Shown one piece after another: positions 1-64,000 of a stretch of 64,000 nt of DNA. Position 1 is the stretch's first letter. The number at the start of each line of letters is the position of its first letter. The notes under the pieces were generated by a model, which saw nothing but the letters and a program-made list of their open reading frames with translations, was not told the origin of the DNA and did not search any database. This stretch comes from Macrocystis pyrifera. Taxonomy: Eukaryota; Sar; Phaeophyceae; Laminariales; Laminariaceae. The stretch spans positions 12,243,581-12,307,580 of the forward strand of contig JASSKH010000022.1 of assembly GCA_031763025.1 (NCBI GenBank), in the 5' to 3' direction. The position numbers were made by a program, and so were the translations under genes.

Positions 1-462
1 GCCTACCTGGTATTGATTTTCCAACATTTAGTAAAAGTTCCCGGTTGTTTCCCGCGTCTCAATTGCCGGTACTTTACTACTACTCGTATCTGTACCTGGT
101 ACGGTAATCCGACTTATCTAGCCGTACGCTGCGTTTCCGGCTGGTTCGGAAATTGCGCTCTATAATCCGTGCCAGCACACACATATCACAAATGTCGTGG
201 AAACCCTTCCCTTTTTTCGCGTGACCCTGCATTACTTCCCGGGGGGATTTCTCACGATATTCGGTATAGTATACTTGATGCGTCAGTGGTATTGACGGGG
301 TGGTTGGGGGGAACGTCCGGGAATGTTTCCCTCGATATTAGTGTCGGTCGTGAAATCGTGGTACGCAGTTCGGAATACTTCATAAAAAAAAGGAAGATAG
401 CAGCGGCGTTTCTGGTCGGGTTGGGGTCAGGGCTAGGGTTATAGGGGTTGGGCTGAGTCTAC

Positions 463-1112
463 CACCTGTGCTGCACTGCCCACGAAACACAAGAAAAAGT
501 CCTGACAACCAAGACACTTGAATCACGTCTGCCGACGTTTTTTTTTTATGAGGACTTTTCGTTCTTCTGCTCTAGCTCCGACCGTTTCCATCGAACCAAA
601 ATGTGGCGGGGCAGATATGAGCTCCTTGGTGCAGACCTCGTCGCTGAAGTTTGAAAATGAGGTACCAGGCGCTTGAAATTTCGGTTTCTTGTACTGTACG
701 AGTAGTCAAGTTTTTTTTTTTCTGCCGTAGAACGAGAAGGAGAAACTTACTGAAACGTACTTCTGGGTTCTCCTCCTGGTCGTTCTACGAAAAAAAAACA
801 AACTTGACTGCAGCACAAGAAACCGAAAATTCAAGCGCCTGGTACCACATTTTCAAACTTCAGCGACGAGGTCCGCCCAGAAGGACGACACCAAAAGTGC
901 TGTCGTTTTGGCACACTCACTCACGGGAGTGCACCAAGGAGCTTGTATCTGCCCTGCCACATTGTGGCTCGATGGAAACGGTCGGAGCTAGAGCAGAAGA
1001 ACGAAAAGCCCTCATAAAAAAAACGGCGGCAGACGTGATTCAAGTGTCTTGGTTGTCAGGACTTTTGGCAATATCAGTTTTTTTTGTGGGCAGTGCAACA
1101 CAGGTGCTACGC
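463..1112. mobile_element. Foldback element, ~650-bp hairpin
   Basis: Left arm 463-745 is the inverse of right arm 767-1112 (for example CCTGACAACCAAGACACTTG at left, its complement near 1040-1060). The right arm has about 55 bp absent from the left. The loop is only about 20 bases. No credible protein is encoded; the frames seen here are arm sequence. Confidence 0.85.
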
Positions 1113-1185
1113 CCGTAACTTGATATCACTAGGAAGTGCTTCCTAGCCCGCAATAAGGAACAGCTCGACCCGTGGAAGATCCCAG
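1107..1185 (+). repeat. Short repeat module with AGGAAGTGCTTCCT hairpin, copy 1
   Basis: CTACGCCCGTA, AGGAAGTGCTTCCTAGCCCG, GAACAGCTCGACCCGTGGAA. The same order recurs at 1819-1895. Confidence 0.6.
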
Positions 1186-1818
1186 TAGAGTTTGCCACTT
1201 TTCGAGAGTTGGTCTGATTGGCTTACGGTCAGGGTGAGGGTGGGTCTGATTGGCTTAGGGTCACGGTTAGAGTGGGTCTGATTGGCTCGTAGGCGTAGGA
1301 TTAGGGTTAGTGCTATTCGTCTCGTAAATTGTGTGTCAAATCATTTTCTCGAGCAAGTGGTAAGATACCTTTCGAAAGTCCTACCGGACACGCTGTTTTG
1401 CACTACGAGACGATGCGAGACTGCTTTCTTCTTGCTACAGCAGTAGGTACACACGTGGCATGTGGCGAACGAACGACCACAGTAATAAAAACCCAGTCCT
1501 TCCATCCAGTTATTATTTGCAGTTGACGCTACGTCGACGCTTAACCCTGCACCCTGTTCAAAGTTCACTACCGGGTGCGTGTACTTGATTATTATTGCTG
1601 CAGTCCTTGTCAAGTTACAACTGGTTATTAATAGTACAGATCAGCCAGAGATATTTTTTTGCGACAAACGGCAGTAACTGTCTGTAGTTCTGAATGGTAG
1701 AATTTCCTCTTTTTTTTTTTTTTTCCTCGGATGAGAAAGTGGCGCAACCCCCGTTTCTCGCCCATGCTGGCCCGTTTCGGCGCTTGGCTTGGGGTTAGGG
1801 TTAAGAGGTTGGACTGGG

Positions 1819-1895
1819 CCTACGCCCGTACGTTCATCCCACCAGGAAGTGCTTCCTAGCCCGAGAACAACGAACAGCCCGACCCCTGGAAGACC
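1819..1895 (+). repeat. Short repeat module with AGGAAGTGCTTCCT hairpin, copy 2
   Basis: CTACGCCCGTACG, AGGAAGTGCTTCCTAGCCCG, GAACAGCCCGACCCCTGGAA. Confidence 0.6.
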
Positions 1896-3786
1896 CATCC
1901 GATAGTTTGGTACGCTTACTGGATATTTCCTATGGTCTTCATTGCCGAAAATGCCGACTGTATTGCCGACTGATCTCGCCGCATGTTGGAATTTTTCGGC
2001 AGACACCGAATACGTACTCGTATGGAGAAGATAATGTAGTATACAGTTAGGCCGTCGGCGTCTGTTGTATGTTCCAACACCCACCGGCCCACCCACTCAC
2101 CCACCCACCCTCCCTTCACCCACTTCCCTTGGCTACTACGTACTGTTTTTACGCACTCGGGTATGAATAGGGTGCGACCCGTCTTCCGCAAGAGCCCCCG
2201 AAGGGCCGACGGAGCAAAGAGAAGTTGAGAAGAGGGAGGGACGGCAAAAACGACAACAAGCAGCAGGCATCCCCTTCCCCCTAGCAGCCTCTCCCTTGCC
2301 CTCGTCCGCCACCCCCGCCCTTCCTCCCGCGGCCGCCGCCACGGCCGCCGTAGCCACCGCCACAGCCACTGTCCCGATGGACGACTCTCCCGGCAAAGCT
2401 CTGTACGTAGACGCCCCCGTGTACAACGCCGCAGCCGACAGTGGAGCGCTGTCGACGGCAGCAACCGGAGGCGCGGCCGCGGGGCGGCAGGGCTGCGGTC
2501 CGGACCAGACAAAGAGGAAGGAGGAAGTGGAGGAGTGGTAGCAGACGCGGGAGCGGGAACGGGGTGGCAGAGGGGCGAGCCGATGTTGTATTTTTTTCCT
2601 TCGGCGATCGCTCCGTCGAAACCCGCTGCTGCTCTTAGTGCGATGGAAGAGAGAAAGGTGGGGGTGGGGGCGGAGGTGGCGGCGGCCCCTGCGCTAGCGG
2701 CGGCGGCGGCAGCAGCAACTGTGACGGCGGCGGCGGTGGCGATGGTGGGGGCAACAGCGGCGCTCGGCGACGTGGTGGAGGAGGTGGTCGTGCCTCCCGT
2801 GGCTGTTTCGCCCCCGAGCCGCGCCCCGGCAGCTGCTAGCATGATCGAAAGCGCGGCTGTTGGTGTGGTTGAACGTGTGGTGAGTGTAGGGGACGTAGAA
2901 GGTGGAGAGGGAGCCCGGGGGGGGGGGGCTGGGATAGTGGCCTCGGGTGTTGTTAGAAGAGTGCCCGGGGCGGGGGCTCCTGCATCGTCGGCGTCGGCTC
3001 ATATTGCCGTCGGCGGTCTCGGCGGCGGCGGCGGCTCGCGTGGTTCTGTCGTTGGGAACGGTGAGGCGGGGGCGGGAGAAGAGGGGCGCGTGGAGCGGCA
3101 GCACCAGCACCAGCAGCAACAACAACGGCAGCAACAGAAGCAGCAGCAGCAGCAGCAGCAACGACGACAGCAGCAACATCAACAGCTGGGTATTCGATCG
3201 GCGGTGCAAGAGGTAGCAACAGCAGCGGCAGGGGCGGCGGCGGAGGCGGCGAGGGCGGCCACGGCTCCCCCGCCCCGAGCTGTACCAGTACTTGCGGCGG
3301 CAGCGGTTGCAGCGCCGCACGGTGGCCAAAGAAAACGACGCGGAAGGTGCAGCACCACACCGGGGGGGGGACCCCGTGTTGCGCCGCTCGGTCGAGGCGT
3401 GCGGCCGCCGCCCATAGGCGAGCGGGAACCGGCGAGGAACAAAATTTCGAAGTTGAGTCGCGCGCGCGATACGGTAGCAATGCAGGTGACGACGGGGGTA
3501 GAGGCGGACGCAACACCGGCTGCGGCAGCGGTAGCGGCAGCGAGAGCAGCGGCGGCGTCGGTGACGACGACGGTGATGATGGCGGCGGAAAAACCCTTCC
3601 GTGTGGGACTTGGACTCTCTAGGCGCGGACGAAGAAGACGAAACAGAAGAGGAAGACGGGAAGAGCGGAGAAGAGGAGAAGGAGGAGGAGCGGGATGGTA
3701 AGCAAGGGCGGGGGGCAGCCGGAGAAGGGACGAGGGCGAAGACGGGGACGGGGGAGGGCACGGGGGCGAGCTGCGCGAAGACGACG

Positions 3787-4425
3787 ATGGTAAGCCGCGC
3801 GTGCCCGCGGGAGAAGGAGGAGGAGGAAGGCGTGCGGGAGGACCAGGACGATAGGAACGGGCAGAGGATGCAGCCGATACCGCCAAACGGCGGTGGCGGC
3901 GGCGACAGAAGTGGCAGTGGCGGCGGTGTCAGCAGTGCCAGCAGTTCCACGGCGGGCTCAGACGAAGACGACGGGGAAAACCCCGCACCGCTTTCTGCCC
4001 CACCTACGACGACCCCGACTTTTCTTCGTGCCGGGGTCCGTCCCAGCCAGGAGGAGGAGTCTGACGACCCGACCGGAGGACAAAAAGAGGTCGAGGATGG
4101 CGGTGGGAGCGGCGGTGGCGGCAGCAGCGGTGGCGGTGGTGACAGCGGAGACAACGGCGGCAGCGCCGACAGCGCAGGCAGCGGCGGTGGGGGGCAAGTT
4201 GGCCGCGTACAGCGAGACGGTGACGCGGGACCTCGGGCGGCGGCAGCGGTGGCTGCAGCGGGGGGGGACAGGGCGCGGCAGCTGATGCCGCCCCCGCCGC
4301 CGAACATCACCCGGGCGAAGATGAGACGCCGGCGGTCTAGGGTGTCCTTGATGCACTCCCCGAGGTAAATCGGGACGAGCGGTGATAACAGTGGTCCGAA
4401 CAAGCGTTGTAAGCGCAATTTACAG

Positions 4426-4461
<36 letters not shown>

Positions 4462-7400
4462 CGTTTCTGGGGGAAGGAGCACCGCTCGATGACTCTGGTG
4501 TTTTTGGTCCGCGCGTTGACACATTTCGACACCTGTATTAGTACGAGGAGAGTTTTTGGTTGAGGACGAAGCGCTATTATTTATAGGGCGTTCTTGCCTT
4601 ATCGCACGAAGCGACGTTTCCACCCCCCCCCCCGCGCTTCCTCGTCGTCCTCCTACCCCTCCCCCCGCCGCCTCCCCTCGTCCTCCTGCCCCCCCCCCCC
4701 ATGTCCTCTCCCTCCCCCTCTCGCCCCCCCTTCCTCCGCCTCCTCCTCGTCTCCCGCCTCCACCGCCACCCGCCATGCTACCCCCCCGCCTCCCCCCCCT
4801 CCCCTCCCCTCCCTTCCTCCCTCCGCCTCCTCATCCTCCACCCCCTTTCCCCACCGCCTCCTTCTCCTCCTCCTCCTGCCTGCCTGCCTGTCTTCCAGGT
4901 ATCAGCGGCTATGCGGGCTCATGGAGAGGAACGGTCGGCGAGACGACCTCCTGTACGCTCTGCTCGGGGCATGCGGTCTGCCTGAGAGGCTTAGCGTTGT
5001 GCCTCCGGCCCGTGCAACGGACGTCCATCTCCGCTCCTTCCACGACAGGGACTACGTCGAGGTATGGATGGTTGGGTTGGCGGGGGGGGAGAGCGGTGGG
5101 CGGGCGGGCGCGGCGGGGGGGGGGGGGGGGGGGGGTGGGGGTATTATGTTATGCAGGCATGTTTCGGTCACGATGACGGACTGACCCCGGGGGGGGGGCG
5201 AGTGGTTAACGTTAACCCCTTAAGAACGGCAACCATTTGTTTCAGAAATACTACTTAAAGATAGCGTGGGACTCTTTTTTTAACTGGTGTAAGGGTTGAG
5301 GTGGGAGCGGGGGGAGGGGAGGGGGGGAGCTGGAAGGGAATTCCGGGGGGGGTGGTTAGGGTGGGGGGCCGTTTGTACCTACTTTTTTTGCTTTTTTGGG
5401 CGGCATCTGCGTTGATACGATATATTTGATACTTGGACATTCGATATCGCTCTGGCCGATGATTTATTACCCGTTTTGGCATTCGATATATTGATGTTAA
5501 TGGTGGGGCGATTTATATCGTGTTGAGCTCGAGGAGTACCTGGTATACGGTGTTTTCGTAACTTTAGGGCCAATATATTTTCATCATTTACCCCGCCCCC
5601 CGCGCCCCCCCCGTGTGTGCTGTTCCCGCTTCCCTGCTCTATGGTCGATTCCATGCATGCCGCCAGGCTCTTCGAAACCCCCCTTCGGACGTGAAAGCGC
5701 TGGACGAGTACGGCCTTTTGGATGACTGCGAGGTACGCCCATTTTGTTGCATACTACTTTTTTGTCGGTATTTCATATTTCGGGTTTCGGGTTTTCGGAA
5801 GGCCTCGTCGTTCAGGAGGGAAGGGGGGGAGCAGGGGCGAGCGTACTAATTTTGTCGCTTGCCTTAGTGATTTGACCATTGACCACACATCCCTTTCGAG
5901 ACGGAGCACCCGTTCCTACTCCTAATAGAGACCCCTCCAACAGATGGGTACTCATTGCGTATGTACAATATACGAAGTATGTACGCTATATATTGCTCTA
6001 GTCCTCGTGTCTGGCATCACGGTCTCGCGATCCAGAGCATTCCGGCCCCGCCTTGTCGCGTGGGTGATACAACCAGATCAGTCTTTCAGAAAGCCTAACG
6101 CCTATGTACGAGTGCTCCACGAATGGTGGAAATCGATATAAAGATCGAGGCACTTTGCGTTTGACGCATCAGCACCGACGCCCCCGTCCCCGTTCCACCC
6201 CCCTCCCTTCCGCCCCACCACGCCCCACCCCACCCCCACCGCACCACACCATACCATACCACACCCACCCAACCCTACCGCACCCCATGCCACCTCTCCC
6301 CTCCACCGCTTTTACGCTCGTTGGTAAGGTCTTCGAGGAGCTTTACGACTATTGCTGCGCAGTCGCCGGAGCGTCCCTCCACGCCGCCGACCGCCTGTGC
6401 AGGGGAACCGCGGATGTTTCCGTTAACTGGGGCGGCGGAAGGTATCTTTACCGTTGAATAGTACCGTTGGACAGCACCGTTGGATAGTACCGTTTGGGTA
6501 GTATAGTACGGTTGGGTAGTACAGTCAGACACGCTACCGTTGGACAGTACCGTTGGATGCTACCGTTGGATATGTGCACCTCTAGGCCAAAGACCGGCGG
6601 ACAATACAATCGTTGGGCAACAGAACCGTTGCGGCAGAAATGTTTTCCCGCGCTTCTTTCGCTTTTATCTCCACAGAATTTTGCGCCGCTTTTTCCGCGT
6701 AAGTGCTGTTTGCGTGCTGTGCCCTTTCTTGCGGTTTTTGTTTTTTTCCCCCTCTCGGAGCCTGCTCGTCTCGCCCTGTCCCTTACTGGAATCCCCGCCG
6801 CCCCCCCCCCCCCCAACCGCACTGGAGAGGGATAGCTCTCTACATTAACGTGGCATTGCTCTCTCCCCTGCCGCATTGTAGTGGCATGATATGAGTGTGA
6901 GTTTTCCACGCGCGCTATGATCGGCGTAATAGCACTTCTTGGCCAAGCATCCACACACGTCGGGCGAAGAGATGATGATCTATATATCTGTCTACAGTAG
7001 ATCGTTTAGGCCCTCACCTGTCACTCTGTGAGATGTTTGGGCAGGATCTGTGTAAGTGCAGATCCAACCGAGGAAAGATTTGATATATGTTGTAGATGGT
7101 GCCGATTTAAACGGGTTCCCACCGGGCAACATGAGGTAGGTTCGTATGAAGAAAGAAAAGAAAGAAAAAAAAAGGGGATGGACAAAAGAAAGAAAGAAAG
7201 AAAGAAGAGAAAGAAAGAAAAAAAAGGAAGAAAGAAAACAAAGACAAGAAAAGAAAAGAAAAGAAAAGAAAAGAAAAGAAAAGAAAAGAAAAGAAAAGAA
7301 AAAAAAAAGAAGAAGAAGAAGAAAGAAGAAGAAGAAGAAAAGAAGAATAAACGAAAGAAGAAAAAAAACGAAAGCCGTGAGATCGAAAAATTACTCCAAA

Positions 7401-10047
7401 CTGACCTTGACAAGCTTGGTGTGCTAATAGTGATAACCGGGTGTACAACATCGGCAACCTATCTGCACTTGAAAGAGCTATTACGGGGGTCCATAGTTAA
7501 CAGGACCTGTGGTACACATAATACTATATATTTTACCTATCTTTACTATCATATGTTTGGTCCTATTTACTATTAATATGGTCCCCTGTAGTAATAGATC
7601 ATCAAATAAAGTGGGGATCGATGATCGAGGTCCCTGTCAGGGTTGTGGACGAAAATATTTAGTGAATGTCGGGGCTCCTCAATGGAGGAAGTATTACGTA
7701 GACGCGCTGCTACGATATATGACGGGGACAATCGTAAGCGCTTTTTTTTTTTGGCTGGAGTATTTTTCTGAAATGACGGGAACACTCCTTGTTAACCCGT
7801 AGTATCGGAACAACGAAGTACATTTTTTGGTGCTACATATCAGCCGCCCACGAGCGGCATGCACCCAGCAGTGCAGGCAGACCAATGCTGCGGTCCGTGT
7901 CGTACGACTGCTTGCGTCGTAGCTCGGACACAAGCTCCTACGAGTATCAGCCCCTAAGGCTGTTCCCTGTGCGGTTCGATTTCGAGCTTCAGATTTTTAT
8001 TTTTCGATCTAACAAAATGAATGACCCTGCTTATGCAGTCCAAATATGCAAAATCCGACCGGAAATTTTTCGATATGAGAATCCGATGACCCAAGTCGTC
8101 GGATTTTCGGCCAAAATTCGACTACTTGGGTAATCAGATTTTCAAATCGAAAAATGGCACGCTCTCTAAATTCAGGATGTTATCCACGACAGCAAACAGC
8201 AGCAGAACGATCGATGAACTGGATGGCGACACAGCTGTATAGCGACGTTGCTTCGCGCCCGACGCGCGGTCGGCGGGCGGTGCGTCCCTCCGTGGCCAGA
8301 CTACAGTCGGTTGGCGCGGGCTCGGGCCGAGAGACCAAGACAATCACACTCGGCGTGCACTTCTCAATGGATACGTACTCCTAGACTACACTGCTGTACA
8401 GCAGCAGCAGCAGCAGCAGCAGTCAGACACATTTTGAAACACAAAATACCATGACAGCTTGACTCTAGCGCACGCGCCACGTCTCTTCGCCGCCGCCAGA
8501 CCATGGGCAGCGCACCCAGCGTGTCTCTTCGCAGCGCCAGACGACAACTAAAGCAGTTGATCTTGGCGTTTGCTCGAATCTCAGTACGAGTAATAAATCT
8601 GATTTTTCTGCATAGGACGACTGTTTTGGGTTTGCCAAGTTCACATCTAAAAATGCGATCGGTTCAAAATCCGAAGCTCAAAAATCGAACCGCATAGGAA
8701 ACGGCCTAACCGCGTCCCGCTTTTATTTTTATTTGTGTGCGTATATATTTTTTTCCAATATATCTGGTACCTGGTATAGTTAGTACATGTGACACGTATA
8801 TTTTTAGGGGTGAATAAATTTAAAACATGCAAGAAAAAATGTTAGTGGCAAAGATTTCTACAGTATTTTTTGTTTCATGTTATATGAAAACATCTATAAT
8901 ACGTATGTTTTTCTTCCCCTTGCCCCTTTTTCTTTGCCTTTGCCTTGCGGTGGCGATGCTTCTCCTCTCTTGCTGTTGTTTTATGTATTTTTTTCTCCGC
9001 CAGACACCACGCAAAAAAGGGCGAGGCCGCTGGGTTTTGCTTCGTGAATGACGGCGTTTTGGCGGTGCTGCACCTGGCGAAGACATTCGGCACCGTCCTG
9101 ACGATTGACATCGGTGAGTAGGCGGCGGGGGGGGGACGGGGGGAGGGGGCTGACGGCGTCAGCTGGAGACTTGCCTGGCAGGCGTTGCAGAGCGTTTCTA
9201 TTTGCTCCCCTACGGTGCGTTTCGCTATAAGTAGCCTTCAAAACATATTCGCGTTTCTGGTACCCGCACGTTTTTTTTTTCTTAAAGTGTCCAATTTATA
9301 TACCAAAAAAAAAAAACTGGTTGATTTAATATTTGTAGCAATATTTGGCGTTCATAGGCTCCCGATTTATAAGAGGCATTGCAACCAAAGCGCGTATGCA
9401 TTGCGGTGTCAATACCGTTTAATGGTCTCGCTGCTGCTGCTTCGTTTTCTGTGATGGTATTCGTAGCAATATTGGGTGTCCATATAGCGAGACTCATATG
9501 TAGCGTTGCAACAAACGCGCTTATCCATTGTCAATATCAGCAATGATCGCCGAGCTCAGCAGCAGCAGCAGCAGCAGCACTGGTTCCGACAGCACAGCCG
9601 TGTGCCGACACCTCGGACATGTCATTCGATGCCTGCTCCCGCACCTCGGCCAGACCGGATAGATCATTCCTGCTTGGACAGGTCAGATAGATCATTCAGG
9701 GCGCCAACATCTATGTAGCTCATGCTGCATGATCTATTTATGTAGCGCATGTTTCCGGAGTTGAATCTGTATTACGGTACATACCAGGTACGTAAACACA
9801 GATCCTGCACAGCATTCCGTGACGGTGGGTTATGCTATTGCTGTACGAGTACGTAGATGATCTAAATCGTGATCTGTCTACTTCGTGTATGGCGCATGTC
9901 GTAAGACGTTCCACCCTGACCGGTAATATAGTATATACATTTGGGATATTATTTGAACACTCAACGGGTATATAATATTTCCGGCCCTTGAGAGGCGGCG
10001 GCGACAAGCCACGCGGAACACAGACCACCCCCCCCGCTCAAACGCAA

Positions 10048-10082
<35 letters not shown>

Positions 10083-10196
10083 CTCACTCACTCACTCACT
10101 CCCCCCGTCTGCTGCCTTGCAGATGTCCACCACGGGGATGGGGTACAGGAGGCGTTTTACATGTCAGACAAGGTAAGCTAGCTGGCGGCGTCGAGG

Positions 10197-10271
<75 letters not shown>

Positions 10272-11827
10272 GGTGGGGGGGGGTCGGGGGGGGGGGGGGT
10301 ACTCATTTGTTGCTTGCCTTGATCGTTTGACCATTGACCACGCATCCCTTTCGGGACGGAGCGGGGGGGGGGTACTCGATATCATGCATGGCTGTAGTCA
10401 TATGATCATAGAGGGGGGGGAGGTGCACTCATTATCATGCCTGGCCGTAGTCGTATGACCATAGAAGGGAGGGGGGGGGGGGGGGGGGGGGGTCAGTCCA
10501 TGCAGTTGGTGCTATGTGCATAGTAGTATATAGTCGCACGCACGACATGGGCCCAGCACGATCTCTTACCCGTACGTACGTATTTTGTTTTCGTTTCTTC
10601 TCTCGTTTCTTGTTTTTGTCTTGTTCGTATCATATGCACGATTACTCCTTTTTTTTTTTTTTCATTTTTTTCATTCTTTCTTCGTTTTTTTTTCCGGATG
10701 TACGTATTGGTCATGGATGGATACGTTTCTGGTAAATTTTTTTGTTTCAAGTGATACGGGATGGTGTACCACACACAGCTCATTCACACCGCGGTCCCTT
10801 TCGGATCGGTACTGCTGTGGTGATCGTATTTTTGTTGTTGTAAATTGTCTGTTTTATTCCATCGAGACGTTTCGTTCGTGTGTGTGTGTTTTTTGTTTTT
10901 TTAGCCTGTCTTCTACTACCGCGGCCTAGATTCGAGGGAAATGATGATAGGAGGAGCTATTTTGATGACATGGTCGTCATCGTCGCCAGTGCTGCACGGT
11001 TACACTGCGTGTGGGCGGTTGAGTGGACTATTTCACCCGTCCGACCGATCGCGTACAGATCATCTGCAGATCATTGGTGATTCCCACTCCCATGACCTAT
11101 AAATATTTCTCCAAGGAAAGATGGACCCCTGATCTGCACGATCTACTGTAGTGCCTCATGTTGCCGCACGGGATTCGCATCGTCCCTGCACGATCTACTG
11201 TTGTGGGACAGGTTTCCTGAGTTGGGATCTGTACTACACAGATCCTGCACAAACATATCGTAACGGCGGGTTAGGATCTAGATCATGATCATGAGCTAGA
11301 TCATGATGTGGCCGATGCGTGGACTCTTTCTGGGCCCCAAAAGGGGGTGTGACAGGCTCCATGGGGTCATATCGGGTAGTTTTGTTGTTTTTTTTTTTTC
11401 AACGAGTGTGACACACCTGAAGTTCATTTTCGTGCAGTCTGTCCTGGGCGACAAAACAAGGAGGTGAGGTACGATCGATTTTTTCCGTCGTCGTTTTATG
11501 TTCCCGACACACGCGCACGCACAGCATGTACGTACTCGACACGAAATTTTCAGGAATCAGGTCTTGAGTTGAAGTTGAGTTTGTCCCCCTCCCCCGCCCG
11601 GATCATCCGACGCTGTCATCCCTGTGCAAGAAAAGGCCGCCTCGCAAGCGATTGATGGCTGGATGCAGCTCACCCTTCATGCAAGTCGCCCAGCACCTCA
11701 ACGCGCGTCGCACGTAGTGCAAGCAACGTCTTCCTGGCCGGTGAAAACCGGACGTGCTCCGTCCCGGCGTTGTAGGATATCAAGGTCTATAGTCAGACAA
11801 CTACCGGCATGCATGCATGACATGAGT

Positions 11828-11894
<67 letters not shown>

Positions 11895-13823
11895 ACACCA
11901 TTTTCAAGGACCATGTCGGAGTTTATTTTTTGTCCTCCTCCCCCCCCCCCGTCAAGACACGCGACACGCCGTTTTCTGGGGTCATGTCGAAGTTGATTTG
12001 TTTTTGCCCCCCCCGCCCGTGCCCCCCTCCCCCTTCCCCCCGTTCCGCTTTTTTCCGATCGGGGAACACCCACAGGTTATGACGATGAGTTTTCACCACC
12101 TGGCGAAGGGATTTTTCCCGGGAACCGGGCAGTGCTCGGAGATCGGGGCGGGGAAGGGGAAGGGGTTCAACTTGAACATTCCGCTTAAAGAAGGTGGGTT
12201 TTACTTTTAAAAATGAGGGCATATGATTGGCCTATCCGCGTAGTTAGACTGGTTGGGCATGCGTTGTTCGATCCTGGGTGGGTGGGGATGGTGGTGGTGG
12301 TGGGGGGTTGTACTCGATAGGAAGTACTCGATCTCATGCATGGGCGTAGTCGTATGACCATAGACCCTCGCATCCTAGGCGCGGGGGGGGGGGGGGGGGG
12401 TGTACTCGATAGGAGAGATGTACTCGATCTGATGCATGGCCGTAGTCGTATGACCATAGACCCTCGCATCCCTACAATGCCGGGACGGAGCACGTCGGGT
12501 TTTCACCGACCAGGCAGACATTGCTTGCACCAAGCGCGAAGGGTCGCGAGGTGTCTGGCGAGTCGCATGAAGGGTGAGCTGCAACCTACTAAGAACCGCT
12601 TTAGAGGCGCATCCTGAGGGGGGGGAAGGGGGGGGAGCGAGATGGTGGTGGTGAAGTGGTGGTGATGGTGATTGATGAGAGTGATTGTGATGGCGTGAAT
12701 AATGATGCTGACGGTTTTGTGATACCCACAGCATGCTCCCAACCCCCCCCCCCCCCCCCCCCTGTTTTGCCGCTGCCGGCGCAAAACAAATAGGGTGCGG
12801 AGACGAGTCTTTCCTCCGCGTCTTCACGAGCGCCCTCGCGGCCGTTACAGAGGGTTTCCAACCGCAGGCGGTGGTGCTTCTGTGCGGGGCTGACACACTC
12901 TCCGCCGACCCCCTCGGGCCGTTTAACCTGACGTCTGGCGGCATTCGCTCGTGCGTGGAGCGGGTTGTGGCCCTTGAGCTACCGCTGCTGCTGCTTGGAG
13001 GGGGTGGCTATTGCCCACGTGAGTTTTCCTGGAACTGTGAAGGCGTGTTCGTGTTGGGTGTTTATTTGACGGTTGTTTTCCACTTATTCGAGAAAATGAT
13101 TGACACACACTGTGTACGAGACGAATACAGTATCAGACCAAACCTCGGAGATATGGTAAGCTGTACTGGTTTATGTTCGGGGTGTTCTGAGTGTTCGTTT
13201 TTCGTGATGATTTTGGGTGTGTTGGGTGTTCGTTTTGCGTGTTTTTGGGTATATTGGGTGTTCGTTTTTGGAACTTTGTTGTGGGTGTTCGTTTTTGGGA
13301 GGATGGTTTGCTTGTTCAGCATTTCTGTTTTTTTTTGTTATTTTGGGTTTTTGCTTGTTTTCGATGATCCTTTGATGGTTGGGTTTTTTTTCGTGTGTTT
13401 GTGTGTTCATTTTGTTTCTTTGCTTGTGTTTGCATGTTTTGGGAGTTGTTTGGCTGTTTCGTTTCTTTGTCTCCCTTGACTCCGAAAGCCGTGTTTTAGT
13501 GCCATTAATGCTGTGCTGCAGCTTGTTCTACCGCTCCGCTGTGATGATGCCGCTGCTTCTGTGCAAGTGGTTCTGCTGTGCTATGCTGCCGCTGCTTCTG
13601 TGCTGCTGGGCTGCTGCTGCTGTTACTGCTTCTCTTGCTGTGCTCCCGCCGCGCTGCTCTTGCTGATGCTGTTACTGCTGATGCTGTTGGTGCTGTTGCT
13701 GTTGTGCTTGTGTTTTTACTGTGCTGCTGCTGCCTTTTATCATTATTATGATGTTGCCACTGCTGGTGTTGCTGCTTCTGCTGCTTCTGCTGCTGCTGCT
13801 GCTGTGCCGCTCATACTTACACC

Positions 13824-13885
<62 letters not shown>

Positions 13886-15407
13886 GGCTGCTGCGGCTGC
13901 TGCTGCTGCTGCTGCTGCTTGTGCTGCTTGTGCTGCTGCCTCGCTTGTCACAGCGACACGGCGCGGCTGTGGACCGCTCTAACAGCGGCGGCCGTGGGAC
14001 CCGACGCCGTAGCCTCTCTCGCCGCGGCGGTGCCCGACCACGCCTACTTCCCACTGTACGGCCCGGACTTCCGCATGGCGACAAAGAAAAAGACGCTTCG
14101 GGACAAAAACGACGACGACTTTCTTCGCAGGTAGGAGGCATAGGTGGACGGGGGGGGAGGGGTGTACTCGATAGGAGAGATGTACTCGATCTCATGCATG
14201 GCCGTAGTCGTATGACCATAGACCCTTGCATCCCTACAATGCCGGGACAGAGCATGTCAGGTTTTCACCGACCAGGCAGACATTGCTTGCACCAAGCGCG
14301 AAGCGCCGTGAGGTGTCCGGCGAGTCGCATGAAGGGCGAGCTGCATCCTACTAAGAACCGCTTGTGAGGCGGAATTTCTCGCATACGGATGACAGCATCA
14401 ATGAATTGGTTTAATTTCTGATGTGGCCACTTCCAGAGACAGCAATGGGGTTACTATGGAACTGCCTTGTGGGTGCCTCACCGTATACACACTACGTGAT
14501 ACGATCATCCCCCTTGTGCGGAGTGAATGAAGGTTCTCCCCGCACGAAAATGATCCAACTTTACCGCCAGCCGTGGTAACCGCCAAAAAAAAAAAAAAAA
14601 AAAAAAAAACGTACCCTGGCTGTCTAGCTCACGCAGTGAGGGGCGTATTTTACAGCGTCGTCGCCAACCGACGCCAACCCAACCTAAATATACCAGGTAT
14701 ATAATGTAGGGGTGGGGTGGGGGGGGGTAGGCGAGGGGGAAGGGGAGGGAGGGGAGGGAGGGAGGGGGTAGAAGGTTAGGAAGCATGCACGCTGGGGTGG
14801 GGGTTGGGAGAATGAAGGGGGGCGTTAGAGAGGTTGGCAGGCAGGCATATGGGGTAGGGGCGTGGGGAGGGGAATTGGGGAGAGCGAGGGGGAGGGGGAG
14901 GGGCTGAAGAGGTTTGGAAACATACGTTGGGGCGGGGGGGTCAGAGAGCGCAGGAAAGCATCGGGGCGGGTATCGAGAAAGAGAGCGGAAGAGAATGGGG
15001 GAACCAAAGAGTGGTTATGAAGGGAGAAGGGCGATCACTGGCGTGTACCAGGTACGAACCTGGATCGTTTTTTTTTTTTTGCCTTGGGGGGGGGGGCGTT
15101 GGGCGTTGGCTGCACGCTGCCGCTTGCAGCGGGGGGGGGGAGGGGGTAGGGGGGGGGTAGGGTGTCTCGAGAACTCTTCTCACCCGTATGGTTGTGCTTC
15201 CCTCCTCCCCGTATTGTCTTGACCGCCTCCCTATAGTACCCCCCACTCACTGCTGTGCTATCTCGTCGTTTCGCTGTCCTGTCCTGTCCTCTCCTGTGCA
15301 GGCTGTGCGAGTTTGCCGCGCAAGCGGGTCGAAAGGTCAGGCGCGCTCGGGAAGCTCGCTACAGGTCAGGGTATCGGGCGTTCACCGATTCAGGAGGATC
15401 ATGGTGA
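3787..15407 (+). CDS. HDAC: Class I histone deacetylase (HDAC8-like), ten exons
   Basis: Zn-dependent lysine deacetylase acting on histones in the nucleus. Exons read from sequence: ?-4364, 4899-5061, 5667-5732, 6329-6441, 9004-9113, 10123-10172, 12076-12193, 12794-13018, 13954-14130, 15302-15407 (stop TGA). Family landmarks in order: SLMHSPRYQRL at the domain start, [31 protein letters not shown] (catalytic His pair), IDIDVHHGDG (zinc Asp and His; the Asp codon is split by an intron), [16 protein letters not shown] (zinc Asp), GGGGY (catalytic Tyr), YGPDF. All GT-AG phases agree except between exons 8 and 9, where one base is missing. The N-terminus before 4320 is a long Glu/Gly/Ser-rich extension. 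ATG 3787 is the first in-frame Met after stops near 3570, but 3866, 4283 or an upstream exon are possible. Introns hold MITEs, oligo-G runs and repeats. Family assignment is sure; start and exon 8/9 junction are not. Confidence 0.9.
4424..4460 (+). repeat. G run in HDAC intron 1
   Basis: About 37 uninterrupted G, shortly after the donor at 4365. Followed further on by C/T-rich sequence up to the acceptor at 4898. Confidence 0.85.
5845..5925 (+). repeat. Short copy of the poly-C-tailed repeat family
   Basis: GTCGCTTGCCTTAGTGATTT, GACCATTGACCACACATCCC, TTTCGAGACGGAGC, preceded by a G-rich tract. HDAC intron 3. Confidence 0.7.
7145..7375 (+). repeat. GAAA/GAAAAG polypurine tract
   Basis: Repeated AAAGAAAG and AAAAG units, nearly pure purine for 230 bp, in HDAC intron 4. 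The Lys-rich frame through it is a by-product. Confidence 0.9.
7479..7595 (-). mobile_element. TIR MITE family A, copy 1
   Basis: Ends TATTACGGGGGTCCATAG and its inverse. The AT-rich interior is in the reverse orientation (TGGTCC at the right). It lies in HDAC intron 4 and is slightly longer than other copies. Confidence 0.85.
7949..8709. mobile_element. TIR element ~760 bp without coding capacity
   Basis: Left end near TGTGCGGTTCGATTTCGAGC (7970) and right end the inverse near GAACCGCATAGGAAACGGCC (8690); about 50 bp of imperfect inverted repeat. Lies inside HDAC intron 4. No recognisable transposase. Confidence 0.6.
9712..9890 (+). repeat. Dispersed repeat with AGATCCTGCACA core, copy 1
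   Basis: CATGTTTCCGGAGTTGAATC, ACACAGATCCTGCACAGC, GACGGTGGGTTATG. Related to 11150-11310 and 41420-41605. Copy 1 has about 20 extra bases holding a TACCAGGTA. Confidence 0.6.
10198..10480 (+). repeat. 73-base G run plus three short copies of the same family
   Basis: G run 10198-10270, then TACTCATTTGTTGCTTGCC ... ACGCATCCCTTTCGGGACGG (to 10362), then two short units with CATGCATGGCTGTAGTCATA and CCTGGCCGTAGTCGTATGA, each next to further G runs. In HDAC intron 6. Confidence 0.75.
11150..11310 (+). repeat. Dispersed repeat with AGATCCTGCACA core, copy 2
   Basis: GGTTTCCTGAGTTGGGATCT, ACACAGATCCTGCACAAAC, AACGGCGGGTTAGGATC. Confidence 0.6.
11610..11894 (-). repeat. Poly-C-tailed repeat family, long copy with 66-base C run
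   Basis: Matches the inverse of 12405-12612: GCAGCTCACCCTTCATGC, GTGCAAGCAACGTC, GACGTGCTCCGTCCCGGC, TGCATGACATGAGTA, then C run 11829-11894. In HDAC intron 6. Confidence 0.8.
12380..12612 (+). repeat. Poly-C-tailed repeat family, long copy (G run first)
   Basis: G run, TGTACTCGATAGGAGAGATG, GCATGGCCGTAGTCGTATGA, CCATAGACCCTCGCATCCC, GGGACGGAGCACG, CCAGGCAGACATTGC, ending CTACTAAGAACCGCTT. A partial copy (12310-12375) sits directly before it. Confidence 0.85.
13520..13940 (+). repeat. TGC trinucleotide repeat in HDAC intron 8
   Basis: Impure then pure CTG/TGC units, longest near 13822-13882. It forms the pyrimidine-containing run before the acceptor at 13953. Confidence 0.9.
14145..14372 (+). 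repeat. Poly-C-tailed repeat family, long copy
   Basis: Nearly the same as 12380-12612, also with an oligo-G stretch before TGTACTCGATAGGAGAG. In the last HDAC intron, 15 bp after exon 9. Confidence 0.88.
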
Positions 15408-15419
15408 AATAAGGGCTGT

Positions 15420-15670
15420 CGCTGGCGGGCTTGATTGGTTTGGTTGGAGTTGATTGGCTGGCTGGGTCGGTTGGTTTATTTGATTGGCTCGCGGGCTCGG
15501 TTGGGTTGATTTGATCGACTGGCAGGCTCGATTGGTCTGAGTTGATTGACTGACCGGACTAGGTCGTTTTATTTGATTGGCTGTCCGGATTCAGTTGATT
15601 TGATTGGCTGGCGGATATCGATGTATGTCATCGGCTAGCGGGATTGGTTAGTTTGACTTGATTGGCGGGC
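15420..15670 (+). repeat. Degenerate minisatellite, TTGATTGGCTGGC type
   Basis: Many irregular copies of GATTGGCTGGCGGGCTCGG with TTGATTTGATTG spacers, starting just after the HDAC stop. Confidence 0.7.
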
Positions 15671-16153
15671 TTGCTGGCTGACTGGTGCTCTGTTTTTTTT
15701 TTATGTGCGGGATCGTCAATTGGCTCGGTTTATCGGCCAGCGAGCGGCTTGGTTGGTCGACCGGTTTGTGTGGGTTTCATGGAATTTGAGTTGGCCTGTT
15801 CGGTTGTTCATCTTTTATTTTTTGGATTTGATGTTGGTTCGCTGTTGTTTTTTTTGTTGTTGTTCCTCTGCCGGACGCCTGCAGTGCTTTCTCGGATTTT
15901 CATTTTTATTTCATTTTTATGTATTTGCTGGGTGGGAATCGTTTTCTGTGGATACCACGGCATGTAGATTTCGACGGTTCCATCACTCTGATGTATCTGC
16001 TGGTGAAACGATCGGGAATGCTGGGACTGACATAGATTGGTGCATCTGTTTTCTGTCGGGGCGGCCTCAGGGCTATGATACCTCAAAACTGTCCCCTTTC
16101 GTTCCCGACTGGTTGATTGATTAGTGGACTGATTGGTCGGATGGTTGGTTAGG

Positions 16154-16186
<33 letters not shown>

Positions 16187-16324
16187 CGTTCAATGATTTA
16201 GATTGGAGTCGGGCTGCCGCCGCCATTGGTGTTTGGTCGTTCTTGTTTTGTGTGGGAGGTAAGGCCTCGGTCGTATCGTGTGTAGTATGTTTCTGGATCG
16301 GCACCCGCGTGTGGACGGACGGAA

Positions 16325-16690
16325 CGGTACATGTCTCGGCTGTAACCGTCAGGCTGAAACTGCCGGGCTGTAACCGTCAGAGGCCGAAACCACCTGACCG
16401 GACCGAAACCGTCGGAGTGAAGACCGTCAAAGCAGGCAGAGGTCGAAAACGGTCGGACCGACACCGTCAGGATGAAACCGTCGGACCGAAACCCTCAGGA
16501 CGAAACCACTGTAACCGAAATCGTCAGAGGCCGAAACCGTCGGACCGGAATCGTAACCGGCCGAAACCGCCGTACCGCAACCGCGAGACGCCGACATCGT
16601 CCAAGAGGCCGAAACCGTCGGAACAAAAAGTTCGGAATGAAACCGTGCGGTCGAAACTGCCGTTAGGATGCTGAAACCGTCAGTGGGTAT
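16325..16690 (+). repeat. Minisatellite, CCGAAACCGTCGGA type
   Basis: About 20 copies of a 12-16 bp unit around GAAACCGTCRGACC. Confidence 0.8.
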
Positions 16691-16785
16691 TTTTGTTTTG
16701 GGCTATTTGTTCGTCGTTAGAATCGTCGACTATTTTGCCTAGGTCATGTAGCCTGCATGTAGGCGACGGCCTTTAGAGAAAGTTT

Positions 16786-16925
16786 GTCGGTTGACGGTCC
16801 ATCCTTGACCCGCCGAAGTATTTTTATACTCAGAATAGGAAGTTTTAGTGTGGAGAGTTCGTTGACGGCTTGACGGCTGTCTGTCCGCCAAGGGGCGAGA
16901 GTGCCGTCAACCGACCTATACCTTG
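16786..16925. repeat. ~135-bp TIR element with GGTTGACGG ends, copy 1
   Basis: GTCGGTTGACGGTCC at the left and GCCGTCAACCGACC at the right; the interior GTTTTAGTGTGGAGAGTTCG is shared with 27536-27665. Confidence 0.55.
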
Positions 16926-17829
16926 CACTAGAGGGCCGGTGGCGTATGTTCGCGGCGGGGGGTTTGTGGTCGTTTTGGTACTTTTTGTGCGTCGTTGAAA
17001 CGTGTGGTGTGGTGATGCTTTGCGAGTGTTGGGATCATTTTGTGGGTTTCTTGCTTTCGTGGGTGTTGGAACGTGCTGTGGGTGTCTTACGAGGGATGGG
17101 GAATGGTGTGGATGTGTTGGATGTTGTTGGAGAAGATGGTATGGGATGGGACGGAATTAACATGGGACGGGACGAGATGCGGCCGGGATGAGACGTAACT
17201 GTACAGCTGTTGTGCGCGGTATTACGGTACGGCGCCAGCCGTCGTGAGCCCTCGATTCCAGGTTGCGATACGTGCTATCTGTTGCAATGAATTTCTTACT
17301 CTTACGTTAGGGTAGCTCTTGTGGGGTCTTTTTTACGTTTGGTGCTGTTCGTGTGAAACTAAATCCGTCCGGTTTTTGTTTTCGTTCATTTTATCATTTT
17401 TTCGTCGTCGCTGTTGTTTTTCCCGGTGCAAGTTAAAATAGAGCCAACGCGATTTGTGGAGCCCGTGGTGAATGCGAGGCAGGATTGCCACCTTGCCACG
17501 ACTCACGTTTGGTAAATGGGTGCTATGCTCTGCTCGGGCCAAGGGAGTAAAGAGCGACAAGGATAAAACTGCCCGGCGCAGTGATGGTGTTGGTGGTGCT
17601 GGTGGTGCCTCTCCTGCGGGTGCTGCGCGTTTTTTTTGCCCGGGTTTCGTCGCGAGCCTGCTCTTTTTTTGTTTCGGTCAACGATGCTGCTGCTTTTTAT
17701 CTGTTTCGAACTTTAGTGCTACTCGTACCTACTGCTTGCTGATGCGCGACGACGACGGTTCGGCCGCCTTGAAAATGGCTGTCATAGGCTGAACTGGGTA
17801 TAAATACATACTCACGCTCTTTGTTCGTC

Positions 17830-18810
17830 TGTTGTCGCCGCAATGTGGTCGTTGGTGTTGGCGTTTCAGATGTGCGGGACAACCGAACTGGAACGTTTTT
17901 CGTCGGATATCGCCGCGATGTGGTCCTTGTTGTTGGCGTTTAATATTTGCGGGATAAAACGAGTGGGAACATTTATCGTTGGTTTTAGCCGTGTCGCCGC
18001 GATGTGGTCGCTGTTGTTGGCGTTTCAGATTTTGCGGGAGAACGGAGCGTGACTGCGCACTTTTTTCGTAGGTGTGTCGCGTCGATGTGGTCGGTGTTGT
18101 TGACGTTTCAGATTTGCGGGAGAAACCGAGCGGGAACCTTTCGGTCGGGTGCCAACACGTTTTTGTTGTTGTTGGCGTTTAAGCTTTGCGGAAGTTGTTC
18201 GTTGGGTATCGTCGCTATTTATTTTTGGCGAATCGTATTCTGCGGAACTTTTATCGAGTATCGCCGCAATTAATAGTTGTTCACGTTTCAGCCTTGCGGG
18301 AGAATCGGGCTGGAATGCTTCGTCGGGTATCGCCGCAATTATTTGTTGTTGGCGTTCGGCTCTGCGGCAGCACCGAGCGGGAACATTTTCGTCAGGTGCC
18401 GCTGCAATCACTTGTTGTTGGCGTTTCAAATTTGCGTCACAGAACCGAACGGGAATATTTTCGTCGAGTGTCCCCCGGATTTTTTTTGTGTGTTTGCTAT
18501 GTGCGGGGGAACTGAGCAGGAACATTTTAGTACAATAGTCTCGCCGCAATTATCCATTGTTGGCGTTACAGATTTGCGGAAGAACCGATCGTGAATACGT
18601 TAATTTAAACTTTCTTCGTCGGGCATCACGGGGATGATGTGGTCGTTGTTGACGTTTCTGATTTGCGGGGGAACCGAGCGGGGACACTTTGGCCTGGTCT
18701 GTCGCCGCAATTATTCGTTGTTGGCGTTTAAAGATTGCACGAGAACCGACGAGCGGGGTGTCGTTTTTCGTGGGGGATGTATTGCCGCAATTTTTTATTT
18801 GTAGGTGGTG
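17830..18810 (+). repeat. Tandem array of ~70-85-bp units
   Basis: About 13 diverged copies of CGCCGCAATGTGGTCGTTG, TTGGCGTTTCAGATTTGCGG, GARAACCGAGCGGGAACATT, TTCGTCGGGTATCGCC. Short frames through it shift from unit to unit, so it is not coding. Confidence 0.85.
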
Positions 18811-18947
18811 TTTCCAGCATTTTTTGCGGGTAGAAGCTGTTGGGGCCATACTAATATTTCAGGGGCTCCTAGAAAATCAGAACCCGCTATAGACCCAAAA
18901 GCCGTGTATCCTCTTATGTCTACACACCACATTTGGTTCAGATTAAT

Positions 18948-19055
18948 GTCACGGGGGACCATAGTGAATCAGGACCCATCATATACACAAAAACCTATAC
19001 ATTCCAGTATTTTTACTAAGCATATTGGGTCCTGATTGCTATGTTCCCCGGAATG
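18948..19055 (-). mobile_element. TIR MITE family A, copy 2 (diverged)
   Basis: ACGGGGGACCATAG at the left and GTTCCCCGGA at the right; the interior contains ACACAAAAACCTATA and ATTTTTACTAA as in other copies. The most decayed copy. Confidence 0.7.
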
Positions 19056-20263
19056 GGAGACCAGTCTTTTTGGGCGCGTCAGGGCCTCTTTTAGCCTTAT
19101 TAAAATGGGTTTAGTACACTATGGGGGGCATTTTTTTCAAGGGGTCACACCGCGGTTTGCTGTAATGTCATTTTTTGGTTCGGGGCCGTTGACTATGGTG
19201 ATCGTGGCCTGAACGCGATGTGTTGCCTTCCTGCGATAGGAGATTGCTGGGGGCGGGCGGTCTCTCTCTCGCTTTCTCTCATGCTCTCTCTCGCGAGCTA
19301 GGTCGGTCTCCATTTTGTCTTTCTCTTACGAATATTGATGTTGGCACGGTGTGGTGTGGTGTGGCGTGGTGGGGCGATGCGGCCACGCACCCTCCCTGCC
19401 GCGTGTCAGGAGCAGCGTTATAGCGAGAGGGTAGGCGAAAGGCGGCCAACCGTCGGGAGAGGCAAGAAGGATTGCAATGCGTGCGCGCGTGTTGTGCTTC
19501 TTTCTGACTTGCCTGCGATAGGTTTGGAGGGAAGAGAGATGAGGCGGGGCGGGGGGATGCGGAGAGGGAGGGGGGCGGTGTTAGGGTATCACTCACGGCA
19601 ATTTGTTACTCGAGGCGAAGTATGATGGAGAAAGATACAGAGCACTTCAACATGAATTTATGCGCTCGTATAATATTAATACAAAAAGTACGTTACGCGA
19701 CACCTGGCGCCACTCAACACCCCTTTGGGGGCCGCGATATAGCGACCGAACACATGACACACCATCTACGTGAGCGCGAGGTAATGCAAGTGCGATGACT
19801 CCGTGCAAATTGTCGCATTATTATGCGGATCGCCCGCAATCAAAATAGCGCCAATTTCTATACACGGTCCAGGGTCACATCAAGAGAATACAAGGATGTG
19901 TCATTACGAGAAGTCAACGGTTGTATCTACCTATCTATCTTGTGTACGTACTGCAGATAATATCTACCGAGGCTGTCTACGTAGCTACGACATCATGTGT
20001 ATTTATTTGTTGCTACTTCGTCGTTGAGGGTGAGCGGCTGACGAACCACCGTGGTGGTAAGTGTTCGCGCAACCGATCTCATGAACGATGCCAGGTACCA
20101 GGTATCATACTGACTTGTTTTCGCTGACGGGGAGGGGTGGACGATTGACGATGTGGATATGCATGCGATACATCAACCGCGTTGAGAAGAAGTGAACGTC
20201 GTATTCGCACACAATGTCATGCTTCTTGTGCGTTTAACAATCAACAACGAATGTCTGTATTAC

Positions 20264-20586
20264 TTTTTTTTTTCTCCATCACTTTTACTTTCCAGCCCAC
20301 TCGTAGGAGGTTTTACCCTCGACGATCTTCTGGGCAAGCCGTGGTCACAGGTGTAGTCCCTTCTCCCCCCCGGTACGTGCCTTTATTTTTTGTCGCGCAT
20401 AGGGTTCAGCATTCCCACACTGCTCGTCGATTTTCATCGAATGTAGCCAACTCACGCTTTCGCGCTTTCCGCTTATCAATTTTTTATGCAAGAAAAAGTC
20501 CCTATGAGCATGCACTCGGTGAGACTTGAACCCACGAAATTGATCTTGACAGGCACGCGGACCACCTACCAAGCCACCGGAGACGC
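20264..20586 (-). mobile_element. tRNA-headed SINE, copy 1
   Basis: Reverse-strand copy of the 62545 element: T run 20264-20273 (its A tail), body, box B complement GACTTGAACC (20523-20532) and box A complement CCTACCAAGCCA (20565-20576). The copies agree base for base over most of the ~320 bp with scattered changes. Confidence 0.85.
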
Positions 20587-22158
20587 CGGCTCCAACCCAG
20601 GAAACATGCGCTATATCATGCGGATTGTGAGGGGTCCCACCCGGCGACATGAGTTAAACCATACTGGTACAACAGCATTGGGAAATGTCGTACAGTAAGA
20701 TGGGTGCCTAGTATTTCAGGAATGTTTGTTTCGCGTCATCGCTCATCATACCTTCACCTTGTGCGTCCACCTGTCATCATTGGCCAAAATATATCCGGCT
20801 AATCGTACTTGTTTCGTTGTCGAGCGTGCCAAACTCAATCTCATCGGAAAGGATGCTATACAGTCTCAACGACAAGAGAAGCAGGAGAATCGGGTGTTTG
20901 TGTTTTTTTTCCTACACTACGCGAGCAGCGCAAGTAAATCCGCAGCTACAATAGCTAGATCGTTGTCACCCGCGTGCCTGGCGCATCGCGTGTTTCTGCG
21001 TGTGTGTGTGTGTGTGCTCCGCGTCTGTGGCTCTTGTTTACTTACGTTGAACGGTCGTGCTGTGTGTTGTGTGTATAGAATATAGGCAGGCATGCAGGCA
21101 CGCGCGACATGCATGCGCGAAGTCAGGCCTGGAGTGACACTCGAGGGCACAGACCGACCGACCGACCGACAGACACTTACACAGACGAATACGCAGACAG
21201 GCAGCATACAGAGAGAGGACGGCTGCAGTAAACTGTTGATTTTTTTTTTTTCTTCCTTTCTTAAATTCGGGAACCACGTTGCCCGATCGACTCGTAGCTT
21301 CCCGCCGATGGAGATGCACCGTTCGAATCATAGCGCGCCCGAAAGGCCACCTCCTATCCTTTTGTTCGCTTCGTTCCTCAGCTGTCGGTTGTTACCCCGC
21401 GACACCCTCCGTTCTCGATCCGCGCCCCAAGCCTAAAATGGCGATAAAACGTCACCACCACGAAGGAGACTCCTATTGCCACCCCCACCACCACCACCCG
21501 CTACCACCACCGTCGCCGCCACAACATACCTTCTACAAAGACAAGACAGCTGTAGGCGTGTAGGTATTGCTTGATTTCCTGTGGTTTCTGGGGTGAATGA
21601 AGCTGTAGCCGCGTGACGAGCACCTACAACGAAACATGATACCAGCAGCAGACCGCGGTTTGACCCCCTTGACTGACACCCGCGCTCTACACTAAAACTG
21701 ATACATTGAGGTGAAAAAAACAGGCATTGACGCAAAAAAAAAGACCGGTCTCCTAATCGTACTATTAATAACAAGGACTGTTGACGGGTCGGGTCAAAGC
21801 TCCAGAGTCGGGGTCGGATCGGGTCACCTAGCCCGACCGATCCGACCCGACTCGACTGGTGAGATTTCAAATACTCCCTGACCCGACCCGAACCGACCCA
21901 TTAGGTTTTGGCCCCTGACCCGTGAACAGCCCTAGCCCTGCTGATAATAGCGTATTTGCCAATCAGGCGGCACCTCAAGAGGGAACAACGAATGACAGCG
22001 CGGCGGCATCAACAACGGAGACCCCTACCCACCCCACCCCACCCCACCCCCTTCCATTTCCCGCTCGGCTCCGGCATGTTGTTGACGCCGTCCCTCCTCC
22101 CCTCCGTCCGCTCTTTCGGCCGCCTGGTCTCGACAGTTCTTTTCTTCGCTCGCTCTTT

Positions 22159-25100
22159 TCAGTGCAAGGACCAGTCAATATCGTCGGAGAGAATCCATTC
22201 TCCCGCCACGCCGTTAGCAGCTACCGCCACCCCACCATCACCACCACCACCACCACCTTCGTTGCTCCCCCCTTCCCCTCCCTCTTTGGATTTGGCTTCT
22301 TCCTCTTCCTCTTCGTCATCGTCGTCGTCTAAGTCCGCCATGAGATCGGCATTGGTGGGTGCCGCCGCCACCGCTGCCGCTGCCGCGTCCCCTGCAGCCT
22401 TGCCCGAGGCACCGCCTCTGCCGGTGTTGGAAGCGTCGCCGCCGGCAGGCGCCTATTAGAGCAAAAAAATGCGGCGGCGGGGGAGAAAACAAAATAAAGC
22501 GAACGAAAGTTATGTACGAACCCACGAACAACAACGAAGAAGCAAGAAAACAGAAACGTCCGTAAACAGAAACGTCGGTGGAGAGTTGAGAAAAACAAAA
22601 CCGTCACCCTAAGAGAACGGTTGCTCGTAGGTACAGGAGCAGAACAGACCGGGCTCATCCTCCTCCTACCGCTAAGAGTCTACTGTTACGGGGGGCCATA
22701 GTAAATAGGACCTGCGGTACAGACAAAAACCTATATATTTCCCTATTTTTACTGACAATATTTGGTCCTGTTAACTATGGTCCCCCGTAATAGGACAGCT
22801 ATTAACTGCTACCTGGGACTACTGCTGCACCACCGCTGCTACTCATACTACTGCTCTTACTACTATTACTACTACTACCTCTACTACTACTACTACTGCC
22901 ACTACTACTACTACTACCTCTACTACTACCACTACTACTGCCACTACTACTACTACTACTACTACTACCACTACTACTACTACTACTACTACCACTACTA
23001 CTGCTACCACTACGACGACTGCTGCTAGTCCTACTGCTACTATTTCGGGGGGCCATAGTAAATAGGACCAAATATTGCTAGCAAAAACAGGTAAATATAT
23101 AGGTTTTAGTGTGTATCGTAGGTCCTATTTACTATGGTCCCCCGTAATACCACTACTATTAACAGTGTGATTGAACACACCCCCACCTCTCCGGCCGAGG
23201 TAGGAACTCGCCGCATCATGACCGCCTGGTCACCATCGAAGTAGCCCTGTAGCAGCACGGGATGGCGGGGCGGGGGGGGGGGGGGGGGGGGGGCGTCATC
23301 GGGCCGCAAACGCAAGATCGTCGGTGGTAATTGGTCCATGGTTGATGGTAAAATGGTCGATAGAGAACGGTCATTTGGTTTTGATGCAACAAAATCGTGT
23401 TTTAAACGGTCATTGGACTATCGTTAATGGTGAATGGTTGACTGTCAGCGGTGGGTGGCGAACGGTCGATGGGGCAAAGCAAATGGCCAAAAATCATGGT
23501 CAACAGTTGGAGGTGATTGGTGGATGTTATTCAACATGGTTGATGGACGGTGGTCGAAGGTAAATGGTGAATGGGGGCAGAATCAATGCTTAATGGTCAT
23601 TGGTCGATAGATAATGGCAAAAAAAAAAGTTGATATTGACTGGTGGATGGTCGACGGGGCAAAGTCATTGTTCGATGGTCATCGGTCGAAATTTGGAGGG
23701 GGGGGAGGGGTCTGTGGGATGGGAGAGGGAGTGTACTCATGTCATGCATGGCCGTAGTCGTTAGCCATAGACCCTCGCATCCCTGCAATGCTGGGACGGA
23801 GTCGGTCGGGTTTTCACGTTTTCACCGACCAGGCAGACATTGCTTGCACCAAAGTGGGGGAGGTTACTCGCCTGCTGTGCCCACCCTCGCATCTGGGAAA
23901 CCCCGTAGGGCCCGTGTACGTTTCCGTCCTTCCCCCTGTACTCGAAGTACGCGCTGTCCTCTCCCGCCCCCGCCCCCCCCCCGCTTCCAAAGCTGGAGAC
24001 TGCTGCATCTGCATCTGCATCCACCTCTGCTGTTGTATTTGCTGCATCTGCTGCTGGCCCCCATCGCCCCCCCAAAGTATGCTCCTGCAGGACAAGCGCG
24101 TCGTACAGGCGGAGACAAAAAATGGGACTATCAATACAAAAGTCTGCAAAAAAAGGTTAAAAATATCACTTTCAACGCAAAAAAAAGGGAATACTCACGG
24201 AGGGGTCTACGAGTATTGAGAGCCTTGTATTCAATAATACACCACCAGATAATACCACTGTGACCGCAAAAATAGTACCAGGTACCCGTTTTGACTTTGA
24301 TGCGGACATCAAAACGGGTATATATTATTCCTAGGCAGAGCGGTACCGGTTGTTCAGCACTGCCACGTACTTATGTACTAACGCAAATGGATTAGTGGAC
24401 GTGAAGTTGTAGAGATGAGACAATAGGCACAGCGACTGATCGCGAGGGAACCGCCTGAGAGCGAAAGTGAGCCAGAGAGGCATAGGCGAAAAACACAAAA
24501 ACGCCGGGAAAGCTCGAAACCTGGGGGGACATCCAGACACCGTAACTAACCAAGCCGTGACACTACCTCGGTGGATGAGAAGCATGTATCGAAACACGCC
24601 GAGCAAAAAACACACACACACACACAAATCAGTGCTGAAAAATCCCGCAAATGCAGAAAGCTATCGATCGCTGTCAAAGCAAATTTGTGCCAGCTGCCGC
24701 CACGCCCCCTTCCCCCCGCGGGCTACCCCCGCCACCCTCTCCCCACCCCTCTCCCCCACCACTAGCTCCGTCTCCTTCTCCCTCCCTCCGCCCAACTATC
24801 ACCAAAGAACCTGCTCCCTCCCCCCCTCTCCCGGAACCCCCCCCCCTCTCCCAGAATAGCCCCCCCCCCCCCCATCGCTAACCCCGTCTCCCCCACCCCA
24901 CCCCCGCCCGCTAATTTCTCACCAGAGGACGACGCCCGAGCCGCCGCCGCCTCCGCCGCCTCCTCGAAATCCTCTCGCGTTTGCTGGTACACGTCATGCT
25001 GCCCCGCTTGAAGCAGGCCGTCCGCGAGGTCCGTCAAGCGCTCGAAGTTCCCGCGCCGCTTCTTCTCCTCGGCCTCTATCTTCCCCGCCTTCACCTCTGC

Positions 25101-25801
25101 TACTGCCGCCTCTTGCTCAGACGGACTCGCCTCGCCCCCGCCCCCGCCTCCCCCGGAGCCATTGCCGTTACCGACGACATCATCGGTGGCGTCACCGCTT
25201 TTTTCGGTACCATCTCCTGTTGCGCCGACGATTGCGCCGCCTCTGCTTGGAGTTTTTGCTACCAGCTCCCCTCCTACCCCCACGCCTAACGCCGCAGCGG
25301 CGTTCCTTTTTTTCGAGCCGCTGTGGCCGGGGAGGGAGGGAGGGAGGGAGGGAGGGGACGGGCAGGGACGGGAGTCGATCAGCGGCGGGGACAACAGCCG
25401 CCGGTGGTGCAACTGCGGCTAGCGCGGCAGTTGGGATAACGCGGTTGAGGTTCTACAACCTTTTTGCTCCCGATCGGCTAAAGCGCGAAAAAACGTGCGT
25501 TCCTCCTCCTGCTCCTCCTCCTCCTCTCCCTCCGCTGGCGGCGAAGTGCTGGCTACCCGCTACCGCTACTAATGCATGTTGACGGTAACTACCCGCGCCT
25601 TATAGAACGCGATCGGCCGCAGTACCCGCTGGCGAGCGGGGGGAGAGGGGGGAGATATCTAATCATAGAGAGAGGGAGACGGAGAGAGAAAGAGGGAGGG
25701 AAAAGAGAGCGACAAAAGAGAGACAATGGGAAACGAAAGATGAACACACAAAAAATCGCCCAGATCGCCTGGAAACGTACCCTGTCAGTCGCCCCCGTGG
25801 C

Positions 25802-25838
<37 letters not shown>

Positions 25839-28803
25839 TAGCGCCGGCAGCGATACCGCGCCCCCCACCCCCACCCCCTTTCGCGCGGCCCTTCCCCAGT
25901 CTCCGCAAAGCCTGGACCACGGTCTCCTCCTCCAGCAGAAGCGGGATCAGGGCCTCTCGCATCTCCGCCGTGCCCATCAAGGACAGGGGATCCGCACCGC
26001 CGCTGAGCGGGTCGGCCGTGGCCGATGATGCCGCCTCTCCGTCCGCGGGGGCGGCGGCAGCCTTGGGCTTCCTGTTCTCGGCCGTTCAAGCCGACGTTGT
26101 CCCGGTAGCCAGAGGCGTGTTTTTGCACACCGATAGACGGTTCAAACACAGGCGGAAAGAAAGAAAGAAAAAAGGGTATTGCGCAGAGGGGCAGTAGGGG
26201 GGGCGGGAATAAATAGGGGTTGTACACGTAAGCCATCCTGGCAAATACACGGAATACGAGGACGCGTTCCGGCCTGGTTTTGAGAATTAAAAGGAAAGGA
26301 AAAGGGCATGGTAGTACAAGGGACACATCCAACACCCCCCGCTCCGTCTCAAAAGGGATGCGTGGTCACTGGTCGAATGCCTAAGGCGAGCAACCAGCGA
26401 GTACGCCCCCCTCCCTCCTCATCGTTCCCTCCTTCATGTAGTGGTCACTGGTCGAATGACTAAGGCGAGCAACAAGTGAGCACGCCCCCCTCCCTCCCAT
26501 TCCCTCCTTCATGTGATGGATAAACTCGGGACAACCAACCACGCCGCTCGTTCTCTCCACGCGAAGGGAACGAGAGGGAGGCGCCAAGCGCTGTTGGCGC
26601 ACGTGAGAGGCGCGCGTCAAAAACCGCGCACGTCTACTGAGGGGAACCATAGTAAATAGGACCCAAATATTTTTGGTAAAAAAAGGTAAATATATGGGTT
26701 TTCGTGTGTACCGTAGGTCCTGTTTAATAGGGTCCCCCGTAATAATACCACACTACTGACCCAATAAAATGTGCCCGTTCAGCACCGGAGCTTGGGGGCA
26801 GAAAAAACCGACCAAGAAACTGCAAAACGTGTCTTGGAATTATATTACTACGGGGGACCATAGTAAACAGGACCTGCGGTACACACAAAAACCAATATAT
26901 TTCTGGATTTTTACTAACAATATTTGGCCCTATTTACCATGGCCCCCCGTAATAGGAATGTTTAGGTATCAAAAAAACGATGATTCAAATAGAGCATCCT
27001 TATTCCTCTCTCTAATCTTGATTATCAATTACCGTATTATTTTATGTATGTTCCATCACCTCGTGCTGGCGGCGCCGATAGCTTCCTCCATGGTGCCCTC
27101 GTCCATCTCGGCGAGCCACGCATCTCGCTCCTCCTCCTCTTTCTGTAAGCGTTCGCCGTCGTCAACGCCGCCGCCGCAGGGCGCAGATCAACCAACACGG
27201 GTACCGACGCAAACGGGGTACCGACGGAAACGGGTACCGACGAAAACGAGTATCGATGGGAATGGGTATCGACGGAAACGGTATAGGAGAACACGGGTAC
27301 CGACGGAAATGAGTACCGACGAAAGGGGCATATGCCCACGGAAGCGTCTACAGACGAACACGGGTACCGACGGAAACGGGTCCCAATAAAAATGGTAGCG
27401 ATCACAATGGACACCGACGGAAACGGGTCCGACGGATACATACACGCACGGACACGGATGGAAACGGACACTGACGGGAAAAAGTGCAGAGAGTGGGGGT
27501 TAGGCAAGCGCGAGCTCACGCATAAAAACACTTGCTAACCAAGGTGTCGATTGGCGGTCTAGTTTAGGTCCGTCAAGGCCTCTTTAGACTCAACATATTA
27601 GTTTTAGTGTGGGGAGTTCCACCACACGGCTTCTCGTTAAGGGGCAAGAGTGTCATCAACCAAGGCATCATGCTTTTCCTGCCAGGATATCATATGACAG
27701 GCACAGCAGTCAGTTAACGGTTATCATACCTTCCACACGAACATTCCATTCACATAAATAAGCGTAACCGCAATACGAGAGCTTGCTCGCAAGCAAGGCC
27801 ATCATCCATCATACGGCAGGCACGCGCAACATTTACAAGCGGTCACCTTCCACACGAAGTTTCCGTTGGTGTCGAAGTAGCCCATGTCCCGCTCGTTGCG
27901 AAGGTTGAACGGCTCGATCGGGTCTCCCGCCTCGTTCGTCTGCCGCGATAGGGATAAGATTGACCGAAAATCAAGGTGGTGGGGGTGGGGGTGCGACGTG
28001 GGTGAAAGGAGGGGAAGGGGAGGGGGGACATATACTTCTCCACCCGCCTATGCTACCCCTCTTCGCGGCTGAAAACGACGGGGAATATGGCGAGAGTGAC
28101 CACGAGGGAACGCACAGGCACAACAGCACGCCTTCCTGGCCTGGGTGAGAAACGTGAAGAATGTTTTCAGTCGCCACAACTCGAGCATTCCTCGAGCATT
28201 CCTATATTCGTTCATCCCTCCCTCCCTTCCTCCCGTCTCCTCCCTCCCCCCTCCCCATTCTCCCTCTCTCCTTCTTTCCTTCACTTTCCCTTCCTCCTCC
28301 CCTCCCTTCACAACCCGTCTAATCCTTTCCCCCTCCCCTCTTTCCCTTCCACCTCCCACCCACCCCCCCCTGTCCTCCCGACCCGCTCCCTCCCTCCCTC
28401 CCTCCCTCCCTCCCTCCCTCCCTTCCAAACCACACCGCGCCTACACCACGCCGCAGCCTAACAGGTCTCACCCGCTCGTAATGTTCGTCCTCCTCCTCTT
28501 CCCCGTGGACCTCTTCCACCATGCGGCGGCCGGTAGCCCCATCATCGTCGTCGTCATCATCGTCATCGTCCACACCCTCGACATCCTCAAAGCCACCACC
28601 GCCGCTCCGCTTAACCTTCGTCCTCCCCTTCCCCCTGCCCCCTCGCCTCCCCTTTTCCTCCTCCTCCTCTTCTTCCTCTTCTTCCTCCTCCTCCTCCTCC
28701 TCACTATCACCAGGCCTTCCGCGTCTCGAGCCACCACCACCGCTACCACCACCTCCGGGCGGTCGTCGCCTCGTTGATCTAGAATCGCCTCCTCTTTCCT
28801 CTT
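22159..28803 (-). CDS. CD2BP2: CD2BP2/LIN1-like U5 snRNP 52K protein with GYF domain, 5' end missing
   Basis: Homologue of CD2BP2 (yeast LIN1/Snu40), a component of the U5 snRNP and tri-snRNP; expected to be nuclear. Exons on the minus strand, 5' to 3': 28803-28472, 27939-27847, 27142-27060, 26071-25781, 25320-24923, 24047-23872, 23246-23187, 22452-22159. Splice phases agree at all seven junctions. Landmarks: acidic stretch with FEDVEGVDDDD, then PIEPFNLRNERDMGYFDTNG, RDAWLAEMDEG, EEETVVQALRRLG, a polyalanine tract, RLTDLADGLLQAGQHDVYQQ, and the GYF domain split over two exons (YFEYRGKDGNVHGPYG, then WAQQ/GYFDGDQAVMM). It ends DDIDWSLH-stop, like the family's IDFDLY end. The intron after WAQQ starts with GC (CAG/GCGAGT). 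No ATG opens the first exon seen; an acceptor (cacacag) at 28804 implies an upstream exon I could not find. Introns carry four MITEs, minisatellites and a C-rich polypyrimidine tract. Confidence 0.9.
22684..22792 (-). mobile_element. TIR MITE family A, copy 3
   Basis: TTACGGGGGGCCATAGTAAA ... TATGGTCCCCCGTAATA. In the last intron of the CD2BP2-like gene, left of a TAC microsatellite and inverted relative to copy 4. Confidence 0.9.
22850..23030 (+). repeat. TAC microsatellite between two inverted MITEs
   Basis: About 60 units of CTA/TAC with some TGC and CAC. Its poly-Tyr frame is not a protein. Confidence 0.9.
23041..23149 (+). mobile_element. TIR MITE family A, copy 4
   Basis: TATTTCGGGGGGCCATAG ... 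ACTATGGTCCCCCGTAATA. Forms an inverted pair with copy 3 in the same intron. Confidence 0.9.
23700..23852 (+). repeat. Poly-C-tailed repeat family, truncated copy
   Basis: G-rich start, GTGTACTCATGTCATGCATG, GGGACGGAGTCGG, CAGGCAGACATTGCTTGCA. Ends 20 bp from an exon boundary of the CD2BP2-like gene. Confidence 0.8.
26340..26500 (-). repeat. Two partial copies of the poly-C-tailed repeat family
   Basis: GCTCCGTCTCAAAAGGGATG, GTGGTCACTGGTCGAATG, AAGGCGAGCAACCAGCGAG, then TACGCCCCCC; a second partial unit follows. In an intron of the CD2BP2-like gene. Confidence 0.7.
26636..26745 (+). mobile_element. TIR MITE family A, copy 5
   Basis: Left end eroded (GAGGGGAACCATAG), right end GGGTCCCCCGTAATA. 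In an intron of the CD2BP2-like gene, paired with inverted copy 6. Confidence 0.85.
26846..26954 (-). mobile_element. TIR MITE family A, copy 6
   Basis: TACTACGGGGGACCATAG ... CCATGGCCCCCCGTAATA. Inverted relative to copy 5, about 100 bp apart. Confidence 0.9.
27196..27480 (+). repeat. 18-bp minisatellite (GGTACCGACGGAAACG) in an intron
   Basis: About 14 copies of ACGGGTACCGACGGAAAC in the intron between exons 2 and 3 of the CD2BP2-like gene. Confidence 0.85.
27536..27665. repeat. ~130-bp element related to 16786-16925
   Basis: Shares TTTTAGTGTGGGGAGTTCCA and AAGGGGCAAGAGTGTCATCA; ends CTAACCAAGG / CATCAACCAAGG. In an intron of the CD2BP2-like gene. Confidence 0.5.
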
Positions 28804-28904
28804 CTGTGTGCGGGCGGGTGGGAGGGAGGGCGGGTGGACGGAAGGCATGACGATTTGGGCGGGGTTCGGAAAGGACAAGAAGCAAAACACGCAACGCGGC
28901 AGGT

Positions 28905-29215
28905 GACAGTGGCAGCGGGAAGTGAGCAGTGACAGTAGCAGGAAGTGGCAGTTGGCAGTGGCAGCAACAGCGGCAGTAGAAGCAGAGGCAGAGGCAGTGG
29001 TAGTGGCAATGGCAGTAGAGGCAGTGGTAGTGGCAATGGCAGTAGAGGCAGTGGCAGTGGAAGTGACAGTAATTGCAGTGACAGTAGCAGTGGCAGTAGT
29101 TGCCGTGACAGTGGCAATGCCAGTAGTTGCAGTGACAGTGGCAGCGGTAGTAGTTGCAGCGACAGTGGCAGTGGCAGTAGTTGCAGTGACAGTGGCAGTG
29201 GCAATGCTATTAGAG
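28905..29215 (+). repeat. GGCAGT hexamer minisatellite
   Basis: Repeats of GGCAGTGGCAGTAG and GTTGCAGTGACAGTGGCAG upstream of the CD2BP2-like gene. Confidence 0.85.
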
Positions 29216-29239
29216 GCAAGAGACGATGGCGGCGGGGGC

Positions 29240-29525
29240 GGCGAAAACAGGCAGCAAAACCAGCAGAAACAGGATCAACAGACCAGAAGAACAGCCGAGC
29301 AGTAGCGCAGTAAAACAGCAGCAGGGCAGCCGCAGGACAGCAGCAGAGCTCAACAGAGTAGCCGGGCAGTTGAGCAACAGGGCAGCAGAGCAAGAGAAGC
29401 ACGTAGGACAACCGGACAGTAGAGCAGCAGAACAGCATAACAACGGCAGAGCAGCAGCAGAACAGCAGCAGAGCAGTAGAACAGCTAAGCAGCAAAGCAG
29501 CATGGCAGCCGGGCGGCAGAGCAGC
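29240..29525 (+). repeat. CAG-rich degenerate repeat
   Basis: Irregular CAGCAGAACAGC-type units; reading frames on both strands are low complexity only. Confidence 0.75.
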
Positions 29526-30280
29526 CGAGGCAGACCCTAAAATCGGCATACACTGGTCCTATAGAAGGGTGTGAAGATATGTCACTGTAGACCCGCCGTA
29601 CACTGAGGGGAGTCTGGCTCGCCCTTGACGCAGTCCGGTCCGGCAAAAGAAAAGCTCCTGTAGGTTGTCGAGTATACTGGGGTGCTCGGTGTCGAGATAA
29701 TTACGTGAAGACGAGTAGTACGTGCCGGTATAGAAAACAGGGCATGCTATCCCCCAATGGTTTCCAGCTCGATAGGCGCCTGGCTCCATCCGATACGGCA
29801 ACACGATAGTATGTATGCGCCCTGAGAACCCTTCCATCATGAGCGCCCATCAACAAACCGATCCCGGCCCTGCCCATCACACCAGAGAGGGTACTGGACA
29901 CGCTAGCGACTGATCCAAGAGCTTGGACACGCCCGCTGGTTGGAACTATTGCCGGTAGATTTGATCTTCACTTGGGGATTGGAGAGAGTTTCGGGTTTTT
30001 GCGCTACTGCCGGTCAAGAGAAAACCAAGTCGTGAGGGCCGGCACTGACGGGGCCACAGCACGTTCGGCCAGGGCAGGAACACGAGTGGTGGCCGCGGCG
30101 ACACTGGCCGCCAACACGTAGGCCTTGGAGAGAGGAGAATAGCGTGGGAGCGCGAAGCAGAGTCTCCGCCTGAGAGCGGAGCAAAGGGACTCCACGAAGG
30201 ACTCTACCGCCTCCGGCAGGAAAAAATGGGACAGTTTTGATTAAAAAAATGCCCTCTCTCTTCGAGTATATTTCAATTTG

Positions 30281-30700
30281 ATACTCGGTAGAGTGTCCCC
30301 CTTCCCCCTCCCCCTTTTCGTATTTAGGAAACCGGCTCGAACGGCCGCCGTCGTTTTTCCACCGCCCATCCCGGCTTCTCTAGAGTCAGCGGCGGGGCCG
30401 TAGGGTACCGGGCCGCCAGCGACCCTCCCACCTTCGGCGATCGGTCGTTTGGGAACCGACAGATTGCGCGCGACCAACAGCCAGCAGCCAGCATAGGCTG
30501 GCGGGCTGCTGGTCGCGCGCGATCGGCCGTCCCACGAACGATCAATTCGCTGAAGATGGAAGGGTCACTAGCGGCCCGGTCCTCTACCGCCCCGCGCTAA
30601 CTCTAAAAGAAGCCGCGATGGGCGGTGGAAAAGCGACGGCGGCCATTCGAGCGAGTTTCTGAAATACGAATGGGGGGGGGGGGGGGGGCTCTACCGAGGG
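30281..30700. mobile_element. Foldback element, ~420-bp hairpin
   Basis: Ends CTCGGTAGAG / CTCTACCGAG. The arms (~200 bp) contain GGCCGCCGTCG, TTTTCCACCGCCCAT and GCGCGCGACCA and their complements; the loop near 30493 is a few bases. Arms differ at scattered sites. A C-rich tract at the left end faces a G run at the right end. Confidence 0.85.
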
Positions 30701-31361
30701 AAACTCCGGGGAATACCGCGTGTGCTACAATGGCAGACGGTTTCAAGGAGGTATTTTTTTTTTTTGCAACATGTTCGGCGCTTTCTTCTGCCTGATTTTG
30801 GGGATCCGTGCAAACAAGGGTTTCGAGGGCCACAAGGGTGTGTGATCCAGATGGGGGTTGGGGGTCAACCGAGTAAGGAACTCGAACTCGAAGCGGACCG
30901 ACATTTTACACCACTTCTTGCGAGAGCTTGCCGAGCTGGGAGAGGTTTGAAATCTCGCATGTATGATCCAACTCCAAGCAAGCTGATTTATTGACTGAAC
31001 CCCTTGGTGAGGATGCCTTCCGTCTCCAGAGCAACTTACCGGGCGGTCCAGCCAACTTACTGCCCATATGCGTACGAGTACGCAGTGTTTGTCCATTGTG
31101 CTATTTTTGCTGTCTCGCGAGGAAGACGAAAAGGGTTGCCTCTGAGGTGTACTGGTACAGCAAAAAGTGGTATTTATCACACCGGTACGCCAAAGCGGAG
31201 AACGCGGCGTTCCCTCAGAATCCACGCGAGGACAAATACCAGGTACCTGACACGAAAAGTACATGTACATATCATATGCACGAGCCATGTACTTCGTACT
31301 GGTATGGGTGGTATGCTGTTGCGTTATGTGTGTTCGATATAGCTTGTCTCGCCGATCAGCC

Positions 31362-31470
31362 TATTACGGGGGGGCATAGTAAATAGGACCAAATATTGTT
31401 AGTAAAAATAAAGAAATATATGGGTGTTTGTGTGCACCGTAGGTCCTATTAACTATGATCCCCCGTAATA
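31362..31470 (+). mobile_element. TIR MITE family A, copy 7
   Basis: TATTACGGGGGGGCATAG ... ACTATGATCCCCCGTAATA, about 270 bp before the copia element. Confidence 0.9.
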
Positions 31471-31739
31471 GCAATAAGTCATGGTTACATACGGTGCGTC
31501 ACGTAGGTACGGTTAAAGATATTGTCTCGTGGAATCACCTACGAGCAGTCTCACGGGTATGTCCGAGCAAGCCCTGCATGAGGAGGTTTCTGGTATTCGG
31601 CTCCGAGTAGTTGCTTCACGAAAAGTGGAGAGTTTGACCCACATGCTCACTCCACTTTTCCTTTCCCCCTCCTGATTCGTTTACCTCTTTCCGGGCCGAC
31701 ATAGTAAAGACATATTACACTATCTTCTTCGCGACTGCG

Positions 31740-31864
31740 TGTAGCAGTGGCTAGCTTATTGCAGCCTACTATAGTGTGGCTGTGGCAGCATGTATATTAA
31801 GGTTAGGGTCAGGGTGGCTGTTGGAGCGGGGACCCATTCATCGCATATCATCGCTACTTGAACA
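31740..31864 (+). repeat. Candidate 5' LTR of copia element
   Basis: Begins TGTAGCAGTGGCTAGCTTA and ends CTTGAACA; it matches 36820-36938 with several small indels. It is short for a copia LTR, so a shared internal repeat is the alternative. Confidence 0.45.
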
Positions 31865-31898
31865 CGTTAACATAATTTTTCGAGCAAACAGCCTGATA

Positions 31899-33217
31899 AT
31901 GCCGGGTGGTGCGTCCGAAGCGGATGGGGCGTCCGTGCTGGATGACTGGATGACCTGGCCGGTCTCTTGAGGAAGCTGGCGGAGGACCGAAAAGAACATC
32001 AAGGTCGACGCGAGAGCGACCGGGAACTGCGACGTCAAGACGATGAACCATTGAGGACGCAGATTTTCGAGGAAATGGATCGAAGATACACTTCGGTTCG
32101 TGAGCTTGCGTCTGGTGGTACTGGTGAGCGGGTCGGAACCGCTACCAGTGCTGAGGAAGTGAGGGGAGTCAGCTCCAGTGGGAGTGTACCAGCTCTTGGT
32201 GAGGTAGTAGGCCTGCCCGGGAGTGGTACGAGTATCAGCGTAGATAGCCTTAGGGCTGAAGTTGGTTCTCGCGAATTTGGAAGCCTGAAGCAGTCGATTC
32301 CGAAGTTTAGTGGGAAACTAGAAGTTTTTCCACTGCTGTGGAAAGAACACTTCGAGGGGTTTACTTCTATGACTACGGGTGTATGCCGCCGTTCCTCGTA
32401 CTGTAGTCATGATACGATGATAGGTGACGTTTCGAAAGACAATCAACACTTTCTCTCGCAGGCGTTCAGTGAGGTACAGACTGAGACAGCTAGAGCAGCT
32501 TGGACTTGTCTGACGGAAAGCATTGTAAACCGTGACCTGCTTGTTGGAGTATTCGCAGCGAAATCACCTAGCGCTGGGTGGAGGATGTTGTGTGACTGGT
32601 TCTTGTCTGAAGCAATGGCAGAACAGGTCATGTGGTCGGTGGCGTATGATGCGGCAAAAAAGGAAAAAAAGGGAGAAGAGCCTATGAAATACTTTGGCCG
32701 GACTGACAAGATAGTAGGAGTACTCGCTTCCCTTGGTGTGAAAAAATCGGATGCTGACGTAAACCGCAAGACAATAATGTCACTAACCTCCGACTATGAA
32801 AACAGAGGAAAGAACGATCCTGTATCGTGAAGGCATCACACGCTCAGAAAATCGAAAGTATAATCCGACAAAGGTACCTCCGCATTCCCGCTTTAAAGAA
32901 CAAGAATGTGGGACAGGCCCTATATTCGAATGGAGCTGGCCGTGGTGGTCGCGCAGGTAGAGGAAACCACAGGAGAAACAGCAAGTCTAAGAAAAGAGGT
33001 GAAAAGGGTAGCGGTAGCAGCAATCCCCCAGCCCCCACGCAAGACCCCCCCCTCAGCGATCGACAAAGCGAAGGGAAAGTGCATCCGTTGCTTGGAGCCT
33101 GGGCACCACTGGAATCAGTGCAAGGCTCGCATTCCCCCTGCTCCAGAGCAGATATCAGGCGGAGGCGCGCAAGGCCAGAACAACAGCGGTGAGACGGTGC
33201 GTTGTCTTGCGAAATGA
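31899..33217 (+). pseudogene. Copia gag with CCHC zinc knuckle, frameshifted
   Basis: Starts at MPGGASEADGAS (31899). The frame is lost near 31970 and regained in the 31967-32830 frame (IPKFSGKLEVF, then a gag-like helical region). A second slip near 32850 passes to IESIIRQRYLRI, and a third reaches CIRCLEPGHHWNQC (C-x2-C-x4-H-x4-C) near 33082-33123. Gag packages element RNA; this copy needs three frame corrections, so it is dead. Confidence 0.75.
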
Positions 33218-33270
33218 TGCTTGATACGAATGCTGATTCGTGCAGTGAGGCACGTAGCGGAGACGTGGGA

Positions 33271-34311
33271 GAGAAGTGGATAGCAGACAGTGGTGCATCC
33301 TCTCACATGACTCACTCAGCTGACCTTTTGAGTGACGTAGGGCTGAGCGATGACAAAGGTCAGGATCGGTGACAACCATCTCATCGATGTAGTGGGGTAT
33401 GGCACACTGACTGTTGTATTCCCAGGAGATCTGACAGTCAACCTGTTGGGTGTGGCTTACGTGCCGAACATCGCGTTCAACTTATTTTCGCCGATGGCTG
33501 CTCATAAGCAGGGAGTAAGATTCACGACTGAAGAGGAAGGCTTGTGCATTTCTCTTTTCGACGGAAGGTTGAGGTTTGAAGGTGATGAATCTAGATATTC
33601 TGGATTCGCATGCAGGATTGAACCAGACGACGGTTATGTGCCATTCCCCTTGCTAACCCCCAACCCCCCTGGGGACGGTGCAGAATCTGGATGCGATTTC
33701 CCTCTGGCTTTTCCCGTGCTTGTCCCCGGTAGCAACGCATATACTGAGAGTGATGTAGACATCAATGTTTTCCACTGCGTGCATGGTCACTCGAACGAAC
33801 TACTGCTGAGAGAGACCGCTAAATTACTCGGCTGGAAACTGGTAGGAAAGCTAAGACCCTGTACGGGATGCTCTATGGCGAAAGGATACTGCAAGCCAAT
33901 CCCTAACAGCACTCACTCACGCGCGACAGAAAAGTTGGGAAGATTTTGCGTTGACTTGAGCGGACCTCAAGGAACGCCTTCCTTGTTGGGAAAGCGGTAT
34001 GTCATGCAGGTGAAGGACCACTACTCCCGCCACGCGTGGGTGTACTTTCTGAAGCATAAGTCGGATTTAGCGGACGCTTTTAGGAAGTTTTGGTCTGACG
34101 CGCGCGCGGACCGAGTACCCTCGAAGGTTGCGATTGTAAGATCTGACAACGGGGGGGAGTTCTTTGGTGGGGAATTTGGAGAAGTGTGTAAACAGTTTTG
34201 CATCAAGCAGGAGCTCACTGACGCCGACAGCCCAAAGCAGAACGGTGCTGCTGTAGAGAGGGCGCTGGGTATCATCCAGAACGCAGCGCTCGCAGCGTGT
34301 ATCCAAGCGTC
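33271..34311 (+). pseudogene. Copia protease and integrase, broken by frameshift and MITE
   Basis: The protease is seen as EKWIADSGASSHMTH at 33271, with the catalytic DSGA. A frame change follows near 33345. The next frame (33350-34333) runs VRIGDNHLIDV and VPNIAFNLFSP, then the HHCC zinc module (FHCVHGHSNEL ... CTGCSMAKGYC), then the integrase core with Asp in CVDLSGP, Asp in RSDNGGEF and Glu in NGAAVERAL. The DDE triad is therefore intact. The reading frame stops inside a 111-bp MITE that starts at 34312. Integrase would insert element cDNA into host DNA. Confidence 0.85.
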
Positions 34312-34422
34312 TATTGCAGGGGTCCATAGTTAACGGGACCAAATTTTGTTACTAAAAAAAGGCAATATATATAGTTTTTTTATGTACACCATAGGTCCTG
34401 TTAACTATGGACCCCCGTAATA
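34312..34422 (+). mobile_element. TIR MITE family A, copy 8, inside copia integrase
   Basis: TATTGCAGGGGTCCATAG ... ACTATGGACCCCCGTAATA. Copia coding sequence flanks both sides, so it inserted after the copia element. Confidence 0.92.
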
Positions 34423-34687
34423 TCAGCTTTCCCCACGCTCAACTTCCGCCGACTAAGTCCATGTGGGCGGAAGCGGTGCACTGGGCTACTGATGCCCTGA
34501 ATCACACCGCGACCACCGCTAATCCCGGAAACAAGTCGCTGCATGAAATGCGGCATGGGACTGCCGCACATGCTTCGCCACACCCGTTTACTTCGCCCAG
34601 CGTACTGTCGTTGGAAGCGCCCGCCGAAGTCGTTCCCAAGGGCCGAGAGCTGTTTTTACCTCGGGCCGGGCATCGACCACCCAAGTG
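34423..34687 (+). pseudogene. Continuation of copia integrase C-terminal region after the MITE
   Basis: Directly past the MITE the copia sequence resumes: FPHAQLPPTKSMWAEAVHW, then ALNHTATTANPGNKSLHEM, the usual post-integrase stretch (W.EA...A..L.NR.P). Removing the MITE restores a plausible join. After 34690 the sequence becomes a low-complexity linker with no clear frame up to about 35330. Confidence 0.65.
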
Positions 34688-35329
34688 ACTCTTTGCAGAT
34701 CCTCACGCGGGCGACACAAAGTGGGAGAGACCACGGACGTGACCTGGGAGACGACGCTCCATGCAGGAGCGCCGCCATACTCGCTGCCGGAGATGCCGGA
34801 GCAGGGAGGGGCGATGGAGCTGGGAGAAGATTCTGAGCCGAGAGGGACGGGTGATTATTCTTCCGCCCCGACGACTCCACCGCCGGCATTGGGGAGGGGA
34901 TTTCCTCACCAACTCCGTTCGGTGTCTCCGATTACTTAGGCTGGCGACGACTCCACTGCCGGTATTGGGGAGGGGAGTTCCACACCAACTCCGTGCGGTG
35001 TCTCCGATGACGTGGGCTGGCGACGATTTGCAATCTGAAGGTGTGGATCTGAACGATTCATCAACGGTCAGCAGCGAATCGCCCGACAGCGACTCTTCAT
35101 CTCGGGATGGGAGCCATGCGTCATCCTCTGACGATGGAGTCCCGACCCCCCGACTGCGGCCCGGACTGCTGCGCGCCAACTTGGAGCGCGCATGTCTGGA
35201 CCAGGTGATGATGAAGGGACTCGGGAGGGACGTACGAGAGCGCAGACCAGGGCGCCTAATCGGGAAGCGGCTGGGGGACTGATCGGTGCGATCGGACCCT
35301 GTGATGGAGGTCGCATATTCCAAGCGCTA

Positions 35330-36815
35330 CTGGCGGCGCAAGATGCAGGCGGTGAACCGACCAAGTTGCCGGATTGCCTTGTCAAGGAGGCGGAACCGGA
35401 ACCAACGCCGTACACCGCGGCGTGTTCGTCGAAGAATTCGAAGGTTTGGACGGAGGCGATGGAAGCGGAATTTGATGGACTAGAGGCCGCTATCACTTTT
35501 GCTGAGACTTCGGAATGTCCCGAGGGTAGCAATATTGTGGATTCAAAGCGGCTCTTGTAGTGGAAGGTTGACGAGCACTGTATGATTGATCGAGCCAAGG
35601 CGAGATTGGCAGCGAAGGGGTATAGCCAGGTAGAGGGAGTTGATTACTTAGATATTTTTGCCCCCACTGCATCAACCACGTCTGACAGGCTTGTAGCAGC
35701 AATGGCATGCAAACTTGACTGATATTTGAGGTACTTGGATGTTGATCAGGCTCATATCCACTCAGAGTTGAGTTACCGAAATTTGCTTGAGATTAACCCC
35801 TGGATGTGGGCGATTATCGGGTAAGGTAGTCCGACTAAACAAAGTTCTTTATGGGCTGAAGAGTGGTCGCTCGTGGTATAAGCTACAGCCATCAACCTTG
35901 GTAGAGTGTGGTTTTGAGCAGTGCATGGTAGACCCGTACGTGTTTCGACTGATCTTGAATGGCGAGGTCGTTGCGATGCTGGTGGTCCACGTGGATGACA
36001 TCAAGATCGCAGCCACCAAGGAATTCACGGATTCGGTAGTGGCGGATCTGAACAAGAGATTCCCTACGAAGCACCTTGGCGAGGTGACGTGGTACATGGG
36101 TAGCGAGTACAAGAAGGATCGTGAGCAGGGAACCTTGGAAATTTCGCAGACTCAACTTATTCGAAATGTTATCGAGCGTTTCGGTATCACCAAAACCGGC
36201 CCCATCCCCGCTTCTCCGCCGTTGGACCTTAGGCACGTGAGTGATCAGGACCCGGCGGTGGACGCAAGTCACCGCGAAATGGTGGTGAGTCTGATGTGGA
36301 TTGCGAATCAGACGAGGCCGGACATCGCCAATGCAGTACGGGCGGTTGCACGGTACTCACATGACTCTAAGCAAGTACCAGGTACACGTTAAGGCGGCTA
36401 GAGAGATTATCGAGTACCTGAGCGCTACGGCTCATTTGGGTTTGACGTTCAGAAGGGACAGCAAACTAGAGGAGGTGCAGTTGAAATACGACTTCGAGAC
36501 ATACGTGGACGCGGACTACGCGCACAAGGCCGACAGCAGTCGTTAGGTCTCTGGTGTGGCCGTCTGTTGCGGGGGTACACTTGTGTCGTGGCTTTCTAGG
36601 ACGCAGAAGTGCGTCACCTTATCCACTACAGAGGCAGAGTACGTGTGGTTATGGCAGACGGGGTGAAGGAAGGTCTTTACGTGAGAGGAGTTTCGGTTTT
36701 CCTGACGCCCAGTTTGGGGTCGCCAAGTATTGGAGCGTTCGAAGACAACAAAGGGGCTACAGACTTGGCCAAACACCCATTGTCCAACAGACAGCACATC
36801 GACGTAAGGTCACAC
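35330..36815 (+). pseudogene. Copia reverse transcriptase and RNase H, several stops
   Basis: RT starts around NSKVWTEAMEAEFDGLEAA (35430) and passes a stop before WKVDEH. KARLAAKGYSQVEGVDY follows, then VVRLNKVLYGLKSG, and LVVHVDDIKIAA with the catalytic Asp pair near 35990. RNase H shows TYVDADYAHKADSSR, a stop, GGTLVSWLSRTQKCVTLST and TEAEYV. The track to RNase H is cut by a 7-bp insertion (TACCAGG at 36376), which turns HDSKQV-HVKAAREI into a stop. At least four lesions are present. Confidence 0.85.
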
Positions 36816-36819
36816 TGCG

Positions 36820-36938
36820 TGTAGCAGTGGCTAGCTTACAGCCTAGTGTGGCTGTGGCAGCATATCCATTGGTTAGCTCGCAGCCTGGTGTGACTGTCGG
36901 AGCGGATCCATTCATCACATATCATCGCTATTTGAACA
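36820..36938 (+). repeat. Candidate 3' LTR of copia element
   Basis: Starts directly after the RNase H tail (...QHIDVRSHCV) and matches the 31740 segment. No clear purine tract precedes it. Confidence 0.45.
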
Positions 36939-39900
36939 ATGTGCAGCAGCACCATCTTGTGGATCCCGAGCACTTTCGAGCTCAGCGCTGGCTCTAGATA
37001 GCGCGAAAGAAGACCTGGAAGCACGCACAGAAGTACAAATACCGTGAGTCTCCACAACGAAGGCCACAAGCACAGCTGGCGTGCGTGTGCGTGTGCCGCA
37101 GCAACCATCTGCATTGGCCAACACAGCCGAGGCCGACACCTCTCGGGAGGAAAGCAACGCTAGAGCTCACACTCCGAGTCCCGCCTCCCCAGCTCGCCTT
37201 CCCAGCTGTGGCCCGCGAACAAGCAACAGCGACATCATGACAAATGGGTGTGAAAAAGAGGAGGACTCAAACTTTTTTTTTCTTTGTCTTACCTTCACTC
37301 TCTCCCTTCTTCTCGAACCGAACTTTGCGTCTCCCGCCCGCAGCGCCATTATTTCCCCCTCTCTCTCCCCCAGGAGTTTTCCTTTTGCTTGACATGTTCC
37401 TCCCCGGCCTTGTCTTTACTGCTGAAAAATGATCGCTTGAGACAACCTCTCTGCACGGATCGATCCCCGTATGTCCGGATATATAATCCTTCTAGAATAA
37501 TGTCGAAACCCTCAGATGTTCCGAGAACAGCATAAGCAGAGAGATAGTATCCGAAGCATCGCCGCAGGACGGCTCAGACTTTTATTTTTCTCGTCCAAGG
37601 CTCCACACGTTAGTCGAGGCACCGGCGGGCTCGCGAGGCTGACTTCGTGTGAAGAAAATTGGAAATTCTATCTCAAGAGCAGGACGATCCAACCACTGCA
37701 TTGTTGCTGTTGCTGCACTGCAGGCACCTCACTGCCCAGCACAGCAGCAAGAGCGTGTGTCCACGTCGGCTTTAGGCTTTGACCACTTCGGGAGGCAGCC
37801 TAGTACGCTTGGAAGCAATGTCAATGTGAGCAAGTAGAAATATGCCGTGCGCACCTCCAGCTGCCACCGGCATACCCCCCCCCCGCCTCCGCTCCGCAGC
37901 AACGAACAAACGTCAACGTTGCTTCCCCGAACGACGGATCTCTGCGTGTTACGCTGCAACAGGCCCCTGTTTTATTATAATAGATGCTTGATGAGAGCAG
38001 GTTGTGTTTCTCTGTCCTTCGGTCTCTTGTTGATGGGAGCAAAATACCACAAGATCTGACTTGCTTCGTCTTGAGTGCTTCAGGCTTATACTACAGCAGT
38101 CAGTAGAGCGTGTAGCGACGACACACCGGGCACCCCTGCGTGTGATGCTGCCCCCCAACCCTCGGTTTGTGGGTGGTGGGCATACCCATGCGCAAGGCAA
38201 CGCTGCCTGGATTGGGGGGTGCATATCATAGCTGTGTCTACAGCAGTATGTACTTTTTGTGGTGAAGATACGTACCTGGTACCAGGTATATGAGTGTTGG
38301 CTGTTCATGCTTTAGTCATGTAAAATATTTTATGCCAGCTTGACATTGGTCGACGTCACTTGGCGGTTGTCCACTCCCGAATTCGTATCGTAACTATAAA
38401 AGTCATTGGTCTACATATCTGGAATCATATATTTTGGTACGACTGCGTACCAATACGAGTACAACAGCAGTAGTACGTATACATTGCTGCCACAAGTAAT
38501 TAAGTGTAACCCTGGTATATATGCTGCACGTTCTCGGATGGGAAGCACCCGAGAATATCAGGGCTCTCATGGGCCAACCCGTGGGTCGGGTCAGGCACTT
38601 CTCGAACTCTCATGGGTCGGGTTGGGTCGGTCGGGTCGGGTGGGGTCAGGAGGTTTTCGAATCCTCACGGATCAGGTACGGTCACCGTTACCCGATCCGA
38701 CACTGATCCGCGAGGTTTGACGCGAACAACCATGAACAGCCCTCGGTAATATCGTATTGACTGTAGCATGTTACACATCGAGGAAACAGCAAAGCACCAC
38801 AACCTACGGCGTGCTCTCGCCCGACAGAAGCAGTAACATTTCGAAGCAAGCTTATTAACCGCGCCTTTGTTTCCTCTTGGTTCAATCGTGGGGAGCGTTC
38901 GAGTCGAGATGCAATCGACACTGACAGCAGCCCGCTCTCATCAGCCCACCCCCACCAACGTATACAACAATCGCTTCCCTGTCTTCGTCGACCTGTTGAG
39001 CCCCCTCCGATGCGTTACAGACGTACGAACGTATATTACTCCTCCCCAAACGATCGGAAATGGTATTCCTATCAGACTTTGAATTTGGAAACCCCCGATA
39101 TTCCGAACCGGTTCGACATTCCAGTAAACGCCTGCTTGGAAACCCTTTCGGTCTCGAGCCACTTCGGCAACCCAAGCACGTCTGGTTAGAAGCCCTTTCG
39201 GTTTCGAACCAGTTCGGTACTCCAAATCCCCCCCCCCCTCCGCCAACCCCATCTCTCCCCCCCGACGGGCCGTAGATATATGCGCGCACACAGCCATGAT
39301 GCGCCCTATCACATACACGAAATATTGGCAGGGCCAATTTGACTCACCGGGTGGCTGCCGCCGTGGCTGTCGCTCTCTTTTTAAGTCGTATGTCCAATTC
39401 GCTCGCTTAGCTTTGAGCATAATTGGACTCTAAACTAGATAGCACAATGTACGAAGCATGTCTGGGCTTTTTAGGCTTTAAAGTAGCATACGTGTGCTAT
39501 TTCAGGAGCATAGCAACATGAAACATAGCAGACAACACGCACGCAGTTTTTATAAAATGAACACAGCATGAGCATAAGCCTATGAATAGTCGCTGTCGGT
39601 ATCGAACTCGAATTTCAGGGGGAAACGTTATCGAATCCGATATCGGTGATCGTGTTATCGATATCGGGGTCACTCTCGAGGCGATCGATATCCGAACCAC
39701 TATAGATATATAAATCGATATTGCTATCGATATGATTTCGCTTTCGATATCAATATCGGAACCATGTTACGGTAGGGGTGGTCTATCACTCGTATATATC
39801 ATATACCACTCTATCCCGAAATATGAGGATCGTTTGTATATAGTATTGATATGCAAACGAACCTTGCAGTATGTCGGGACAGGGGGGTACGGTTATACAA

Positions 39901-40852
39901 GGCTCCCCTTCGGGCTGTGGGTATCTTGTTGGAATCCCGGGGGTCAGGAAAGTTGAAAAGGGGGAATAGAGGCGTTGCTGTGTATATGAGCCTGGTTGAG
40001 AGTTCGCTGCTGTGCCGCTGCTGTGCCGCTGCTGTAGTACTGCGCGGGTGTTTTTTTTTTTTTAACGTTTCGGAGGAAGTGTGGGTTGGCATCGTCCAGC
40101 TCGTTGTGTTTAGGATGACACGCCCAGGTGAGCACACACGCACACGCACAAGGGCACCGCTCTTGGCTGTCACTCAAATAAGACCTTGAAGTAAGGCTAT
40201 TGCTGCTGTACCGTGGATTCCACGACGTCAACAGGGAAAGCATACGTCAGTGTAATACAGGTGCACAGCATGAAGAGCAGATAGCACAGCACACCAAAAA
40301 AAAAAAAAGAGCTGAAGTTGCACCTCTCGGTTCCTGCTGCTGTTGGACCCTAGGATAACATGTACATACGCACACTCACGCACGCACACCCACGCACGCA
40401 CGCAAACCCATGCACGCACGCAACAGCACCGCTCGTCGCTGTCACAAAGGCCGGAGCGTGAAGCGCGGCTCTTGTAGCGTGGCTGCCTAGCTCTTGAGGG
40501 CAGAACAGCAGGGGGGTAAAGAATGAAGAAAAAAATGGCAGTTTGGAGTTTGTTGCCATGGACCTGTTTGGGCCTAGCTGGGGGGAACGGCTCCTTGCGA
40601 TTACTTGCCAAATTTCGTGATTTTGATAGCCTAGAGCACGCGCCACGGAGCCCGGCCGAGATCCACACGTGCGCCGTGATGTGCGCGCGGCCCCCCTGCT
40701 CGCCCCGCGGCCGAGAGCGCGGGAAAAGACCTGCGGCCGGAAGAGAAACCGTGGCCGATGGGCATTAAAGTCAATTTGGTACAAAGTAATATGATACGTA
40801 AGCCTCGACGAACAAATTGATTTTGGCTGGGCACATCGCGAATCGGCACCAC

Positions 40853-40926
40853 TCTGGACGGAAATATAAGGAGCGTTTCAAAAATAGCATAACGACCAAA
40901 TGGTCCTTACATTTCCGTCCAGATCT
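40853..40926. repeat. Short hairpin, ~70 bp
   Basis: CTGGACGGAAATATAAGGA opposite TCCTTACATTTCCGTCCAGA, loop about 30 bases. Confidence 0.65.
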
Positions 40927-41285
40927 GGTATGTACGAGCGAAATGCGAGTCGTCTAATTGTACACGCCTCCAAAAAATAGAAACCCCATTTCGAGATGGC
41001 TGGAGCGACCGTCCGACCGGGTTTCAACCTCTCACGCGTTTATGACAACAGTTACAAATCAGATGTCCTGCCGCGAGTTCCTGCCTATTTTAGCGACAGC
41101 TACTGTGTTTTGTTTTACGTACGAATAGTGTTGCGAACACACTGGTTGTCACTGTAGTTCCTCAGTTGAGCAACACCGGACAGATCATCGAATGTGTATG
41201 TCTTACCTGTCGTATTCAGTACGATGACATGGCATTTTGTTGTCTACTCTGCTCACTGCACAACATTGTAGTATGCTTATGTCGT

Positions 41286-41400
41286 AGTTTTGTTACCACA
41301 GAGAGCTTTCAATCTCTCAAGGATTGAAGAATCGGCACGGACACTTGGTTGTGATCGATGTCGATGGGTAGAAAGAACGGTTTCATGTGAAGAACAGAAC
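41286..41400 (-). repeat. ~105-bp dispersed repeat, inverted copy
   Basis: AGGATTGAAGAATCGGCACG, GACACTTGGTTGTGATCGAT, GGGTAGAAAGAACGGTTTCA: complement of the 61970 unit. Confidence 0.75.
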
Positions 41401-41419
41401 GCACACACTTGATGATCTA

Positions 41420-41605
41420 AATATTTCAGGGAAAACAGATTACTGATCTGTATGATCTAGCTCATGTTGCCGGGTGAGAGCCGTATATCCTGCACCATCT
41501 AGAACATGCTTCCTGGGGGCTGGATGTGTACTCTTGACAGATCCTGCACAACACCTCATAACGAGAGGTTAGGATACCGATTATCTACCGGTAGGCCGTT
41601 ATTGT
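41420..41605 (+). repeat. Dispersed repeat with AGATCCTGCACA core, copy 3
   Basis: GCTTCCTGGGGGCTGGATGT, GACAGATCCTGCACAACACC, ACGAGAGGTTAGGATACCG. Confidence 0.55.
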
Positions 41606-41943
41606 ACGACGTGTGACGTGTTGAACTCAATGCCGTATCGCGCGTGTGGCACGATAACACAACCCCCCTGAGACGAGTTTCCGAACCGCTTTTTCTACAA
41701 ATCAACGGGGGCACACCCAATCACGATGATGGTGGTTTTGGAGATGTCTCGTCGAGACCTTTCCGTAGACGCATGCGTCGCTCGGTGTTTGCACTCTCCC
41801 TGTTTGTCGGGATTTGTGAGCTGCGAATCCGCCCGAGAGGGTTGTGCTGTCTTGCGTGTGACCAGGCTCCTGGTATGCGGTAGTAACCCCCTCCAAATAC
41901 CCGTCCCAACGTTCATCGCTGTCGCTGCCGTTGTCTGTCGTGA

Positions 41944-41948
41944 CCCCC

Positions 41949-42018
<70 letters not shown>
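41944..42018 (+). repeat. 69-base C run at the Elongin-B exon edge
   Basis: CCCCCT then C from 41950 to 42018, directly followed by TACATTCGGTTG, the first readable exon. Length may be an assembly estimate. Confidence 0.9.
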
Positions 42019-44451
42019 TACATTCGGTTGAAGCGGCAGAGCACGACAGTGTTCATGCACTGCGAACCCGCGGACAGCTTCGCGAGCGTCAAGGCGAAGG
42101 CGGGAAAGCTGATGGGCATTGAGCAGGGACAGATCGGCCTCTTCGCTACTCGGGATAAGGTAAACAGCGGGAGCAGCGACAAGTGAATCAACCGTGTGCG
42201 CCGGGTGTACGTCGAACGTCTACGTAGGCATCTGGTGGTGATTGGGGTTGTGGTGGTGGTAGTGGCCTGGGGGGGGCTCGGTGTTAGTCGCAAGCCCAGG
42301 CATCTGTTCCTGTTGCTAGTGGTTGTGGGTGGTCAGGGTGGTTGTGGTGCTTTGTGTAGTGGTGGTGGGTGGTGTTCTGGTGTGCTTGTGGCTTGTTCTT
42401 GTTTCTGCTGCCGCTGCTGTCGCTGTTGCTGCTGGAGTTGGTGCGGGTGGTGCTGGTGCTGCTGGTCGTGCTGTTGTTGCTTTTTGTTGTTGCTGCTGCT
42501 ACTGTTGATGCTGCTGCTGTTGCTTGCCGAACGCTTCGCGTCTTTCTAGGTTGCCTCGCGCTCGAAAAGGGTGACGCCATTCCGCTTGTCGGCTCCGAAA
42601 GCAGCGGAAAATTACAGGCGCTACGTAGCCGTCGTGACCCGCCGGAAACCAAACGATCTGCATCTCACAGCGACAGCAGTGAATGTGTCCACCGCCAAAC
42701 AACAACAGCAAAAAAACTAGAAGCAGTAGCATTCGTATTTTGTGGTTGGCTGGTGTGAGCGCCTTGAGGGCGCGCTTCTTTGGTTCGAGTCACACCGTCC
42801 GCGAGCTGTGATGCTCATCATGTTGGGATACCTGAACACGACGCTGTGGTGTTGCGACGTCGTGGTGCTGCCATGTCCACAATGCTGGATATCGTGATGT
42901 TCGGATGTTGAGATGTTATGTTGTTGTTGGATGTTGGGATATCGGGATGCTTAAATAACCCCTTTGGGTGTCGAAGACAGCGACCTAAACAATGGTTGGT
43001 AACTCTGGTGTCGTCAACCATCCAGGAGCAACGTGACCGACCAGCAGTACGGGCAGGATCATGGTGCACCGGCGCTGTACGCCTCCTCGCGGTTTTGTGC
43101 TCGATCACCGATCGGTGCCGTTCCCCAATCACGTAGTGGCCGTTGCTGTAGTCGTCAAGTTTTGTATGGCCAATTTCCCCTTCAGAAGCCCCCAGAGGTT
43201 TAGTAGTGTTGCATTTTTGTGATGTTGGCGTGTCGGGGCGTTGGATGTTGTTTTGTTGCTGTGGCGTTCGGATGTTTTGATGCTGAATGTTGGGGGCGCT
43301 CTTGCCATGTTGTGACTTTTGCCATGTTTTGGTGGTTAGGCAAGAACGGAGAAGAGAAACGGGGCCGACGATTCGCCTTCTTCTCCGCAAACCCCGCCTT
43401 CGCTGACTCGTACTCTTGCGCGGCGAGCAGCCACTAGGCGGTTCCAGGCACCAGTTATCGCTCTCGGTTGTCCATGAAAAGACCCTTGCGGATTGAGTGC
43501 GACCGAATGCCGGGTTCGATCCATGTCGCGCTTTGGGCGCGGAAATAGCACCGATAAAAAAAACCGGATACCGAACGGTCGGCTGTTACTCGAGGGTTCC
43601 GTTCGAGCGCTTCGCGACCAGGCTATATGGTTTGCGGCCTTATCTGCTCCATTCTGGGTGTGACGGTTTTTTACTTTGGAATGATGCATAGCTCCTCGGT
43701 TTGCGACGGAATCATACGAGATATGACCCCTCACAGAACACCAACGCCACTCCGCAGCGGTGCCATGTTCCCCGGCATCGCTGTGGTCCCGATGGGCATA
43801 TGACGTACCTTGGCGTGAAATACCTCTTTAGTATATTTTGTTCAGGGAACAATATAGCGGCAGGTTAGAGTGTGTATCTGGTATCGTGTAACGAACGAGA
43901 ATCGTACTGATCTCGATAATTCCGCGCGCTCGATCGATCCATTGACTGCCGCTTTTCGGCGTGCCTGGCGGATGTTTTCGCGGGGGATTTTTTGCTTCTT
44001 CCGCAGGCGAGGGAGCTGGTGGATTTAGCGACGATCGGGGACCAAGAAATAAGCAACGACCAAGTGCTGTACGTGGTAAAACGATCAGGTGCGGTGGGCG
44101 GCGACAAGCGTTCGTCAAGCGCGCGTTGTCTGTCTGTCTGTCTGTCTGTCTGTCTTTCTATGCAGATTACCTAGCCTGGCGGTATCCCTTTTCGTACGAC
44201 CAGCCTTATCCCTTCTCTTATTCCGAGCATTTTGTCCCAAAACATGTGGGTGCTGTTCTAAAGGGTGCACACGTCTGACAGATAGATCAGATAGAAGAGA
44301 GGGGTGCCCAAGTATTTCCTGCCACATCCTGAACATGCGTACCGCCTCCCAGCCCCTATAACTATCTCCTGCGCCAGGCTGATCCATGACGTGTGTCTAT
44401 CCCTCGACGTACCGGTCCAATAACGCAGTCCTCAACCGGCGTGTCCATGAC

Positions 44452-44523
<72 letters not shown>

Positions 44524-44856
44524 TTTTCTATGTATTTTATGGAAAAAAAAACGTAATGAGCACCCAAATGTTGGGGGCATCTCTATTAGAAGAGTAGGAA
44601 CGGTGCTCCCACCGAAAGGGACGCGTGGGTCCATGGTCGAGTAGCTGAGGCAAGCAACGAATGAGCTTGATGTGCCGGTGCTCGCCCACCTCCCCCACGT
44701 TGAATTGTTCGCCACGACCCACTTTTTTCTTCTCGAAACCTCCCGTTTTGATTTTCTCCTTGTCCTAACGTTCTGCAAGGGGACGGTTTCGAAGACATCA
44801 ACGTGGTCAATACCGACGGAATGACGGCGGCGGAGGGGGCCGAGGTGGACAACTGA
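42019..44856 (+). CDS. ELOB: Elongin-B-like ubiquitin-fold protein, first exon missing
   Basis: Elongin B is the ubiquitin-like partner of Elongin C in transcription elongation factor SIII and Cullin-RING ligases. Three exons are clear: 42019-42159 (YIRLKRQSTTVFMHCEPADS... to FATRDK), 44007-44088 (ARELVDLATIGDQEISNDQV...), 44780-44856 (GFEDINVVNTDG to stop TGA). Phases agree at both introns (GT-AG). Together they give about 99 residues, close to the ~100-118 of the family, with the usual order TVF, DS...VK.K, ND.VLY and a W/FEDI tail. The start Met and perhaps 3-5 residues lie upstream. The frame before 42019 is only proline codons from a 69-base C run and no AG acceptor separates that run from the exon, so the upstream join is unresolved. 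Intron 1 shown (42160-44006) holds TGC-type repeats and no coding sequence I recognise. The alternative, a plant-type Elongin-B-like ubiquitin-domain protein, is the same fold family. Confidence 0.8.
44453..44523 (+). repeat. 71-base C run
   Basis: Uninterrupted C in the last Elongin-B intron, preceded by GTGTCCATGACA. Confidence 0.9.
44600..44690 (-). repeat. Copy of the poly-C-tailed repeat family
   Basis: CCACCGAAAGGGACGCGTGG, GTCCATGGTCGAGTAGCTGA, GGCAAGCAACGAATGAG. Inside the last intron of the Elongin-B-like gene. Confidence 0.65.
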
Positions 44857-47307
44857 ACCCCCCCCCCCCCCTCCCCCCTCACTGCCTCCGCGCGTGCTCA
44901 TGAATCAAAACGCCCGAGCCTGTGCCGAGGGGTCACCCCGCCACTACCGCTAAAGCTGTCGCTACAACGTCATCGACCGCCGCGGCCGCCGCCAGCCTAA
45001 TCATTGTTCGCGTTTTTTTTTCCCGGGAAGGCTGTGGTGCGTTTCGCACCCGATTGTACTACAGTAGAATACTGTTTCGCTGAGCATCGATTAAATACCG
45101 CTTGTTTTCACGACGAGGTCATGTGTCTTTTGGTTGGGGCAAAGGCGGGAGCGGGGTGGGGTTGGGGGTGGGGAGGAGGCGTTCCAAGGCTTGGGAGTCC
45201 GTTTTTCGAATGGCACGGCAGGATGGTGGTGGTGGTCCAGCGGCGCAATCGGGTCGTGGCGGCTAATGGTATGCCCGATTCTGCCACGCATAACGAACAG
45301 GGCATGCTTTGTGTGGACGTATAGTTGTTGCTGTTTTGCTGCTGCTGCTGGTGCATGGCGGGCAAACGGGAAGAGACGGCGGCTGTTGGAGATGGTCTTA
45401 TATACGCTGTTTTTTTTAGGGGGGAGAGCTTTGTTTGTAGCAGACGAAACGCGCTGTATGTGTGAGAGAGGCCTTTTTTGCTGCTGCTGCTGCTGCTGCC
45501 GTTGTTTTTGTATTTGTCATATGGGGCTGTACACGCGCGAGAACACCGAAATTACTGGCAACGTAACAACCATCAAGTTTAGTTAATGTTGGGTTTGTAC
45601 ATGAAGTCAAAGGCCTGTGTCCACGAGATACTGGGATACAACCGCTAGTACGGTGGTTTTCGGAGATATTGTCACATCAGGGGCTGGGTATTGTGTTTTA
45701 CGCGACTGCTGTTGTTGTGGCGTGAGCTGGCGCTATGCTGGGGGTGATGGGTTCTGTGCAACGGATGGACACCGAGGTGTTTTATTTGCCCGACTTAAAA
45801 AACAGCCACCAAATTCTCGGTTGCGTCAGGACTGCTTAGTAATGGGGGAGGGACTGATGTAGGGCTCTGGTGCCGATCGTGTTCGGTAGCTCACCTATCT
45901 CCAGCATAGCAGCGATCATAATTTGAAGGTGATTGTGCTGTTGGCCGGTTTCGATCCGCTGCCCTGCGGGCGTCAAGCGATGGCCCAGGATACATGGGAC
46001 CGATAGAGTCTCAGGTAATATTTGTATAATACGCCAGCAGCGGCAGCATCACCATGGCCACCGATTCTAGGGAAAGTTGAACATTTTGCTCCGGTCTCTT
46101 TCGCTCGTGATGATGAGTCGACGCAATATAACCGAACGCAATATTTATAGCCAAACCGACGATAAATTGGAATTGCGCCGCCGCCGCAGCAGCAGCGGCA
46201 GCGGCAGCAGCAGCAACGCAGAAAATTTCCCTGCCTGCGTGCGACGATTCCTATTCACAGCGTCAGTCACCCCAATCCATTGTTAATGCGTTATGGCGCG
46301 TCTGAGAACCAACTGCTGGCTGTACCGTTAGTTGCGGTGCGGCGTGTGGGCCGGGCATGCGGGTGGGAGGTCCGGGGCTACTGTTGATTACGAGCAAAGA
46401 GAGTTACTAAATTGTCACGGCCGCCTGAAATGTTGGGCATGCCATAAGGCCTTACTTTTGAGCTGGGTGAAGCCAGACGTAGATCTGAAGCCGCAGGGAC
46501 CGACCGAAAATTCTACGAACTTTTTTTTGTTTTTTTTTTGTTTTCTTATTTCCATGCCTTCACAACGGTGAACGCTAGATCACAACAGTTATCAACATCC
46601 TCTTTGCACACCAGCGCGAGTTACAATTTGTAGCGAATGCTACCCAACAGTATCTCAATTTATGCCGATATTTTGGATTGGCGGTTAGTTTGTCGATCGG
46701 CTTACTACGTTGAAAAAAACGGCATCGGTTGCGCCACTTTTGTGAGAGTTCGCAGGTGGTTTGAGTGCAGCGCATCGAAGACCTATTTCGAAGAGTTTTC
46801 TCTTGGGTTTTCCATCTGAACTAAAATCTCAAACCACAATATATAGAGGTCTAAAACGCACTTTGACCTGATTTTCTGACGCCAACTCTTGATCCCGATT
46901 ACCGCGGTTTCTTGGCCCCGAATCTTGACCCCTGCGCGCATATGAGACCAGAAAATCACAGGAGAAGGTAAATTTGGTCCAGTCAGTCCTACTTTTTTTT
47001 GTCGGATAGGAAAGGAAGGAGCGGTGGGATTCATGTATAGCACACCGCTGTTGTTTGGGCATACAAATACACCCTTTTTTCGGCCTTTTTCGGCCCTGGT
47101 GTCATTCTCTTTACATACATGGCACGATCTGGTGTGGTACACCCGTGATGCCCGGATTCTGCTGTGAAAGGCTGCTTGAAGTAGCACGTATACTCCCACC
47201 TTGAAGTATACGCCACCCGTCAGATGCACCTCTTGGCATTTGCGTGTTTCCCTTTTCACGTGGTCGAAACTGCTGTCGCGCATGGGACGGCAGCGGGCTA
47301 AGCGAGA
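44857..47307. other. No gene recognised
   Basis: Downstream of the Elongin-B stop. Short TGC runs (45335-45350, 45480-45500) and a GCA run near 46180; otherwise unremarkable. Confidence 0.45.
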
Positions 47308-47975
47308 CCTCTATTCCGTAACTCATCTTCCCTTTTGCGGAGCATGGGTGCCTGCACATGCGAAGCTTTGCATAATACCAGGTATTACTGCAGATTGATC
47401 GAAAGCGACAACGTTTCCTCCTTATCGTCGTGCGTAGACAGTGGCTATCCACATTCCGGGAGGGGGGGGGGGGGGGGTTTATTCGGGCCACTAAACACTT
47501 GGTTCTACTGCGTATGGGTTGAGACCGGGGCTAGACCGAGCAGAGCAGAAGGTACTGTAGTTCGACTATTCACTTGCATTCACTACTTGTGTCTATTCCG
47601 TAACTCCTCTCCCCTTGCGGAGCATGGGTGCCGGCAAATACGAAGCTTTGTGTAATACCACGGTAAATTGATCGAAAGCAACAACTTTTCCTCCTTGTCG
47701 TCGTTTTATGACGGCACGGAGAATCCCCGCTAAACGCTGGCATAGACAGTGGTTGTCCACACTCCGGGAGGGGGGAGGAGGGGGGGGATTATTCGGGCCA
47801 CTTAACCCTTTTAGAACCGTAGTCTCGTTTTAGGAACAAACTGCTTGGAATTAGAGTGGTTTGTCCCCGAAACGGGACTGCGGTTCTAAAGTTAACACTA
47901 GATTCTACTGCGTATGGGTTGAGACTGGGGGTAGACCGAGAGCGGAAGGTAGTTCCACTATTCACTTGCATTCAC
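47308..47975 (+). repeat. Tandem duplication, two ~280-bp copies
   Basis: Copy 1 at about 47308-47585 and copy 2 at 47592-47975 share TATTCCGTAACTC, GCGGAGCATGGGTGCC, GAAGCTTTG, TTGATCGAAAGC, GACAGTGG, TTATTCGGGCCACT and TTCTACTGCGTATGGGTTGA. Copy 2 is longer because of a ~35-bp insertion and the 86-bp hairpin. Confidence 0.85.
47806..47891. mobile_element. 86-bp hairpin MITE flanked by TTAA
   Basis: TTAA at 47802-47805 and 47892-47895 flank an inverted repeat TTTAGAACCGTAGTC ... GACTGCGGTTCTAAAG. The upstream duplicate near 47495 lacks it and keeps a single CTAAAC at that spot. TTAA duplication is the mark of piggyBac-type transposition. Confidence 0.7.
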
Positions 47976-48639
47976 TACTGGTGTACGCAAAAACTGACAT
48001 TCACACTTACTTCGACAGGTACGAGTACAGTACGCACAAGACACGTAATAAGAAAACGAGCAATAAGAAAAGCAGGCTGAGATCTACAAGAAAACAAGTT
48101 CGGGAGTCGTTGTACTGAAGTTAGTGTAGAACGCACCCTTTCCTAAATAAGAAATCCAGCCTCGACCAGCTTTCCTGTATAGGTGTCCGGTACTATCCGA
48201 GTCCCACATCCCGGTTACAGGAGGGGGCCTAAGGTGGAAGAGGAAGGGGAAAGCGAAGAAGTAGGGTGGAAGACAAGGGAGGCGAGCACAGCGACCCGGG
48301 TGAAGGGTCTTTCGCAGCGTATCATTCGCCATCGTGTTTGCAGCGTAGATGCTGTGTTGGTAGGGTAGGCTTTCGTGTTAGTGGCGTAATGTGACGGTCA
48401 TTATTTTGCGACAGACACGACAAGGTGTAGTATAAATAAGATGGGAAAAGAGAAAACGAAACGAGCACATGATGATCCCATCATACGGCCATAAGTCAGG
48501 GCGACGAGTACGGGAAGGTAGAAAAAAATGCGTGACGGTAAAAAGCAGGGGAAAAGAGAAAACAAGAAGATTGTGGACACACCAGTGTCTACAAAGGCAG
48601 AGAGGGGGTAGGTTGTAGCCACGCTTTGTCTACAAGAGT

Positions 48640-49545
48640 CACAAAACGATCCTCCCAACTTGTAGCATCCGGTACTCCATGGCGGGGCGGTTGCCGGCGG
48701 GGCGGTTGCCGGCCCGCCGGACTAGCTTCTCGAATACCTGGCCGATCCGAGCTATCAGGGGGGCCGACATAGTACCCGAAGAGCAAGTCATGCCTCAGCT
48801 CTACCCTACCTGGTCGAGGCAGAGGTTCCATGTCAGTGCCATGGACATAACGTGGAAGAGCGACGACTGCCTGTGTACGCTGAGAACGCAGACGACGATA
48901 AAAGGATGGTGTTCCGGTGTGACCAGGCCGAGGCTGGTCTGCTTGTAGTGGACGAACCCCAATCCGGCAAGGCACGAGAGGTAGTTCTCGACCAGACCGG
49001 AGCGGGAGACTATCACCATCCACGGCGATCTTTCGCCCAAGGCTACCCGTGCTTTGGTGCGATTCTTGAACATCCCCGTCTTTCCAGAGTCTGTTAGAGC
49101 GTCGATGACCACGTACTTCGCCCGCTGAAGGTTGATCTTTAGGAATTGGCGTGGAGACTGTGCTTATACCCAGACGCCTCAAACTGTTCCCTCTTCTCGT
49201 GGTCCGACGCCTTCGCTGCTTTCGGGAGTAGGGATGGGACGCGGACCCCCGCGAAGCGTTCCGCCTAAGTTGCCCAAGAAACCCCCCTCACCTCTGCCGT
49301 CGGATTATCATCGCTACCCGGAGGTCCCGTCTACGGCCTCCTTAGCATGCTTCCAGGCGGTGGCCTCCACCACCCTCTCCCTCGATCCAGGGTCAGGGAA
49401 CAGCGCGTTGGGGCGGTGGGCCATCGCCGGCCTCTCGCCTGTAATGAGCGAAGCGTAAAAGGTGTTCGTTGATATGAGCTGGTGCATCAAGGGTCCGGTG
49501 AATGTGTCAGAGAGGGTGATGTTCCGCACGGGGGGGGGCAGCACG
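48640..49545 (-). pseudogene. Degenerate helicase-like remnant, possibly origin-binding-protein type
   Basis: Minus strand. A Walker-A-like motif ALTDSGKT at about 49080-49105 is followed by WMVIVSRSGLVENYLSC, LAGLGFVHYKQ and FIVVCVLSVHR. The order P-loop, hydrophobic strand with SR, LGF..Y and IV..SLHR resembles the Herpes_ori_bp helicase family, known in large DNA viruses and some mobile elements. Upstream in another frame is NITLSDTFTGPLMHQLIST. The DE box position reads LDQVG and stops follow, so it is not functional. At least two frame changes. Family assignment is a pattern match from memory. Confidence 0.35.
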
Positions 49546-50578
49546 GCAGGTTACCGTCTACCTCGGCCGTAAGCTGGACGCCGGCCGTCTCCTCGCGCCC
49601 GCCTTCCGGCCTCGACGCGCTTTCACTTGGCGGTTAATCCACCATCCGCCGCAGGACCAAGACACGGAGCTGGGACCGCTGCAGCGCCCTACAGTCGGTA
49701 CCCGGCAACGCCGGGCTCCATCTGCGGCTGTGTCCAAGCGGGGTGTCGCGGTCCCCTCTGGCACGGATGCCCATAAGAGCTTTTAAGGAAGATGTGGCGA
49801 AAACGTCGAACGTGAGACTCCCCCCCCTTACCGGCGCGAATTCTACAAGAAGTGCAGGGCAGATGAAGTGGTGACAAAAATTCTTCTCTCGCTAGGCCTG
49901 CCGCCACATGAACCTTACGCTGAAAGACATGGTAAACGCTCAACCGCCTCCTTATCAGCCCTGGGCCAGACACCATCCACCTCTACCTCCTGCTTCGTGA
50001 AGTGGCAGGTCGTCGCGCTAAGGTCCTCCTCGTCCAGGTTTGCCGCGTGCAGATAAACCGGTCGGGTCCGGTCGGGTCCGTCGTCGCCGAACGGAGGATC
50101 TGGCTTCATGTCTATGTCGCCATAGAGAGACTGAACCGGTGCTTAGAACCTCGTAGAAAGAGCCGGGCGCGACAGTCAGTGCGCTGTGGACCGCGCGCGG
50201 GGGTTTTCACCCAGAATTTCGGAACCGCGGCGCTGTGGGCTGTTCACGTCCACCGAGAAGATGACGTGAGTAATGTAGTCGATGGGCGCCCTACCCCTAG
50301 CCTCGGACACTCTGCAGTAGCGGCGCACAGAGTGGGGAACTGGGGGAGTTGGTGCGTGTGCTCCGTTCGCCCTCAATATCTGTAACAAAGGTACCTCCCG
50401 TTGTAGACGAATCACTCGTGTACATACGTCAAGCCTTCAAGTGGTGCCGTGAATTGAAAGACACATATATGACCACAGGGTATATATGTCTAGGACAAAT
50501 AATCAGGACGGACACTGGGTGTACTGTTGCAGTTGGGTAGCAAGAACGGTTTAATGTGAAGACAATAACAACAACCGC

Positions 50579-50740
50579 TAATGTAGACATACTAAGCTTA
50601 CAATGGGAGGCATACTTTGTAGACATACCACTAATAATGTAGGCACATATAATCTACGATGGGAGGCACACTTCATAGACACACCGCTCATGTAGACAGC
50701 CCGCGTCTACAGTGGGTGACGTGTTTTGTAGACACATGGT
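50579..50740 (+). repeat. Three tandem ~53-bp units with TGTAGACA ends
   Basis: TAATGTAGACATAC...AATGGGAGGCATACTTTG, then two diverged copies with GATGGGAGGCACACTTCA and CAGTGGGTGACGTG. Confidence 0.65.
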
Positions 50741-51828
50741 GTCGACAATCGGACCCCCCCGCGCGCCTCCTTGAGGACAACATTTCCCAAATGATGGGAA
50801 TCTGCAGATACGAACAGTCGGTTCTATATGGATAGGCATTGCAGGGAAGACCGCTCTGCCCAGATAAAACTTACTCCCACGCGGCAGAGCTCGACCGGGA
50901 AGATACGACGCCAGGGAAGACCCTCTTTCAACACGCATTCTTGAGAACTAACGCCTTTCAGACGCCTTACAACCGACATTTTTGTTCTGAGACGTTTGGA
51001 AGGCGTTCGGACCTAAAAGGTTGGGGCTTATACGAATAAATGGAGTCTTCACCGGCATCGTCTCGTTGAGCTCTTCCGCGTGAAAAAAAAACTTATCCCG
51101 GTAGATCAACCTGTCTCTTTCGGTCTACCCATCGTACAGGCGCCCGAGTGTTTGGCGCTTGTCACGATTGGCGACATTGTGTATCTACAAATAAATGTCG
51201 ATATGACGTGTCTACAAAATAGTACTTTGCTAATCGCTTGAAGAGGCAGTGTCCGTCCACCAGGCAGGGGGGGCGAGCGACTACAACGGCGTCTCGTGAA
51301 CACGATGTTGCTGGATACTATGGGCGGGCATAGGGGGGTAGACCGATCTGCCGGGCTAAGCATACTTCCACGGCCCAAACCTCGCCTGGGGCGTGGGTTA
51401 ACGTATAAACTCGGCGGATCGGTGTACCCACCCGATGCCTGCCCGTAGTATCCGGCATTGTCGTGCCGAAACGACGTTACAGTTGCTCGCCCCCCCCGCA
51501 CGGTGGACGAGCACTGTTTACGCAAGTGATTGACGATGTTTTATCGTTTGTAAGCACAATGCGTCGACTTCGGTGCGCTCTTTTTATTTTCAAGATAAAA
51601 CATGCGCCTTTTCCCCACCTTAGTTTATGGCAGCAGTACAGCAGCAGTATGTCGTTATCGAACGCACGCCCATGCCGCGATTTGATTGTCGACACGTTGC
51701 ACTGATGCCGTACACGAGGAGCAGAGAGAGTTGGGCGTCGAAGCTTAACCCTGTTTGGCTGAGTGGTGATGGCTTATTACATACGTACTAGGCAGGTACT
51801 ACGTAAGTAGTGTGTGTGCTGTGGGGGC

Positions 51829-52060
51829 TGTAGCCAAAAGATACCAAGCCGTGGAGGTTTCAGTGTAATCGCATGTGTGAGTGGAGCAGTGGCCGGGGAT
51901 CCTGTGTGATGTCCCCTAGCCACCTGGCTCGTGGTCCGATGAGGATCACTCCGTGATAATACAAGCTCTAAGAACAAGACTTACTGAGTGCGAGGCCAGC
52001 GAGACTGGTGGAGTCCCTCGCTGGAAGCCCTCTTGCTGATATCATCTGGCAGAGGCCATA
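51829..52060 (+). repeat. 5' LTR of gypsy element
   Basis: Starts TGTAGCCAAAAG and ends GGCAGAGGCCATA, 232 bp, identical by eye to 56749-56980. TG...CA ends are present if the last TA is excluded. Confidence 0.92.
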
Positions 52061-52267
52061 ATATCTAGATATTCGCGGAACTTCTGTTGGAGGAGTTTTC
52101 GGCTGCGGAGTATTGGGTCACAGCTGGGAAGGCAGTTGGCCCGTTGGACGGATCGAAACGGCTTGAAGCGCACAGCAGGGGAGGACGCTCCGGGAGCTGG
52201 AGGACGCACAGGTCAGGCGGCAGTTTCTCCGTTATTACAGTAGAGTCCAGGTGGACTGCTGTGGATT

Positions 52268-53206
52268 ATGGCGCACACGGCAAGCACGCCGCTGGTGGTA
52301 GGGGAGTCTCTGACTCCACCGAAATACGGAGAGGTGTGGACCGAGCAGGCCTCTCGTGTTTTTTACGCAGCGTACCTCGATTATGAGGAACGGCTGCAGC
52401 TCGCCAACGCTCAGGGGGTGGTTCAGCACTCCAAAGTGAGCATGGGCCAGCTTATCCCCAATTACATTCATCGGTGTTTTGAGGGATTTTACAAGCATCA
52501 GACTACGATGACCGCCTCGGAGTTGTTGGACGCTGTTAGGCAGCACGCTGGTTACACAACCACCAGCAACAGATTTGACACCTCGCGGGCGGCAGCGGAC
52601 TTGCGTCGCGTTCTCTCAATGAGGCGCGATGAAAAGCAGGGCGGTGAAACATCCGTCAAAGACCGCGCGATGATGGTAAACTCCGCTATGGAAAAGTATT
52701 TTGCGGAGAATCACGCGGTGCATGCCATGTACCGCGCGCAGGACCGTTCGTGGTTGCCCGGACCGGCGGAATTTGTGAGCATGGCGTTGGTGGATGGCTT
52801 ATGGCCGTCCGAGTTCAAAAAGTACGTAAAAGGTCAGCTAACGTACGCTGCAGGGTGGAAGAAGGACCCGGCATTGGTCATGGACCAAATTTTTTCTGCT
52901 GCAGAACAGTGGAAATTCATCGAGGCGTATGGTCGGAAAGATGCTGCAGGGGCAGCTGAACCGCGACGCCAACAGCAGCAGAAACCGAAACAGCAGCAGT
53001 CCGCGAAAAAAAGTCGTTTGTTCGCGTCTGTTTCGAGTGTGGTGATCCCAACCATTATGTTTCTGATTGCCCAAAAGCTCGCGGTGGCGGCACAGCTCCC
53101 AGCAGTGGTGGGCGCGGGTCGTCAGGGTATCGCGGGGGCCGCAATGGCGGCCGGGGCAGATTCAACCATGGACGCGGGCGCGGTGGCCGTGGTGGCAATC
53201 AATTGA
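52268..53206 (+). CDS. Gypsy gag polyprotein
   Basis: 312-codon frame starting MAHTASTPLVVGESL, a capsid-type helical region (for example SMGQLIPNYIHRCFEGFY, SWLPGPAEFVSMALVDGLWP) and a basic Gln/Lys-rich tail (QQQQKPKQQQSAKKSR). Gag forms the cytoplasmic particle around element RNA. At a run of seven A (53006-53012) the pol frame takes over one base back; the CCHC knuckle is only in that other frame. The frame then runs on to 53206 without recognisable content. Confidence 0.8.
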   Translation: MAHTASTPLVVGESLTPPKYGEVWTEQASRVFYAAYLDYEERLQLANAQGVVQHSKVSMGQLIPNYIHRCFEGFYKHQTTMTASELLDAVRQHAGYTTTSNRFDTSRAAADLRRVLSMRRDEKQGGETSVKDRAMMVNSAMEKYFAENHAVHAMYRAQDRSWLPGPAEFVSMALVDGLWPSEFKKYVKGQLTYAAGWKKDPALVMDQIFSAAEQWKFIEAYGRKDAAGAAEPRRQQQQKPKQQQSAKKSRLFASVSSVVIPTIMFLIAQKLAVAAQLPAVVGAGRQGIAGAAMAAGADSTMDAGAVAVVAIN

Positions 53207-56160
53207 CAGCGGGCGGTGGAACTTCTGCTGTTGCTTCTTCAACTTCTGGTGCGCCAGCGGCAGGAGCCGCTGGGTCGGGATCTGGTTCGTCTGTTGCCGG
53301 CCGAGCTGTATACGTTGGAGGAGCTGGAACATCGGTGGGTGCTGCTGGAGCGAGAACTTCGCCATCCACCGAGCGGGCGGAGTCAGTGTCTGGTGCTGCT
53401 GCAGGGGCGGTAGCGCCGGAACCGTCTGTATATTCGACGTCTTGGTCGGGGTGGACCGCCGATTCTATTTCTTCGGCGCCGGCTGTAGGAGGGCAGCCAT
53501 GGCGTCAGGTGACTCTTGGTACCGACCAGAGTTCAACGGCAGGTGAAGTGCCTGTCGATCGCAGCGCTGAGTGTTTACGCGCTGATCTCTCTTTGCCAGG
53601 GTCGGTTGGTTCGCTGATGGCGCGTGTGATCCTTGATTCGGGGTCGGCGCTCACGTCCATCGGTGTCGGCTTACTTCAGCAGCTGTCTTCGCATTTCGGC
53701 GGCGCCGATCTGCAAATTCCGTTCGAAAATGGCCCGCAGCAGGCGAAAACCGCTACGGGTGTTTCAGTGATGGTCACGCACAAAACGGTGCCGATTGCCG
53801 TGAGTGTACGGACGCCGTGGGGAGCGGTGAAATTGGAGCCCATCACTTTCGCGGTCATGCCTGGTACAGATAACGTCGTTCTGTTTGGCATGGCTACCAT
53901 GAAAGCTCTTGGCATCGACGTCTACCGTGAAGCTCTGGAGAAGCTTCGCCCTCGCGCAGTGCCGGTATCGACCGGTGTGGAGACTCCGAGTTACCTTGCG
54001 GCGCGCAGAGTGACGGTTTCCGTGCGTGCTTTTCAGACCGAGGCTACGGTGGATGCTCCGGAGGACAAGGCGGTGGAACATTTGGTCGACCGGGGGCCAG
54101 ACATGTTCATGGATCCGGAGGAGGAGCGGACGGCCCGAGAACGGGCGTTGGAGGACAGCGTGCAGCAGGCAGAGCAGAGTGGATTAAGCGTCGGCGGAGC
54201 AACCCGTTTGCGCGAAATTTTGGCTCGTCGCGTGGGTGCTTTTCGCCGTGCGCTGTGTGGTGATCCGCCAGCGCAAGTGGAGCCGATGCGAGTGCAGCTG
54301 AAGCAACAGGCGAAGCCTGTCAAGGCAACGCCACGTCGGTACGAACCGACGAAAAGGGACTGGCTCTCGAAGTGCATTGCTGCTTTGGTGTTTTTTGGCT
54401 TTGTCTACCACAACATCCAGGCGGTGTGGGCGAGTCCGGCGATGGCGGTGCCCAAGAAGGACTCTTTCCGTTTGGTGAGCGACTACTCGGCGGTGAACGC
54501 ACAGGTGGAGAAGTCCCCGGGCGTCATGCCCAACCATGAAGACATGGGAGATCTGCTGGGGGCGCGTTTCTTCGGCAAGCTGGACCTACTTCAAGGGTAC
54601 TGGCAGATGCCTTTGGCTCCGGAGGCGCAAGACGTCTTCACCATGGCGACAAGCGACGGTTTGTTCACGCCTACCCGTGTTCCCCAAGGTGTTTTGAATG
54701 CGACTTCTTATTTCCAAGGTGTCATGACTGAAGTGTTGCGTGGTTTGGATTGCAAAGTTTGGGTCGATGACGTTTTCTTTTTCGCAGACACCGAAGAAGC
54801 TCTTCTGCAGCTGCTTGATGACATTCTTGAACGCCTGGAGAATGTTGGACTGTTTGTCGCCGCCCACAAGTGTACCTTCTTCTCTCGTGAACTGGTCTGG
54901 TGTGGTAAGGTGTATTCCAATGGTGTCGTGTCCCATGACCCCGCTCGAGTGCAAGGTTTAAGTGAAATGCGTCGTCCCGAAAACGCTGGAGAACTAATGC
55001 AATTCTTGCAGGCTGTCAACTGGTTGCGTACATCGTTACCACGTTTAGCGGAAACGGTAGCACCGTTACGTGATTTTTTGGAGGAGCTCCTTGTTGGGGC
55101 TACACGTCGGACTAAGCGAGTGGCGCGCAAACGTGTCATCAAGGATACCGCGTGGACGGAGGATCGGGTGCGGGCGTGGAATGCCGCACGGGGTTTGGTG
55201 GCGCAAGCAGTGCCGCTTCATCATCCTCGTCCCGGGTGCGTTGTTTTGATGTTTCCTGACGCTTCTGATTTCCATTGGGGTAGTTTTCTCACCCAAGTGC
55301 CTGAACACGAATTTCGCAGTGGATTGGCGTTGGAAAGCATGTCTCACGAGCCTCTCGGATTTCTGAGTGGTTCGTTCACAGGTTCGCAGTTGCGCTGGGC
55401 GACTGTCGACAAAGAAGGTTTTGCGATCGTTAATACGTTCCGGAGGCTCGAATACCTGCTTTGGGGTGGTGTTCATATCTTTACTGATCATCGAAACTTG
55501 CAGTACATTTTCAATCCGGAGAAGTGTGTCACGACGGTCACAAAGACCATGGCACAACGCCTAGAGAATTGGAAGGGTGTTTTAGGACAATACCGCTATG
55601 CAATCGAACACATCCCTGGCGATCGAAACTGTTGGGGGGATCTGTTGTCTCGTTGGGTCAAAGTTCCTACGGTGCCTGTTCGTTCGGTTGCCGTGCACAG
55701 CCCATGTAATGCTGACGATTCGCTTCCCGCATTGGATGTGATTCGTGCCTCGCAACAAAGGTCTGTCGCTCGTATCGGCGTTGGTGTTCATGAATTTTCG
55801 ACAACCTTCGGTCAAGCTACCTTGGCCGATGATGGTTTGTTTCGTGTGCGTGTTGGGGTGCGTGACGTCTTGTGGATTCCGCCGGATGATCTTGCTCTTC
55901 AAACTCGTTTGATGGTGTGCGCGCACATGCGCTCGGCTGGTCACCGTGGTGTGGCGCCGACTTTGTTTCGCCTGAAGGAATATTGTGTTTGGCCTCACAT
56001 GGATTCTCAGGTTCGCGAATTCGTTCGCCAGTGTTTGCACTGTGTAGACACGCGTGCAGGTGCACTCATTCCTCGTCCCTACGGAGACACGGTGCATGGT
56101 ACCGCTCCGGGAGAAGTGGTGCACTTTGATTTTTGTATGTTGGCCACAGCGGGCCCGAAG
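53011..56160 (+). pseudogene. Gypsy pol: CCHC, protease, RT, RNase H, start of integrase; frameshifted in integrase
   Basis: One open frame from the A-run. CCHC knuckle CFECGDPNHYVSDC at 53029; Gly/Ala/Ser-rich linker; protease VILDSGSALTSIG (DSG at 53635); RT with RLVSDYSAVNAQV, FFGKLDLLQGYWQMPL, VPQGVLNATSYFQ and the catalytic WVDDV at 54760-54774; RNase H VLMFPDASDFHWG, ATVDKEGFAIVNTF and HIFTDHRNLQYIF; integrase zinc module HMRSAGHRG...QCLHC; first catalytic Asp in VVHFDFCMLA near 56127. The frame is lost near 56155 and the sequence continues in another frame. RT through RNase H looks intact and could be functional. Confidence 0.9.
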
Positions 56161-56411
56161 GTAGCGATGGCCTGCCTGATGAGGATGGTTTCCGATATGT
56201 TTTGGTCATCATGGATGATTTGTCCAACTACGTGGCGTTGGAACCGGCCGAGGCTTGTACAGCCGAGGTCACAGCGAAGCATTTGCTAGCCTGGTGTAAG
56301 ACTTTGGGGGTGCCGCGTGTGTGGGTGAGTGATACCGCCACGCATTTCAAGAACAGGGTGCTTGCTTTGTTTACGATTTTATGCGGATGCGACGTTGAAC
56401 GTCACCGCTGA
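56155..56411 (+). pseudogene. Gypsy integrase core, second frame, truncated
   Basis: Continues the integrase after the slip: DEDGFRYVLVIMDDLSNYV, then GVPRVWVSDTATHFKNRV with the second catalytic Asp near 56327. The frame ends at 56411 and the segment that should hold the catalytic Glu is absent, so integrase cannot be active. Confidence 0.75.
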
Positions 56412-56670
56412 TCTGAAGGATGTTTTCCAACATTCCTTTGCGCAGGGTGAATGCCGCATGAATGCTGTGGTGCATGTGGCCGAAGATGATGCCAACGAGG
56501 TGATTGTCTTGGTCGATTGGGATGGTTTCGAAGCAGAGGAGCGCACGTGGGAGTCTTTGCGGTCGATTTATTCTGCTGCGCCTGAATTCGTCGTGAAGGA
56601 ATTGCGCAAATTACGGATGACCCGTGCGCTCAAGATTAAAATTGCTTCAGAGTTCAGCATTGATTTGTGA
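56395..56670 (+). CDS. Chromodomain-like C-terminal remnant of gypsy pol
   Basis: In-frame stretch ending MTRALKIKIASEFSIDL-stop. Core VIVLVDWDGFEAEERTWESL has the chromodomain pattern YLVKWkGy...TWEP, followed by a helix (APEFVVKELRKL). Chromoviruses use such a tail to read histone marks at insertion. It is joined to truncated integrase, so an internal deletion removed the integrase C-terminal half. No start of its own is obvious. Confidence 0.65.
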   Translation: MNVTADLKDVFQHSFAQGECRMNAVVHVAEDDANEVIVLVDWDGFEAEERTWESLRSIYSAAPEFVVKELRKLRMTRALKIKIASEFSIDL

Positions 56671-56748
56671 TTTGCCGCATGCGATTTCGTCTTGGTTTTT
56701 TGGTTTTGTCAAGCTCGTTCGTGTCGAGTGAACTCGCTTTGGGGGTGC

Positions 56749-56980
56749 TGTAGCCAAAAGATACCAAGCCGTGGAGGTTTCAGTGTAATCGCATGTGTGA
56801 GTGGAGCAGTGGCCGGGGATCCTGTGTGATGTCCCCTAGCCACCTGGCTCGTGGTCCGATGAGGATCACTCCGTGATAATACAAGCTCTAAGAACAAGAC
56901 TTACTGAGTGCGAGGCCAGCGAGACTGGTGGAGTCCCTCGCTGGAAGCCCTCTTGCTGATATCATCTGGCAGAGGCCATA
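56749..56980 (+). repeat. 3' LTR of gypsy element
   Basis: Identical by eye to the 5' LTR. It is preceded by a short T/G-rich tract and followed by GGGCGTGCGG. Confidence 0.92.
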
Positions 56981-58017
56981 GGGCGTGCGGGGCGGGGGGG
57001 TTAACACGTCCTTCGTAACGAGGAGACCATGTGGCAAACGGGATACATAGAGATGGGTGAGGCCCGCCTTGTATATCCACAGCCTACCAGCATCGCTTTT
57101 AGCACAGTTTCGCATGCAATGCAGGCCTTGAACCCCTTTACATAGTGCAGAGTGCCTTATTTTGTAAGATCACACCGGGCATTATGGCGCCCTCGTTTTC
57201 ATGCGTATGATTTACACACCTCCGACAGATCAGATACGTAGATAATTCCCACCCAATTGTTTTGGTATCCCCTCTCCCCTGATGCGACATTATTATTGTA
57301 GCAAGTGTCCCCTCATCATACCTGGCAGGCGTTATCGCCTGCCTTATCGCCTGCCTTACTGATGAGTGCCTCGCCCCTTCGTTCAAAAGACATCTGGTGA
57401 GGCAAAAGGCAACTAATACTTCCAATATCGTCAAGCGTTCCGCTACCGTCATGGGTTCAGGGTTGCGGATCGACCCCTGTCCTTTCTGTTTGATTTTGGC
57501 CCCTCTTTCACCGGGACTTTCTAACAATAACACTCTCCGTGACACCTAGGCCTCACTACGATATATAGGGAAATCTGTAGCCTCATTTCTTGTTTGGAAT
57601 AGCCGCATCTTCGACCTCCCTCCCGGTCTTCTTCGGATGAACTCCATTGTCATCCATCGACCGTCGTGTGGTCTGCATATACGACTATCCAGGGTGGGCT
57701 GGTGTGATATGATATCGTATTGAGCTATAGAAGCGGTTATGAAATAACCTGTAGTATCAAATCCTGCTACACCCGAAGATTATTCCCGGGCTCTGAAGTT
57801 TCCCTCGGTATGTAAGAATCAAAGCTCTGAATACCCTACGAGTATTCCTGGGGCCCTGAAGTTTCTCTCGGTAGATAAGACAGCCAGTACTATAAAGGGT
57901 TTCGTAAGGACACAAGGAATGTTCCTAGGACAGACCTCCCTTACAGACAAGATGGCCCGTAGAATTGGACTTTTAGTAGGCTACTGAAATATCCTAGGGT
58001 TTGGCTACTCCTTTGAC
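56981..58017. other. No gene recognised
   Basis: Right flank of the gypsy element. A ~75-bp unit is duplicated near 57775-57880 (GAAGTTTCCCTCGGTA / GAAGTTTCTCTCGGTA). Confidence 0.4.
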
Positions 58018-58126
58018 TATTACGGGGGTCCATAGTTAACGGGACCAAATTTTGTTAGTAAAAATAGGTAAATATATAGATTTTTATGTACACCATAGGC
58101 CCTATTAACTATGGACCCCCGTAATA
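58018..58126 (+). mobile_element. TIR MITE family A, copy 9
   Basis: TATTACGGGGGTCCATAG ... ACTATGGACCCCCGTAATA. Best-preserved ends (~29-bp inverted repeats) and bounded by TA, as for Tc1/mariner-type elements. Confidence 0.92.
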
Positions 58127-58789
58127 GGATAACCGATAGGAGAAGAGTAGACCAGCGTCCGAGGAAAGTTCCTCGGGCAAGTGTATTTACCCGTCTAGCG
58201 GATTAATGGAAGGGAGCAGAGTGGGCTTGATACCTCGAATCCAGCCCCAATCGAATCACTCTAAAACTGCTTCCTTTTCTCTCATCATAAAAGGGGAATA
58301 ACTCGACGACGAAGAAAGAAGTCTCCTATACACGGGAAGCTGCCTTCCGAGCCAGTTTCTGCATTCCACTCCCCTTACCTTTATCCTCGGGCTCTAGTAC
58401 ACCTTGTGTGAGTGACGAGAGCAGAGCCAGAGGCACACCTGCTAACAGTAGTCGGTCTCTAGGTCCATCTGCCTTACATTTGGCACATGCTTTGTCGGCA
58501 GGACATAGGTCGTTGGTCGTGAGTTCGAATCTCACGTCCGCCATAACAACGCTTGTTTCCTCGTGCCAAGAATCTGATAAAACTCTCTTCTTCCTGGGCT
58601 CCCAGAAATTGTTAAGAACATCGGACTATAGGCACGTACGGTCCCATAGGAAGACCGAGGACCCCGCTGTTCTGAAGGGGGGGGGGAGTGTCACAAGGCT
58701 TAGATTAGGTATAGCCGATAATAACCTTTTACCAGTAGCCCAATGGACTACAGTAAGACCTTAATACATGGCATCGTCGGCAGGACTAA

Positions 58790-59822
58790 ATGCTTTTGGC
58801 ACCTGTTCGAGGTCTGACTTTTTTTCTGGCTACAAATCTGGTTATTCGCTATTGTAGCCTGCTTTTTCGGCTTCTTGCTGTTTACTTGATGCCTTCTCTT
58901 TTTGGTGATGGCGTTCGAGAACATGATATCCGCCGTTTCCCCACCGGGTCGCGCGACGAGACTGGTGCAACAGCCGCTATAGGCACATGCAATGTTGGCC
59001 CGTGCAACGTAGGGGATTTTTCGTATTCGCCCAGTCCGCCTGGTTATTCGCTTCTTGGTAACACGAGCATCTGTGTCGCTGCTGCTGCTTTTGGTAGTGC
59101 CACAAGCCCCTCTGTCACTGCTTGCACCAGATAGGCCCTCGTTCCTTTCACCCACGCTTGCCGCTGGTTCGACTCTGCAGCCCGTTACAAGCCCGGACAC
59201 AGCGACAAGCGCGCTGCACCCAGAACGACACTCCGGGCAGTCGGTTCCGTTGTGGGCGCAGCAGGATAGTCGGCCGAGCCTTTCTCGGGTGTATGATGCC
59301 CGTCTCGGTAAAAATCCGTCTTTTTTTTTCGTGACCGACTCGGCCCCCCTCGTCTATTCCGTGCTTGGCATGCAGCGCCCTCTATTTCTACTGTAGTATC
59401 AACAGGGATACTTCGCTTTTGATGTTAGTGAGGCGGAACCCGAGGGCGTTCGACCCTCGTATTCATCCCTCCCGCTGCTCATGGCACCCGAGCCCGGCAC
59501 CGTTATTCCGGTTACAACCGTGCTTGGCACTCGTACCCGCTCGCATGCTAGACGCGCTTCTGCGACTCAGCAGTCACACAACCGGCACCCCTCGGACGCC
59601 TGCCTCTGTCGCCTGGATCGTCTCACAACGACCACCCCGTTCGTTCTGACACTGATACACGACAAACTAGCCGTTTCTTCTTCGTCCGCGCCAGATGTAC
59701 GACGCGCACGACGCGCAGCTCGTGTGTCGGCACAAGCTACGCTCACTCGCAGAGAGATTTTTGTTGTGCCTGAGGAGCAACGTGACTTCACTATGCCCTC
59801 GTATGATGTTTTTTTTCGTTGA
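58790..59822 (+). other. Unassigned open stretch, several frames with one internal stop
   Basis: The frame from 59055 to 59822 is open except for a TAG at 59394 (SLSRVYDARLGKNPSFFFV before it, GYFAFDVSEAEPEGVRPSY after it). Composition is Ser/Thr/Pro/Ala rich without a motif I recognise. The end EEQRDFTMPSYDVFF lies in a segment that recurs near 61845, so it may be repeat-derived coding sequence of an unknown element. Confidence 0.25.
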
Positions 59823-59959
59823 ACCTAGCATTGTAGTTTTTGTACACTATTAATAGACGTCTAGCAAGACACCGATGTGCCGCCGTACAGCAATAGTGAT
59901 TGTTTCCATACACAGCAGTCGACAGCGAAAATTCTAGCAGAGAGATTTTCAAGGCTTAT

Positions 59960-60300
59960 CACGGTAATTTCGGCGGGACGGTAACGGCGGTAACGGCGGG
60001 ACGGGACGGTAAAACCGCCGTCAAAATGGTCCCGCCGTCCCGTCCCGTCCCGTCCCGCCGACAAAATCCCTGACCGTCGTCACTTAACGGTCCCGTCCCG
60101 CCTATAAAATCTCTCCCGTTGGAAATTACCGTCCCGTCCCGCCGTGACACCGAAAAATTACCGTCCCGTCCCGCCGTGGCACCGAAAAATTACCGTCTCG
60201 TCCCGCCGTGACAGCGAAAAATTACCGTCCCGTCCCGCCGTGACACCGAAAAATTACCGTCCCGTCCCGCCGATAAAATCTCTCCCGTAGGAAATTATCG
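59960..60300 (+). repeat. CCGTCCCGTCCCGCCG array 1
   Basis: An inverted stretch (GGCGGGACGGTAAC) followed by about six ~38-bp units ACCGTCCCGTCCCGCCGTGA plus CACCGAAAAATT. Confidence 0.85.
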
Positions 60301-61534
60301 TTCCGTCCCGTCGTGGCACCGCCTCCGGCGGACATAACTTGCCTCTTCCCCTACAAGAAACATTCGTGGTCGTCTGTTCCCATCCATTTCCACCACGAAT
60401 TACGAAATTAATCAAGCAATTTCGAGTTGTACCAACTTCACTATTAATTACTATATAAATACATGTGTTATCATAAATCGTGCGCAACTCCCATCTATAA
60501 ATGAAATACGTATATAATAGTAGTAGGCGTATTACCCAGCTTGCAAAATTGGGTATCAACTATTCAATTACTAATCAGTCGAACTCACAGATCACGTATT
60601 TTCATCGTCTTGCTTATATAATACCTGGTCAGTGATACGAAATTGCGGTGGGCACCACATTTACTTCTGCTAGGAAAAGCTGTGCTGGTGGTGTTGATCA
60701 GCAGCTGGTTGATGATTTGTTTTATATGCTTTCAAATGAAGGTAAGTACAAATATTGCCATTTACGAAAAAGAATGAAATTACTATTAATACCAAGTAGT
60801 AACTAGTGGTGGTGTTGTTTTTTCTTTTCATTTTTTTTAAAGAATCTTCATGCTTCATATTTCCACTCTCGCAACTGAAACCAGAGTAGTATCATAACGC
60901 ACCACCTGCCACAGGCTCGCCACCACACACAAACAGCACAGAGACCACTCAACTCACGATCACACCAGTACTGGTGTGGCCCAAAAAGATTTCAGGAGAC
61001 ATGCCATCAAGCGGGACGCAAAACGTGCGCTGTCAAGGATGTAGGGCCGAGTATTACACACATTAGAACCTACCTGGTAGCGGTTTGGTGTCAGTCAAAG
61101 CATGTCAATGTCAATGCAAAGTTGCTGTCTGTCAAGGGCAAAAGTGCTGTCTCCTAACATCTTTGGTGTGACCGACACGGACGCCACGGATGGATGCCTA
61201 TCTCACGGGCGGGGTCGATCGACCAGCAGCGGCACTAGAATCACCACCGCCGCCACCACCTCCACCTCCACAATCACCAGTAACACAGCGCAAGCACAAC
61301 CATCAGAACAGCCACCATGATGAGCTGGCAACGCAACAACAACAGTGCTCGGGGCAGGGGTGGAAGAAATCAGAAAACGTCGCCCGAGTAGTGGCAGCAC
61401 TTCTCGGGGCTTTGGCTGCGCGGGTCGAGAAGAAAACGTCCGCGTCGGGACGGCTCTCTTCGCGGAACCAGCAGTGTGCGGGAAAATTTTCACGTACAAC
61501 CGTGGCGAACTCGCGGCAGGAAAGAAGAAAAACA

Positions 61535-61810
61535 TATTTACCGTCCCGCCCCTCCGAAGAAAAAGAAAATTACCGTCCCGTCCCGCCGTGGGAAAAATAT
61601 TTACCGTCCCGTCCCGCCGGGAAAAAAATATTTACTGTCCCGTCCCGCCGAGGAAAAAAATATTTACCGTCCCGTCCCGTCGAGAAATTTGGCACCCGCT
61701 GTCCCGTCCCGTCCCGTCCCGCCAACTTTTTCTGTCCTCATTTTACCGTCCCGTTTTCATTTTTTTCCCGCCAAACGAGTAAAATCTGTCCCGTCCCGTC
61801 CCGTCACGAT
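61535..61810 (+). repeat. CCGTCCCGTCCCGCCG array 2
   Basis: Six or so units of ATTTACCGTCCCGTCCCGCC with A-rich spacers, related to array 1. Both arrays have matching flanks (AAGCCTTG, GAGGAGMAACGTGACTTC). Confidence 0.85.
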
Positions 61811-61954
61811 TCTCAGTCACTGAGATAAGCCTTGGAGATTTTAGTTGTGCCCGAGGAGAAACGTGACTTCGCTAAGCTTCGTAGGATGATATTTCGGTTG
61901 AGACCTGCAGTGCATTTTTTTCTACACGACAAGTTGTTGTTGTTGTTGTTTTCT

Positions 61955-62255
61955 TCACAAGAAACCGTTCTTTCTACCCGTCGGCATCCAGCACAACCAG
62001 TCTCCGTGCCGATTCTTCAATCCTAGAAAGATACAAGTTCTGTGGTCACATAGTACACGTCTATCAAGCCATCGATGTGCCGTCATACAGCAGTGACTAA
62101 TTTCATGCCACAGCCGACACCGAAATCTTTTGTGTGTGTGTGTCCTTCAGACTAAACCGTTCTTTCTACCCGTCGACATCCAGCACAACCAGTGTCCGTG
62201 CCGATTCTTCAATCCTAGAAAGATACAAGTTCTGTGGTCACAAAGCTACGCCACA
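61955..62255 (+). repeat. ~105-bp dispersed repeat, two copies in tandem
   Basis: AAACCGTTCTTTCTACCCGT, CATCCAGCACAACCAGTSTC, CGTGCCGATTCTTCAATCCT, AGAAAGATACAAGTTCTGTG at about 61970-62055 and 62155-62245. Other copies at 63635-63725 and, inverted, 41290-41395. Confidence 0.85.
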
Positions 62256-62544
62256 GCAGAGATACTAATTTGTTATGAAGAAAGCAGAGTGGACGCCGCA
62301 ATGCCATGTCAGCATACTGGATACGACAGGCACGACATACACATTATATCAAAGAGAGTTAACAAAAAAAGGAAACAAACAGGAAGAAAAAAAAACAGAA
62401 AGCAATGAAACAAATCTATTAAAATAAGAGAAAAATGAAATTTTAAAAGGAAAAATAAAATACAAATCTGTCGTGCCTCCCCTCCTGTCACGAGATGTGG
62501 AAGGCTTGAAAAAAGAACGAGCTAAAGAAACAGCACCACTACAT

Positions 62545-62877
62545 GCGTCCCCGGTGGCTTGGTAGGTGGTCCGCGTGCCTATCAAGATCAATTTCGTGGG
62601 TTCAAATCTCACCGAGTGCATGCTCGTAGGGACTTTTTCTTGCATAAAAAATTGATAAGCGGAAAGCGCGAGAGCGTGAGTTAGCTACATTCGATGAAAA
62701 TCGACGAGCAGTGGGAATGCTGAACCCTATGCGCGACAAAAAATAAAGGCAAGTACCGGGGGGGAGAAGGGACGACACCTGTGACCACGGCTTGTCCAGA
62801 AGATCGTCGAGGGTAAAACCTCCTACGAGTGGGCTGGAAAGTAAAAGTGATGATGAAAAAAAAAAAAAAAAAAAAAA
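62545..62877 (+). mobile_element. tRNA-headed SINE, copy 2
   Basis: 5' tRNA-like head with box A TGGCTTGGTAGG (62555-62566) and box B GGTTCAAATC (62599-62608), an RNA polymerase III internal promoter. A ~240-bp body follows, ending GTGATGATG plus about 23 A. The same unit lies inverted at 20264-20586. ACATGC on both outer sides may be a short target duplication. Confidence 0.85.
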
Positions 62878-63627
62878 CATGCAAACAGAGTAAGACTAAG
62901 AACCGAGGGAAATAGCAAACCGAAAAACCAAGCACCCTCCAGCTAACCGCAGCAGTTTGGTACAGCAGCAGAGCTATCATCTATTTTTCCCGTCCCACCG
63001 TGCAGTGACTGTAATGTTGAACTGAGCACCGATTTTTTTTGTTGCGGCCGGCGATCGAAGCGAGCCTATAAACCCGTCTGGTTCTTAGTTACATGCCTGG
63101 CGCCTGGCCAGGGCCCAAGGTGCCGATAGCCGGGGACAGCGAGATTGCTCGACTCGATATATAGAGACACTACGTACGAGTCTGAGGTTGATCGGTTTTC
63201 GCGTTTTGAGTTTCTGCCAGGGCCCAGCGAGCACGTTTTTTTTATCCCTCTCGTTGACGTACATTCTATATATTCCTTTACGTCATGCCCGTCCGTGACG
63301 TTGTTGGGAATTTTGTATGCGCATCCCTGCACGACTGCGAGCACGGTGATTCTGGAAATTCGAGTGTGTCGACCATTTTATTTCCACCCGTCCACGTGCC
63401 CTCGTTATCCATAGAAACGACAGATTTTTCAACCAACGCTGGATCCAATTCGACGCTCGGTGACTTTCCAAGGGTTGACTGGTTGGTTTCACCTGCACGT
63501 ATTTCCCCTTTTCAAGCCGCGGGGCCGACCCCTTCGGCTGTCGTTCAAATATCCTCTGTCCACCGAGCATTTACGACCCCGGTACTTGTACTTGCGTGTG
63601 AATTTCTCGAGTGTGTGTGTGTGTGTT

Positions 63628-63730
63628 CTTCACATTAAACCGTTCTTCTACTCGTCGACATCCAGCAAGCCCAGTGTCCGTGCTGATTCTTCACCCTAGA
63701 AAGATACGAGCTCTGTGGTCACAGACTACG
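63628..63730 (+). repeat. ~105-bp dispersed repeat, third copy
   Basis: TTAAACCGTTCTTCTACTCG, CCAGCAAGCCCAGTGTCCGT, CTAGAAAGATACGAGCTCTG. Confidence 0.8.
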
Positions 63731-64000
63731 ACACAGAGATAACACACCGTAATGCATTAATAGCCTACGCAATACCATGCCTTCGCACTAGGTGCGGCCG
63801 ACACAACATACATACATACGCCAGCAACCAAAATACACCATAAAGAAAGAGAAGCAACGAAAAAACCAAACAGAAAAAGAACAAGAAAAAGAAAAAAAAA
63901 AGGAGAAGAATCCCAAATAAATAAATAAAATGGGAAGCCAAAGCTCAGACACATACATACTTACCCCGAGCATGAGCCAAAAGGGACGTGCAAGGGGAAA

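Follow-up and report, generated by a model that had tools for sequence, protein, structure and literature searches.

TACC(A/T)GGTA in the genome of the kelp Macrocystis pyrifera: a probable excision footprint of a short palindromic Tc1/mariner-type element

In the Stowaway MITEs of grasses, the footprint is built from a few bases of either element end enclosed by two TAs, and new insertions at an old footprint or beside it are described in the parts of the reports consulted (PMC1925063, PMC4561436). For Sleeping Beauty and mariner, the passages cited place the first nick three bases inside the element, giving 3-nt 3' overhangs which form the footprint after end joining (PMC7827188). In rice, 94 putative DNA-transposon excisions since two species split are counted in the sections cited, of which 8 were perfect and the remaining ones carried deletions or filler (PMC4423477). 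Among brown algae, Ectocarpus is credited, in the portion of the paper cited, with 17 mariner-Tc1 families totalling 11,912 copies, mostly non-autonomous (PMC12477816); the word "footprint" is absent from the text of that paper.

The window analysed here, a 64-kb stretch of M. pyrifera DNA, is rich in the word TACCWGGTA, which we consider to be, quite probably, the excision footprint of a non-autonomous palindromic Tc1/mariner-type element of about 83 bases, named MITE A. It resembles the Stowaway case, as far as the cited parts describe it, in the short palindromic MITE, the TA target, the end-base footprints and the reuse of sites; however, five distinct putative Stowaway footprints are given for one gene site, whereas in M. 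pyrifera a single joint prevails, at about 10^5 places (PMC1925063, PMC4561436). With Sleeping Beauty and mariner the kelp system has in common the TA target, and a cleavage three bases inside the element, as the joint suggests, would be a further likeness (PMC7827188, in part). In contrast, the extracts cited have Sleeping Beauty leaving CAG (PMC8151067) and put Tc1/mariner footprints at 2-4 bp (PMC7913693), while the kelp scar retains five bases. MITE A ends in CCR, unlike the CTCCCTC given for rice Mariner; excision sites were sought at genome scale in rice as here, and the kelp scars are uniform and more than 1000 times as numerous, a comparison which is not like for like in time span (PMC4423477, in part). 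Finally, Ectocarpus, with its mariner-Tc1 families, is likewise a brown alga (PMC12477816, in part).

A preliminary description, made from the sequence alone, had listed 15 copies of TACCWGGTA in the window and all of these coordinates are exact. It had put the excess at about 30-fold; the excess is confirmed but the figure is too low, since 15 copies stand against 0.30 expected from dinucleotide shuffles (maximum 4 among 100), or about 50-fold. An order-3 model gave an expectation of 0.26, and order-5 simulations trained on the window itself (n=200) a mean of 1.26 and a maximum of 4. Among symmetric words of the form TA-xy-(W or S)-y'x'-TA in the window, only the W-centred form was enriched (15 copies, 2 for the runner-up). 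The genome-wide count, proposed as a check in the same description, lies far from background, the whole M. pyrifera genome having 121,279 places where the control, the same pattern reversed, has 2,421, an excess of about 50-fold. A 254-kb sample was composed of the window and loci L001-L020 without L017, where L001-L012 are evenly spaced and L013-L020 were chosen at or near listed matches. It contains 68 copies against 1.9 expected, and its one-change neighbours number 82 against 45.3; the evenly spaced loci alone hold 27 copies in 120 kb, equal to the genome-wide density (about one per 4.4 kb). Locus comparisons showed that flanks differ between copies, so that, as had been claimed, the word is not part of one longer repeat. 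That it could be an assembly or sequencing artefact is hardly credible: nothing in the assembled sequence was seen to favour this, and the word occurs on small contigs and on chromosome-scale scaffolds, in several sequence contexts and with a target-site preference.

The scars in the window have no strand assigned and were identified by exact word match, complemented in some cases as indicated. The form TACCTGGTA is found at 4..12, 93..101, 5537..5545, 8768..8776 and 61071..61079, and as the left unit of a doublet at 38273..38281. The form TACCAGGTA is found at 9782..9790, 14691..14699, 15046..15054, 20096..20104 (with CCAGG directly before it), 31237..31245 and 47376..47384, as the right unit of the same doublet at 38280..38288 (the TA being common to both units), nested in a MITE A copy at 24276..24284 (exact word and flank-join test), and inside a retrotransposon at 36376..36384 (paralogue alignment). 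The label copia for this retrotransposon is taken from the preliminary description.

The insertion of 7 bp at a TA could be observed directly at the copia site. Among 31 aligned copies, one (that of the window) carries TACCAGGTA, one carries TACCAGTA and 29 carry neither, the TA being retained in 26 of these 29; both the claimed insertion and the TA-only alleles that had been called for were thus found, the comparison covering paralogous sites. At 47376, a 71% paralogue (window 47592-47810) has a 7-base gap at the word, and at 61071 paralogues in two sampled loci (L015 and L003) are without insert, with a gap split by the aligner. Further pairs were found as well, and in one of them (L019, 1687/2682) the insert lies at a different TA in each copy, and each serves as the empty site for the other. 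The word is also absent from two stretches paralogous to 14691, which decide nothing because both are poorly aligned around it. A strict all-against-all indel scan of the sampled loci returned 463 events, 30 of them of 7 bases, including a single TA-flanked TACCAGGTA; the empty-site evidence therefore rests on few families. Maintenance of a selected motif, for protein binding or as a CCWGG modification site, would suit the palindromic core, but is highly improbable given that paralogues lack the 7 bp that the word inserts, that empty alleles exist, and that the word also lies inside a retrotransposon and a MITE.

Empty and scar states were both seen at the copia site, and the element state was found neither there nor in paralogue comparisons of the sampled loci, none of which showed MITE A on one side and a scar on the other. 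MITE A copies themselves yielded no empty site; joined MITE A flanks, compared with the sampled loci, gave only tandem-array neighbours and no scar at a MITE site among the matches listed. One may imagine that a 5-base unit is inserted directly at TA, by abortive or single-end insertion or by templated repair, a full element never having been present. The copia site, with its empty and 5-base states and one TACCAGTA only, would fit, as would scars about four times commoner than MITE copies (an extrapolation). This remains very unlikely, as matching MITE ends, a graded joint spectrum and a common target signature point to an element and a second MITE/scar pair obeys the same logic.

The preliminary description had predicted a TA-bounded element with CCW...WGG ends, and such an element was found in high copy number, with CCA...TGG ends. 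MITE A is a palindromic MITE of about 83 bp, TA|CC(A/G)CTCTGgcCGgAAATATAAGG...|TA, with arms of about 25 bases, short terminal inverted repeats and no coding capacity, as in Stowaway-like MITEs; its inverted-repeat ends abut TAs, as for a duplicated TA target site. The search returned at least 54 matches, 40 of 648 first-look candidates being scored; by our own count, 20 of the 54 listed rows begin at most 4 bases from the left TA, and fetched copies have TACC and GGTA at both ends in 5 of 16 cases and at one end or more in 15 of 16. One 25-mer matched 3,934 ends at no more than 3 mismatches, and its control none. The first profile detects 13 copies at E<0.02 in the 254-kb sample, where the best reversed decoy scores 0.1; the number is 15 after profile rounds taking in the sample's own copies (decoy 0.39). 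Copies also occur in the window: on the minus strand at 39804..39889, with TACC/GGTA ends (E 6.6e-5 with the first profile), and at 40848..40924 (E 2.3e-14), and on the plus strand at 9910..9989, a degenerate one (E 0.074); the later profile, which includes these three copies, gives 1e-12, 1.4e-18 and 1.3e-8, respectively. The plus-strand copy at 24253..24344 (92 bases, 85 without its nested scar) has ends recognisable by eye and is alone not significant by profile (E 5.2 with the first, 0.7 with the later). Joining the flanks of the scar at 24276 raised its profile score from 7.8 to 13.2 bits and reduced its length from 92 to 85, versus 11.0 bits for the best of 72 control joins. In one locus (L046), a MITE A copy has at its right end a TA that also belongs to an adjoining TACCTGGTA.

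Pfam searches for a Tc1/mariner transposase gave no match to PF01359 or PF13358, the former result saying little because PF01359 matched in no control genome. No long autonomous element was recognised at the 20 ends fetched of 23 listed exact MITE A ends: by eye, all 20 continue into the second MITE arm, the far end being mostly degenerate, with partner scores of 12-21 for a maximum possible of 24. At two of them (L049 and L068) the best partner end lies 205 and 183 bases off, past a second repeat. The sole convergent pair of ends (C210, 18 kb apart, L062/L063) proved to be the same sequence twice and was discarded as a long element. A palindrome at 663-844 of the window, with TACCAGG at both ends, was also rejected as a parent; its inverted repeat extends on both sides as far as 460-1109, which places the motif in the interior.

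The spectrum of joints connects these ends to the scar. Cutting 3 nt inside CCA ends and joining 3+2 nt yields exactly TACC(A/T)GGTA, and all other joints are far weaker. In the 254-kb sample, where the 3+2 joint accounts for the 68 sites against 1.9 expected, the other CCA-end joints gave 36 against 9.5 (3+1), 9 against 3.2 (2+2), 119 against 54 (1+1, TACGTA), 37 against 27 (2+1), 30 against 29 (3+0) and 0 against 0.3 (3+3). The rarer CCG ends of MITE A predict TACCGGGTA, seen at 5 sites versus 1.3 expected. Two TAs enclosing CC(A/T)GG, a few bases which agree with the CCA ends, are what a footprint should look like; structure and statistics support the Tc1/mariner-type excision originally suggested. 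We infer that the scars were made by MITE A itself rather than by a close relative sharing its ends, and we propose the following cleavage position, joining step and role of a transposase in their formation. MITE A would insert at a TA and duplicate it; a transposase acting in trans would nick three bases inside each end, so that either flank would keep CCA, which reads as TGG on the second of them. Repair by end joining would then unite three bases from one side with two from the other or, alternatively, the two terminal A bases would overlap and the mismatch would be repaired to A or T. The product would be TA-CC(A/T)GG-TA, leaving the site 7 bp longer than before insertion, and excision would mainly give this word, with TACCAGTA (the 3+1 joint) and TACCGGTA as minor products.

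Flanking sequences carry a target signature common to MITE A and the scar. After removal of repeated and scar-like flanks, the MITE A flank profile fitted TACCWGGTA flanks (z +5.5) and not those of TATTAATA (z -1.8), the scar predicted for a second MITE with TTA ends (MITE B). This second pair has a common signature of its own, unlike that of MITE A and its scar: the MITE B profile fitted TATTAATA flanks (z +5.9) and not TACCWGGTA flanks (z -2.6). Since the MITE B profile also fits TACWGTA flanks (z +6.2, before flank removal), a profile fit is not unique to one word; TACCAGTA flanks, read as a 3+1 joint, showed no significant fit to the MITE A profile (z +1.2). The preferences of MITE A and of the scar are similar, not equal, with a purine at -1 in 36 of 54 MITE A flanks versus 122 of 148 scar flanks (p 0.02) and an A at -6 in 31 of 54 versus 60 of 148 (p 0.04).

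The scars look younger than the MITE A copies, which are degenerate: in the 254-kb sample the exact word (68 against 1.9) exceeds expectation far more than its one-change neighbours do (82 against 45.3, by our own sums). They could therefore stem from a younger relative sharing these ends. More generally, another TA-specific element, younger or rarer, with CCA ends (or with CCAG/CCAGG ends and a longer overhang) might have made the scars, MITE A being an older relative. The -1 preference, stronger in scars than in MITE A flanks, speaks for it, and TACCWGGTA would equally result from an overhang CCAG(G) of 4 or 5 nt. We nevertheless regard it as rather unlikely: MITE A flanks predict scar flanks, the weak TACCGGGTA class fits MITE A's own CCG ends, and in the 254-kb sample no 12-mer starting with TACCWGG and lacking the following TA reaches three occurrences spread over at least two loci.

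Doublets of the word number 5,620 genome-wide, with unlike units in 2,018, and suggest that one site was used repeatedly. Pure tandem duplication was rejected, leaving the 2,018 unlike pairs unaccounted for, as was independent, random repair of each unit, which predicts 50% like pairs where 64% are found.

Studies of excision footprints usually deal with a handful or some dozens of them. Such footprints are known, whereas the literature searched has no report of a single genome with over 10^5 of them in nearly uniform form; a literature match of the 9-mers returned no transposon paper, judged by title, among the 10 matches listed of 19. On balance, we favour the view that what a DNA transposon has left behind in greatest number in M. 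pyrifera is scars and not copies, through more than 10^5 independent excisions, a nearly deterministic 3+2-nt end joining and sites often reused. If true, the genome would be an archive in which break repair and transposition can be read, and to which several element families would contribute, each with its own word (TACCWGGTA, TATTAATA, TACWGTA). A seven-base scar would probably be too short for ordinary repeat masking. The density of scars allows statistics on target choice, joint choice, site reuse and age, a 7-bp gain in coding sequence shifts the frame, and the scar is a ready marker between kelp individuals and species. Finally, the excess of scars may be linked to the haploid stage, which is long and would offer no homologue as a template for mending a broken chromosome.

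The preliminary description had placed 15 copies of the word TACCWGGTA in the window and considered it commoner than chance; all 15 lie exactly where it placed them, against 0.30 expected from shuffled sequence and 1.26 when the window's own composition was modelled at order 5. Genome-wide (537,376,219 bases, 223 contigs), the count that it had proposed as a check gave 121,279 words and 2,421 occurrences of the reversed control. Further counts were made in a 254-kb sample composed of the window and of loci L001-L020 fetched from the same genome, minus L017, a near-copy of L016. L001-L012 were spaced evenly along contig C203 and contain 27 words in 120 kb (one per 4.4 kb), equal to the genome-wide density, and word counts in the whole sample are somewhat raised because L013-L020 were chosen at or near listed matches. 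L016 and L017 are near-identical stretches located 120 kb apart on contig C3, which therefore contains either a large duplication or an assembly redundancy. An ORF at window positions 12733-13479 has a translated start which, from our reading of the translation, we take to resemble a class I histone deacetylase exon.

The intact TA-bounded element with CC ends whose existence had been anticipated was recovered by a scan for TA-bounded inverted repeats: L005:517-599, an 83-base palindrome, represents a family named MITE A, the proposed parent of the words, hereafter scars. This family is large genome-wide (54 matches shown; 648 first-look candidates, 40 of them scored), and 3,934 places in the genome, with 0 in the control, lie within 3 mismatches of a single 25-base end pattern. 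TACC and GGTA occupy both ends in 5 of the 16 fetched copies and at least one end in 15 of 16; among 23 exact ends listed, 20 start with CCA and 3 with CCG. Within the 254 kb, a first profile brought up 13 copies at E<0.02 (best reversed decoy 0.1); once copies from the sample itself had been added in later rounds, the number rose to 15 (decoy 0.39). From this we extrapolate some 30,000 copies genome-wide, about a quarter of the scar number. In the window, copies are found at 39804-39889 and 40848-40924, and a degenerate one at 9910-9989. A further copy, at 24253-24344, does not reach significance by profile and encloses the scar of 24276; joining the flanks of this nested scar gave the best MITE A profile score of the 73 joins tried (13.2 bits joined, 7.8 unjoined, 11.0 for the best control; joined length 85).

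MITE A also forms tandem arrays with a spacing of about 93 to 137 bases (L038 1502-2125, L034 1164-1583, L047 1511-1815, and L042-L045). An imperfect inverted repeat of about 650 bases at window 460-1109 has TACCAGG in each arm and is not a clean MITE. Another repeat, whose inverted ends read ...ACACGCAAGATAACACACC..., occurs at L005 3075-3324 (where TACCGTATAACACG is its end at 3075), window 41859 and L001 9201, and sequence resembling it by eye adjoins MITE A in L035, L036, L038 and L039; its CCG ends would predict a rare TACCSGGTA scar.

In Sleeping Beauty and mariner, according to an excerpt of PMC7827188, the first nick is made three bases in from the element's end, and the footprint derives from the 3-nt overhangs. 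We counted the possible joints of CCA ends, named by the bases kept from each end, against expectation in the 254-kb sample. The 3+2 joint (TACCAGGTA or its complement TACCTGGTA) reaches 36 times the expected number, followed by 3+1 (3.8 times), 2+2 (2.8), 1+1 (TACGTA, 2.2) and 2+1 (1.4); the 2+0, 3+0 and 1+0 joints stay close to background, with no 3+3 joint in the 254 kb (0.3 expected). TACCGGGTA, predicted from CCG ends, stands at 3.75 times expected, on 5 sites of this sample.

The scar at 36376, inside a copia-type retrotransposon, had been read as an insertion, and its paralogues bear this out: among 31 aligned copies of the region (12 fetched loci, from 41 matches, and 19 short stretches; the 9 remaining matches do not span the site), TACCAGGTA is present in the window's own copy only, and 29 have no insert, 26 of them keeping the TA by eye count. 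The closest relative (91%) has TACCAGTA at the site. The insert of window 61071 is absent from paralogues L015 and L003, where the aligner split the gap at the site; L011 9261/9327 compared with L011 812 agrees with insertion at TA, and L019 1687 and L019 2682 each have an insert, at different TAs. Other pairs in the first-sample comparison had the word in common or aligned poorly around the site, and when the loci fetched up to that point were all compared with one another under strict indel criteria, just one TACCAGGTA insertion came up among 463 events, 30 of them of 7 bases. The L011 scars at 9261 and 9327, 66 bases apart, have near-identical flanks, but one reads TACCAGGTA and the other TACCTGGTA; either two events took place here, or the middle base changed once the stretch had been duplicated.

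The window contains a second TA-bounded family, MITE B (about 109 bases, TA followed by TTACGGGGG(T/A)CCATAG...), at 23041-23149, 31362-31470, 34312-34422 and 58018-58126, and also at 22687-22789 and 26849-26951. Its overhangs, if paired over two bases, would leave TATTAATA, which is found at 5.4 times expected in the 254 kb, against 0.9 to 2.3 times for other TTA joints; L026, one of the copia-locus copies, carries it as an insertion. The Sleeping-Beauty-type joint, TACAGTA/TACTGTA, reaches 2.2 times expected in the same sample. After repeated and scar-like flanks were dropped, 39 MITE A, 104 scar, 27 MITE B and 70 TATTAATA flanks were retained. MITE A flanks prefer a purine at -6 (0.84 against a background of 0.48), where A reaches 0.53 against 0.26, and they also prefer T at -7 (0.44 against 0.27); scar flanks have the same preferences, more weakly (0.68, 0.39 and 0.36), and MITE B and TATTAATA flanks prefer T-A-C at -3 to -1 instead. 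Scored against random TA flanks, scars agree with the MITE A profile (z +5.5) but TATTAATA does not (-1.8), and the reverse holds for the MITE B profile (TATTAATA +5.9, scars -2.6); before cleaning, these values were +5.5, -2.5, +7.2 and -4.6, respectively. TACWGTA flanks score +6.2 with the MITE B profile and -0.1 with that of MITE A; for TACCAGTA, tentatively taken as the 3+1 joint, the flanks reach just +1.2 with the latter. The MITE A and scar profiles also differ somewhat: before cleaning, scars have the stronger preference for a purine at -1 (p 0.02) and the weaker one for A at -6 (p 0.04).

Some sites appear as doublets, two scars with a common TA, which suggest that one site may be used repeatedly. 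The genome has 5,620 of them: 1,409 are TACCAGGTACCTGGTA and 609 TACCTGGTACCAGGTA, which leaves 3,602 like-like. Simple tandem duplication alone does not produce unlike doublets, and we infer that the inequality of 1,409 and 609 fits a target preference for A at -3, supplied by TACCAGG on the right side. As like-like doublets exceed 50%, either some doublets are duplications or repair of the middle base is non-random. The first 50 listed (contigs C1-C65) include 22 TACCAGGTACCTGGTA and 1 TACCTGGTACCAGGTA, against 25% and 11% genome-wide, perhaps through duplicated repeats in small contigs. L046 contains a MITE A copy, degenerate at its left end, whose right end has a common TA with a TACCTGGTA, the arrangement expected of a doublet precursor. 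Insertion adjoining an old footprint has been described for Stowaway (PMC1925063).

A transposase search of the genome with PF01359 gave 0 matches, as in every control genome, and one with PF13358 also gave 0, with three control genomes matching; no site was found where one copy has the MITE and another a scar. In the 254 kb, 68 exact words compare with 82 one-change neighbours, 45.3 of those expected (S-centred pair counted once), which a simple model converts to some 6% change per base. The MITE copies are visibly degenerate, so that the scars look younger than they do, and a younger relative of MITE A with identical ends is therefore a possible source.

TA-specific MITEs and their footprints are already known (Stowaway, Sleeping Beauty), and an excerpt of PMC4423477 gives, for rice, 94 putative excisions, 8 of them perfect. 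The literature searched yielded no report of these kelp scars, and "footprint" has 0 occurrences in the giant-kelp genome paper (PMC10498591) and the Ectocarpus TE paper (PMC12477816). The kind of scar is known; what is new is their number and uniformity.
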